In this document: positions 1-64,000 of the stretch, piece by piece
Position numbering within the stretch: the first letter of the stretch is position 1
Layout: every line of letters starts with the position of its first letter
Source: Ascidia mentula
Lineage: Eukaryota; Chordata; Ascidiacea; Phlebobranchia; Ascidiidae
Direction: 5' to 3'
Assembly: GCA_947561715.1 (NCBI GenBank)
Contig: OX387205.1
Span: 11,909,001 to 11,973,000, forward strand
Length of the DNA stretch: 64,000 bases
Notes under the pieces: generated by a model
The model's database searches: none
Seen by the model: the letters and a program-made list of their open reading frames with translations, nothing else
Told to the model about the DNA's origin: nothing
Program-made: the position numbers and the translations under genes

Positions 1-3000
1 AAAACATCTACCTACTTGTAATGTGATACTTTCACCACCAGGAATCCGCTCCTCATCAAATGAAACACTATCATATCCAACAACTTCAACCCCGTCTGAC
101 AAAAAACTGGCTTCCAACAGACAAGGCATAGCTGATAAGTTAAAAAATACTACAGTGAAAGCTATTTGGGGTTTGTTGCTGCATAACCTACATTTACAGG
201 TTGTTTGAGGATCAGACCACCCGCCAGCTTCACATACAATGTATTCTGTAGTCGGCCGATAACCTTTACTACAATTTAACTTCATTCTTGCTCCAATTTG
301 TCGATTAGCTGACTCAGAGTCAAGAAAAAGGAAAAAACCGTTGGCAGGATTGTTTACCAACCTGCACTGAAAAACTGCAAACAACAGGCATAAGATTTCA
401 ATCTAAATATCAATGCCTAACATTGTTGTATGATTCCTAAAACATATCATGAAGATTGCTTTGTATTTGCAACTATTTCCCACAGTGACCCAGCTTTACT
501 TTATGTCCATAACAGGTTTTAGGGTGCTTGAATTCAAAATGTTGAACAAGGATATTAACGTACCCTATTATATAATTACTTTACAACCAATTTTACTTAC
601 CATTGCAACTTGGAGCTGCATTAGTCCAACCATCCTCAGTACACAGACTTTCAGGAATGTTGGGTTGATAACCCTCATTGCATTGCACTGTTACTTGTGT
701 TCCAACATCATTTACATACAAATCCTGGCCATTGTACAATAGTCTTCCATTTTCAGGGACAGGTAATTCATTACATCTACTGGCTAAAGGCAAATGAAAT
801 ATGTATTTCTTATAAAATGATGTGGTGGCCACTGTAACCAACAATTATCTAATTAATTGTAGCACACAAATTAAATTTTCATTGATAGAAAAATTTATAA
901 AATATGTGACTATGTTATGTATAAGCTAAAAGTACCACAACATAGTTTATTCAATGTGTTACTTACAAACACATCTTGGTAACTCATCTGACCAGTCTCC
1001 CCTTTCTGTGCATGTGATGACTTTATTCTTGCTGGGAAGATAACCTTCATCACAACTTACAAAAATTGTGGTTCCAAATTCAAATCCCGAAGCTTCCGTT
1101 CCCATGTACTGTATGCTACCATGTTGTGGATTTTGTAATTCTGGACATGTGAGCACTAAATCAAAGAGTTGATGTGGTGAAAATCAATAAAAAAGAATGT
1201 CTTTACATTTGTGAAAACCAATGAAAAATGAAATTTGTAAATATACATACGAAGTCTAGTTTGGTTTTACAAAACTTGCTAATAAGCAGCACCTTGCTCA
1301 CAAAAAGTGCCATAAAATCCAGGAAGGCACTGACATGTGCTGTTTTCATGACATGTAGCACCATTCAAACATGGCAGTGAAGCACAAAAACTTGTACCTG
1401 GAATGATGAGGAAGGATACTCAGTTGGTATGAAATGGTCTATGCTGCAATAATACAACAAATGATAAAGGAGAACTTCAAATTTAACTTACTGCTTTCAC
1501 AGTGTACACCTGTGTAGCGCACAGGGCAGACACAAGAACCTATCGCATTACAATGTCCACCATTCAGACACGGACAGTCTGAAAAGAATGTTCTTAAAAT
1601 GTAACATAAATCTATATTTTGGAAAAGTGTCAACTACAAAAACCTCTTTCACAGAGAATTTTTTTGGGATGTGAGCAGTCTCCATGTCTCCAACACTGCG
1701 TCCTTGTCCAACGGGGCTTTTGAATCCAGCCACACTTGTGAGTAGACATGGATGTGCAATAACCAGAAGACCAAAAAACAACTAGTGAACGCCAGTTTTC
1801 AAATTCATAAACCTTGTTGTCCGACCAGTAACGATTCCATCGATGACGTTTTCGATTATATCTTTGCTCCAACCCAATCCAATAAAAATCTTAAACAAAA
1901 CAATGCGGTTAGTCCTTCTTGGACATTAAAAAAACATGAAACAGACTTTTTTTATTCACCTTGGTCAACTTTATATATAGGCATTTAGATTTTTGTATTA
2001 ACAAAGTTATGTTATCAAAAAAACTATCTTTATACTCAACTTCCCAGTGGAAACTGGTAATCTTGTACAAGTTGGCCTTCATATTTAAAACATGATAACT
2101 ATTGTTAACTTTTGCTGATTCAAATATTATTTTCAAAAATAACTACCAAAAAATGTTTTTTTGAAAAAAAGAAAGTTGGCCTAAAAATGTAAAAAAAAAC
2201 ATAAACACTACCAGATAGTGTGGAGTTCATATTCTTTCCAATGGCTAAAAATACATCTTTTGTTTTTATCATGACCATGCTAGCACCATAACTTTTACAG
2301 TGAACTTTGGCCTGTGGCCGGCTTTTTGTTTCGTCAAAAAACAAATACTCTTTTCCATCATAAAAGAAAGTGGAACTGGGATCTGAAACAACAGACATTT
2401 GGTATCCAATATGTTATTGTAGTCTCTATGAATTGTGAAATAATAAAAACAACACCTGATAATGGACTACATGGTTCATTTTCACAGTGTTTTCTTTCTA
2501 CATTTTTCCCCCTGCACATGACAGTATTGGGAGGTGAATTCGGACATTCCCTTCTCCTTAATTGAAACCCTGAGCCACATGTGGAAGTGCAAGGACCCCA
2601 TAAGCTCCATTCACTCCAACTGTTCCACATTGGTTGCAATGGTGGTTGTGGTATTGGCACAATTTGGTTAGGTTCAGATGGCATTTCTAAATTGACTAAC
2701 AGTAAAGGTGAGTCAGTTTATTTTCTACAAAACATAACATTAAATTGACATAATTTTATAATACAGCAGGTGATGCTGGCAAGAGGTTAAAGGAAGATTA
2801 TTGCATTAATTTCTGGGAGCAAGCATGTAATGTAGAATGCAACACAAAACATTGTGGAAAATGTAAAAAATAATGTTTTCATTTTATGTTCAACAATACA
2901 TGACATAAATCAGAGGGTTCTTGCTTCATAATAGTTAACAATCTATCATGCATAAAGTTAGAACTTAATTACTCCTATGCAATATCTTCACAAGTTGGAG

Positions 3001-4563
3001 TTTTTGCAGACCATTTACCCAAATGACAAAGAACACTTCGGGCACCAACTAATCGCAAGGTATTGTCACATGCAAAAGTTACCATACTTTCACTCCGATG
3101 GGTGATGGAACCACCAGTAGGTGGTGCAAGATGGCTACAAGCTAAAAAAACATTAAGTGTTTTTTTATAGAATTGTGAGGACATAGTAAAATAATTGAAA
3201 CAAAACTAAGCATGTAGCTATTTGTCTTTGTTAAATTTGTCAATTTTGGTGGAAAATACATTACTTCAAGTGCATATGAAAAACCTAAGAATTTTCTAGT
3301 TAGCTTGTAGTATACTGATACTTTCAACACTGATTCATTATTAGTGCACATAAACACTGACTGTGCAGGCTGTACCCATCAATCAGTAAGCAATTGCAGA
3401 GATTTAGAACTGGACAAATAAAAATAACGCAAAAGTAAATTTGATTGCAAGGTCAGAATGTTTCTGTTTATACATTCTAACCATGTAGTCAATGCCAACA
3501 AGCAAATTCTTGTCTTTAAGTTATACTTACGAATTGGATCACAAGAAAGAGGTTGAGGAAACCAAGTTCCTTTAATGGTGCATGTGACATTTCCCTGACC
3601 ATGAAGTCTATATCCATTGTTGCATTCAACTCGAACCACAGTGTTGATAGCATACAGATGTTGGAATGGAACAAGGTGACCATTTCGCACAACAAATTTT
3701 TTACATTTTACTTCTGCAAATCAATAATTATTCCTGAGAATGAAAATTGTGAAATAAATCTGCTAATTCTTGCAAGCACTGAGGCTTTTTTTGTTTTTAA
3801 TCTCTTGTTGTTCTGTATTTTATACACAGATGATGCTGTTCAAAGCGAAATATATTTGTCTTAAATAACAAGCTGACAGATTTTAACCTACTGGAATAAA
3901 TATTTCCATGTTTGTGGTAAATCTGCATGCCATAACCAATACAGTTGCATACTAGCATTTAAATTAAATCAAATCAGAAAAAAAATAACAAACCAATACA
4001 GCTGGGTTGTGAACTTGACCATTTTTCTGTTGGTAAACACTCAGTGTTGTTTGCGCCTTCTAACCGATAACCATGCAAGCATGTGAAAGCAACTGAGGTT
4101 CCCATTGGATGGCCCACACCTGTCTGTAAACTTGGTTGCACTTCACCATTTTCTAAATGCTGTATTGGGGGACATTTCTTAACTGAAAAACAATATTTCT
4201 TTAAAAATTACAGGATAAAAAATTTCTCATGCATTAACTTTTTAGATATTTTGTGATTAGACATCACATCAAATTTTAGACACTGTATGGTGTTGGTTTT
4301 TTCAAAGTCGCAATCCAAATGAACTATTGAGAAAACGACAATAGTAAAATACGTGTTTATCTTAATAGTTGGTTGATAGCAGTTACCATGGCAATTGGCA
4401 GACCCTTCCCAGATGGCATCGCCATTACAAACAGCAAATGAGCTTCCAGTGTTTCGAAATCCCTCGTTGCAGACAAATCGAACACGTGACCCGAAGACGT
4501 AATCTACGCCGCGGTCATCCACTCGGCCATTTGGTGGCGCAATAGGAGTATTGCATCGCCTTA
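1..4563 (-). CDS. Gene A1: CCP/TSP1/C-type lectin/EGF mosaic protein, 3' end outside window
   Basis: Secreted-type modular gene; the 5' end is near 4563 and the 3' part lies left of base 1. Exons in reading order: CCP 4387-4563, CCP 3994-4182, CCP 3531-3713, CCP 2986-3141, TSP1 2456-2686, lectin first half 2212-2382, lectin second half 1644-1889, EGF 1492-1578, EGF 1293-1397, CCP 967-1155, CCP 601-783, CCP 192-374, half-CCP 16-131. Each CCP shows four Cys and the conserved Trp; TSP1 shows WSEWSLWGPC and CGSG. Introns are phase 1 except after the half-CCP (phase 0). Odd: the donor after the 2986-3141 CCP reads GA instead of GT, and reading on gives CEDIA then a stop. No convincing signal peptide exon was found upstream. 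Likely role: extracellular ligand binding. This is inferred from domain content only. Confidence 0.82.
1644..1889 (-). CDS. A1 lectin-domain second exon (variable)
   Basis: Carries WIGL, the two Trp-rich stretches, CTSMS and the terminal LCERG of a C-type lectin fold. After WIGL it reads EQRYNRKRHRWNRYW, and later NWRSLVVFWSSGYC and IQKPRWTRTQCW. These stretches differ sharply from the other copies, whereas the preceding exon 2212-2382 is nearly the same in all. The classical Ca-site motifs EPN/QPD and WND are not visible, so sugar binding of the usual kind is doubtful. Confidence 0.85.
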
Positions 4564-4862
4564 CTTTAAATATATTTTAAAGTGTATAAGGCAACAAAAT
4601 ATATCATTGCAATGTTATAAATAAAGCTTTTATGACATGAAACTAGAAGGTTTGACGAGAACACACCATTAGAAAGCACTACGATTTCGTATCGATATAC
4701 GCTATACCGCATGACCCAAGAAAATGTTGTGTAGCCTTATTACCATTAGCTTTAGGTATACCTCAATATTTGCTGAAAACAAAACGCCTCTTTTAGTTAA
4801 TGATAATTGTGCGAACAAAGAGCACTTTGATCTATATGTGTGTGACGTAATTTGTGACTTAC

Positions 4863-4888
4863 TTAGGTGATGTGATTTACGGCCAATC
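4863..4888 (-). other. Possible 26-nt leader exon of A1
   Basis: A polypyrimidine tract ending TTGCAG precedes 26 nt that end at a perfect GTAAGT donor. The same arrangement is kept in units 2 and 3. It lies about 310 bp after the stop of B1. In the frame that leaves phase 1, as the first CCP needs, the local ATG gives MFLFCCRIGRKSHHL, which is not a good signal peptide. It could be an untranslated exon or a trans-splice acceptor region. Weak support. Confidence 0.3.
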
Positions 4889-5198
4889 CTGCAACAAAAC
4901 AAAAACATTTTTTGTTATGAAAGAGCACAACCTCGGCCATGATTCAATAAAATGCAAATCTCAGTAATTTCTACGCGACATTTCTAGCATTTCTTTTAAC
5001 ACCAAAAATCACAAAAAATGGTGGATTTACTCATTACACATTTTTCCACATTTTTACTGGAAGCTATTTGCATTTGGTAAGTTTTGCTTGTTTTTCCATT
5101 GACAAAACTAATTCAACATATACTTGTTGTCAGGTTAATTGCAGACATAATTCTTTTATCTTCACAACACACAATAAACTAGGAATTGAACAAAGTTT

Positions 5199-8100
5199 TT
5201 ACTTAGAACCGTTAATCGTTTCTTCAATCCAGCTTTGCATCTGCGCAACATCTGCGTAGTAGCCAGGATACACAAAGCCATTTGTTTCATCCCTGAGAGC
5301 ACATTTAATTCCAAAACTGACAATCCCCATTTGTACCCAATAACTTTCGCCAGTTTGGGAATCCACGCGCTGTTGCAAGATTTTGAATAAATAATATATA
5401 TATTTGTATTTAAACTTCATACGTATACCAAAAAGTTTTATTGAGCATTTCAAAGAACCTGAATAAAATAAAGCATTACTTGGTTTATGAGGGGCCCACC
5501 ACTGTCTCCAGTACATGCGTCAGACAGAGTTCTTGCAGTTGTTGGAGATCTGGCACAAATCATGCGGTTCGTGTACCTCAAAGCATGTCCTGTTTTTCGC
5601 GTGTGACGTTGGATTCCTTGACGACACCTGGTCGAAACAGCAATAAAAAGTATCGTCTTTTTCTTGCTTGATGAAGTTATTTTTAACTGTTACCATAATA
5701 ATACTTTAGACGAAATAATCGTTGCCAAACTCTTGGAAAAAGGCCATAAATGTAAAAATGGAATACTTTCATACTTATTGTCTGTTATTACTGGGTACAA
5801 ACATATTTAGCTTTTTTGTATAAAGTCACGAATGGTACTTACACTGCATCTGGTTGTAGTTCTTGCGTGGTTTGCTGCAGAATGTTTGGTATGGTTTGAC
5901 TTTGATAATTAGTGTGTCCAAATCCAGTTACTACGACTGTTGTTCTGTTTTCTCTTTCACCTGTAAAGTGCAACCCTTTTTTACGAAAAAGACATTCCAA
6001 ATTTAAAAAAATGGTAAATGTTAAGTCAAGCTGAGTTAAAAAAGGGGAAATCGCGGTTAGAATTTAACATATTTTACCGCAGGCAGCTGAAGAAAATTGT
6101 TGGACATACTTAGTCCGTTACTGTGTATGATGGTTCTGTTTGGAAGATTACTCCAAGGAAGACACACGGGACGAATGTACGGAGATAAGGGGATTGTTCC
6201 ATTGAATTTCGGCCTTTCTTTTGTGGCGAACCAAGACGATCCATTGCGTAAAAAACGAAGCGAGACTCCGATTCTAATCTGAAAACGGAGGTCCGTTTGG
6301 ATAATCCTGTACGTTTCATAAGAAAAGTACCTTTGGCATACTTCATGTAGAGAATGCAAAAAGCTGTAGGAGATACGTTTACGCGCATCTTATTTCTCTT
6401 TAATCTCAAATCAAAACATTAAATGGGTCAGGTGAATCGTATAATAACCAGATATTTTACTGTACACATTGGTTTACGTCACGCACGAATTTTTTCCAAC
6501 TTTAAAGACGATAATATTGCCTAGAACGTACCCTTCATTGTACTGACATAATGTTTGTCACGGAAAGCAAGAACACAATATTTACAGGATAAGTTTGCAT
6601 CCAATAAACTTTCTTCATAAAGTATGATCAAAGTAAACGAACAAACCCGTTTTAATAAACTCACCAAAGCAACATCGTAATCAAAATTGATTCTCTCACT
6701 CCCACGAGTCTGTCGATCAAATCTTGGATGAAGATATATTTTCCTTGGTGTAAACAGTTCAACTGCAGAGTCCAAATTTTCTATCAAACTGGGGCGTTTA
6801 TGAACACCTGTCAATAATTATCGGTTTAACATCAAAGTTATGTAACGATGTAGGAACTATCAGAGGAATGCCCCCACAGCACGTGTCACTGGCATGTTTT
6901 TTTTTATATTAAGGTCATAATTTTCTTAAACAAACATAATTAAACTAAATGAGTAGAAGATCTTTAAATGCGCAACTGTAATTGTAAAGAGGAATTATTT
7001 TTGAAGACTTCAAAGGCAAACTGGCCCCTCACTTGGTACAAGATGTAACAAAAACTATTGCATAGTTCATCCTATTACAGTAAAAAGACAACGGGATAAC
7101 CAAATTGCACAGCGCTCGTCAACACCATGCGCTGTGCAATTTAATCTCTTGTGATGGCGGATGTAATAAACGTCAATGGCGAAATATCGGCGAAGTTGGC
7201 GGCACACAACGTTCAGCAAGGAGCAACGCAACTCTCGCAGTGTAACAATCGGAGGTTTCCTGTTGGTGGATATTGCTTACGGCGTTGTTATAAGCTGACT
7301 CCCGACACTTGGAGAATATGTTGTTGCAAAATAAAAAGAAATCTCAACCGAAATCTGAGGATTTAATTTAAATCACCTGGCGGTCTTTTTGAAAAATAAA
7401 AGTTGCATCAACATGATTTATTGCATGCTTTTGCATGCAAATTGACGACCACAATTAAAACTGTTCCCAAAGAAAGTTGAATAAACGATATTTATTCTTA
7501 CTTAGCTGAATAAAAGTACGGTGTTAACTAACCTACGGCGAGAACCAAATTTTCGATATGTTTGATGTCTTCATATTTGTCAAACACGTGAGCTGCTGTG
7601 AGAATCCACTGCTGGTTAATAAGCGATCCGCCACCCATTATATTGAGATCATGGAACAACTACAAATACAAAAATCAAATCTAGGTAATATATTGTTGAT
7701 AATAAATTTCAGTTGTCTTTTGTATAGTTGTCTTTGACGCAATGTGCTTAATAAGCAGTAACTGTTTCCGGAGATAAAGTTCGAGACATTTCATGTAGCA
7801 CAATGACAAAGAACTGAAAAGTAACTTACTTGTGTGGAAAAGCTTGTCATGATGAGCACCTGCCATGGCCAAGTGTGTTGTTTTACTGATATTCCTCCGA
7901 CTACTCGCCCGAAACCGAGCTCATGTACGATTGTGTTGATAACATTTGATTGGCCACAAATCTTTAGATCTGTTAGAATTACGTTTAATAAGGAAAACAA
8001 CACTAAAGTTATTAAAAAACAATGGAAACATGTTATGTTTGCTTTATTCAAAATTACTACCGTATAACTTTTACGTTCGAATCCTTTTGCCAAACCATCC

Positions 8101-9642
8101 ACATTTAGGTTAAAATTGATTTTGTTGTCACGTTACCTGTACAATTTACATCAGCTCGTGTCCATTTTTTTCTTGAATTGCAGAAAACCTGGGGACCAAT
8201 AGGTGTCATTCCCGGAGGGCACGCATATTCAACGAAGTCACCGTGTCTAAAGTTTGAATTCACTTGAACCAAGCCACGGTCAACGAAACGCACCACACTG
8301 TAACCCACACTGCCTCTAGCCGATGGTAGCGAATTCCCACAGGTGGCATCTTAACAATAATTAACAAATGACATTACTTGAACAGAAACTATCAAAATTG
8401 ACTTTTAATTTGATATTTCCATCGGGGCGTTATTAAAATGTTGGTTGGTGTAATGGTTCTCAATCCTTTTTATAAACTTTTTCTCTCTAGATAAACATTC
8501 GTCATTCTCACTTGGATTAAAGCAGGACATCCCACAATGACCGTCACAAGCACATCGTTTCCTTCCTTTACACTCCCTGTTATACACACAAGCTTTTCGG
8601 CATGGATAACCCGCCAAACTCTCGTTTCTTCCGGGACATGAACCTATAACATATTTTTCCTATAGTTGCGCTAGATGACATAAACACTAAAGGCACTCCA
8701 GTTTTGTTTATTACAGAGGCGTATATCCAGGATGATCACATCAAATAAAACTTTGGGGCAATGTGCTTGAGATATCCTATAATTCGGGCCTAAAACATAA
8801 TTGTGTTCCGGAAAAAAAGAAGGATATTCTTCAGGTGTAAAATATTCTTCGCATGCGAGACATTATCATAACTTAGTTAGACTTTCGAAGTAAAGTGTAA
8901 CACTCAGAACAAGGACAAAAACGCCCCCAGCTGTTGTATTGGAATTTTCAGCAATATGCTCGTGATTTCCCACAAACTTGAAGAGCATACACTTATTTTT
9001 CGAAATGAAAAACTTAACTTAATAATTTACTTTGATATGAGTTATTTATCTTTAAAATTAAACTTTATACCGCATCTAGCAAAGACATATGATTCATCCT
9101 CGTTGTTGCTGCAATCTCCAACGCCATCACACACTTTGTCGAGGCTTAAACAAAGATCACTGTTTGGACATCGAAACTTGTTGTTAGAACACGGCCCTGT
9201 TGCGCTGCTACCTGCTGACAATAGGGATATTGAAAATTTTAATTATACCCTGTCTTCAATTTGCCAAGTGGTCAGCGTAACATTAAAGTAATAATTTAGT
9301 ATCGCTGCACTCGGTTTCAATGAATAGTTCATTGCTGGTATTTGTGTGATGAAAGAAACAAAATTATTTCTCCCAAAACCTCTACTTGATCCAAGTACAG
9401 GCTCTTATGGCATAAAGCACTTTAGGCTGTGTAGCCAGTTTTTGTTTAAATCACTTAATGTTCAAGGAGATAAACTAAACCAATATCCGTTTTGACTTCA
9501 AAGTTAAACATCTTGCTATCGTCGCGATAATTCAGGCTATAATCAATTCGTGTAAACGGAAAATCAAAAGTTGGTTTATCTGTGGTTACTTACGGCTGAA
9601 AAGTGACTTTAACAGCAAGACAACCCATATCCAAGTCTTCAT
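5199..9642 (-). CDS. Gene B1: LDLa-WAP-CCP-trypsin serine protease
   Basis: Eleven exons sum to 1554 nt (517 residues): 9594-9642, 9071-9214, 8512-8643, 8137-8349, 7830-7969, 7533-7659, 6665-6807, 6110-6278, 5843-5960, 5480-5627, 5199-5369. Exon 1 is a signal peptide (MKTWIWVVLLLKSLFS). Then come LDLa (six Cys, DGVGDC, NEDE), a WAP-like domain with eight Cys but CAC in place of CC, a CCP, and a trypsin domain. Activation site is R|VVGG. Catalytic His is in LTAAHV, Asp in DYDVAL, Ser in GDSGGP. Asp six residues before the Ser, and Gly at the 216/226 equivalents, predict cleavage after Arg/Lys. Both histidine-loop Cys (42 and 58 equivalents) are absent (GGGSL, AAHV) and the Ser codon is AGT, as in C1r/C1s/MASP-2 type enzymes, but here the domain is split over seven exons. 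All splice phases match, with no break seen. Substrate unknown. Confidence 0.92.
7102..7142. repeat. Stem-loop in intron of B1
   Basis: AAATTGCACAGCG at 7102-7114 pairs perfectly with CGCTGTGCAATTT at 7130-7142 across a 15-nt loop. It sits in the intron between the exons carrying the catalytic His and Asp. Near-identical copies occur near 28943-28983 and 50126-50166, the latter with mismatches. Role unknown; possibly the end of an old transposon. Confidence 0.6.
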
Positions 9643-10205
9643 CCTGAGGAATTAATCTCAAGAGACCGCAGAATGTCAGTATTTTGTTGGGAATAAACAA
9701 TTCTTTTTCTTCTTATCTGTTGACCTGCTTCCACGGACAATATGATAATCATACACAAAAACACCACTAAACCTACAGATTTTGATTCAAGTTATGCCTC
9801 AACATATCTTACAGAGCTAGGCTACTATTGGCGAAACTTGAGGAGCGGAATTTGTATTTATGTCTGTTGCTGTCCCACATTGCTTAAGAACGCCAGGCAT
9901 GATTCAGGAAGTAATCGACGATACTTGTAGTTAACATTGTCGCAAGGCATACCGCATAACACTGGTTCTGGTTGTTTTGTTGAAGCGATTCCTGCGCGTG
10001 GCTTTTTAGGAAGGGAAATGTCCAAATTACTTTTGTCTTTGATTTGTGTTGTTAAGCATATCTGTCAAATACGTTTATAAAGCTCCACATTCAGCTGTAG
10101 AAGAAACGTAAGAAATATAATTTATTATTCATATGATCATATGCAAAGTGGAGCCAATAATATTAATTGGCCGTTTGGTAAGCAAAGTCGTCTGATAATC
10201 ACACC

Positions 10206-10258
10206 AGCTGCACTGATGAAACCTTATAGGTCGAAACAGTGGCCATTTGTGTGCAGCT
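10206..10258 (+). ncRNA. Hammerhead ribozyme-like sequence, unit 1
   Basis: Core CTGATGA at 10213-10219 and GAAA at 10233-10236 are present. Stem I AGCTGCA/TGCAGCT, stem II ACCT/AGGT and stem III ACAG/TTGT (one G-U) can form. The base at the cleavage position is G (10251), which the hammerhead does not accept, and stem II has an A-C mismatch next to the core. It is probably an inactive relative of the unit 2 copy. Confidence 0.6.
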
Positions 10259-11440
10259 CACACACTATGTCATTAAGTTTGTTCAAAACCAAACTTTAAC
10301 GATATTTATTTGTTGATTAGCATTTTTAAAAAAATCAAATATTCCGATCAGCCACATAAAGTATTACAAGCTGCAAGAATACGAGCTTTCATGCCAATTG
10401 GAATTTTCACATTTTTATGTTTATGGCACATAAACTTGTGTGTGAAAAAAAAACAGTGCAAAATTATTAGTCAGATGCAACCTTTTTTCACCAGTAGAGG
10501 GCAGGCAATAGTTACAGACAATGGTTCAATTATGGAGCTTCCACTGTGAATGCTTTCTTGGTAATGTATTTTATTGTCGCTAACGTGTTGGCATAGAAAT
10601 CATTTTTTAAAAATAGGATTGCAGAACAAAAAGTTTAAGAAGCACCGAGCTAAATAACACATGTGTTAAAATAAGTAGAAACTGTTTAACACCGGTTGAG
10701 TGGTCGCGATGTAATTAATGTGGCGATAACTTAATATGATCGCGGTAAGGACGTCACGAATACTCGTATTTACCGAAGAAAACTGCATGTGTTAAGGATG
10801 AAAAAAATAACACACAGAGAGCTGACAGATGAAAGACTCTCTGAGAAAATGTAGTGATTATCAGTTATCAGCAAATGCAACCAGGCTATGAAGAGCAAAA
10901 CAGCGTAATGTTTTACTATGGTATCTAGACTGTTTAAACAACAAAAGAAAGCTATTTTATTTTGAGGAGTATTCTCGAGAAGAAATTCCCTGCAAAAATG
11001 TGATATTTTCAACTCCTTTAGTTCATCTGATAAGAAGGTCAAGACACCGAAAGAAGTTTACTTTGATAAAGGATTGAATGTTATTCATGAATAGAACTTC
11101 GTCGTGTAACCAATTCTTTGAGCTTGAGTGAGTCCATCGCGAACGCCAACCAGCACTGGGCTGAAGCCTCGAGGAAAGCTGCCAGTGGTGTGGAATAAGG
11201 CTTCCCCAAAGAAATTCTGTCGAGCGCGCACTACCACTTGTCACAAACTCGGTCGATTCCATTTGGTATGCAAGGTAAATCACTTTATTTGTTAGAAAAA
11301 AATAAGTTGCCCTTGTATTTGGGTAATGTGCAAATTTGTACCGCTACATCAGTCAAACATCAAATTTCAAACTGTATCGATTGCTTAAAACAAACACAAT
11401 TCCTGTTAGGAGGTTTTGCTTTAACAAACTTTCTTTCGGG

Positions 11441-12600
11441 GAAAGTCGTATAATTTGGACCCTGCGTGTAATTTGGATTTTCCTTTTATAATAAATATAC
11501 GCTAGAATCTTTAAAAATCTTTTGTACAGCTTGAAAGAAGATCTGATAAAACGCGAAAGACAGGCGAGCTGAAACTTCTCGCAGTCCGATAGTTACAGAA
11601 AGAAATTCAGAGTTTTTTTGTTTTAGAGATGAAACTTTATTTCATAACTGTATGTTGTATATCCAAGTGGGCATGATTTTTGCGTTGTTTACCTGTAACT
11701 GCTTTCGGTATATTAAGCCCAATCTGATGCTTTCCAAGAGTAAAGTAGGTGGAAAAAATGTGTAGAAAGTTGTGTAATTTGGACCTGTATGATGTGTGTA
11801 ATTTGGTCCGGGGCCACAGGAACTGATATCAATTATGTATTCATTATTATCAGAACACATTTTACACATGATCTATAATATTAGTTATATCTGAATAAAA
11901 TTTGTTATTGAAATATAGCTAACAATCAACTATATGTTTTTCAGCATTATTTTTAACTACCTGTTGATTTAAATAGTAATTAAAATGAAAAGTAAAATAT
12001 CTTAAATTATTTGGGAAACTTAAAAATACAGAATAAAGAAGATAAAAATAAGGTCCAGTCATCTTGTTACAGTAAAGAAGATGGTTAAAGTAGCTGTATT
12101 TTATTAACACAGTGCATCTTGTAGGTCTAGAATTGCAACCTCAGTTTGTATCTACTGTCTCATTTTTTGCATTTGGTATTGTAAAGTCTTTGCATTATAT
12201 TATTGTTTTTTATTCTCAAGGTTTTTTCGCTATTTCAATTATTTTTCTGTTCTTTTTTTTATTGAATAAAATAAAATATTGTGGAAATGTACAAATAATG
12301 GGGACAAAATATTTATGTAAAGTTGCCATCACTTCTTAGAAACTGAGTGGAAAAGAAATCGCATAGATTGTAAGTGTTACAATTTGTACACGCTGCTGTT
12401 CCAAATTATACACTAGGGGTGTAACACTTGTTCCAACATTTCCAAATACTAATTATTCCCTACATGAAAATAACAGGATTCTGTTTTTTGCTTTTAAAGA
12501 GTTTAGATGATAATTTATCAAATCCTGTTAATAACTCTTTTGGTGAACATCTATATTTTTTAAGATTTGAACCGAAGTGGTCCAAATTAAACGACTTTTC
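11441..12600. repeat. AT-rich inverted-repeat element, unit 1
   Basis: GAAAGTCGTATAATTTGGAC (start 11441) and the reverse complement of GGTCCAAATTAAACGACTTT (start 12579) form imperfect 21-22 bp terminal inverted repeats. The motif TAATTTGGA recurs inside at several places. No clear target-site duplication and no transposase frame. Possibly an old non-autonomous DNA transposon present before the units duplicated. Confidence 0.4.
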
Positions 12601-13236
12601 TATCCTCTGCTACCTAATGTTTTGACAAATTTCTCAAACCCTTGACACTTCCGGGTGTTTTGATAATCGGCTTCATGGATCATATCAAGCAGTTCTGGCA
12701 TGTTGAATGCCATATGTATATATGCAGCCTATGTGTATTGCTTTGGTAGTTATAATACGTTTTTTGGGTCGGTAAATGTCCTTGTTGAACTGCTGTGTAA
12801 CTGAGAATAATTTTGTCACAATGCAAAGGGTTTTGTATGGGGTCAGTGTTAAGTTGTTTTGGACAGTTTTAGTATTGGTTTTGGTCAGGCAGTTCGTTTG
12901 AAGGTGTTGTGGAAAACCTAGAGTATCAAAATGTTGAAGGGCATTTATGTGGAAAATTGAATCACAAGAAATCCCCTGATTCGTGATGTTGTGTCAGTGT
13001 CACCACTTAACAAATGACCTAGTAAAAATTCATTGTGAGAAGACTGCCTAAATCGCTTCCTCAGGGGCATATTATGTGTCTTCTTTATTTTCAATCGCTC
13101 AGAAAAGCAACATGAACTTACTAATCACATACAATTGCAGTTAATCGTTTATGCATTGCAAATGCTTTTAAAGCATAACAAGATCGTTTTCTTTTATGTA
13201 AAAAAAAACTTCGACAGCTATTTTCTTCATATTTTA

Positions 13237-16077
13237 TCACTTGGGAATGACAGGTTGATGTGGATCAACTGGTGCGTATTCTTGACACGATGTTGAGTTA
13301 AGAGCTGTGTCCCAAAAACCACCGAACACACAAATCCGGTCCGGCTCACCAACAAGAGCCAGATCTTCATTGATGCACTAAATAACACCGTACAATAGTG
13401 TCAAGGGGGCAGTAAATATCTTTTTGATGTATAATATTTAAGTACGGGACATTATGTTCAGTTTTGCAGATGGGACAAGCATACCTTCAGATTAATGAGC
13501 GATCCCGGTTGAAACCCATGATCGGCTAATTCGGCTTTAGGTCAACAATTGCGTCGTTATGACATTTTTGGGGGATAAGTGCGCCACCAGGTAAAGAAAG
13601 TTAAAAACCACATTCTTAATGCCATAAAATGTCAACCTTGCTATTTATTTTAGATTTAATCCACTATAATTGCGCTAGACCTGTCATCGGTTCGTGTGAC
13701 TCAGGTGGCTGTATTATTTTAATTGCCGTTAAAATTGCGGTTTAAAAACCTTTGTCGAAGCCAAGAAAGTCAATGTGTCGCTTTTTGTTCTTGCTTTTTA
13801 CTGTCTCATTAATTGTCACTGTGACCAACCCACTTAGTGAGTGGGTTTACTGACGTGCCCACTGGTTAGGGTTTGTATTTCAATGAGCTGACAGTGGAAA
13901 AAAGTCCCTCCTTAAGACTTATTGTTACGCAACACACGTAAACAGGTTGCGCGCTTGTCGTCGGTAGAACGAACTAATGGTGAAGTCAAGAGACATCTGT
14001 ATACTATTTGGCTTGCACAGGGCGAGAAATCCAAGTTTAAGTAAAAGACAAAAATACTTTACTTGTCAACGAGAGGGTCAGTGCACTGTTTAACGAGAAT
14101 TCACCGTCATATACTTAGCGTTAAAACCAATCCTACCTGATTTAATGCAATTAACGACGATTTCGGCTACCTGTGCCTTAAATTAAAGTATATGAAATAT
14201 CACACTAGTATGTTGGTAACGAAGAAGACCATTAATAATTTGAAGTGTTAAATTAACACCTTTAGGTGAATTTGAGCGCCGGGAGGAAACATTTGACCGT
14301 TTTCGGACACGCTCACACCATCTGGAAGATCATCAGGTTGAATCGTGCAAGAAATCACTGAAATTAGATTTAAGAGATGTTGGTTTGCAAAATTGATGTA
14401 TGTAAAGCTCACTAATTAAAATTCTTGTTGCCAATGATTACAAAGCACGACTTAAGTCCAAGAATGCAAAAAAATACAATGATTTTTTGCGCAATCCATT
14501 ATTCAAGAGACACCTTGGGTTGTGCAACATATTGAAATCAGCATTTCGCTCAATGAAAAAAATCGTTTATATTTTGCAATTATCCAGATTATGCGCTTAT
14601 ATTTCGAAAATAATCTGTTATGCGGTTTGTGATTTACCATCCCACTTGCAATTAAACAGATATATATGGGTAAACAGATTCTAGGAATATGGTTTTCTAG
14701 GTATATGGGTCGGACGTTGACCGAAGTTGCTAATCGCTTTTTTAACCACACTAAGAATAAAGCTACGCCTACTAGTGAAAATCAACCGCAGAAAACCACC
14801 AAAGGGATGTTCGACGCACTCGTACGAAGTATAATCGAAAGTCCACAACATTCCTGGCAAACAGGTTATTGTAGGGGGGTGACCCTCGGCAAGTTGAAGA
14901 GAGGAGTTTTTACACTAAAGTTGAAATAACAAGAAAATGTCGTTCAGCTAACATAACTTTAAAGCCTAGTTTTCAGAAACAAAGAGGCCGCAAATTAACT
15001 GAAAAAACTGTCAATGTCTTGTATTACAACTGGGTTCAACAACCAAAAAATAAATGAATGAATTACTCGCAGTTCAATGGATTTTCCAACTTTCCAAAGT
15101 TTTTCGTCATCAGGTTGCAATTCTACTCCAACTACGTCTACATCACGTGATAAATCGTTGTAATAAAGCACACAGGGTCGCCCTAAAAACGAAAGTGTTT
15201 GTTATCGTTATATTTTGCAAATTAAATACATTTTCAACAACATAAATAATATAGGGTGCATGTTCGTAAGAGCACTCCAGTACATAAACTTAAATACATG
15301 GGAAATAAAGTTATTCCATTCAAAGATCAACTAAAACTTCCTTGTAGGCGTATATGTGTTGAAATATGAACGGAAAGGTAGAATTTAAAGGTTTAAAATT
15401 CCTAAACTTTTTTTTTTATATGTTTATACCTCCGCTGTGTCATTTACACCCGTCAACTTTCAAATACATTTCCACTGACAAATCACAAAAATACCTTGAC
15501 ATGATGGAATTTCTTGTGACCACTCATCTGTGCAATGTATTTCATCATATACAGGTGTTTTATACCCAGGCGCACAGATCACCTGCACCCTTGATCCATA
15601 TTTCCACCTATCTGTGCTGTTTTCATGATAATCCAGGAATTCCAAGCGACCATTGCTTGGCGTTTTAAGTGGAGGGCAAGGGGCGTGACATGAAGTATTA
15701 TTGGGGTTGACATCCCACAATCCTCCAGGCCCACAATGATATTTCCTCACGCCTATTAAGTCTTTTTCTGAATCAGAGCACTGCAACAAATTGCGTTTCT
15801 AATTTAATTTTAGGAAAATTTTGTTCTCAAACCTGTGGAATTATTTGAAGAAACCCTCTGTACTGACAAAAACTATTATTCAACTAATTGAAGAAAATAT
15901 CCTTTTTGTTATTATCATATCATTGGAAATGTTTTCAGTGTAGTGAAAAACATCTTCCTACTTGTAATGTGATACTTTCACCACCAGGAATCCACTCCTC
16001 ATCTAATGAAACATTATCATATCCAACAACTTCAACCCCGTCTGACAAAAAAGTGGCTTCCAACAGACAAGGCGTAA
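13237..16077 (-). CDS. A2 terminal cassette (C-terminal CCPs)
   Basis: Exons 15962-16077, 15495-15780, 15067-15182, 14800-14914, 14260-14357, 13237-13377. They alternate half-CCP exons ending in phase 0 with exons beginning at the second Cys. Compared with A3, about 1.3 kb is missing at about 14683, taking the Thr-rich linker and one CCP, and about 0.63 kb at 13540/13541, taking one exon and part of the next. Because QIHLK ends in phase 0 and the last exon starts CINEDL in phase 0, the remaining exons still join in frame and end CQEY...VIPK stop. The donor of exon 14800-14914 is GTGGTT instead of the GTGAGA seen in other copies and may be weak. Confidence 0.75.
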
Positions 16078-19000
16078 CTGATAAGTAAAACACCACAGTG
16101 AAAGTTGGCAACCAAGATATCCATTTAGGCTAAACTTAAACACAATATTTGTGAGGTCAACACACTTAGTATATGATTCAAACTCGCCCGGTCGCGTATA
16201 ATATGATTTTTGTGTAGGAAGTAACTAGAAATCGCAAATAGTGTGAGTTTGACCTTCTCTTTTTTGTTTAATTAGTATTTTTTATCACACTGGGATTAGA
16301 AACCAGGATGTCCTGGGCACGAATCCTGATCTTGGTTTATTCTAGGTATATGGTTCAGACGTTGACCGAAGTTGCTAATCGCTTTTTCAACCACACCAAG
16401 AATAAAGCTAGACCTACTAGTGAAAATCAACCACAGAAAACCATTCTCACCAGAGGGACGCTCGACGCACTCATACGAAGTATAATCAAAAGTCCAATAC
16501 ATTCCTGGCAAACAGGTTATTGTAGGGGGGTGACCCTCGGCAAGTTGAAGGGAGGGGTTTTTACACTAAAGTTGAAATAACAAGAAAATGTCGTTCAGCT
16601 AACATAACTTTAAAGCCTAGTTTTCAGAAACAAAGAGGCCGCAAATTAACCGAAAAAACTGTCAATGCCTTGTATTACAACTGGGTTCAACAACCAAAAA
16701 ATCAATGAATGAATTACTTGCAGTTCAATGGATTTTCCAACTTTAAAAAGTTTTTCGTCATCAGTTTTCAATTCTACTCCAACTACGTCTACATCGGGTG
16801 ATAAATCGTTGTAAAAAAACACACAGGGTCGCCCTAAAAACGAAAGTGTTTCTTATCGTTATATTTCGGAAATGAAATACATTTTCAACAACACAAATAA
16901 TTAAGGGTGCGCTTTGGTAAGAGCATTTCAGTACATAAACCTAAATACAGGGGAATTAAAGTTATTCCATTCAGAGAGCAACAAAAACTTCCTTTCAGGC
17001 GTATAAGTGTTGAAATTTCAAAGGAAAGGTAGGATTTAAAGGCTTAAAATTCCTAAACTTTTTCTTTATATTTTTATATCTCCGCTGTGTCATTTACACC
17101 CGTCAACTTTCAAATACATTTCTACTGATAAATCACAAAAATACCTTGACATGTTGGAATTTCTTGTGACCACCCGTCTATGCAATGTATTTCATTGTAT
17201 GCAGGTGTTTCGTACCCTGGCGCACAGATCACCCGCACCCTTGATCCATATTTCCACCTGTCTGTGCTGTTTTCACGATAATCCAGGAACTCCAAGCGTC
17301 CATTGCTTGGCGTTTCAAGTGGAGGGCAAGGGGCGTGACATGAAGCATTATTGGGGTTGACATCCCACAATCCTTCAGGCCCACAATGATATTTCCTCAC
17401 GCCTATTAAGTCTTTTTCTGGATCAGAACACTGCAACAAATTGTGTTTCTCAGTTGTTTGGAAAATTTTGTTCTCAAACCTGTTTAGTTATTTTACGAAA
17501 CCCTTTGTACTGACAGAAACTATTATTCAACTAATTAAAGACAATAACCTTTTTTTATTATCATACAAGGGAAATATTTTCAATATTGTTAAAAACATCT
17601 ACCTACTTGTAATGTGATACTTTCACCACCAGGAATCCACTCCTCATCTAATGAAACATTATCATATCCAACAACTTCAACCCCGTCTGACAAAAACGTG
17701 GCTTCCAACATGCAAGGCGTAACTGATAAGAAAAAAACACTACACTGAAAGTTCTTCAGGATTTGTTGCCTCATGACCTACGTTTACAGGTTGTTTGAGG
17801 ATCAGACCACCCGCCTGCTTCACATACAATGTATTCTGTAGTCGGTCGATAACCTTTACGGCAAATTAACTTTATTCTTGCTCCAGTTTGTCGATTCACT
17901 GACTCTTGGTCAAGAAAAAGGAAAAAACCGTTGGCAGGTTTGTTTAGCAAACTGCACCGAAAAACTGCAAACATTAACAACAAGAAATAAATTCTGACAA
18001 AAAAGAACATTTGTGTAAACTAAGTTGATTTTAACCGGCATAACATTTAAATCTAAATACCAACGCATAACATTTCAACAAGGATATTAACCTACCCTTT
18101 ATTATATCATTACAACCAATTTTACTTACCATCGCAACTTGGAGCTGCATTAGTCCAACCATCTTCAGTACACAGACTTTCAGGAATGTTGGGTTGATAA
18201 CCCTCATTGCATTGCACTGTTACTTGTGTTCCAACATCATTTACATACAAATCCCGGCCATTATACAATAGTCTTCCATTTTCAGGGAGAGGTAATTCAT
18301 TACAACTACTGGCTAAAGGCAAAGGAAATAGGTATTTCTTGCAAAATGACAAGTGGTGGCCACTGTAGCCAACAATGATCTAATTAATTGTAGCACACAA
18401 ATTAAAGCATTTTCATTGATAGAAAAATTTATAAAAAATATTTATGTCTATGTTATGTATAGGCTAAAAGTACCACAACATAGTTTATTCAATGTGTTAC
18501 TTACAAACACATCTCGGTAACTCATCTGACCAGTCTCCCCTTTCTGTGCATGTGATGACTTTATTCTCGCTGGGAAGATAACCTTCATCACAACTTACAA
18601 AAATTGTGGTTCCAAATTCAAAGCCTGAAGCTTGCGTTTCCATGTACTGTATGCTACCATTTGGTGGATTTTGTAATTCTGGACATGTGAGCACTAAATC
18701 AAAGAGTTGATGTGGTAAAAATCAATAAAAAAGAATGTCTTTACATTTGTGAAAATCAATAAAAAATAAAATTTGTAGTATACATACAAAGTCTAGTTTG
18801 GTTTTAAAAACTTGCTAATAAAGCAGCACCTTGCTCACAAACAGTGCCATAAAATCCAGGAAGGCACTGACATGTGCTGTCTTCATGACATGTAGCTCCA
18901 TTCAAACATGGCAAGGAAGCACAAAAACTTATACCTGAAATGATAAGAATGGAAATTCACATGGTATAAAAATTGTGTTTCATGCTACAATAGTATAACA

Positions 19001-22000
19001 ACGAAATTGAACTTACTGCTTTCACAGTGTACACCTGTGTAGCCCGCAGGGCAGACACAAGAACCTATCGCATTACAATGTCCACCATTCAGACACGGAC
19101 AGTCTTAAAAGAATGTTTTTAAAATATAACATAAATCTATTGGAAAAGTGTTCATTTGAAAAACCTCTTTCACAGAGAATTTTTTTAGGATGTGAGCAGT
19201 CTCCATGTCTCCAACATTGCGACGTTGTCCAAATGAGCGTTCGAATCCAGCCACACTTGTAAGTAGACATGGAGGTGCAAGAACCACCAGACCGACGAAC
19301 AACTCCTGAATGCCATTTTTCAAATTCATAAACACTGTTGTCCAACCAGTAAAGTTTCCATCTGTTAGTGTGTTGATCATATCTTTGCTCCAACCCAATC
19401 CAATACAAATCTTAAACAAAACAATGAGGTTTATCTTTCAAAAAATCTTGGACATTGAAAAACATGACACAGATTTTTTTTATTCATCTTTGTCAAATTC
19501 TATTTTAAGGTATTTAAATGTTTGTATTAAACAAAGTTGTGTTATCAAAAAAACTATTTTCATATTTAACTTCCCTGTGGAAACTGGTAATCTTGTGCAA
19601 GTAGGCCTTTTTCATATTTGAATCATTAATATAACTATTGTTAACTTTTACTGATTCAAATGTTATTTGTCAATAACTACCAAAAAATGTTTTTCTTTAA
19701 AAAGAAAGTTGGCCTAAAAATTAAAAAAAAACACATAAACACTACCGTATGGTGTGGAGTTCATATTATTTCCAATGGCTAAAAATACATCTTTTGTTTT
19801 TATCATGACCATGCTAGCACCATAACTTTTACAGTGAACTTTGGCCTGTGGCTGGCTTTTTTTCTCGTCAAAAAACAAATACTCTTTTCCATCATAAAAG
19901 AAAGTGGAACTGGGATCTGAAACAACAGACATTTGGTACCCAATATGTTATTGTAGTCTCTATGAATTGTGAAATAATAAAAGCAACACCTGATAATGGA
20001 CTGCATGGTTCATTTTCACAGTGTTTTCTTTCTACATTTTCCCCCCTGCACATGACAGTATTAGGAGGTGAATTCGGACATTCCCTTCTCCTTAATTGAA
20101 ACCCTGAGCCACATGTGGAAGTGCAAGGACCCCATAAGCTCCATTCACCCCAACTGTTCCACATTGGTTGCAATGGTGGTTGTGGTATTGGCACAATTTG
20201 GTTAGGTTCAGCTGGTATTTCTGAATTGACTAACAGTAAAGGTGAGTCAGTTTATTTTCTACAAAACATAACATTAAATTGACATAATTTTTTTATACAG
20301 CAGGTGATACTGGCAAGAGGTTAAAGGAAGATAATTGTACTAATTTCTGGGAGCAAGCATGTAATGTAGAATGCAACACAAAACACCAAGAATAAAGCTA
20401 CGCCTACTAGTGAAAAACAACCACAGAAAACCATTCTCACCAGAGGGACGTTTGACGCACTCATACGAGGTATAATCGAAAGTCCACAACATTCCTGGCA
20501 AACAGGTTATTGTAGGGGGGTGACCCTCGGCAAGTTGAAGAGAGGGGTTTTTACACTAAAGTTGAAATAACAAGAAAATGTCGTTCAGCTAACATAACTT
20601 CAAAGACTAGTTTTTAGAAACAAAGAGGCCGCAAATTAACTGAAAAAACTCCTGATGTCTTGTATTACAACTGGGTTCAACAACCAAAAAATAAATGAAT
20701 GAATTACTCGCAGTTCAATGGATTTTCCAACTTTCCTAAGTTTTTCGTCATCAGTTTTCAATTCTACTCCAACTACGTCTACATCACGTGATAAATCGTT
20801 GTAATAAAACACACAGGGTCGCCCTAAAAACGAAAGTGTTTGTTATCGTTATATTTTGCAAATTAAATACATTTTCAACAACATAAATAATTAAGGGTGT
20901 GTTTTCGTAAGAGCATTCCAGTACATAAACTTAAATACAGGGGAATTAAAGTTATTCCATTTAGAGAGCAACAAAAACTTCCTTGCAGGCGTATAAGTGT
21001 TTAAATATCAAAGGAAAGGTAGGATTTAAAGGCTTAAAATTCCTAATCTTTTTTTTATATTTTTATACCTCCGCTGTGTCATTTACACCTGTCAACTTTC
21101 AAATACATTTCTACTGACAAATCGCAAAAACACCTTGACATGATGGAATTTCATGTGACCACCCATCTGTGCAATGTATTTCATTGTATGCAGGTGTTTT
21201 GTATCCTGGCGCACAGATCACCCGCACCCTTGATCCATATTTCCATCTGTCTGTGCTGTTTTCATGATAATCCAGAAACTCCAAGCGACCATTGCTTGGC
21301 GTTTCAAGTGGAGGGCAAGGGGCGTGGCATGAAGCATTATTGGGGTGGACATCCCACAATCCTTCAGGCCCACAATGATATTTCCTCACGCCTATTAAGT
21401 CTTTTTCTGGATCAGAACACTGCAACAAATTGTGTTTTGGAGTTGATTTTAATAAAAAAATTTTCTCAAACCTGTGGAATTATTTTGCGAAACCCTCTGT
21501 ATTGACAAAAACTGTGATTCAACTAATTAAAGACAATAACCTTTTTTATTATCATACAAGGGAAATATTTTCAATATTGTTAAAAACATCTACCTACTTG
21601 TAATGTGATACTTTCACCACCAGAAATCCACTCCTCATCTAATGAAACATTTTCATATCCAACAACTTCAACCCCGTCTGACAAAAAAGTGGCTTCCAAC
21701 AGACAAGGCGTAACTGATAAGTAAAAAACACTACAGTGAAAGTTCTTTAGGGTTTGTTGCCTCATAACCTACGTTTACAGGTTGTTTGAGGATCAGACCA
21801 CCCGCCTGCTTCACATGTAATGTGTTCTGTAGTCGGTCGATAACCTTTACTGCAATTTAACTTCATTCGTGCTCCAATTTGTCGATTCAATGACTCTTGG
21901 TCAAGAAAAAGGAAAAAACCGTTTGCAGGATTGTTTACCAAACTGCACTGAAAAACTGCAAACATTAACAACAAGAAATAATTTCTGGCAAAAAAAACAT

Positions 22001-25000
22001 TTCTGTTAACTAAGTTGATTTAAACCGGCATAAGATTTAAATCTAAATATTAAAGTTAGGCACAGATATTTGCAGAGCAACAGTAAAAATAGGAAGGAGA
22101 ATGAGAACAATATTTAAACTGGTGAAAATCAATAAAAAAGGATGTCTTTACAGTTGTGAAAACCAATGAAAAATAAAATTTGTAAATATACATACAAAGT
22201 CTAGTTTTTCTTTTTAAACTTGCTAATAAAGCAGCACCTAGCTCACAAAAAGTGCCATAAAATCCAGGAAGGCACTGACATGTGCTGTTTTCATGACATG
22301 TAGCTCCATTCAAACACGGCAAGGAAGCACAAAAACTTATACCTGAAATGATAAGAAAGGAAATTCAGTTGGTATAAAAATTGTGTTTAATGCTGCAATA
22401 GTATAACAATGAAATTTAACTTACTGCTTTTACAGTGTACACCTGTGTAGCCCACAGGGCAGACGCAAGAACCTGATGCATTACATTGTCCACCATTCAG
22501 ACACGGACAGTCTTAAAAGAATGTTTTTAAAATGTAACATAAATCTAATATATTGGAAAAGTGGTCGTTAGAAAAACCTCTTTCACAGAGAATTTTTTGA
22601 GGATATGAGCAGACTCCGTTTTTCCAATGCTGCGTCTTTGTCCAATTGGGCGTTTGAATCCAGCCACTCTTGCGAGTAGACATGGAGGTGCAATAACCAT
22701 TAGACGGAAGAACAACTCGTGAACGCCAATTTTTTTGTTCATAAACACTGTTGTCCGACCAGTAACGTTTACATCTCCAATATTTAAAATATTTAATACA
22801 TCTATGCCTCAACCCAATCCAATAAAAATCTTAAACAAAACAATGAGGTTTATCTTTTGAAAAATCTTGGACATTGAAAAAACATATAACGTATTTTTTT
22901 CACCTTTGTCAAATTATATATAAAGGTATTTAGATTTTTGTTAACAAAGTTACGTTATCAAAAAACCTATCTTTATACTCAACTTCCCTTTGAAAACTGG
23001 TAATCTTGCACAAGTAGGAGCTTTTTTATGTTTTAAATATTGATAACTATTGTTAAATTTTGTTGATAAATATATTATTTTTAAATAATTACCAAAAAAT
23101 GTTTTTTTTTTAAAAGTTGGCCTTAAATTTTCAAAAAAGCATAAACACTTACCATATAGTGTGGAGTTCATATGATCTCCAATGGCTAAAAATACATCTT
23201 TTGTTTTTATCATGACCATGCTAGCACCATAACTTTTACAGTGAACTTTGGCCTGTGGCTGGCTTTTTTTCTCGTCAAAAAACAAATACTCTTTTCCATC
23301 ATAAAAGAAAGTGGAACTTGGATCTGAAACAACAAACATTTGGTATCAGATATGTTATTGTAGTCTATATGAATTGTGAAATAATAAAAACAACACCTGA
23401 TAATGGACTGCATGGTTCATTTTCACAGTGTTTTCTTTCTACATTTTTCCCCCTGCACATGACAGTATTGGGAGGTGAATTCGGACATTCCCTTCTCCTT
23501 AATTGAAACCCTGAGCCACATTTGGAAGTGCAAGGACCCCATAAGTTCCATTTACCCCAACTGTTCCATGTGACTACCCAAAAAGACCAATTTTGGTAAA
23601 CAGGCGTTGTACTGTGTGGTTAACAATGTACATTGCATAAAATTCTTGGTTACTTCTATGCAATACCTTCACAAGTTGGAGTTTGTGCAGACCATTTACC
23701 CAAATGACAACGAACACTTCGGGCACCAACTAATCGCAAGGTATTGTCACATGCAAAAGTTACCATACTTTCACTCCGATGGGTGATGGAACCACCAGTA
23801 GGTGGTGCAAGATGGCTACAAGCTAAAAAAACATTAAGTGTTTTTTTATAGAATTGTGAGGACATAGTAAAGTAATTGAAACAAAACTAAGCATGTAGCT
23901 ATTTGTTTAATTTGTCAATTTTGGTGGAAAATACATTACTTCAAGTGCATATGAAAAACCTAAGAATTTTCTAGTTAGCTTGTAGTATACTGATACTTTC
24001 AACACTAATTCATTATTAGTGCACATAAACTCTGACTGTGCAGGCTGTACCCATCAATCAGTAAGCAATGAGAGATTTAGAACTGGACAAATAAAAATAA
24101 CGCAAAAGTAAATTTGATTGCAAGGTCAGAATGTTTCTGTTTAAACATTCTAACCATGTAGTCAATGCCAACAAGCAAATTCTTGTCTTTAAGTTATACT
24201 TACGAATTGGATCACAAGAAAGAGGTTGAGGAAACCAAGTTCCTTTAATGGTGCATGTGACATTTCCCTGACCCTGAAGTCTATATCCATTGTTGCATTC
24301 AACTCGAACCACAGAGTTGATAGCATACACATGTTGCAATGGAACAAGGCGGCCATTTCGCACACCAAAATTATTACATTTTACTTCTGCAAATCAATAA
24401 TTATTTCTGTGAATGAAAATTGTGAAATAAATCTGCTAATTCTTGCAAGCACTGAGGCTCTTTTGTTTTTAATCTCTTGTTGTTCTGCATTTTATACACT
24501 GATGATGCTGTTCAAAGCGAAATATATTTGTCTTAAATAACAAGCTGACAAATTTTAACCTACTGGAATACCGTAAATGTTTCCATGTTTGTGGTAAATC
24601 TACATGCCATAACCAGTACAGTTGCATACTAGCATTTAAATTAAATCAAATCAGAAAAAAAATAACCAACCAACACAGCTGGGTTGTGAACTTGACCATT
24701 TTTCTGTTGGTAAACACTCAATGTGGTTTGCGCCTTCTAACCGATAACCATGCAAGCATGTGAAAGCAACTGAGGTTCCCATTGGATGGCCCACACCTGT
24801 CTGTAAACTTGGCTGCATTTCACCATTCTGTAAGTGGTGTATTGGGGGACATTTCTTAACTGAAAAACAATATTTCTTTAAAAATTACAGGATAAAAAAT
24901 TTCTCATGCATTAAGTTTTTAAATATTTTGTGATTAGACATCACATCAAATTTTAGACACTGTATGGTGTTGGTTTTTTCAAAGTCGCAATCCAAATGAA

Positions 25001-26084
25001 CTATTGAGAAAACGACAATAATAAAATACGTGTTTATCTTAATAGTTGGTTGATAGCAGTTACCATGGCAATTGGCAGACCCTTCCCAGATGGCATCGGC
25101 ATTACAAACAGCAAATGAGCTTCCAGTGTTTCGAAATCCCTCGTTGCAGACAAATCGAACACGTGACCCGAAGACGTAATCTACGCCGCGGTCATCCACT
25201 CGGCCATTTGGTGGCGCATCAGGAGCATTACATCGCCTTACTTAAAATATATTTCACTTTATCAGGTGCAAAATACAACTGTAGAAGGTTAGAAATGAAA
25301 CTATCCAATTTTGTAGGTTTAATCTGGTTTTCTTTTGAAATTTGCAGCTTTCAAAAGATCATCAGTGAAAAGGAAAGACAAAACTTAGCATGTTTGTATT
25401 CTTACTTTCACATGACTGTGCGGTTCCCGTCCATTCTCTATCGGCTCCACAGCGTCGAGGTGATTTGTTTGGGGGAACTTTTTCATATCCTAAATAACGA
25501 ATGAAATAAAATACTTTTTTTCGCAAATTGTGGACGCATATATTAATAGAAGTTTTGTTTACTCTAAGCTTTATAGTAAATAAGCATATAGCTAACCGGG
25601 GTTGCACTCATAAGTTATTGCAGCGGCAAAAGAGTAGTCACTCCCGACCACACGACCGTTTTCTGGATCCTCTGGTATTGGACAAGAAACTTTGCCGCAA
25701 AAATGGTTCGACCTCGACCACGTGCCGTCAGCTCGGCAATACACATTTGCATCTCCAGATGAATCATAACCTAATAATAAACAAGGTTAAAGGTTTTTTA
25801 AGAAAACTGATATTGCTTCAAATACAATTAGTTTTTAATGCTTTACGTGACTTGAGTTTAACTTGGTTATTTGTAAAGATTCGATGTTTATCTTTGTATG
25901 TTTATCTGACTAACGTAAACACAGCAAACAAAGTAGCCTGTCGTAAACTTTTACCTGTAAAACAAACATAGTTGACAGCTTGTCCTGGACTGAATGCTGG
26001 TTTTGTGGTATTTGGGTAGGCGTTTTTTCTTCTCTTTGGAACAGTGCATGCAATTTCCGCTATAGCCAAACATAAACCAGACAT
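13237..26084 (-). CDS. Gene A2: expanded CCP/TSP1/lectin/EGF mosaic protein
   Basis: Up to 35 exons with compatible phases, reading from about 26059 to the TGA at 13237-13239. Upstream cassette: 25955-26059, 25597-25770, 25406-25489, 25064-25240, 24671-24859, 24204-24386, 23667-23822 (CCPs), 23397-23573 (TSP1), 23153-23323 and 22578-22829 (lectin), 22425-22511 and 22238-22342 (EGF), 21773-21955, 21598-21713, 21134-21419, 20708-20823, 20441-20555 (CCPs). A second cassette starting at TSP1 follows (16451-20220), then a terminal cassette (13237-16077). The first three exons encode two CCPs split across exons and are absent from units 1 and 3. The start is unsure: an ATG at 26084 gives MSGLCLAIAEIACT, a poor signal peptide, and an acceptor TATAG lies just after it. 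Whether one transcript spans everything is unproven. Confidence 0.7.
16451..20220 (-). CDS. A2 inserted second cassette: TSP1, lectin, EGFs, CCPs
   Basis: Exons 19990-20220 (TSP1, long form), 19746-19916 and 19165-19410 (lectin), 19017-19103 and 18830-18934 (EGF), 18505-18693, 18130-18312, 17782-17964, 17607-17722, 17145-17430, 16718-16833, 16451-16565 (CCPs). This block keeps the two CCPs (18130-18312, 18505-18693) that the upstream A2 cassette lacks between its EGFs and 21773-21955. Block joins are visible at about 20386, where sequence normally upstream of TSP1 runs into sequence normally downstream of a CCP, and at about 16118. Both ends are phase 1, so the block is readable in frame. Confidence 0.8.
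19165..19410 (-). CDS. A2 second-cassette lectin exon (variable)
   Basis: After WIGL it reads EQRYDQHTNRWKLYW, then KWHSGVVRRSGGSC and IRTLIWTTSQCW, ending LCERG. It differs from the A1 exon at many residues although the flanking EGF and first lectin exon are almost the same. Confidence 0.85.
22052..22118 (-). pseudogene. Relic of a signal-peptide exon inside A2 intron
   Basis: Resembles the signal-peptide exon of A3 (44733-44799): the stretch coding for the hydrophobic core and the TCTGC before the donor are recognisable, but there is no initiating ATG and the donor GTAATC is changed. It lies in the intron between EGF 22238-22342 and CCP 21773-21955. Confidence 0.5.
22578..22829 (-). CDS. 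A2 upstream-cassette lectin exon (variable)
   Basis: The most divergent in its first part: after WIGL it reads RHRCIKYFKYWRCKRYW, with two extra residues and two extra Cys, then NWRSRVVLPSNGYC and IQTPNWTKTQHW. The usual Cys before GWIQ is Ser and the one in TQCW is His, so disulphide pairing must differ from the sister copies. Confidence 0.85.
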
Positions 26085-26204
26085 TGTGAAAATTGCAATC
26101 TAAAGTGGTGCTGTCGCGTATTTGTAATTGCGTGATATTATCACTGTGACACTAATCTTCACATTAAATATTTTTTTATTGAGACATCTATTTTTAGAAC
26201 TTAA

Positions 26205-26285
26205 GCACAGATATTTGCAGATAAACAGTAAGAATAGGAAGGCAAATAAAAAAAGTATTTAAACTGTATTTTGCTTGCACAGATA
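26205..26285 (-). pseudogene. Relic of the A signal-peptide exon upstream of A2
   Basis: Aligns by eye with the A3 signal-peptide exon, but the ATG is CTG, a stop follows a few codons later, and the donor region reads AATATC. It lies just upstream of the first A2 CCP exon, where a signal exon would be expected, which suggests that A2 lost its original start. Confidence 0.55.
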
Positions 26286-26689
26286 TGTTCAACAGCCTAA
26301 ACACAGTTATATAGTTTAACTGGTACTGTTGACAATTATTGGCAAGGCAAAAATTTACAAATTTATTTATTCAAATAGGCAAATGAACTCCTTGAATGGA
26401 GGTTTGGGCGCATTGTGTCTGTTTTCAAGAAAACTTGTAATTTCCTGGGCAAAGACCAGTCATTTGCAATTAGTTAATCTGATTTTATAGAGTTATTTGA
26501 TAAATTTCAATTTTAAGCATGACCAACAAAACTGTATGAAAACAAAACGCCTCTTTTAGTTAATTATCTCTATCCCGTGCATAAGGCCCAACCTCACTTA
26601 CACTAAGTATCGATCAGAAGAGATAAGCTGATAATGTGCGAACAAAGAGCACTTTTATCTATATGTGTGTGACGTAATTTGTGACTTAC

Positions 26690-26715
26690 TTCGGTGATGT
26701 GATTTACGGCCAATC
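26690..26715 (-). other. Possible 26-nt leader exon of A2
   Basis: Same acceptor (TTGCAG) and GTAAGT donor as 4863-4888, about 335 bp after the B2 stop. Phase 1 exit would match the first CCP exon at 26059. Coding status unclear. Confidence 0.3.
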
Positions 26716-27049
26716 CTGCAACGAAACAAAAACATTTTTTGTTATGAAAGAGCACAACCTCGGCCATGATTCGATAACATGCAAATCTCAGAAATTTCTC
26801 TGCGACATTTCTAGCATTTCCTATAACACCAAAAATCACAAAAAATGGTGGATTTGCTCAATGCATATTGTACGGTTTAACCGCTTAAAGTTAAAAAAAC
26901 ATTTTTACTGGAAGCTATTTGCAATTGGTAAGTTTTGCTTGTTTTTCCATTGATAAAACTAACTCAACATATACTTGTTGTCAGGTTAATTGCAGACATA
27001 ATTCTTTTATCTTCACAACACACAATAAACTAGGAATTGAACAAAGTTT

Positions 27050-30000
27050 TTACTTAGAACCGTTGATCGTTTCTTCAATCCAGCTCTGCATCTGCGCAAC
27101 ATCTGCGTAGTAGCCAGGATACACAAAGCCATCTGTTTCATCCCTAAGAGCACATTCAATTCCAAAACTGACAATCCCCATTTGTGTCCAATAACTTTCG
27201 CCAGTTTGGGAATCCAAGCGCTGTTACAAGATTTTAAACAAATAAACAAACATTTGTATTTAAACTTCATACGTATACCAAAGAGTTCCATTAGGCATTT
27301 CAAGAAACTTTATAAAATAAAGCATTACTTGGTTTATGAGCGGCCCACCACTGTCTCCAGTACACGCGTCAGACAGAGTTCTTGCAGTTGTTGGAGATCT
27401 GGCACAAATCATGCGGTTCGTGTAACTCAAAGCCTGTCTTGTTGTTCGCGTGTGACGTTGGATTCCTTGACGACACCTGATCAAAACAGCAATAAAAAGT
27501 ATCGTCTTTGTCTTGATTGATGAAGTTATTTTTAACCACAATAATACTTTAGACGAACAAATCGTTACCAAACTCTTGGAAAAAGGCCATAAATGTAAAA
27601 ATGGAATATTTTCATACATATTGTCTGTTATTATAGGACACAAACATATTTAGCTTTTTTGTATAAAGTGACGAGTGGTATTTACACTGCATCTGGTTGT
27701 AGTTCTTGCGTGGTTTGCTGCAGAATGTTTGGTATGGTTTGACTTTGATAATTAGTGTGTCCAAATCCAGTTACTACGACTGTTGTTCTGTTTTCTCTTT
27801 CACCTGTAAAGTGCAACCCGTTATTACGTGAAAGACATTCTAAATTTAAAAAATGGTAAATGTTAAAAAAGCTGAGTTAAAAAAGGGGAAAGCGCGGTTA
27901 GAATTTAACATATTTTACGACAGGCAGCTGAAGAAAATTGTTGGACATACTTAGTCCGTTACTGTGTATGATGGTTCTGTTTGAAAGATTACTCCAAGGA
28001 AGACACACGGGACGAATGTACGGAGATAAGGGGATTGTTCCATTGAATTTCGGCCTTTCTTTTGTGGCGAACCAATCCGATTCATTACGTAAAAAACGAA
28101 GCGAGACTCCGATTCTAATCTAAAAACGGAGGTCCGTTTGGATAATCCTGTACGTTTCATAAGAAAAGTACCTTTGGTATACTTCATGTAGAGAATGCCA
28201 AAAGCTGTAGGAGATACGTTTACGCGCATCTTATTTCTCTTTAATCTCAAATCAAAACATTAAATGGGTCAGGTGAATCGTATAATAACCAAATATTTTA
28301 CTGTACACATTGGTTTACGTCACGCACGAAATTTTTCCAACTTTAAAGACGATAATAGTGCCTAGAACGTACCCTTCATTGTACTGACATAATGTTTGTC
28401 ACGGAAAGCAAGAACACAATATTTACAGGATAAGTTTACATCCAATAAACTTTTTTCATAAAGTATGATCAAAGTAAACGTACAAACCCGTTTTAATAAA
28501 CTCACCAAAGCAATATCGTAATCATAATTGATTCTCAGCCACCCACGAATCGGTCGATCAAATCTTGGATGAAGATATATTTTCCTTGGTGTAAACAGTT
28601 CAACTGCAGAGTCCAAATTTTCTATCGAACTGGGGCGTTCGTAAACACCTGTCAATAATTATCGGTTTAACATCAAAGTTATGTAACGATGTAGGACCTA
28701 TCAGAGGAATGCCCCCACAGCACGTGTCACTGGCATGTTTTTTTTTATATTAAGGTCACAATTCTCTTGAACAAACATAATTAAACTAAATAAGTAGAAG
28801 ATCTTTAAATGCACAACTGTATTTGTAAAGACGAATTATTTTCAAAGACTGCAGAGGCACACTGGCCTCTCACTTGGTACAAGATGTACCGAAAACTATT
28901 GCATAGTTCATCCTATAACAGTAAAAAGACAACGAGATAACCAAATTGCACAGCGCTCGTCAACACCATGCGCTGTGCAATTTAATATCTTGTGATGGCG
29001 GATGTAATAAACGTCAATGGCGAAATATCGGCGAAGTTGGCGGCACACAACGTTCAGCAAGGAGCAACGCAATTCTCGCAGTGCACCAATCGGAGGTTTC
29101 CTGTTGGTGGATATTGCTCACGGCGTTGTTATAAGCTGACTCCCGACACTTGGAGAATATGTTGTTGCAAAATAAAAAGAAATCTCAAACGAAATCTGAG
29201 GATTTAATTTAAATCACCTGGCGGTCTTTTTGAAAAATAAAAGTTGCATCAACATGATTTATTGCATGCTTTTGGATGCACATTGACGACCACAATTAAA
29301 ACTGTTCCCAAAGAAAGTTGAATAAACGTTATTTATTCTTACTTAGCTGAATAAAAGTACGGTGTTAACTAACCTACGGCGAGAACCAAATCTTCGATAT
29401 GTTCGATGTCTTCATATTTGTCAAACACGTGAGCTGCTGTGAGAATCCACTGCTGGTTAATAAGCGATCCGCCACCCATTATACTGCGATCATCGAACAA
29501 CTACAAATACAAAAATCAAATCTAGGTAATATATTGTTGATAATAAATTTCAGTTGTCTTTTGTATAGTTGTCTTTCACGCAATGTGCTTAATAAGCAGT
29601 AACTGTTTCCGGAGATAAAGTTCGAGACATTTCATGTAGCACAATGACAAAGAACTGAAAAGTAACTTACTTGTGTGGAAAGGTTTGTCATGATGAGCAC
29701 CTGCCATGGCCAAGTGTGTTGTTTTACCGATATTCCTCCGACTACTCGCCCGAAACCGCGCTCATGTACGATTGTGTTGATAACATTTGATTGGCCACAA
29801 ATCTTTAGATCTGTTAGAATTACGTTTAATAAGGAAAACAACACTAAAGTTATTAAAAAACAATGGAAACATGTTATGTTTGCTTTATTCAAAATTACTA
29901 CCGTATAACTTTTACGTTCGAATCCTTTTGCCAAACCATCCACATTTAGGTTAAAATTGATTTTGTTGTCACGTTACCTGTACAATTTACATCAGCTCGT

Positions 30001-31606
30001 GTCCATTGTTTTCTTGAATTGCAGAAAACCTGGGGACCAATAGGTGTCATTCCCGGAGGGCACGCATATTCAACGAAGTCACCGTGTCTAAAGTTTGAAT
30101 TCACTTGAACCAAACCACGGTCAACGAAACGCACCACACTGTAACCCACACTGCCTCTAGCCGGTGGTGGCGAATTCCCACAGATGGCCACTTAACAATA
30201 ATTAACAAATGACATTACTTGAACAGAAACTATCAAAATTGACTTTTAATTTGATATTTCCATCGGGGCGTTATTAAAATGTTGGTTGGTGTAATGGTTC
30301 TCAGCGCCTTTTTATAAACTTTTTCTCTCTAGATAAACATTCGTCATTCTCACTTGGATTAAAGCAGGACATCCCACAGTGACCGTCACAAGCACATCGT
30401 TTCCTTCCTTTACACTCCCTGTTATGCACACAAGCTTTTCGGCATGGATAACCCGCCAAACTCTCGTTTCTTCCTGGACATGGACCTATAACATATTTTT
30501 CCTATAGTTGCGCTAGATGACATAAACACTTCACGCACTCCACTTTTGTTCATTACAGGGGCGTATGTCCAGGATGATCACATCAAATAAAACTTTGGGG
30601 CAATGTGCTTGACATTACCTATAATTCTGGCCTAAAACATAATTGTATTCCAGAAAAAAAACAATGATTTTCTTTGGGTGTAAAATATTCTTTGCATGCG
30701 AGACATTGACTTTATGATAACTTAATTAGACTTTCGAAACAAAGTGTAACACACAGCACCAGCCCAAAAACGCCCCCAGCTGTTGTATTGGAATTTTCAG
30801 CAATATGCTGGTAATTTTCCACAAACTTGAAGAGCATAAACTTATTTTCCGAAATGAAAAACTTAACTTAATAATTTACTTTGATATGAGTTATTTATCT
30901 TCAAAAGTAAACTTTATACCGCATCTGGCAAAGACATATGATTCATCCTCGTTGTTGCTGCAATCTCCAACGCCATCACACACTTTGTCGACGCTTAAAC
31001 AAAGATCACTGTTTGGACATCGAAACTTGTTGTTAGAACACGGCCCTGTTGCGCTGCTACCTGCTGACAATAGGGATATTGAAAATTTTTATTATTCCCT
31101 GTCTTCAATTTGCCAAGTGGTCAGCGTAACATTAAAGTAATATGATAAGCATGTGGAGCCAATAATATGAATTTGTGTACACCAGCTGCACTGATGAGAC
31201 CTTTTAGGTCGAAACAGTGGCCATCTGTCTGCAGCTTATACACAAATTAAAGTAATAATTTAGTATCGCTGCACTCGGTTTCAATGAATAGTTCATTGCT
31301 TGTACTTGTGTGATAAAAGAAACAAAATTATTTCCCCCAAACCTCTACTTGATCCAAGTACAGGCTCTTATGGCATAAAGCACTTTAGGTTGTGTAGCCA
31401 GTTTTTGTTGAAATCACTTAATGTTCAAGGAGATAAACTAAACCAATATCCGTCTTCACTTCAAACTTAAACATCTTGCTATCGTCGCGAAAATTCAGGC
31501 TATAATCAATTCGTGTAAACGGAAAATCAAAAGTTGGTTTATCTGTGGTTTACTTACGGCTGAAAAGTGACTTTAACAGCAAGACAACCCATATCCAAGT
31601 CTTCAT
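27050..31606 (-). CDS. Gene B2: LDLa-WAP-CCP-trypsin serine protease
   Basis: Same 11-exon plan as B1, summing to 1554 nt: 31558-31606 (signal peptide), 30920-31063 (LDLa), 30354-30485 (WAP-like), 29978-30190 (CCP), 29671-29810 (activation site R|VVGG), 29374-29500 (LTAAHV), 28506-28648 (DYDIAL), 27951-28119, 27686-27803, 27329-27476 (GDSGGP), 27050-27220 (ends NGSK stop). Triad and specificity residues are intact and the histidine-loop Cys are absent as in B1. Intron 1 has gained the ribozyme-bearing insertion at 31143-31245. The donor after 27686-27803 is GTAAAT rather than GTAAGT. A predicted secreted trypsin-like zymogen; natural substrate unknown. Confidence 0.92.
31143..31245 (+). mobile_element. 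Ribozyme-bearing short retroelement insertion in B2 intron 1
   Basis: A 103-bp insertion absent from B1 and B3, flanked by the 12-bp direct repeat ATTAAAGTAATA (31131-31142 and 31246-31257). Units 1 and 3 have this sequence once. It shares GTGGAGCCAATAAT and the hammerhead with the intergenic copies but lacks about 30 bp between them. The ends AATTTGTGTA and TATACACAAATT can pair. Target duplication and size fit a non-autonomous element moved through RNA; that mechanism is inferred. Confidence 0.75.
31184..31236 (+). ncRNA. Hammerhead ribozyme (type I layout), complete core
   Basis: Stem I AGCTGCA (31184-31190) pairs with TGCAGCT (31230-31236). Core CTGATGA is at 31191-31197. Stem II GACCT/AGGTC closes a TTT loop (31198-31210) with the preferred G-C pair next to the core. 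GAAA is at 31211-31214. Stem III ACAG (31214-31217) pairs with CTGT (31225-31228) around loop TGGCCAT. The cleavage base is C at 31229, giving a GUC site, predicted cut after 31229. It lies antisense to B2. Self-cleavage is predicted, not shown. Confidence 0.85.
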
Positions 31607-32169
31607 CCTGAGGAATTAAACTCAAGAGACCGCAGAATGTCAGTATTTTGTTGGGAATGAACAATTCTTTTTTTGCTTATCTGTTTCCCTGCTTCCCATA
31701 ACAATATGTTAATCATACACAAATAAATCACTAAGCCTACTGATTTTGATTCTAGTTATGCCTCAACATATCTTACAGAGCTAGGCTACTATTGGCGAAA
31801 CTTGAGGAGCGGAATTTGTATTTATGTCTGTTGCTGTGCCATATTGCTGAAGAACGCCAAGCATGATTCGGGAAGTAATCGACGATACTTGTAGTTAACA
31901 TTGTCGCAAGGCATACCGCATAACACTGGTTCTGGTTGTTTTTTTGAAGCGATTCCTGCACGTGGCTGTTTAGGAAGGGAAATTTCCAAATTACTTTTGT
32001 CTTCGATTTGTGTTGTTAAGCATACCTGTCAAATACGTTTATAAAGCTCCACATTCAGCTGTAGAAGAAACGTAAGAAATATAATTCATTAATCATATGA
32101 TCATATGCAAAGTGGAGCCAATAATGTGAATTGGCCGTTTGGTCAGCAAAGTCGTCTGATAATCACACC

Positions 32170-32224
32170 AGCTGCACTGATGAAACCTCATAGGTCGAAA
32201 CACAGTGGCCATTTGTACGCAGCT
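32170..32224 (+). ncRNA. Hammerhead ribozyme-like sequence, intergenic unit 2
   Basis: CTGATGA at 32177-32183 and GAAA are present, with A at the cleavage position before CGCAGCT. Two extra bases (CA) enter stem III, stem I has an A-C mismatch at its inner end, and stem II has an A-C mismatch beside the core. Activity is doubtful. Confidence 0.55.
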
Positions 32225-33403
32225 CACACAATATGTCATTAAGTTTGTTCAAAACCAAACTTTAACGATCTTTGATTAGCATTTAAAAAAAAATCCAATA
32301 TTCCGATCAGCCACATAAAGTATTACAAGCTGCAAGAATACGAGCTTTCATGCCAATTGGAATTTTCACATTTTCATGTTTGCGGCACATAAACTTGTGC
32401 GTGAAAAAAAAAGCAGTGCAAAATTATTAGTCAGATGCAACCTTTTTCCACCAGTAGAGGGCAGGCAATAGTTACAGACAATGGTTCAATTATGGAGCTT
32501 CCACTGTGAATGCTTTCTTGGTAATGTATTTTATTGTCGCTAACGTGTTGGCATAGATATCATTTTTTAAAAATAGGATCGCAGAACAAAAAGTTGAAGA
32601 AGCACCGAGCTAAATAACACATGTGTTAAAATAAGTAGAAACTGTTTGACACCGGTTGAGTGGTCGCGATGTAATTAATCTGGCGATAACTTAATATGAT
32701 CGCGGTAAGGACGTCACGAATACTCGTATTTGCCGAAGAAAACTGCACGTGTTAGGATGAAAAAAATAACACACAGAGAGCTGACAGATGAAAGACTCGC
32801 TGAGAATATTGTGATTTAAAGTTTTCAAGCAAATAGAACCAGGCTATAAAGAGCAAAACAGCGTAATGTTTCACTATGGTATCTAGACTGTTTAAAAAAC
32901 AAAAGAAAACTATTTTATTTTGAGGAGTATTCTCGACAAAGAAATTCTCTGCAGAAAGCATGTGATATTTTTAACTCCTTTATTTCATCTGATAAGAAGG
33001 TCAAGACACTGAGAGAAGTTTACTTTGATAAAGGATTGAATGTTATTCATGAATAGAACTTCGTCGTGTAACCAATTCTTTGAGCTTGAGTGAGTCCATC
33101 GCAAACGCCAACTAGCACTGGGCTGAAGCCTCGAGGAAAGCTGCCAATGGTGTGGAATAAGGCTTACGCAAAGAAATTCTGTCGAGCGCGCACTACCACT
33201 TGTTACAAACTCGGTCGATTCCATTTGGTATGCAAGGTAAATCACTCTATTTGTTAGAAAAAAAATAAGTTGCCCTTGTATTTGGGTAATGTACAAATTT
33301 GTACCGCTACATCAGTCAAACATCAAATTTCAAACTGTATCGATTGCTTAAAACAAACACAATTCCTGTCAGGAGGTTTTGCTTTAACAAACTTTCTTTC
33401 GGG

Positions 33404-35095
33404 GAAAGTCGTATAATTTGGACCCTGCGTGTAATTTGGATTTTCCCTTTTTTAATAAATATGCGCTACAATCTTTAAAAATGTTTTGTACAGCTTGAAA
33501 GAAGACTTGATAAAACGCGAAAGACGTTTAACACACTTACGTAGACAACCCGGGTGACACGAACGTGGATGTTTTGGAAAGGAAAAAGGCATGTCCCTTT
33601 TTCTCGTCACTCTCTCTCTCACGCACATTCATGCGGTGGAGTTCTTTGGCGGCAACTTGCAGGTTGTGGCGTCTGAGTTGGTGTTTTGCCATTAATGATG
33701 TTGAATTGAAAATCTAGTGTTAATGTTTACAGCTGTTTTGATATATTGCGGTTTTAAAGAATCAATGAAGTGGTTTGGAAAAGAAAATGCATTCACAAAG
33801 GTTTTAAATGGTAGTTGTAAGTGCTATTTTCTAACCTGTGTTTTAAAATCTCAGTAATTTGAGATTTATATAACAAATTCAACATTATTAATGGCAAAAC
33901 ACCAACTCAGACGCCACAACCTGCAAGTTGCCGCCAAAGAACTCCACCGCATGAATGTGCGTGAGAGAGAGAGTGACGAGAAAAAAGGACATGCCTTTTT
34001 CCTTTCCAAAACATCCACGTTCGTGTCACCCGGGTTGTCTACGTAAGTGTGTTAAACGCGAAAGACAGGCGAGTTGAAACTTCTCGCAATCTGGTAGTTA
34101 CAGATAGAAATACAAAGTACGTTAATTTTGCATTTGTTTTAGAGATTAAACTTTATTTTATAACTGTATGTTGTATATCCAAGTGGGCATGATTTTTGCG
34201 TTATATAACTGTAACTGCTTTCGGTATATAAAGCCGAATATGATATTGCTTTCCAAGAGTCAAGTAGGTGGAAAAAATGTGTAGAAAGTTGTGTAATTTG
34301 GACCTGTATGATGTGTGTAATTTGGCCCGGGGCCACAGGAACTGATATCAATTATGTATTTATTATTATCAGAACACATTTTACACATGATCTATAATAT
34401 TAGTCATATCTGAATAAAATATGTTATTGAAATATAGCTAACAATCAACTATATGTTTTTCAGCATTATTTTTAACTACCTGTTGATATAAATACTAATG
34501 AAAATTAGAAGTAAAATATCTTAAATTATTTGGGAAACTTAAAAATACAGAATAAAGAAGATAAAACTAAGGTCCAGTCATCTTGTTACAGTAAAGAAGA
34601 TGGTTAAAGTAGCTGCATTTTATTAACACAGTGCATCTTGTAGGTCAAGAATTGCAACCTCAGTTTGTATCTACTGTCTCATTTTTTGCATTTGGTATTG
34701 TAAAGTCTTTGCATTATAGTATTGTTTTTTATTCTCAAGGTTTTTTCGCTATTTTAATTATTTTTCTGTTCTTTTTTTTATTGAATAAAATAAAATATTG
34801 TGGAAATGTACAAATAATGGGGACAAAATATTTATGTAAAGTTGCCATCACTTCTTAGAAACTGTAAGTGTTACAATTTGTACACGCTGCTGTTCCAAAT
34901 TATACACTAGGCAAGTAACAATCGTTCCAAAATTTCCAAATACTAATTATTCCGCACATGAAAATAACAGGATTCTGTTTTTTTGCTTTTAAAGAGTTTA
35001 GATGATAATTTATCAAATCGTGTTAATAACTCTTTTGGTTAACATCTATATTTTTTGAGATTTAAACTTAAGTGGTCCAAATTAAACGACTTTTC
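33404..35095. repeat. AT-rich inverted-repeat element, unit 2, with nested insertion
   Basis: Same element as 11441-12600. Ends GAAAGTCGTATAATTTGGAC and GGTCCAAATTAAACGACTTT are retained. About 540 bp longer than the unit 1 copy because of the foldback element inside it. Confidence 0.4.
33526..34057. mobile_element. Mutator-like foldback MITE with 182-bp inverted repeats
   Basis: A 532-bp insertion with nearly perfect terminal inverted repeats of about 182 bp (33526-33707 and 33876-34057), starting GTTTAACACACTTACG. It is flanked by a 9-bp target duplication GCGAAAGAC (33517-33525 and 34058-34066). Units 1 and 3 have the site empty. Long inverted repeats and a 9-bp duplication are typical of Mutator-like elements. 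No transposase is encoded. The arm similarity and single-unit presence indicate a young insertion. Confidence 0.85.
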
Positions 35096-35730
35096 TATCC
35101 TCTGCTACCTAATGTTTTGACAAATTTCTCAAACCCTTGACACTTCCGGGTATTTTGATAATCGGCTTCATGGATCATATCAAGCAGTTCTGGCATGTCG
35201 AATGCCATATGTATGTATGTATGCATAGGCTATGTGTATTGCTTTGGTAGTTATAATACATTTTTTTGGGTCGGTAAATGTCCTGCTGTGTAACTGAGAA
35301 TAATTTTGTCACAATGCAAAGGGTTTTGTATGGGGTCAGTGTTAAGTTGTTTTGGACAGTTTTAGTATTGGTTTTGGTCAGGCAGTTCGTTTGAAGGTGT
35401 TGTGGAAAACCTAGAGTATCAAAATGTTGAAGGGCATTTATGTGGAAAATTGAATCACAAGAAATCCCCTGATTCGTGATTTTGTGGCAGTGTCACCACT
35501 TAACAACTGACCTGGTAAAAATTCTTTGCGAGAAGACTGCCTAAATCACTTCCTCAGGGGCATATTATGTGTCTTCTTTATTTACAATCGCTCTGAAAAA
35601 CAACATGAACTTACTAATCACATACAATTGCAGTTAATCGTTTATGCATTGTAAATGCTTGTAAAGCATAACACGGCCGTTTTTTCTTTGAAATAAAAAA
35701 AATTCGACAACTATTTTCTTTCATATTTTA

Positions 35731-38700
35731 TCACTTGGGAATGTCAGTTGAATCAACTGGTGGGGATTCTTGACACGATGTTGCATTAAGAGCTGTATCC
35801 CAAAAACCTCCCAACCTACAAATCCGGTCCGGCTTACCAACAAGAACTAGATCTTCATTGATGCACTAAATAACACCGTACAATAGTGTCAAGGAAGCAG
35901 TAAATATCTTTTTGATGTATAATATTTAAGTACAGGACATTATGTTCAGTTTTGCAGATGGTACAATCATACCTTCAGATTAATAGGCGATCCCGGGTGA
36001 AACCTCTGATTGCCTAAATCCGCTTTAGAATACTCGGAAACGCCAACATCATCAGAAAGATCTTGTGGGTGTATTTTGCATTGTATTGCTGCAACAAAAG
36101 TTATGAGAATCACTCAAAATTTGAGTGGGAAATTTGTCGTAATAAAACCCACATCTCAAGCCGTATATTAAACTGTTACTTACGTTCACATGTGGGTATC
36201 TCACGGTTCCACGCAGCTGGGTTCCCCTCGCAAACTATTTCCCCATCATAACTTGCTACATATCCTGTTTTACACTCAACAACCACCCTTGTACCAATTC
36301 TCGTACATGCATTCCCGGATCTACACACAATTTGGCGGTTTGTTGTGTTCGTCAATCGGTTGCAGTGAGCCGGACATGAGGTGGTGTTAAAAGGCAAGTC
36401 CCATATGCCACCTAGTGTGCAGATTCGGGTTGAATCGCCAGTGAGTTCTGCTTCACGGTCTTTGCACTTAAAACAACAAAAGTTGAAATTTTTAACACGT
36501 CGCTGATGAAGTGGTTCACAAATGATTCCTTGGTTTAATGTTGTTAGTGCATCAAAAGAATTTTTATTTCAATAATACACTGCGTAGCCTTTCAGCTGTT
36601 GTACTGATATGATATTAGGTAAGCGGACGCTAAAAACAACGGTCAACTTTCCACTAAAGAAGGTCAACAATTGCGTCGTTATGACATTTTTTGGTGATAA
36701 GTGCGCAACCAGGTAAAGAAAGTTAAAAACCACATTCTTAATGCCATAAAATGTTAACGTTGGTATTTATTTTGCGCTAGACCTGTCATCGGTTCGTGGG
36801 ACTCAGGTGGCTGTATTATTTTAATTGCCGTTAAAATTGCGGCTTAAAAACCTTCGTCGAAGCCAAGCCAGTCAATGGGTCGCTGTTAATTCTTGCTGAA
36901 CATATTTTTTACTGTCTCATTAATTGTCACTGTGACCAACCCACTTAGTGAGTGGGTTTACTGACATGCCCACTGGTTAGGGTTTGTATTTCAATGAGCT
37001 GACAGTGGAAAAGACCCTCCTTTAGACTTATTGTTACGCAACACACGTAAACAGGTTGCGCGCTTGTCGTCGGTAGAACGAACTAATAGTGAAGTCAAGA
37101 GACATCTGTATACAATTGGGCTTGCATAGGGCGAGAAATCTAGGTTTAAGTAAAATATAAAAATACTTTACTTGTCAACATGAAGATCAGTGCACTGTTT
37201 AACGAGAAATCACCGCCATACTTAGCGTTAAAACCAATCCTACGTGATTTAATGCAATCAACGACGATTTTCGGCTACCTGTGGCATGCCATTTTAAATA
37301 TATGAAATATCACACCAGTATGGTGGTTATGAAGAAGACCATTAATAATTTGAAGTGTTAAATTAACACCTTTAGGTGAATTTGAGCGCCGGGAGGAAAC
37401 GATTGGCCGTTTTCGGACACGTTCACACCATCTGGAAGATCATCAGGTTGAATCTTGCAAGGAATCGCTGAAATTAGATTTAAGATAGGTTGGTTTGCAA
37501 AATTGATGTATGTGAAGCTCACTAATTAAAATTCTTGTTGCCAATGATTACAAAGCATGACTTAAGTCTCACACAGAAAAAATAAAGCTAAGAATGCAAA
37601 AAAATACAATGTTTTTTTTACGCAATCCATCATTCAAGAGACACATTGGGTTGTGCAACATATTGAAATCAGCATTTCGCTCAATGAAAAAAATCGTATA
37701 TATTTTGCAAGTAGCCTATCCATATTATGCGATTTATTTCGAAAATGATCTGTTATGCGGTTTGGGATTTACCATTCCACTTGCAATTAAACAGATATAT
37801 ATGGGTAAACTGATTTATAGTCGTGTGTGGTCGATAACAGCATGACGTCACCACCCGTACGTGCCTTATTTGTGACGTCAGTCAGGGCAGCTCCATATAA
37901 CGATGGAGCAACACCAACCGCCTCATTTTAACTGATGATGGCATAAGTTCTTGCCGAAATGTTTTTCGTACGAAACACGATAAAGTTAACAATAGTATGG
38001 GCCGGTCTATTTATTCTCAGAATTATGAGAAAATCCGTAAATCTTGTTTCTAAACAGATTTGTTTCCACACTGAATTTAGTTTTTCCATTGATCAATTCG
38101 AAATATACTGAATTAGCCCTTTGTACCCTACCAAGTGAAAATAAACACGATATGTTGAGATTACGTGTGTACGTACAAAGTGAGCAATGCAGCTATTGTT
38201 TAGAGTTGGTATGTGCGTAGTCATACCAACATTATCAAGTTCTGTTACATTAAAAACCCACAAATAAATAATCTGCGTGATAAAAGCTTTAATTTCCAAG
38301 TTACCGTCACATGTCGGCAATTCCCGCCCCCATTCACCGCTGTCTAAACAGGCGGCCTTTCTCCTTCCAAGTAACTTGAAACCATCAGCACAACTAAATC
38401 GGAACAGGCGACGACTTGGATGAGAGATTCGCTCAGAACGAAGATAGGGAGATTGGATATTACAGTTGCCTGCGTTAAACACGGTTGGTCAAAACTAAAC
38501 GCAGAAGACTTCCACTTTTACCGGGAAGCTAGGTGTTTAGTTAGATCAAACACATAAACCAAATAACATAAGATCAGGTTGGTTTTTGTTTGTCCAAAAG
38601 TGCTGTGTCATGGTTTTTAAATTACATGTACGGGTCATTATTTTGTGAAAAAAAGAATTGGTTTGTTCTTAACAAGCGTTGGGAGACCATTTAGTGACAA

Positions 38701-41700
38701 GATATCGATTTTATTACCAACGTCTTCGAGAGGATATCCAGTAGATTTAGGAGTTGACTGAGTGGTGGCAACTGTGCTTGTAGTTGTTGGTAAAATTTCT
38801 AAAAATAAGTTTCACCATTAGGAGATTCTCATTGCAAGATGAAAGTCACTTCATGTGTATAAACAAAACGTGGTAAATGGAATGTAAGGTTGCACACTTT
38901 TGGCAACCAAGATATCCAGTTAAGCTAAAGTTTAACACAATCTTTCTGTGGCCAACACACAGTATATTATACAAACTCGTCCAATTGCCTATTGTACGAT
39001 TTTTGTGTAGGAAGTAACTAGAAGTCGCAAATAAACGCATCAATGCAGCGTGACCTCGTTTTTTCTGTTGAATTATTATTTTTTGTCACACTGGGATTAG
39101 AAACCAGAATGTCCTGGGCACGAATCCTGATCAGGTTTTCTTCAAGGTATATGGGTCGGACGCTTGACCGAAGTTGCTAATCGCTTTTTTAAATACACCA
39201 AGAATAAAGCTACGCCTACTAGTGAAAATCAACCACAGAAAACCATTCTCACCAGAGGGACGTTCGACGCACTCATACGAAGTATAATCAAAAGTCCACC
39301 ACATTCCTGGCAAACAGGTTATTGTAGGGGGGTGACCCTCGGCAAGTTGAAGAGAGGGGTTTTTACACTAAAGTTGAAATAACAAGAAAATGTCGTTCAG
39401 CTGACATAACTTTAAAGCCTAGTTTTTAGAAACAAAGAGGCCGCAAATTAACTGAAAAAACTGTCAATGTCTTGTAATACAACTGGGTTCAACAACCAAA
39501 AAATCAATGAATGAATTACTTGCAGTTCAATGGATTTTCCAACTTTCCAAAGTATTTCGTCATCAGGTCGCAATTCTACTCCAGCTACGTCTACATCGGG
39601 TGATAAATCGTTGTAATAAAACACACAGGGTTGCCCTAAAAACGAAAGTGTTTGTTAACGTTATATTTCGCAAAAGAAATACATTTCCAACAACATAAAT
39701 ATTTAAGGGTGTGTTTTCGTAAGAGCATTCCAGTACACACACTTCAATACAGGGGAATTAAAGTTGTTCCATTCAGAGAGAACAAAAACTTCCTTGCAGG
39801 CGTGTAAGTGTTGAAAAGGAAAGGTAGGATTTAAAGGCTTAAAATTCCTAAACCTTTCCTTTATATTTTTATACCTCCGCTGTGTCATTTACACCCGTCA
39901 ACTTTCAAATACATTTCTACTGACAAATCGCAAAAACACCTTGACATGATGGAATTTCATGTGACCACCCATCTGTGCAATGTATTTCATTGTATGCAGG
40001 TGTTTTGTATCCTGGCGCACAGATCACCCGCACCCTTGATCCATATTTCCACCTGTCTGTGCTGTTTTCATGATAATCCAGAAACTCCAAGCGACCATTG
40101 CTTGGCGTTTCAAGTGGAGGGCAAGGGGCGTGGCATGAAGCATTATTGGGGTGGACATCCCACAATCCTTCAGGCCCACAATGATATTTCCTCACGCCTA
40201 TTAAGTCTTTTTCTGGATCAGAACACTGCAACAAATTGTGTTTTGGAGTTGATTTTAATAAAAAATTTTTCTCAAACCTGTGGAATTATTTTGCGAAACC
40301 CTCTGTATTGACAAAAACTGTGATTCAACTAATTAAAGACAATAACCTTTTTTATTATCATACAAGGGAAGTAATTTCAATATTGTTAAAAACATCTACC
40401 TACTTGTAATGTGATACTTTCACCACCAAAAATCCACTCCTCAAAAAAGGAAACATTATCATATCCAACAACTTCAACCCCGTCTGACAAAAAAGTGGCT
40501 TCCAACAGACAAGGCGTAACTGATAAGTAAAAAACACCTACAGTGAAAGTTCTTTGGGGTTTGTTGCCGCATAACCTACGTTCACAGGTTGTTTGAGGAT
40601 CAGACCACCCGCCTGCTTCACATTCAATGTATTCTGTAGTCGGTTTATAACCTTTACTGCAATTTAACCTCATTCTTGCTCCAATTCGTCGATTCACTGA
40701 CTCTTGGTCAAGAAATAGAAAAAAACCGTTGGCAGGATTGTTTACCAACCTGCACTGAAAAACTGCAAACAACAGGCATAAGATTTCAATCTAAATATTA
40801 ATGCCTAACATTGTTGTATGATTCTTAAAAGATATCATTAAGAATGGCCTGTATTTGCAACTATTTCCCACAGTGACACAGACTTCCTTTTTTGTAAATA
40901 ACAAGTTTTAGGGTGCTTGAATTCAAAATGTTCAACAAGGATATTAACCTACCTTATAATATAATTACTTTACAACCAATTTTACTTACCATTGCAACTT
41001 GGAGCTGCATTAGTCCAACCATCCTCCGTACACAGACTTTCAGGAGAGTTGGGTAGATAACCCTCATTGCATTGCACTGTTACTTGTGTTCCAATATCAT
41101 GTACATACAAATCCCAGCCGTTATACAATAGTCTTCCATTTTCAGGGACAGGTAATTCATTACATCTACTGGCTAAAGACAAATGAAATATGTATTTCTT
41201 ATAAAATGATGTGGTGGCCACTGTAGCCAACAATGATCTAATTAATTGTAGCACACAAATTAAAGCATTTTCATCAATAGAAAAATTCATAAAATATATT
41301 TATGTCTATGTTATGTATAGGCTAAAAGTACCACAACATAGTTTATTCAATGTGTTACTTACAAACACATCTTGGTAACTCATCTGACCAGTCTCCCCTT
41401 TCTGTGCATGTGATGACTTTATTCTCGCTGGGAAGATAACCTTCATCACAACTTACAAAAATTTTGGTTCCAAATTCAAATCCCGAAGCTTCCGTTCCCA
41501 TGTACTGTATGCTACCATGTTGTGGATTTTGTAATTCTGGACATGTGAGCACTAAATCAAAGAGTTGATGTGGTGAAAATCAATAAAAAAGAATGTCTTT
41601 ACATTTGTGAAAATCAATAAAAAATAAAATTTGTAGTATACATACAAAGTCTAGTTTGGTTTTAAAAAACTTGCTAATAAAGCAGCACCTTGCTCACAAA

Positions 41701-44700
41701 AAGTGCCATAAAATCCAGGAAGGCACTGACACGTGCTGTCTTCATGACATGTAGCTCCATTCAAACATGGCAAGGAAGCACAAAAACTTATACCTGAAAT
41801 GATAAGAATGGAAATTCACATGGTATAAAAATTGTGTTTCATGCTACAATAGTATAACAACGAAATTGAACTTACTGCTTTCACAGTGTACACCTGTGTA
41901 GCCCGCAGGGCAGACACAAGAACCTATCGCATTACAATGTCCACCATTCAGACACGGACAGTCTTAAAAGAATGTTTTTAAAATATAACATAAATCTATT
42001 GGAAAAGTGTTCATTTGAAAAACCTTTTTCACAGAGAATTTTTTGAGGATGTGAGCAGACTCTGTTTATCCAACACTGCGTCTTTGTCCAATTGGGCGTT
42101 TGAATCCAGCCACACTTGCGAGTAGACATGGAGGTGCAATAACCACCATACCGAAAAACAACATGTGAATGCCAGTTTTCAAATTCATAAACACTGTTGT
42201 CCAACCAGTAACGAGTCAATCGACGAGTGTCTCGATTATATGTTTGCTCCAACCCAATCCAATACAAATCTTAAACAAAACAATGGGTTAGTCGTTTTTG
42301 GACATTAAAAAAACATGAAACAGATGTTTTTATTCACCTTTGTCAGTTTATAAATAGGTATTTAGATTTTTGTATCAACAAAGTTATGGTATCAAAAAAA
42401 CTATCTTTGTACTCAACTTCCCAGTGGAAACTGGTAATCTTGTACAAGTTGGCCTTTTTCATATTTAAAACATTGATAACTATTGTTAACTTTTGCTGAT
42501 TCAAATATTATTTTCAAAAATAATTACCAAAAAATGTTTTTTTTTAAAAAAAGAAAGTTTGCCTAAAAATGCTAAAAAAAACCATAAACACTACCGTATA
42601 GTGTGGAGTCCATATGATTTCCAATGGCTATAAATACATCTTTTGTTTTTATCATGACCATGCTAGCACCATAACTTTTACAGTGAACTTTGGCCTGTGG
42701 CTGGCTTTTTTTCTCGTCAAAAAACAAATACTCTTTTCCATCATAAAAGAAAGTGGAACTTGGATCTGAAACAACAGACATTTGGTATCAGTTATGTTAT
42801 TGTAGTCTCTGTGAATTGTGAAATAATAAAAACAATACCTGATAATGGACTGCATGGATCATTTTCACAGTGTGTTCTTTCTACATTTTTCCCCCTGCAC
42901 ATGGCAGTATTAGGAGGTGAATCCGGACATTCCCTTCTCCTTAATTGAAACCCTGAGCCACATGTGGAAGTGCAAGGACCCCATAAGTTCCATTCACTCC
43001 AACTGTTCCATGTGACTACCCAAAAAGACCAATTTTGGTAAACAGGCGTTGTACTGTGTGGTTAACAATGTACATTGCATAAAATTCTTGGTTACTTCTA
43101 TGCAATACCTTCACAAGTTGGAGTTTCTGCAGACCATTTACCCAAATGACAACGAACACTTCGGGCACCAACTAATCGCAAGGTATTGTCACATGCAAAA
43201 GTTACCATACTTTCACTCCGATGGGTGATGGAACCACCAGTAGGTGGTGCAAGATGGCTACAAGCTAAAAAAACATCAAGTGTTTTTTTATAGAATTGTG
43301 AGGACATAGTAAAATAATTGAAACAAAACTAACATGTAGCTATTTGTCTTTGTTTGATTTGTCAATTTTGGTGGAAAATACATTACTTCAAGTGCACATG
43401 AAAAACCAAGCAAATTTGATTGCAAGGTCAGAATGTTTCTGTTTATACATTCTAACCATGTAGTCAATGCCAACAAGCAAATTCTTGTCTTTAAGTTATA
43501 CTTACGAATTGGATCACAAGAAAGAGGTTGAGGAAACCAAGTTCCTTTAATGGTGCATGTGACATTTCCCTGACCGTGAAGTCTATATCCATTGTTGCAT
43601 TCAACTCGAACCACAGTGTTGATAGCATACACATGTTGGAATGGAACAAGGTGACCATTTCGCACAACAAATTTTTTACATTTTACTTCTGCAAATCAAT
43701 AATTATTCCTGAGAATGAAAATTGCAAAATAAATCTGCTAATTCTTGCAAGCACTGAGGCTTTTTTTGTTTTTAATCTCTTGTTGTTCTGCATTTTATAC
43801 ACAGATGATGCTGTTCAAAGCGAAATATATTTGTCTTAAATAACAAGCTGACAGATTTTAACCTACTGGAATAAATATTTCCATGTTTGTGGTAAATCTG
43901 CATGCCATAACCAATACAGTTGCATACTAGCATTTAAATTAAATCAAATCAGAAAAAAAATAACAAACCAACGCAGCTGGGTTGTGAACTTGACCATTTT
44001 TCTGTTGGTAAACACTCAGTGTTGTTTGCGCCTTCTAACCGATAACCATGCCAGCATGTGAAAGTAACTGAGGTTCCCATTGGATGGCCCACACCTGTCT
44101 GTAAACTTGGTTGCATTTCACCATTTTCTAAATGCTGTATTGGGGGACATTTCTTAACTGAAAAACAATATTCCTTTAAAAATTACAGGATAAAAATTTT
44201 TACATGCATAAACAAGGTGCAGTATTTAATTCTCCACAACTTTATTAACTGAGAACAGTTTTTAATTCACAGCAGTTTGACGTATCCTACTAAACACTTA
44301 CCCACACATCTTATAGTATCAGGATTTGCACTCCATTTTCTTCTCGAATTACATAAAACTGTTTTGAGTTTAGATGATGTTCCTGCTATTTTGAAACCTC
44401 TATCACATGCATATGTTACTTTTGTACCAGGCAAAAGATATGGTTTATTAGGGTTTTGGTAGGTTATGGTGACCACTGCATTTGACAGATGTTCAGGGCA
44501 CTCCCGGCACTTCAGATCTGTCACAATAAAATTAAATAATCAAAGGATGTAGATATAATCTGATGATCCTAACTGCAAGAATACTATACGTGTAACAAAA
44601 AACATTTCTGTCGACATAGTTCATCTAATCTGGGCTTGTTTAGGTTTAATGTTACTAAAGCAAAATTTTCCACTGTACACAAAATACGTCCATTATTGAG

Positions 44701-44799
44701 ACATCTATTTTGAGAAGTTGGGCACAGATTACTGCAGAGAAACAGTAAAAATAGGAAGGTAAATATGAACAATATTTTAACTGTATTTTGCTTGCACAT
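35731..44799 (-). CDS. Gene A3: complete 1220-residue secreted CCP/TSP1/lectin/EGF mosaic
   Basis: Twenty-three exons sum to 3663 nt. Order: signal peptide 44733-44799 (KILFIFTFLFLLFLCS), CCPs 44302-44517, 43969-44157, 43506-43688, 43109-43264, TSP1 42839-43015, lectin 42595-42765 and 42024-42269, EGFs 41876-41962 and 41689-41793, CCPs 41363-41551, 40990-41172, 40580-40762, split CCPs 40404-40519 with 39940-40225 (the latter adds a full CCP), 39520-39635 with 39253-39367, Thr/Ser-rich linker 38718-38798, CCP 38305-38469, split CCPs 37370-37467 with 36184-36466 (plus a full CCP), 35973-36088 with 35731-35865. It ends STDIPK and TGA, with no membrane segment, so it is predicted secreted. All phases match. 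The start is well supported by the phase-1 signal exon; an upstream block (45098-47589) might be spliced in instead. Probable extracellular recognition protein; ligand unknown. Confidence 0.87.
42024..42269 (-). CDS. A3 lectin exon (variable)
   Basis: After WIGL it reads EQTYNRDTRRLTRYW, then NWHSHVVFRYGGYC and IQTPNWTKTQCW, ending LCEKG. Cys spacing in the last third matches A1. Partly shares tracts with A2 (IQTPNWTKTQ), which may point to gene conversion between copies. Confidence 0.85.
43098..44190 (-). repeat. Three-CCP block duplicated at 45291-46383
   Basis: The exons at 43109-43264, 43506-43688 and 43969-44157 and their introns recur almost base for base 2193 bp upstream (45302-45457, 45699-45881, 46162-46350). 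This is a local tandem duplication within unit 3. Confidence 0.85.
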
Positions 44800-46635
44800 A
44801 TATGTTTAACAGCCTAAACATAGTTATATGGTTTATTGACATTATAATAAACTAATTGAAATGCCAAAAAAGGAGTTACTGGTACTGTTGACAAATATTA
44901 GCAGGGTAAAATTTCAAAAAAAAATTCAAATTATCTAAAATGAACTACTTGAATGGAGGTTTGATTGCATTGTGTCTGTTTTCAAGAAAATTTGTGATTT
45001 CCTGGACTAAGACCAGTCATTTTTACTCAGTTAATCTGATTTGATAGGGTTATTTGATAAATTTCAATTGTAAGCATGACCAAAATAACTGTATTACCCT
45101 CCGAGCAGGTGGTGCCTCCAAAATCTGGTGTACAGGTACATGTAAAGCCATTAACTTCATCCTGGCATGTGCCATCATTTTGACATGGATTACTTTCACA
45201 TTCATCACCTAACAGTTGACATAAATTAGAGGCTTCTTGCTTCATAATAGTTAACAATCTATCATGCATAAAGTTAGAACTTAATTACTCCTATGCAATA
45301 CCTTCGCAAGTTGGAGTTTGTGCAGACCATTTACCCAAATGACAATGAACACTTCGGGCACCAACTAATCGCAAGGTATTGTCACATGCAAAAGTCACCA
45401 TACTTTCACTCCGATGGGTGATGGAACCACCAGTAGGTGGTGTAAGATGGCTACAAGCTAAAAAAACATCAAGTGTTTTTTTATAGAATTGTGAGGACAT
45501 AGTAAAATAATTGAAACAAAACTAACATGTAGCTATTTGTCTTTGTTTGATTTGTCAATTTTGGTGGAAAATACATTACTTCAAGTGCACATGAAAAACC
45601 AAGCAAATTTGATTGCAAGGTCAGAATGTTTCTGTTTATACATTCTAACCATGTAGTCAATGCCAACAAGCAAATTCTTGTCTTTAAGTTATACTTACGA
45701 ATTGGATCACAAGAAAGAGGTTGAGGAAACCAAGTTCCTTTAATGGTGCATGTGACATTTCCCTGACCAGCAAGTCTATATCCATTGTTGCATTCAACTC
45801 GAACCACAGTGTTGATAGCATACACATGTTGGAATGGAACAAGGTGACCATTTCGCACAACAAATTTTTTACATTTTACTTCTGCAAATCAATAATTATT
45901 CCTGAGAATGAAAATTGTGAAATAAATCTGCTAATTCTTGCAAGCACTGAGGCTTTTTTTGTTTTTAATCTCTTGTTGTTATGCATTTTATACACAGATG
46001 ATGCTGTTCAAAGCGAAATATATTTGTCTTAAATAACAAGCTGACAGATTTTAACCTACTGGAATAAATATTTCCATGTTTGTGGTAAATCTGCATGCCA
46101 TAACCAATACAGTTGCATACTAGCATTTAAATTAAATCAAATCAGAAAAAAAATAACAAACCAACACAGCTGGGTTGTGAACTTGACCATTTTTCTGTTG
46201 GTAAACACTCAGTGTTGTTTGCGCCTTCTAACCGATAACCATGCCAGCATGTGAAAGCAACTGAGGTTCCCATTGGATGGCCCACACCTGTCTGTAAACT
46301 TGGTTGCACTTCACCATTTTCTAAATGCTGTATTGGGGGACATTTCTTAACTGAAAAACAATATTTCTTTAAAAATTACAGGATAAAAAATTTCTCATGC
46401 ATTAACTTTTTAGATATTTTGTGATTAGACATCACATCAAATTTTAGACACTGGTGTGGGTTTTTTCAAAGTCGCAATCCAAATGAACTATTGAGAAAAC
46501 GACAATAATAAAATACGTGTTTATCTTAATAGTTGGTTGATAGCAGTTACCATGGCAATTGGCAGACCCTTCCCAGATGGCATCGGCATTACAAACGGCA
46601 AATGAGCTTCCAGTATTTCGAAACCCCTCGTTGCA

Positions 46636-47489
46636 CAGGGTTGCCAGAATATTTTTTTTGTTTAGAGCCAAACAACACGACAAAAAACGCCAAAAAGCGC
46701 CAAAACTAGTTTTGAGTGAAACAGAAAAGAGCCAATCGTTTATATACTGTATTGTTTAATTTTCTGCTTCCCGAACATATGTTCAATTGTATTTACAGGC
46801 AAATTACATTCATGCGGTAGAGCAACATACAATCTCTTCTTTGTTTATTTATGCTCTTGGATTATATCCGTCTTTCTATGTGCATAGCAGTGCCAGTGCT
46901 ACGCAAACTTTTAACAAACAGTCTTTCAAATCTCAAATTATGACGTCACTATAGAAGTAGTCAAGTTTACGCTACCCGGTAGATACTTTTACACCGGGGC
47001 ACAAAGTTTTTTCCAAACTTGACCCACATATAAGTCTGTGTAAAACATAAATCTGTGCGAATTTTAATGATTAGGCGTGAACAGGGCAACCACCTGTTAT
47101 TTTTGTTTATATATTTAAGTTGAAATACTACACGAAATCGTAGCGTTAATATTCGCACAGATTTCTATGTTACATAGGCTTATATGTGGATCAAGTTTGG
47201 AAAAAACTTTGTGCCCCGGTGTAAAAGTATCTACCACGCTACCCAGGCATACAGTTTGCAACGCTTCTGTACTAGCTTGGGCTGTGATGCGTGACGTTTT
47301 TACCGAAAACAAGCATACCGCGAACCTGTTTCGTCACGAACGAGCCCGGGCAACTTCCGAACGCAAAGCTAACAGGAAAAACGCCAGAAAAGGGCCAAAT
47401 AAGCCAAACCAAATTTTGGGCGCCAGACAAAATGGAAAAAAGCCAAATTCAGGGAATTTGGCGCCGAAAGCGCCAATCTGGCAACCCTG
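46636..47489. mobile_element. hAT-type non-autonomous DNA transposon inside a CCP exon
   Basis: An 854-bp insertion with 13-bp terminal inverted repeats CAGGGTTGCCAGA and 8-bp target duplication TCGTTGCA (46628-46635 and 47490-47497). Subterminal GCCAAA/GGCGC motifs recur near both ends, as is usual for hAT elements. No transposase frame. It splits the CCP exon between the residues FVC and NEG. Units 1 and 2 have the uninterrupted exon. Confidence 0.88.
46978..47235. mobile_element. Foldback element nested in the hAT element
   Basis: A 258-bp element whose ends start GGTAGATACTTTTACACCGG, with inverted arms of about 90 bp around a loop of roughly 80 bp. It is flanked by a 9-bp direct repeat ACGCTACCC (46969-46977 and 47236-47244). 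The duplication length suggests a Mutator-like origin. It must have entered the hAT lineage before or after that element landed here. Confidence 0.75.
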
Positions 47490-47888
47490 TCGTTGCAGAC
47501 AAATCGAACACGTGACCCGAAGACGTAATCTACGCCGCGGTCATCCACTCGGCCATTTGGTGGCGCAATAGGAGTATTGCATCGCCTTACTTTAAATACA
47601 TTTTAAAGTGTATAAGGCAACAAAATATATCATTGCAATGTCAAAAATACAGCTTTTATAACATGAAACTAGAAGGTTTGACGAGAACACACCATTAGAA
47701 AGCACTACGATTTCGTATCGATATACGCTATACCGCATGACCCAAGAAAATGTTGTGTAGCCTTATTACCATTAGCTTTAGGTATACCCCAATATTTGCT
47801 GAAAACAAAACGCCTCTTTTAGTTAATGATAATTGTGCGAACAAAGAGCACTTTTATCTATATGTGTGTGACGTAATTTGTGACTTAC

Positions 47889-47914
47889 TTCGGTGATGTG
47901 ATTTACGGCTAATC
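47889..47914 (-). other. Possible 26-nt leader exon of A3 block
   Basis: Third copy of the TTGCAG acceptor, 26 nt, GTAAGT donor arrangement, 310 bp beyond the B3 stop, as in unit 1. Confidence 0.3.
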
Positions 47915-48224
47915 CTGCAACAAAACAAAAACATTTTTTGTTATGAAAGAGCACAACCTCGGCCATGATTCAATAACATGCAAATCTCAGTAATTTCTCC
48001 GCGACATTTCTAGCATTTCTTTTAACACCAAAAATCACAAAAAATGGTGGATTTACTCATTACACATTTTTCCACATTTTTCCAGGAAGCTATTTGCATT
48101 TGGTAAGTTTTGCTTGTTTTTCCATTGATAAAACTAATTGAACATATACTTGTTGTCAGGTTAATTGCAGACATAATTCTTTTCTCTTCACAACACACAA
48201 CAAACTAGGAATTGAACAAAGTTT

Positions 48225-51200
48225 TTACTTAGAACCGTTAATCGTTTCTTCAATCCAGCTTTGCATCTGCGCAACATCTGCGTAGTAGCCAGGATACACA
48301 AAGCCATCTCTTTCATCCCTAAGAGCACATTCAATTCCAAAACTGACAATCCCCATTTGTACCCAATAACTTTCGCCAGTTTGGGAATCCAAGCGCTGTT
48401 GCAAGATTTTGAATAAATAATATATACATTTGTATTTAAACTTCATACGTATACCAAAAAGTTTTATTGAGCATTTCAAAGAACCTGAATAAAATAAAGC
48501 ATTACTTGGTTTATGAGGGGCCCACCACTGTCTCCAGTACATGTGTCAGACAGATTTCTTGCAGTTGTTGGTGATCTGGCACAAATCATGCGGTTCGTGT
48601 ACCTCAAAGCATGTCCTGATTTTCGCCGTTGGATTCCTTGACGACACCTGATCAAAACAGCAATAAAAAGTATCGTCTTTTTCTTGCTTGATGAAGTTAT
48701 TTTTAACTGTTACCACAATAATACTTTAGACGAACTAATCGTTACCAAACTCTTGGAAAAAGGCCATAAATGTAAAAATGGAATACTTTCATACTTATTG
48801 TCTGTTATTACTGGGTACAAACATATTTAGCTTTTTTGTATAAAGTCACGAATGGTACTTACACTGCATCTGGTTGTAGTTCTTGCGTGGTTTGCTGCAG
48901 AATGTTTGGTATGGTTTGACTTTGATAATTAGTGTGTCCAAATCCAGTTACTACGACTGTTGTTCTGTTTTCTCTTTCACCTGTAAAGTGCAACCCTTTT
49001 TTACGAAAAAGACATTCTAAATTTAAAAAATGGTAAATGTTAAGTCAAGCTGAGTTAAAAAAGGGGAAAGCGCGGTTAGAATTTAACATATTTTACCGCA
49101 GGCAGCTGAAGAAAATTGTTGGACATACTTAGTCCGTTACTGTGTATGATGGTTCTGTTTGGAAGAAACGAATTACTCCAAGGAAGACACACGGGACGAA
49201 TGTACGGAGATAAGGGGATTGTTCCATTGAATTTCGGCCTTTCTTTTGTGGCGAACCAAGACGATCCATTACGTAAAAAACGAAGCGAGACTCCGATTCT
49301 AATCTGAAAACGGAGGTCCGTTTGGATAATCCTGTACGTTTCATAAGAAAAGTACCTTTGGCATACTTCATGTAGAGAATGCAAAAAGCTGTAGGAGATA
49401 CGTTTACGCGCATCTTATTTCTCTTTAATCTCAAATCAAAACATTAAATGGGTCAGGTGAATCGTATAATAACCAGATATTTTACTGTACACATTGGTTT
49501 ACGTCACGCACGAATTTTTTCCAACTTTAAAGACGATAATATTGCCTAGAACGTACCCTTCATTGTACTGACATAATGTTTGTCACGGAAAGCAAGAACA
49601 CAATATTTACAGGATAAGTTTACATCCAATAAACTTTCTTCATAAAGTATGATCAAAGTAAACGAACAAACCCGTTTCAATAAACTCACCAAAGCAACAT
49701 CGTAATCAAAATTGATTCTCTGCCTCCCACGAGTCTGTCGATCAAATCTTGGATGAAGATATATTTTCCTTGGTGTAAACAGTTCAACTGCAGAGTCCAA
49801 ATTTTTTATCAAACTGGGGCGTTCATGAACACCTGTCAATAATTATCGGTTTAACATCAAATTTATGTAACGATGTAGGACCTATCAGAGGAATGCCCCC
49901 ACAGCACGTGTCACTGGCATGTTTTTTTTTATATTAAGGTCATAATTTTCTTGAACAAACATAATTAAACTAAATAAGTAGAAGATCTTTAAATGCGCAA
50001 CTGTATTTGTAAAGAGGAATTATTTTTGAAGACTTCAAAGGCAAACTGGCCCTCACTTGGTACAAGATGTACCAAAAACTATTGCACAGTTCATCCTATA
50101 ACAGTAAAAAGACAACGGGGTAACCAAATTGCACGGCGCTCTCGACACCATGCGCTGTGCAATTTAATCTCTTGTGATGGCGGATGTAATAAACGTCAAT
50201 GGCGAAATATCGGCGAAGTTGGCGGCACACAACGTTCAGCAAGGAGCAACGCAACTCTCGCAGTGTAACAATCGGAGGTTTCCTGTTGGTGGATATTGCT
50301 TACGGCGTTGTTATAAGCTGACTCCCGACACTTGGAGAATATGTTGTTGCAAAATAAAAAGAAATCTCAACCGAAATCTGAGGATTTAATTTAAATCACC
50401 TGGCGGTCTTTTTGAAAAATAAAAGTTGCATCAACATGATTTATTGCATGCTTTTGCATGCACATTGACGACCACAATTAAAACTGTTCCCAAAGAAAGT
50501 TGAATAAACGATATTTATTCTTACTTAGCTGAATAAAAGTACGGTGTTAACTAACCTACGGCGAGAACCAAATTTTCGATATGTTTGATGTCTTCATATT
50601 TGTCAAACACGTGAGCTGCTGTGAGAATCCACTGCTGGTTAATAAGCGATCCGCCACCCATTATATTGTGATCATCGAACAACTACAAATACAAAAATCA
50701 AATCTAGGTAATATATTGTTGATAATAAATTTCAGTTGTCTTTTGTATAGTTGTCTTTGACGCAATGTGCTTAATAAGCAGTAACTGTTTCCGGAGATAA
50801 AGTTCGAGACATTTCATGTAGCACAATGACAAAGAACTGAAAAGTAACTTACTTGTGTGGAAAAGCTTGTCATGATGAGCACCTGCCATGGCCAAGTGTG
50901 TTGTTTTACCGATTTACCTCCGACTACTCGCCCGAAACCGCGCTCATGTACGATTGTGTTGATAACATTTGATTGGCCACAAATCTTTAGATCTGTTAGA
51001 ATTACGTTTAATAAGGAAAACAACACTAAAGTTATTAAAAAACAATGGAAACATGTTATGTTTGCTTTATTCAAAATTACTACCGTATAACTTTTACGTT
51101 CGAATCCTTTTGCCAAACCATCCACATTTAGGTTAAAATTGATTTTGTTGTCACGTTACCTGTACAATTTACATCAGCTCGTGTCCATTGTTTTCTTGAA

Positions 51201-52675
51201 TTGCAGAAAACCTGGGGACCAATAGGTGTCATTCCCGGAGGGCACGCATATTCAACGAAGTCACCGTGTCTAAAGTTTGAATTCACTTGAACCAAGCCAC
51301 GGTCAACGAAACGCACCACACTGTAACCCACACTGCCTCTAGCCGGTGGTGGCGAATTCCCACAGGTGGCATCTTAACAATAATTAACAAATGACATTAC
51401 TTGAACAGAAACTATCAAAATTGACTTTTAATTTGATATTTCCATCGGGGCGTTATTAAAATGTTGGTTGGTGTAATGGTTCTCAGCGCCTTTTTATAAA
51501 CTTTTTCTCTCTAGATAAACATTCGTCATTCTCACGTGGATTAAAGCAGGACATCCCACAATGACCGTCACAAGCACATCGTTTCCTTCCTCTACACTGC
51601 CAGTTATGCACACAAGGTTTTCGGCATGGATAACCCGCCAAACTCTCGTTTCTTCCGGGACATGAACCTATAACATATTTTTTCCTATATTTGCGCTAGT
51701 TGACATAAACACTGAACGCACTCCAGTTTTGTTTATTGCAGGGGCGTATATTCAGGATGATCACATCAAATAAAACTTTTGGGCAATGTGCTTGACATAT
51801 CCTATAATTCTGGCCTAAAACATAATTGTAATCCAGAAAAAAAAACAATGATTTTCTTTGGGTGTAAAATATTCTTTGCATGTGAGACATTGACTTTATG
51901 ATAACTTAATTAGACTTTCGAAGCAAAGTGTAACACACAGCACCAGCACTAAAGACGCCCCCAGCTGTTGTATTGGAATTTTCAGCAATATGCTCGTAAT
52001 TCCCACAAACTTGAAGAGCATACACTTATTTTCCGAAATGAAAAACTTAACTTAATAATTTACTTTGATATGAGTTATTTTATCTTCAAAATTAAACTTT
52101 ATACCGCATCTGGCAAAGACATATGATTCATCCTCGTTGTTGCTGCAATCTCCAACGCCATCACACACTTTGTCGACGCTTAAACAAAGATCACTGTTTG
52201 GACATCGAAACTTGTTGTTAGAACACGGCCCTGTTGCGCTGCTACCTGCTGACAATAGGGATATTGAAAATTTTAATTATACCCTGTCTTCAATTTGCCA
52301 AGTGGTCAGCGTAACATTAAAGTAATAATTTAGTATCGCTGCACTCGGTTTCAATGAATAGTTCATTGCTGGTATTTGTGTGATGAAAGAAACAAAATTA
52401 TTTCCCCCAAACCTCTACTTGATCCAAGTACAGGCTCTTATGGCATAAAGCACTTTATGCTGTGTAGCCAGTTTTTGTTTAAATCACTTAATGTTCAAGG
52501 AGATAAACTAAACCAATATCCGTTTTGACTTCAAAGTTAAACATCTTGCTATCGTCGCGATAATTCAGGCTATAATCAATTCGTGTAAACGGAAAATCAA
52601 AAGTTGGTTTATCTGTGGTTACTTACGGCTGAAAAGTGACTTTAACAGCAAGACAACCCATATCCAAGTCTTCAT
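48225..52675 (-). CDS. Gene B3: LDLa-WAP-CCP-trypsin serine protease
   Basis: Eleven exons summing to 1554 nt: 52627-52675, 52105-52248, 51536-51667, 51160-51372, 50853-50992, 50556-50682, 49690-49832, 49129-49303, 48863-48980, 48506-48647, 48225-48395. Compared with B1 it has a two-residue insertion (WSNSFLPNR for WSNLPNR) and a compensating two-residue deletion (GIQRRKSGHA for GIQRHTRKTGHA), both in frame. Triad, activation site and Arg/Lys pocket residues are intact, and the histidine-loop Cys are absent. The three B copies differ little, in contrast to the lectin exon of the neighbouring A genes. Confidence 0.92.
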
Positions 52676-53233
52676 CCTGAGGAATTAAACTCAAGAGACC
52701 GCAGAATGTCAGTATTTTGTTGGGAATAAACAATTCTTTTTCTTCTTATCTGTTGACCTGCTTCCACGGACAATATGATAATCATACACAAAAACACCAC
52801 TAAACCTACAGATTTTGATTCAAGTTATGCCTCAACATATCTTACAGAGCTAGGCTACTATTGGCGAAACTTGAGGAGCGGAATTTGTATTTATGTCTGT
52901 TGCTGTCCCACATTGCTTAAGAACGCCAGGCATGATTCGGGAAGTAATCGACGATACTTGTAGTTAACATCGTGGCATACCGCATAACACTGGTTCTGGT
53001 TGTTTTGTTGAAGCGATTCCTGCATGTGGCTTTTTAGGAAGGGAAATTTCCAAATTACTTTTGTCTTCGATTTGTGTTGTTAAGCATATCTGTCAAATAC
53101 GTTTATAAAGCTCCACATTCAGCTGTAGAAGAAACGTAAGAAATATAATTCATTAATCATATGATCATATGCAAAGTGGAGCCAATAATGTGAATTGGCT
53201 GTTTGGTAAGCAAAGTCGTCTGATAATCACACC

Positions 53234-53286
53234 AGCTGCACTGATGAAACCTTATAGGTCGAAACAGTGGCCATTTGTATGCAGCT
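53234..53286 (+). ncRNA. Hammerhead ribozyme-like sequence, unit 3
   Basis: AGCTGCA/TGCAGCT stem I, CTGATGA at 53241-53247, GAAA, stem III ACAG/TTGT and an A at the cleavage position (53279, a GUA site). The only defect is the A-C mismatch of stem II next to the core. It might retain weak activity. Confidence 0.65.
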
Positions 53287-54429
53287 CACACAATATGTCA
53301 TTAAGTTTGTTCAAAACCAAACTTTAACGATCTTTGATTAGCATTTTTTAAAAAATCCAATATTCCGATCAGCCACATAAAGTATTACAAGCTGCAAGAA
53401 TACGAGCTTTCGTGCCAATTGGAATTTTCACATTTTCATGTTTATGGCACATAAACTTGTGCGTGAAAAAAAACAGTGCAAAATTATTAGTCAGATACAA
53501 CCTTTTTCCACCAGTAGAGGGCAGGCAATAGTTACAGACAATGGTTAAATTATGGATCTTGCACTGTGAATACTTTCTTGGTAATGTATTTTATTGTCGC
53601 TAACGTGTTGGCATAGAAATCAATTTTTAAAATTGGATCGCAGAACAAAAAATTGAAGAAGCCCCGAGCTAAATAAAACATGTGTTAAAATAAGTAGAAA
53701 CTGTATTAAGACTGGTAGTGTGGTCGCAAAGAAATTAGTGTGGCGATAACTTTATATGATCGCGGTAAGGACGTCACGAATTCTCGGATTTGCCGAAGAA
53801 AACTTCAAGTGTTGAGATTGAAAAAAATAACACACAGAGAGCTGACAGATGAAAGACTTGCTGAGAAAATGTAGTGATTATCAGCTATCAAGCAAATGCA
53901 ACCAGGCCATAAAGAGCAAAACAGCGTAATGTTTTTACATTGGTATTTGTACTGTTTAAACAACAAAAGTAAACCATTTTATTTTGAGGAGTTTCTCGAG
54001 AAAAAATTCTCTGCTGTTAACATGTGATATTTTTAACTCCTTTATTTCATCTGATAAGAAGGTCAAGACACCGGGAGAAGTTTACTTTGATAAAGGATAG
54101 ATTGTTATTCATGAATGGAACTTCGTCGTGTAACCAATTTTTTGAGCTTGAGTGAGTCCATCGCAAGCGCCAATTAGCATTGGACTGAAGCCTCGAGGAA
54201 AGCTGCCTCTGTCGAGCGCGAAATACAACTTGTTACAAGCTCGGTCGATTCCCTTTGGTATCACTCCATTGGTTAGAAAAAAAATGAAGTGGCCCTTGTA
54301 TTTGGGTAATGTGCAAATTTGTACCGCTACATCAGTAAAACATCAAATTTTAAACTGTATCGATTGCTCAAAACAAACACAATTCTTCTTGAGAAGTTGA
54401 GGTTTATTTTTGACAAACTTTTTTTCGGA

Positions 54430-55601
54430 GAAAGTTGTATAATTTAGACCTTGCGTGTAATTCGGATTCTCCCCTTTAAAAAATATACGCTGGATGACAA
54501 AAAAATCTTTTGTACAGCTTGAAAGAAAATCTGATAAAACGCGAAAGACAGGCGAGCTGATACTCCCCGCAATCCGGTAGTTACAGATAGAAATACAAAG
54601 TACGTTAATTTTGCATTTGTTTTAGAGATCAAACTTTATTTTATAACTGCATGTTGTATATCCAAGTGGGCATGATTTTTGCGTTGTATAACTGTAACTG
54701 CTTTCGGTATATTAAGCCCAATCTGATGCTTTCCAAGAGTCAAGTAGTTGGAAAAAATGGGTAGAAAGTTGTGTAATTTGGACCTGTATGATGTGTGTAA
54801 TTTGGCCCGGGGCCACAGGAACTGATATCAATTATGTATTCATTATTATCAGAACACATTTTACACATGATCTATAATATTAGTCATATCTGAATAAAAT
54901 ATGTTATTGAAATATAGCTAACAATCAACTATATGTTTTTCAGCATTATTTTTAACTACCTGTTGATATAAATACTAATGAAAATTAGAAGTGAAATATC
55001 TTGAATTATTTGGGAAACTTAAAAATACAGAACAAAGAAGATAAAAATAAGGTCCAGTTATCTTGTTACAGTAAAGAAGATGGTTAAAGTATCTGCATTT
55101 TATTAACACAGTGCATCTTGTAGGTCTAGAATTGCAACCTCAGTTTGTATCTACTGTCTCATTTTTTGCATTTGGTATTGTAAAGTCTTTGCATTATAGT
55201 ATTGTTTTTTATTCTCAAGGTTTTTTCGCTATTTCAATTATTTTTCTGTTCTTTTTTTTTATTGAATAAAATAAAATATTGTGGAAATGTACAAATAATG
55301 GGGACAAAATATTTATGTAAAGTTGCCATCACTTCTTAGAAACTGAGTGGAAAAGAAATCGCATGGATTGTAAGTGTTACAATTTGTACACGCTGCTGTT
55401 CCAAATTATACACTAGGCGTGTAACACTCGTTCCAAAATTTCCAAATACTAATTATTCCCTACATGAAAATAACAGGATTCTGTTTTTTTGCTTTCAAAG
55501 AGTTTAGATGATAATTTATCAAATCGTGTTAATAACTCTTTTGGTGAACATCTATATTTTTTTAGATTTAAACCGAAGTGGTCCAAATTAAACGACTTTT
55601 C
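54430..55601. repeat. AT-rich inverted-repeat element, unit 3
   Basis: Third copy of the element at 11441-12600. The left end is slightly diverged (GAAAGTTGTATAATTTAGAC); the right end is kept. Confidence 0.4.
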
Positions 55602-56236
55602 TATCCTCTGCTACCTAATGTTTTGACAAATTTCTCAAACCCTTGACACTTCCAGGTGTTTTGATAATCGGCTTCATGGATCATATCAAGCAGTTCTGGC
55701 ATGTCGAATGCCATATGTATGTATGTATATATAGGCTATGTGTATTGCTTTGGTAGTTATAATACATTTTTTTGGGTCGGTAAATGTCCTGCTGTGTAAC
55801 TGAGAATAATTTTGTCACAATGCAAAGGGTTTTGTATGGGGTCAGTGTTAAGTTGTTTTGGACAGTTTTAGTATTGGTTTTGGTCAGGCAGTTCGTTTGA
55901 AGGTGTTGTGGAAAATCTAGAATATCAAAATGTTGAAGGGCATTTATGTGGAAAATTGAATCACAAGAAATCCCCTGATTCGTGATTTTGTGGCAGTGTC
56001 ACCACTTAACAACTGACCTAGTAAAAATTCTTTGCGAGACAACTGCCTAAATTGCTTCCTCAGTGGCATATTATGTGTCTTCTTTATTTACAATCACTCT
56101 GAAAAACAACATGAACTTACTAATCACATACAATTGCAGTTAATCGTTTATGCATTGTAAATGCTTTTAAAGCATAACACAGCCGTTTTTTCTTTGAAAT
56201 AAAAAAAATTCGACAACTATTTTCTTTCATATTTTA

Positions 56237-59200
56237 TCACTTGGGAATGTCAGTTGAATCAACTGGTGGGGATTCTTGACACGATGTTGCATTAAGAGCT
56301 GTATCCCAAAAACCTCCCAACCTACAAAACCGGTCCGGCTTACCAACAAGAGCCAAATCTTCATTGATGCACTAAATAACACCGTACAATAGTGTTAAGG
56401 GGGGAGTAAATATCTTTTTGATGTATAATATTTAAGTACAGGACATTATGTTCAGTTTTGCAGATGGGACAAGCATACCTTCAGATTAATAGACGATCCC
56501 GGGTGAAACCTCTGATTGCCTAAATCGGCTTTAGAATACTTGAAAACGCCAACATCATCAGAAAGATCTTGTGGGTGTATTTTGCATTGTATTGCTGCAA
56601 CAAAAGTTATGAGAATCACTCAAAATTTGAGTGGGAAATTTGTCGTAATAAAACCCACATCTCAAGCCGTATATTAAACTGTTACTTACGTTCACATGTG
56701 GGTATCTCACGGTTCCACGCAGCTGGGTTCCCCTCGCAAACTATTTCCCCATCATAACTTGCTACATATCCTGTATTACACTCAACAACCACCCTTGTAC
56801 CAATTCTCGTACATGCATTCCCGGATCTACACACAATTTGGCGGTTTGTTGTGTTCGTCAATCGGTTGCAGTGAGCCGGACATGAGGTGGTGTTAAAAGG
56901 CAAGTCCCATATGCCACCTATTGTGCAGGTTCGGGTTGAATCGCCAGAGAGTTCTGCTTCACGGTCTTTGCACTTTAAACAACAAAAGTTGAAATTTTTA
57001 ACACGTCGCTGATGAAGTGGTTCGCAAATAATGCCTTGGTTTAATGTTGTTAGTGCATCAAAAGAATTTTTATTTCAATAATCAGTGCGTAGCCTTTCAG
57101 CTGTTGCACTGATATGATATTAGGTAAGCGGACGCTAAAAACAACGGTCGACTTTCCACTAAAGAAGGTCAACAATTGCGTCGTTATGACATTTTGTTGG
57201 GTATAAGTGCGCTACCAGGTAAAGAAAGTTAAAAACCACATTCTTAATGCCATAAAATGTTAACGTTGCTATTTATTTTAGATTTAATCCACTAGAATTG
57301 CGCTAGACCCGTCATCGGTTCGTGTGACTCCGGTGGCTGTATTATTTTAAATGCCGTTAAAATTGCGGATTAAAAACCTTCGTCGAAGCCAAGAAAGTCA
57401 ATGTGTCGCTTTTTGTTCTTGCTTTTTACTGTCTCATTCATTGTCACTGTGACCAACCCACTTAGTGAGTGGGTTTACTGATATGCCAGCTGGTTAGGGT
57501 TTGTGTTTCAATGAGCTGACAGTGGAAAAGTCCCTCCTGAAGGACGCATATTGGTATTTCTATGAAAATTAGTTTTGGTGCTGGGAAATGCCCAACCTGT
57601 GTCACAATGCAAAGTCATGCATCACCAAGCAAAGCAGTGACGCAATTAAGTTAAATTTGCGGTTGAATGAGCGCACATGTGCGTGCTGTTGTCATGGCGA
57701 ATTTTAGGGTGTTTGGGGCAGTTTTAGTGGGGTTTTGAGCTATTCCAATTAGGTAGTAACTTGCTGGTGGGTGCTGCTGAAATTTATGTTGAAAATGGAG
57801 CAAAAAAATCAGGCTGTGTTTGTGGCAAAATGAATCGTTTGAGTGTCCAATCATTTGTGATTTTATGAAAGATCCATTTCATATCTACAAATTTTGATCA
57901 AAATTAGTCTCCAAAAAAATGGTTTAGCCACCCCCCTAGGGCCATTTGCCCCCCTGGCTACTCAATATTTTGGTTAAAAGAGCAACCAAAAATGGAACTG
58001 GATTTTGCAGAAAAATGAATCGTTCAACTACCCACTCATTTGCATTTTTTGTAAGTTCCAACTCTTCTCTATGCGATGGCATCAAATTTAGTTGCTGAAA
58101 AAGTGTCAAAGCCCCCCCCCCCCCATGGGCTGGGTATACCCCCCTGTTGGTCATATGATCTTCCAGGAGGCCCAAAAAGTCCTTGCTCTGTACAGTCTCA
58201 TCCAGGAGCAAATTTTTTTTTTCAACTTTGTAGAATTTTAGGTCCCTATGTAAGTCACAAGACCCATCAACGGTCATTGGGAAACAAGCGGAACAGTCGC
58301 TATATGCATTACAGCCGAGGGCCTTGAACACAGGATTTCTCCAATCTAATACCCATATAGGTCCTTAAGGCTTATTGTTGCGCAACACACGTAAACAGGT
58401 TGCGCGCTTGTCGTCGGTAGAACGAACTAATAGTGAAGTCAAGAGACATCTGTAGGCCTATACTATTTGGCTTGCATAGGGCGAGAAGTCCAACTTTAAG
58501 TAAAAGATAAAAATACTTTACTTGTTAACATGAGGGTCGGTGCACTGTTTAACGAGAAATCACCGCCATATATCTTAGCGTTAAAACCAATCCTACCTGA
58601 TTTAATGCAATCAACGACGATTTCGGCTACCTGTGCCTTTTGAAGTATATGAAATATCACACTAGTATGTCGGTAACGAAGAAGACCATTAATAATTTGA
58701 AGTGTTAAATTATCACCTTTAGGTGAATTTGAGCGCCGGGAGGAAACGATTGACCGTTTTCGGACACGTTCACACCATCTGGAAGATCATCAGGTTGAAT
58801 CGTGCAAGGAATCACTGAAATTAGATTCAAGAGATGTTGGTTTGCAAAATTGATGTATGTGAAGCTCACTAATTAAAATTCTTGTTGCCAATGATTACAA
58901 AGCATGACTTAAGTCTTACACAGAAAAAATAAGCTAAGAATGCAAAAAAATACAATGTTTTTTTTACGCAATCCATTATTCAAGAGACACCTTGGGTTGT
59001 GCAACATATTGAAATCAGCATTTCGCTCAATAAAAAAAATCGTTTATATTTTGCAATTATCCAGATTATGCGCTTATATTTCGAAAATGATCTGTTATGC
59101 GGTTTGGGATTTACCATTCCACTTGCAATTAAACAGATATATATGGGTAAACAGATTTATAGTCGTGTGTGGCCGATAACAGCATGACGTCACCACCCGT

Positions 59201-62200
59201 ACGTGCCTTATTTGTGACGTCAGTCAGGGCAGCTCCATATAATAATGGAGCTACACCAACTGCGTCATTCAAACTGATAGTGGCACAAGTTCTTGCCGAA
59301 ACGTTTATCGTATGAAACATGACAATGTTGACAACAGTAAGGGCCAGTTTCTTTATTGTCAGAATTATGAGCAAATCCGTAAATCTTGTTACTAAACAGA
59401 TTTTGTTTCCACACTGAATTTGGTTTTTCCATTGATCAATTCGAAATATACTGAATTAGCCCTTTGTACCCTACCATGTGAAAATAAAGAAAGACGATAT
59501 GTTGAGATTACGTGTGTAAATACAAAGCAAGCAATGCAGCTATTGTTTAGAGATGGTATGTGCGTAGTCATACCAACATTATCAAGTTCTGTTACAATAA
59601 AACCAACAAATAAATATTCTGCGTGATAAAAGCCTCAATTTCCAAGTTACCGTCACATGTCGGCAATTCCCGCTCCCATTCACCGCTGTCTAAACAGGCG
59701 GCCTTTCTCCTTCCAAGTAACTTGAAACCATTAGCACAACTAAATCGGAACAGGCGACGACTTGGATGAGAGATTCGCTCAGAACGAAGATGGGGAGATT
59801 GGATATTACAGTTGCCTGCGTTAAACACTGTAGGTTAAAACTAAACGCAGAAGACTTCCACCTTTACCTGGCAACTTTAGATCAAACACATAAACCAAAC
59901 AACATCAGATTAGGTTGGTTTTTGTTTGTCCAAAAGTGCCGTGTCATGGTTTTTAAATTACATGTATGGGTCATTATTTTGTGAATAAAGAATTGGTTTG
60001 TTCTGCGTTGGGAGACCATGTAGTGACAAGATATCGATTTTATTACCAACGTCTTCGAGAGGATATCCAGTAGATTTAGGAATTGACTGAGTGGTGGCAA
60101 CCGTGCTTGTAGTTGTTGGTAAAATTTCTAAAAATAAGTTTCACCATTAGGAGATTCTCATTGCAAGATGAAAGTCACTTTATGTATATATGTATACATA
60201 AAACGTGGTAAATGGAATGTAAGGTTGCACACTTTTGGCAACCAAGATATCCAGTTAGGCTAAACTTTATCACCATATTTGTAGCATATTATTCAAACTC
60301 GCCCGGTCGCGTATAATATGATTTTTGTGTAGGAAGTAACTAGAAATCGCAAATAAACGCATATTGTAGTGTGAGTGTGACCTTCTCTATTTTGTTTAAT
60401 TATTATTTTTTATCATACTGGGATTAAAACCAGGATGTCCTGGGCACGAATCCTGATCTTGGTTTTCTTCTAGGTATATGGGTCGGACGTTGACCGAAGT
60501 TGCTAATCGCTTTTTTAACCACACCAAGAATAAAGCTACGCCTACTAGTGAAAATCAACCACAGAAAACCATTCTCACCAGAGGGACGTTCGACGCACTC
60601 ATACGAAGTATAATCGGAAGTCCACAACATTCCTGGCAAACAGGTTATTGTAGGGGGTTGACCCTCGGCAAGTTGAAGAGAGGGGTTTTTACACTAAAGT
60701 TGAAATAACAAAAAAATGTCGTTCAGCTAACATAACTTTAAAGCCTAGTTTTCAGATCAAAGAGGCTGCAAATTAACCAAAAATACTCCTGATGTCTTGT
60801 ATTACAACTGGGTTCAACAACCAAAAAATAAATGAATGAATTACTCGCAGTTCAATGGATTTTCCAACTTTCCTAAGTTTTTCGTCATCAGTTTTCAATT
60901 CTACTCCAACTACGTCTACATCGGGTGGTAAATCGTTGTAATAAAACACACAGGGTCGCCCTAAAAACGAAAGTGTTTGTTATCGTTATACATCGCAGAA
61001 GAAATACATTTCCAGCAACATAAATAATATAGGGTGCATGTTCGTAAGAGCACTCCAGTACATAAACTTAAATACATGGGAATTAAAGTTATTCCATTTA
61101 GAGAGCAACAAAAACTTCCTTGCAGGCGTATAAGTGTTTAAATATCAAAGGAAAGGTAGGATTTAAAGGCTTAAAATTCCTAATCTTTTTTTTATATTTT
61201 TATACCTCCGCTGTGTCATTTACACCTGTCAACTTTCAAATACATTTCTACTGACAAATCACAAAAATACCTTGACATGATGGAATTTCATGTGACCACC
61301 CATCTGTGCAATGTATTTCATTGTATGCAGGTGTTTCGTACCCTGGCGCACAGATCACCCGCACCCTTGATCCATATTTCCACCTATCTGTGCTGTTTTC
61401 ATGATAATCCAGGAATTCCAAGCGACCATTGCATGGTGTTTCAAGTTGAGGGCAAGGGGCATGGCATGAAGCATTATTGGGGTGGACATCCCACCATCCT
61501 TCAGGCCCATCACAATGATATTTCCTCACGCCTATAAGGTCTTTTTCTGGATCAGAACACTGCATCAAATTGTGTTTTGGAGTTGATTTTAATAAACAAT
61601 TTTTTCTCAAACCTGTGGAATTATTTTGCGAAACCCTCTGTATTGACAAAAACTGTGATTCAACTAATTAAAGACAATAACCTTTTTTATTATCATACAA
61701 GGGAAATATTTTCAATATTGTTAAAAACATCTACCTACTTGTAATGTGATACTTTCACCACCAAAAATCCACTCCTCATCTAGTGAAACATTATCATATC
61801 CAACAACTTCAACCCCGTCTGACAAAAAAGTGGCTTCCAACACGCAAGGCGTAACTGATAAGTAAAAAACACTACAGTGAAAGTTCTTTAGGGTTTGTTG
61901 CCTAATAACCTACGTTTACAGGTTGTTTGAGGATCAGACCACCCGCCTGCTTTACATTCAATGTATTCTGTAGTCGGTTTATAACCTTTACTGCAATTTA
62001 ACTTCAATCGTGCTCCAATTTGTCGATTAGCTGACTCAGAGTCATGAAAAAGGAAAACACCGTTGGCAGGATTGTTTACCAACCTGCACTGAAAAACTGC
62101 AAACAATGGGCATTAGATTTCAATCTAAATATCAATGCCTAACATTGTTGTATGATTCCTAATTAAGATATCATGAAGATTGCTTTGTATTTGCAACTAT

Positions 62201-64000
62201 TTTCCGCAGTGACCAAGACTTACTTTATGTCAATAACAAGTTTTAGGGTGCTTGAATTCAAAATGTTCAATAAGGATATTAACCTACCTTATTATATAAT
62301 TACTTTACAACCAATTTTACTTACCATTGCAACTTGGAGCTACATTGGTCCAACCATCCTCAGTACACAGACTTTCAGGAATGTTGGGTTGATAACCCTC
62401 ATTGCATTGCACTGTTACTTGTGTTCCAACATCATTTACATACACATCCCGGCCGTTATACAATAGTCTTCCATTTTCAGGGTCAGGTAATTCATTACAT
62501 CTACTGGCTAAAGGCAAATGAAATAGGTATTTCTTACAAAATGACGTGGTGGCCACTGTAGCCAACAATGATCTAATTAATTGTAGCACACAAATTAAAG
62601 CATTTGCATTAACAGAAAAATTCATAAAATATAATTATGTCTATGTTATGTATAAGCTAAAAGTACCACAACATAGTTTATTCAATGTGTTACTTACAAA
62701 CACATCTTGGTAACTCATCTGACCAGTCCCCCCATTCTGTACATGTGATGACTTTATTCATGCTGGGAAGATAACCTTCATCACAACTTACAAAAATTGT
62801 GGTTCCAAATTCAAAGCCCAAAGCTTCCGTTTCCATGTACTGTATGCTACCATTTGGTGGATTTTGTAATTCTGGACATGTGAGCACTAAATGAAAGAGT
62901 CAATGTGGTGAAAATCAATAAAAAAAAAGTCTTTACATTTGTGAAAACCAATGAAAAATAAAATTTGTAAATGTACATACAAAGTCAAGTTTGGTTTTAT
63001 AAAACTTGCTAATAAAGCAGCACCTTGCTCACAAAAAGTGCCATAAAATCCAGGAAGGCACTGACATGGACTGTTTTCATGACATGTAGCTCCATTCAAA
63101 CATGGCAGTGAAGCACAAAAACTTGTACCTGAAATGATAAGAATGGAAATTCACATGGTATAAAAATTGTGTTTCATGCTGCAATAGTATAACAACGAAA
63201 TTTAACTTACTACTTTCACAGTGTACACCTGTGTAGCCCGCAGGGCAGACACAAGAACCTATCGCATTACAATGTCCACCATTCAGACACGGACAGTCTG
63301 AAAAACATTTTACAAACAAGTAATAAAAATCTAACATGTTGGAAAAGTGTTAATTGAGGAAACCTCTTTCACAGAGAACTTTTTCACGATTTAAGCAACC
63401 TTCATTTCTCCAACATTGCACCGTCATCGAATTGCGCTCTGGCAGATTTTGAATCGAGCCACACTTGCGAGTAGACATAGAGGTGCAAATACCGTAAGAA
63501 CGAACAACCTTTGAATGCCACTTTAAATATTCATAAACACTGTTGTCCGACCAGTAACGTTTCCATTTCTGAGTGTGCTGATTATATATTAACTTCAACC
63601 CAATCCAATAAAAATCTTAAACAAAACAATGAGCCTTTAAAAAATCTGTATTCACAACCAAAACATCAATAATTTTTGTACAGGAATTCAGATTTTTGTG
63701 ATAACAAAAATAGTTCATCAAAAAACTTTGTGTATATTTAACTTCTATCTGGAAACTTGTACAAGTAAGCCTTTTTTCATATTTTAATCATTGATGACTA
63801 TTGCTGATTCAAATATTATTTTTAAATAACTACCAAAAAATGTTTTTCAAAAAACAAAATAGCCTAAAAATTTTAACAAAAGACATAAACACTTAACCGT
63901 ATAGTGTGGAGTCCATATGCTTTCCAATAGCTAAAAACACATCTTTTGTTTTTATCATAACCATGCTAGCACCATAACTTTTACAGTGAACTTTGGCCTG
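56237..64000 (-). CDS. Gene A4: CCP/lectin/EGF mosaic protein, 5' end outside window
   Basis: Visible exons in reading order: lectin first half from 63898 past 64000, lectin second half 63364-63615, EGF 63211-63297, EGF 63024-63128, CCPs 62698-62886, 62325-62507, 61914-62096, split CCPs 61739-61854 with 61271-61559, 60845-60960 with 60579-60693, linker 60047-60127, CCP 59651-59815, split CCPs 58717-58814 with 56690-56972, 56479-56594 with 56237-56371 (TGA at 56237-56239). Module order equals A3 with no module lost. One exon has one extra codon (HCDGPEG for HCGPEG). The donor after the first lectin exon reads GTTAAG. The intron 56973-58716 carries an 823-bp transposon. Function as for A3, inferred. 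Confidence 0.85.
57542..58364. mobile_element. TTAA-site MITE in an A4 intron
   Basis: An 823-bp insertion absent from units 2 and 3. Ends GGACGCATATTGGTATT and, in reverse, GGACCTATATGGGTATT form 17-bp inverted repeats. The flanks are TGAA (57538-57541) and TTAA (58365-58368), where unit 2 has a single TTAA, so the target was TTAA with one later change. This target is typical of piggyBac-type elements. Two inner stretches around GAATCGTT (near 57830 and 58017) look repeated. The open frame across it shows no known protein. Confidence 0.75.
63364..63615 (-). CDS. A4 lectin exon (variable)
   Basis: After WIGL it reads KLIYNQHTQKWKRYW, then KWHSKVVRSYGIC and SIQNLPERNSMTVQCW, ending LCERG. Length changes occur in two stretches relative to A1 and A3. 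The EGF exons beside it are nearly identical to theirs. Confidence 0.85.

What the first reader, a model, noticed from the sequence alone, without database searches (positions are those of the whole stretch)
1644..63615. Hypervariable second lectin exon in otherwise near-identical genes
Five copies (1644-1889, 19165-19410, 22578-22829, 42024-42269, 63364-63615) differ at many residues and in length, clustered in three stretches: just after WIGL, around the CTSMS Cys, and between GWIQ and the last Cys pair. The adjoining exon (first half of the same domain), EGFs, CCPs and even introns are almost invariant. Such a focus of replacement changes in the long-loop part of a C-type lectin fold is what diversifying selection or conversion on a recognition surface would leave. 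An undescribed self/non-self or pathogen recognition family is possible.
Basis: partly seen in the sequence, partly recalled or inferred. Interest (0 to 1): 0.88.

Follow-up and report, generated by a model that had tools for sequence, protein, structure and literature searches.

The report
Fast-evolving lectin exon in tunicate proteases
In a sea squirt, a row of near-identical genes for predicted secreted protein-cutting enzymes carries one lectin segment that has been pushed to change quickly while much of the DNA further out is kept alike, the pattern expected of a part that binds changing targets such as microbes or other individuals; what it binds has not been tested.

Summary
The five exons are at the stated places; the genome shows ten copies, all in one 147-kb array in a tunicate (probably Ascidia mentula chromosome 9). 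Second-exon dN is 0.179 against 0.037 in 11 neighbouring exons pooled, dN/dS 1.25 against 0.54 (bootstrap P 0.0006). Site models put about a third of codons at omega near 5 (2dlnL 34.8); 0 of 257 null simulations, half of them with recombination, reached the real value. Seven of eight neighbouring exons tested lack the signal; CCP7 has it at about 4% of sites. Trees of adjacent segments reject each other, so flanks are converted while this exon stays diverse. Correction: three of five introns measured, including both that touch the exon, are also raised. The lectin sits in a predicted secreted mosaic: signal peptide, LDLa, CCP, trypsin (triad intact in 6 of 7 protease-bearing genes), CCPs, TSP1, lectin, EGFs, CCPs. 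Best reading: a recognition lectin fused to a trypsin-like zymogen, selected to bind varied non-self surfaces; gamete recognition is the main rival. Ligand, expression, polymorphism and surface placement are untested; the structure prediction failed.

The parts
1644..1889 (-). hypervariable second lectin exon, gene C cassette 1
   Evidence: open frame, splice sites, Lectin_C match of the joined domain
19165..19410 (-). hypervariable second lectin exon, gene B cassette 2
22578..22829 (-). hypervariable second lectin exon, gene B cassette 1; lacks the KC/QC Cys pair and has an RC..RC pair in the first variable stretch
42024..42269 (-). hypervariable second lectin exon, gene A
63364..63615 (-). 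hypervariable second lectin exon, gene Z; most divergent copy
2213..2383 (-). conserved first lectin exon, gene C
19746..19916 (-). conserved first lectin exon, gene B cassette 2
23153..23323 (-). conserved first lectin exon, gene B cassette 1
42599..42766 (-). conserved first lectin exon, gene A (tblastn bounds)
13237..31606 (-). gene B, wholly in the window: signal-peptide exon 31559-31606, LDLa, 8-Cys WAP-like module, CCP, trypsin (27054-29843), CCP1-4, two TSP1-lectin-EGF-EGF-CCP cassettes, C-terminal CCPs, stop
   Evidence: phase-consistent 41-exon open chain of 2293 aa, some splice sites weak; signal peptide and stop; Pfam on parts of it
35731..52675 (-). gene A: same architecture, one lectin cassette, CCP2-4 block duplicated, CCP1 exon interrupted by an insert; no full chain was built
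1..9642 (-). gene C, 5' part (signal peptide 9595-9642, LDLa, trypsin about 5205-7967, CCPs, first lectin cassette); continues left of the window into a second cassette
56237..64000 (-). gene Z, 3' part inside the window; no signal-peptide or trypsin exon on this strand in the fetched sequence upstream
4863..4888 (-). predicted 26-nt micro-exon between trypsin and CCP1 (gene C; counterparts 26690-26715 gene B, 47889-47914 gene A)
   Evidence: present after trypsin in 7 of 7 protease-bearing lectin genes; frame checked by hand
1890..2212 (-). intron between the two lectin exons, gene C; divergence raised

Best explanation
The window lies in a tandem array of eight tunicate genes (six with all exons of the protease) for predicted secreted mosaic serine proteases. 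The second half of their C-type lectin-like domain is under diversifying selection, while gene conversion and duplication homogenise sequence further out. Predicted working: the lectin half, which lacks the recalled calcium/sugar motifs, binds varied surface ligands, most likely microbial or other non-self. Binding clusters the protein and lets the LDLa-CCP-trypsin zymogen (R|VVGG activation site, trypsin-type specificity Asp) be cut, which starts a local proteolytic response. Different genes, and two cassettes in two of the genes, give a set of lectin variants on a constant protease. Shown: selection, conversion, open frames, domain content, triad. Inferred: single transcript, secretion, ligand class, activation.
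For: Ten copies, none with an internal stop. dN about five-fold that of pooled neighbours, omega 1.25 vs 0.54. M2a over M1a 2dlnL 34.8, omega 5.2 at 33% of codons; three blocks with own trees p 0.0015, 0.0004, 0.009; seven copies of intact genes p 0.0002; 0 of 129 and 0 of 128 null simulations reach the observed value, highest 22.1. Seven of eight neighbour exons tested n.s.. AU tests: each of four adjacent segments rejects the trees of the other three; copies at 19165 and 42024 differ at 0 of 147 sites in intron+EGF1 but 35 of 246 in the exon (Fisher 4e-8). No internal stop in 211 exon matches of 75% identity or more in the minus-strand array (weaker matches not counted). Catalytic His, Asp and Ser in 6 of 7 protease-bearing genes, RVVGG in the same six. 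Signal-peptide exon in the 6 of 6 genes that keep the 5' half; micro-exon after trypsin in 7 of 7. Pfam Sushi, Trypsin, TSP_1, Ldl_recept_a, EGF and Lectin_C above cut-off. [quoted passage not shown] LDLa repeats, CCP and S1A protease are listed among the domains of insect cascade proteins, and proModSP autoactivates with recognition proteins and peptidoglycan (PMC10732536, passages; that this layout is ModSP's is partly recalled).
Against: Average dN does not significantly exceed dS (P 0.166). dS and three nearby introns are also raised, so part of the contrast is homogenised flanks. CCP7 also shows a signal (p 0.0004), and CCP3 and CCP4 have pairwise omega 1.6, not significant, on very low divergence. 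No transcript, ligand or polymorphism evidence. The trypsin end could be a stop (TAA) instead of a donor, and the CCP1 acceptor is weak. Gene A has an insert in CCP1 and genes D and Z lack the 5' half, yet keep open lectins. A protease in front of the recognition modules is an unusual order.
Confidence: 0.5

Rival explanations
1. Gamete recognition: the variable lectin is a sperm or egg-coat protease-lectin whose binding loops coevolve with the partner, as for the F-type lectin bindins of oysters, in which recombination in an intron in the middle of each lectin domain adds diversity.
For: Positive selection at binding-pocket sites plus recombination in a mid-domain intron is the oyster bindin pattern (PMC5712786, passages). 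An ascidian sperm protein with a serine protease domain, HrTTSP-1, binds an egg-coat protein (PMC9265791, passages). Same sequence evidence as the best explanation.
Against: No expression data either way. LDLa-CCP-trypsin-TSP1-CCP is more usual in immune and clotting-type proteins (general knowledge). A within-genome array of differing copies fits a repertoire better than a one-to-one partner.
Confidence: 0.2
2. Homogenisation only: conversion keeps flanks alike, while a lowered conversion rate lets this exon drift under relaxed constraint.
For: dS in the exon (0.142) and the touching introns (0.125, 0.108) are raised to similar values; strong conversion signal; average dN not significantly above dS.
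Against: Omega class of about 5 against a nearly neutral null, not reached by 257 simulations; invariant WIGL, W, D, N, C and CTSM positions beside variable ones; ten of ten frames open.
Confidence: 0.13
3. Two gene families side by side: a trypsin gene that stops at TAA and a separate CCP-TSP1-lectin-EGF-CCP gene. The lectin is then a soluble recognition protein without its own protease.
For: In-frame TAA at the trypsin end of 7 of 7 lectin-linked copies; two of four plus-strand relatives end in TGA close to this point. The CCP1 acceptor has little pyrimidine tract.
Against: A 26-nt micro-exon with good splice signals lies between trypsin and the next module in 7 of 7 genes, and by hand check restores frame in the six that have CCP1. 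A phase-consistent 2293-aa chain also exists without it. No signal-peptide-like start was noticed before CCP1, but I looked only by eye at the listed frames of gene C.
Confidence: 0.13
4. Targeted mutagenesis of the exon, such as a retroelement with adenine bias or a deaminase.
For: Variation is focused on one exon half of a lectin fold, the fold used by diversity-generating retroelements (recalled).
Against: Adenine occurs in 66% of variable columns in the exon and 68% in the adjacent intron; transition and transversion counts are alike (69:89 and 71:100). No template repeat or reverse transcriptase was searched for.
Confidence: 0.02

Closest known systems
Oyster sperm bindin (tandem F-type lectin domains, Crassostrea gigas)
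   Same: Positive selection at binding-pocket sites, recombination in a mid-domain intron, tandem lectin cassettes (PMC5712786, passages)
   Different: F-type lectin fold, small number of single-copy polymorphic genes, no protease
ModSP / HP14 initiator proteases of insects
   Same: LDLa and CCP in front of an S1A protease (PMC10732536, passages; assignment partly recalled)
   Different: Several LDLa repeats, protease at the C terminus, no lectin domain (recalled)
Horseshoe crab Factor C (recalled)
   Same: CCPs, EGF, C-type lectin and trypsin-like protease in one protein
   Different: Has LCCL, protease C-terminal, not a diversified array (all recalled; the search returned no paper)
MASP with C-type lectin in the ascidian lectin pathway
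   Same: Lectin recognition coupled to a serine protease (PMC5465252, passage)
   Different: Separate proteins; MASP has CUB domains (recalled), none matched here in the parts scanned
fester of Botryllus
   Same: Tunicate locus with a subset of codons at omega above 1 (PMC3549757, abstract)
   Different: Colonial allorecognition locus; selection shown with population data
CiCD94-1 of Ciona
   Same: Ascidian C-type lectin domain reported as lacking carbohydrate-binding capability (PMC5465252, passage)
   Different: Described with CD94, a type II membrane receptor, not a protease mosaic

Membership tests
C-type lectin-like domain (PF00059) | Profile match over the curated cut-off | tested here: met
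   3 of 3 spliced domains scanned on their own (of ten copies): 27.6, 32.9 and 28.3 bits against 22.6. The domain with the RC..RC pair, scanned inside the 1029-aa part, gave no Lectin_C row at E <= 1
C-type lectin-like domain (PF00059) | WIGL motif and conserved Cys | tested here: met
   WIGL and the Cys of CTSM, of the column-76 Cys and of LCE kept in 10 of 10; an extra KC..QC pair in 9 of 10
Calcium-dependent sugar-binding C-type lectin | EPN or QPD plus WND motifs (recalled) | tested here: not met
   None present in the ten exon sequences (read directly)
S1A trypsin-like protease | His-Asp-Ser triad and specificity Asp | tested here: met
   TAAH, DYDxAL and GDSGGP in 6 of 7 protease-bearing lectin genes, specificity position Asp; gene D lacks the His exon
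ModSP/HP14 | LDLa - CCP - protease order | tested here: met
   One LDLa, then CCP, then trypsin
ModSP/HP14 | Protease is the C-terminal domain (recalled) | tested here: not met
   CCP, TSP1, lectin and EGF follow in the predicted gene; void if trypsin ends at TAA
Factor C | LCCL domain and C-terminal protease (recalled) | tested here: not met
   No LCCL match at E <= 1 in the parts scanned; protease precedes the lectin
MASP | CUB domains (recalled) | tested here: not met
   No CUB match at E <= 1 in the parts scanned
Diversity-generating retroelement target | Adenine-biased variable sites (recalled) | tested here: not met
Polymorphic allorecognition gene | High allelic diversity and segregation with compatibility | not testable with these tools
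   Only one haplotype was at hand

The most novel reading that the evidence does not exclude
An invertebrate chordate carries a germ-line repertoire of protease-coupled recognition lectins. A constant zymogen body is combined with selected lectin half-domains that are kept apart while flanks are converted, and cassettes may be swapped between genes or chosen by splicing, so each animal displays a different set.
Probability: 0.25. Interest if true: 0.85.

Novelty: new variant of a known kind. Interest (0 to 1): 0.62.

Why it matters
[quoted passage not shown] A compact array with a selected binding exon, probably fused to a catalytic domain, gives a directly testable candidate: the variable codons are listed, and an RNA-seq set and an alternate haplotype assembly exist for the probable species (PMC11109543). 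The adjacent segments with conflicting trees also make a good case for measuring how conversion and selection act against each other.

Tried and rejected
Adenine-biased mutagenesis was rejected on base spectra. A pure recombination artefact of the site test was rejected by block trees and simulations; the simulations used only three blocks, so finer recombination is not covered. Decay of broken gene copies as the only cause was rejected by the restricted test. Structure prediction of the half-domain gave mean pLDDT 39.7 and pTM 0.27 and was not used. Placement by alignment to solved lectins is ambiguous after the CTSM Cys: LY75 and C-type mannose receptor 2 suggest two registers. The 8-Cys module after LDLa looks WAP-like by eye, but Pfam gave no such match at E <= 1. 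A phmmer of the protease at 1e-20 gave nothing; at 1e-12 it gave 116 sequences, the 60 shown being thrombin/prothrombin and plasma kallikrein. The divergence profile is not usable outside TSP1-EGF1, where copies are not colinear. Gene chains: in the first run all three (A, B, C) failed; with looser splice thresholds B succeeded and C failed at its last exon; A was not tried again. The 18S search failed twice.
Full report
What the window is. The window is G000:C73:11909001-11973000 of a 195.8-Mb genome in 79 contigs. Its mitochondrial COX1 (C79) carries AGA/AGG at the glycines of MIGGFGNWL, which fits the ascidian mitochondrial code, so the host is a tunicate (that these glycines are invariant in animals is recalled). 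The Ascidia mentula genome note (PMC11109543, first of three parts read) gives 197.0 Mb, nine chromosomes, chromosome 1 of 27.92 Mb and chromosome 9 of 15.45 Mb. C73 is 15,447,500 bases and C1 has matches up to 27.6 Mb, which fits.

The observation. Three genome searches, one by DNA and two by the two lectin exons as proteins, each found ten copies, all on C73 between 11,826,292 and 11,973,069. I fetched 150 kb of flanking sequence and mapped 26 domain queries by tblastn. Below, 'reg' positions are window positions plus 100,000. The ten lectins belong to eight genes on one strand: B and C carry two lectin cassettes, six carry one. Genes D and Z lack the 5' half. Gene A has an 850-base insert in its CCP1 exon.

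Gene architecture. For gene B a phase-consistent chain of 41 exons gives 2293 open residues; several of its splice sites score low. It runs LDLa, an 8-Cys module, CCP, trypsin, four CCPs, TSP1, lectin (two exons), two EGFs, CCPs, a second TSP1-lectin-EGF-EGF-CCP cassette and C-terminal CCPs. Pfam supports Sushi, Trypsin, TSP_1, Ldl_recept_a, EGF and Lectin_C over their cut-offs in the six sequences scanned. Lectin_C came from three of three domains scanned alone; the first-cassette domain of gene B, scanned inside the 1029-aa part, gave no Lectin_C row. A signal-peptide exon (MKTWI[WL]VVLLLKSLFS, then CGTAAGT) precedes LDLa in the six genes that keep the 5' half. The trypsin end reads AAGTAA, which can be a stop or a donor. 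A 26-nt micro-exon with a strong acceptor and donor follows trypsin in 7 of 7 protease-bearing lectin genes. By hand check it joins trypsin and CCP1 in frame in the six genes where CCP1 was found (gene G has no CCP1 match). I therefore favour one gene. His, Asp and Ser motifs (TAAH, DYDxAL, GDSGGP) are present in 6 of 7, and RVVGG in the same six; gene D lacks the His and activation exons. The histidine-loop Cys are absent (GGG..TAAHV), as I recall for some complement proteases. Trypsin exons give omega 0.69 and the LDLa, 8-Cys and first CCP exons 0.74, on low dS of 0.039 and 0.026.

Divergence. NG86 over all pairs gives, for the second lectin exon (10 copies, 86 columns), dN 0.179 and dS 0.142. 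The first lectin exon gives 0.029 and 0.069. The 11 neighbouring exons pooled (8 to 10 copies each, 652 codons) give 0.037 and 0.069. Codon bootstrap: omega of the exon at or below that of pooled neighbours P 0.0006; against the first lectin exon alone P 0.052; dN at or below dS inside the exon P 0.166. CCP3 and CCP4 have point omegas of 1.6, not significant, on dS near 0.02. In 33 of 45 pairs of the exon pN exceeds pS.

Site models. I wrote a small codon likelihood program (F3x4, FastTree topology). M2a beats M1a by 2dlnL 34.8 (p 2.8e-8), and M8 beats M8a by 34.8; M2a puts 33% of codons at omega 5.2, and 18 sites have posterior above 0.8. Three blocks with their own trees give p 0.0015, 0.0004 and 0.009; without the most divergent copy p 5e-9. 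Eight of the 11 neighbour exons were tested: seven give p 0.17 or more, CCP7 gives p 0.0004 with 4% of sites. The seven copies of the five apparently intact genes give p 0.0002, the window's five p 0.0002. Simulation under M1a: 0 of 129 without recombination and 0 of 128 with three block trees reached the real value of 35.2; maxima 9.9 and 22.1. The test is liberal with recombination: 14 of 128 exceed 5.99, against 6 of 129 without.

Conversion. In the colinear stretch, diversity is 0.004-0.08 over TSP1 and the first lectin exon, rises through the lectin intron to 0.195, is 0.10-0.24 in the second exon and 0.04-0.11 in the next intron and EGF1; it rises again in the EGF1-EGF2 intron. Trees of TSP1+first exon, lectin intron, second exon, and intron+EGF1 reject each other in 12 of 12 AU comparisons. 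Copies at window 19165 and 42024 differ at 0 of 147 sites in intron+EGF1 and at 35 of 246 in the exon. The copies at reg 78648 and window 42024 differ at 6 of 326 sites in the lectin intron and at 35 of 243 in the exon.

Where the changes fall. Invariant positions are YWIGL, the W and DN of the W.DN motif, VY, W, VV, G, CTSM, T, K, G, I, Q, W, C, K and LCE; variable ones lie between them. By alignment to LY75 the stretches correspond to the loop after WIGL, the end of the long loop before the CTSM Cys, and an insertion before the last W (strand assignment recalled). The copy at 22578 loses both Cys of the KC..QC pair. It and the copy at reg 78648 share an RC..RC pair in the first variable stretch. 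This suggests exchangeable loop disulfides, which is inference. No EPN, QPD or WND motif is present, so calcium-dependent sugar binding is not expected. The one fold prediction run failed, so 'one face' is untested.

Reading. A selected lectin half-domain on a conserved trypsin body fits a recognition unit coupled to a zymogen. The nearest parts in the literature are insect ModSP (autoactivation on recognition) and oyster bindin (selected lectin sites, recombination in a mid-domain intron). Ciona blood cells hold serine proteases activated by LPS. Immune recognition is my first choice and gamete recognition the main rival; nothing here separates them. Seven searches of the held library listed 1, 1, 20 of 30, 2, 15 of 25, 0 and 0 papers, and none of those listed describes this family by title or abstract start. 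That covers open-licence papers only.

Check of this report. I added the missing Lectin_C row, the CCP3 and CCP4 omegas and the limits of the micro-exon check.

Noticed in passing
window 46639-47488: 850-base insert inside the CCP1 exon of gene A whose ends are inverted-repeat-like, looking like a short transposon.
   Followed up: partly
C73 about 11980209-12022719 (loci L029-L033), plus strand: Related LDLa, CCP and trypsin exons in the opposite orientation; the two lectin exons were not found there. One has AAS in place of the catalytic AAH.
   Followed up: partly
G000:C1 about 22.4-27.6 Mb: By my count about 105 of the 150 scored Lectin_C matches (of 770 candidates) lie in this stretch of another chromosome, a much larger lectin cluster.
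   Followed up: no
CCP7 exons, e.g. window 193-369 and 17782-17964: A second, weaker signal of positive selection (about 4% of codons, p 0.0004).
   Followed up: no
window 19165-19410 and L028 (C73:11906590-11906832): Lectin exons of the second cassettes of genes B and C differ at 1 of 246 sites, a recent copy or conversion between genes.
   Followed up: partly
window 43110-46348: CCP2-CCP3-CCP4 block present twice in tandem within gene A.
   Followed up: no
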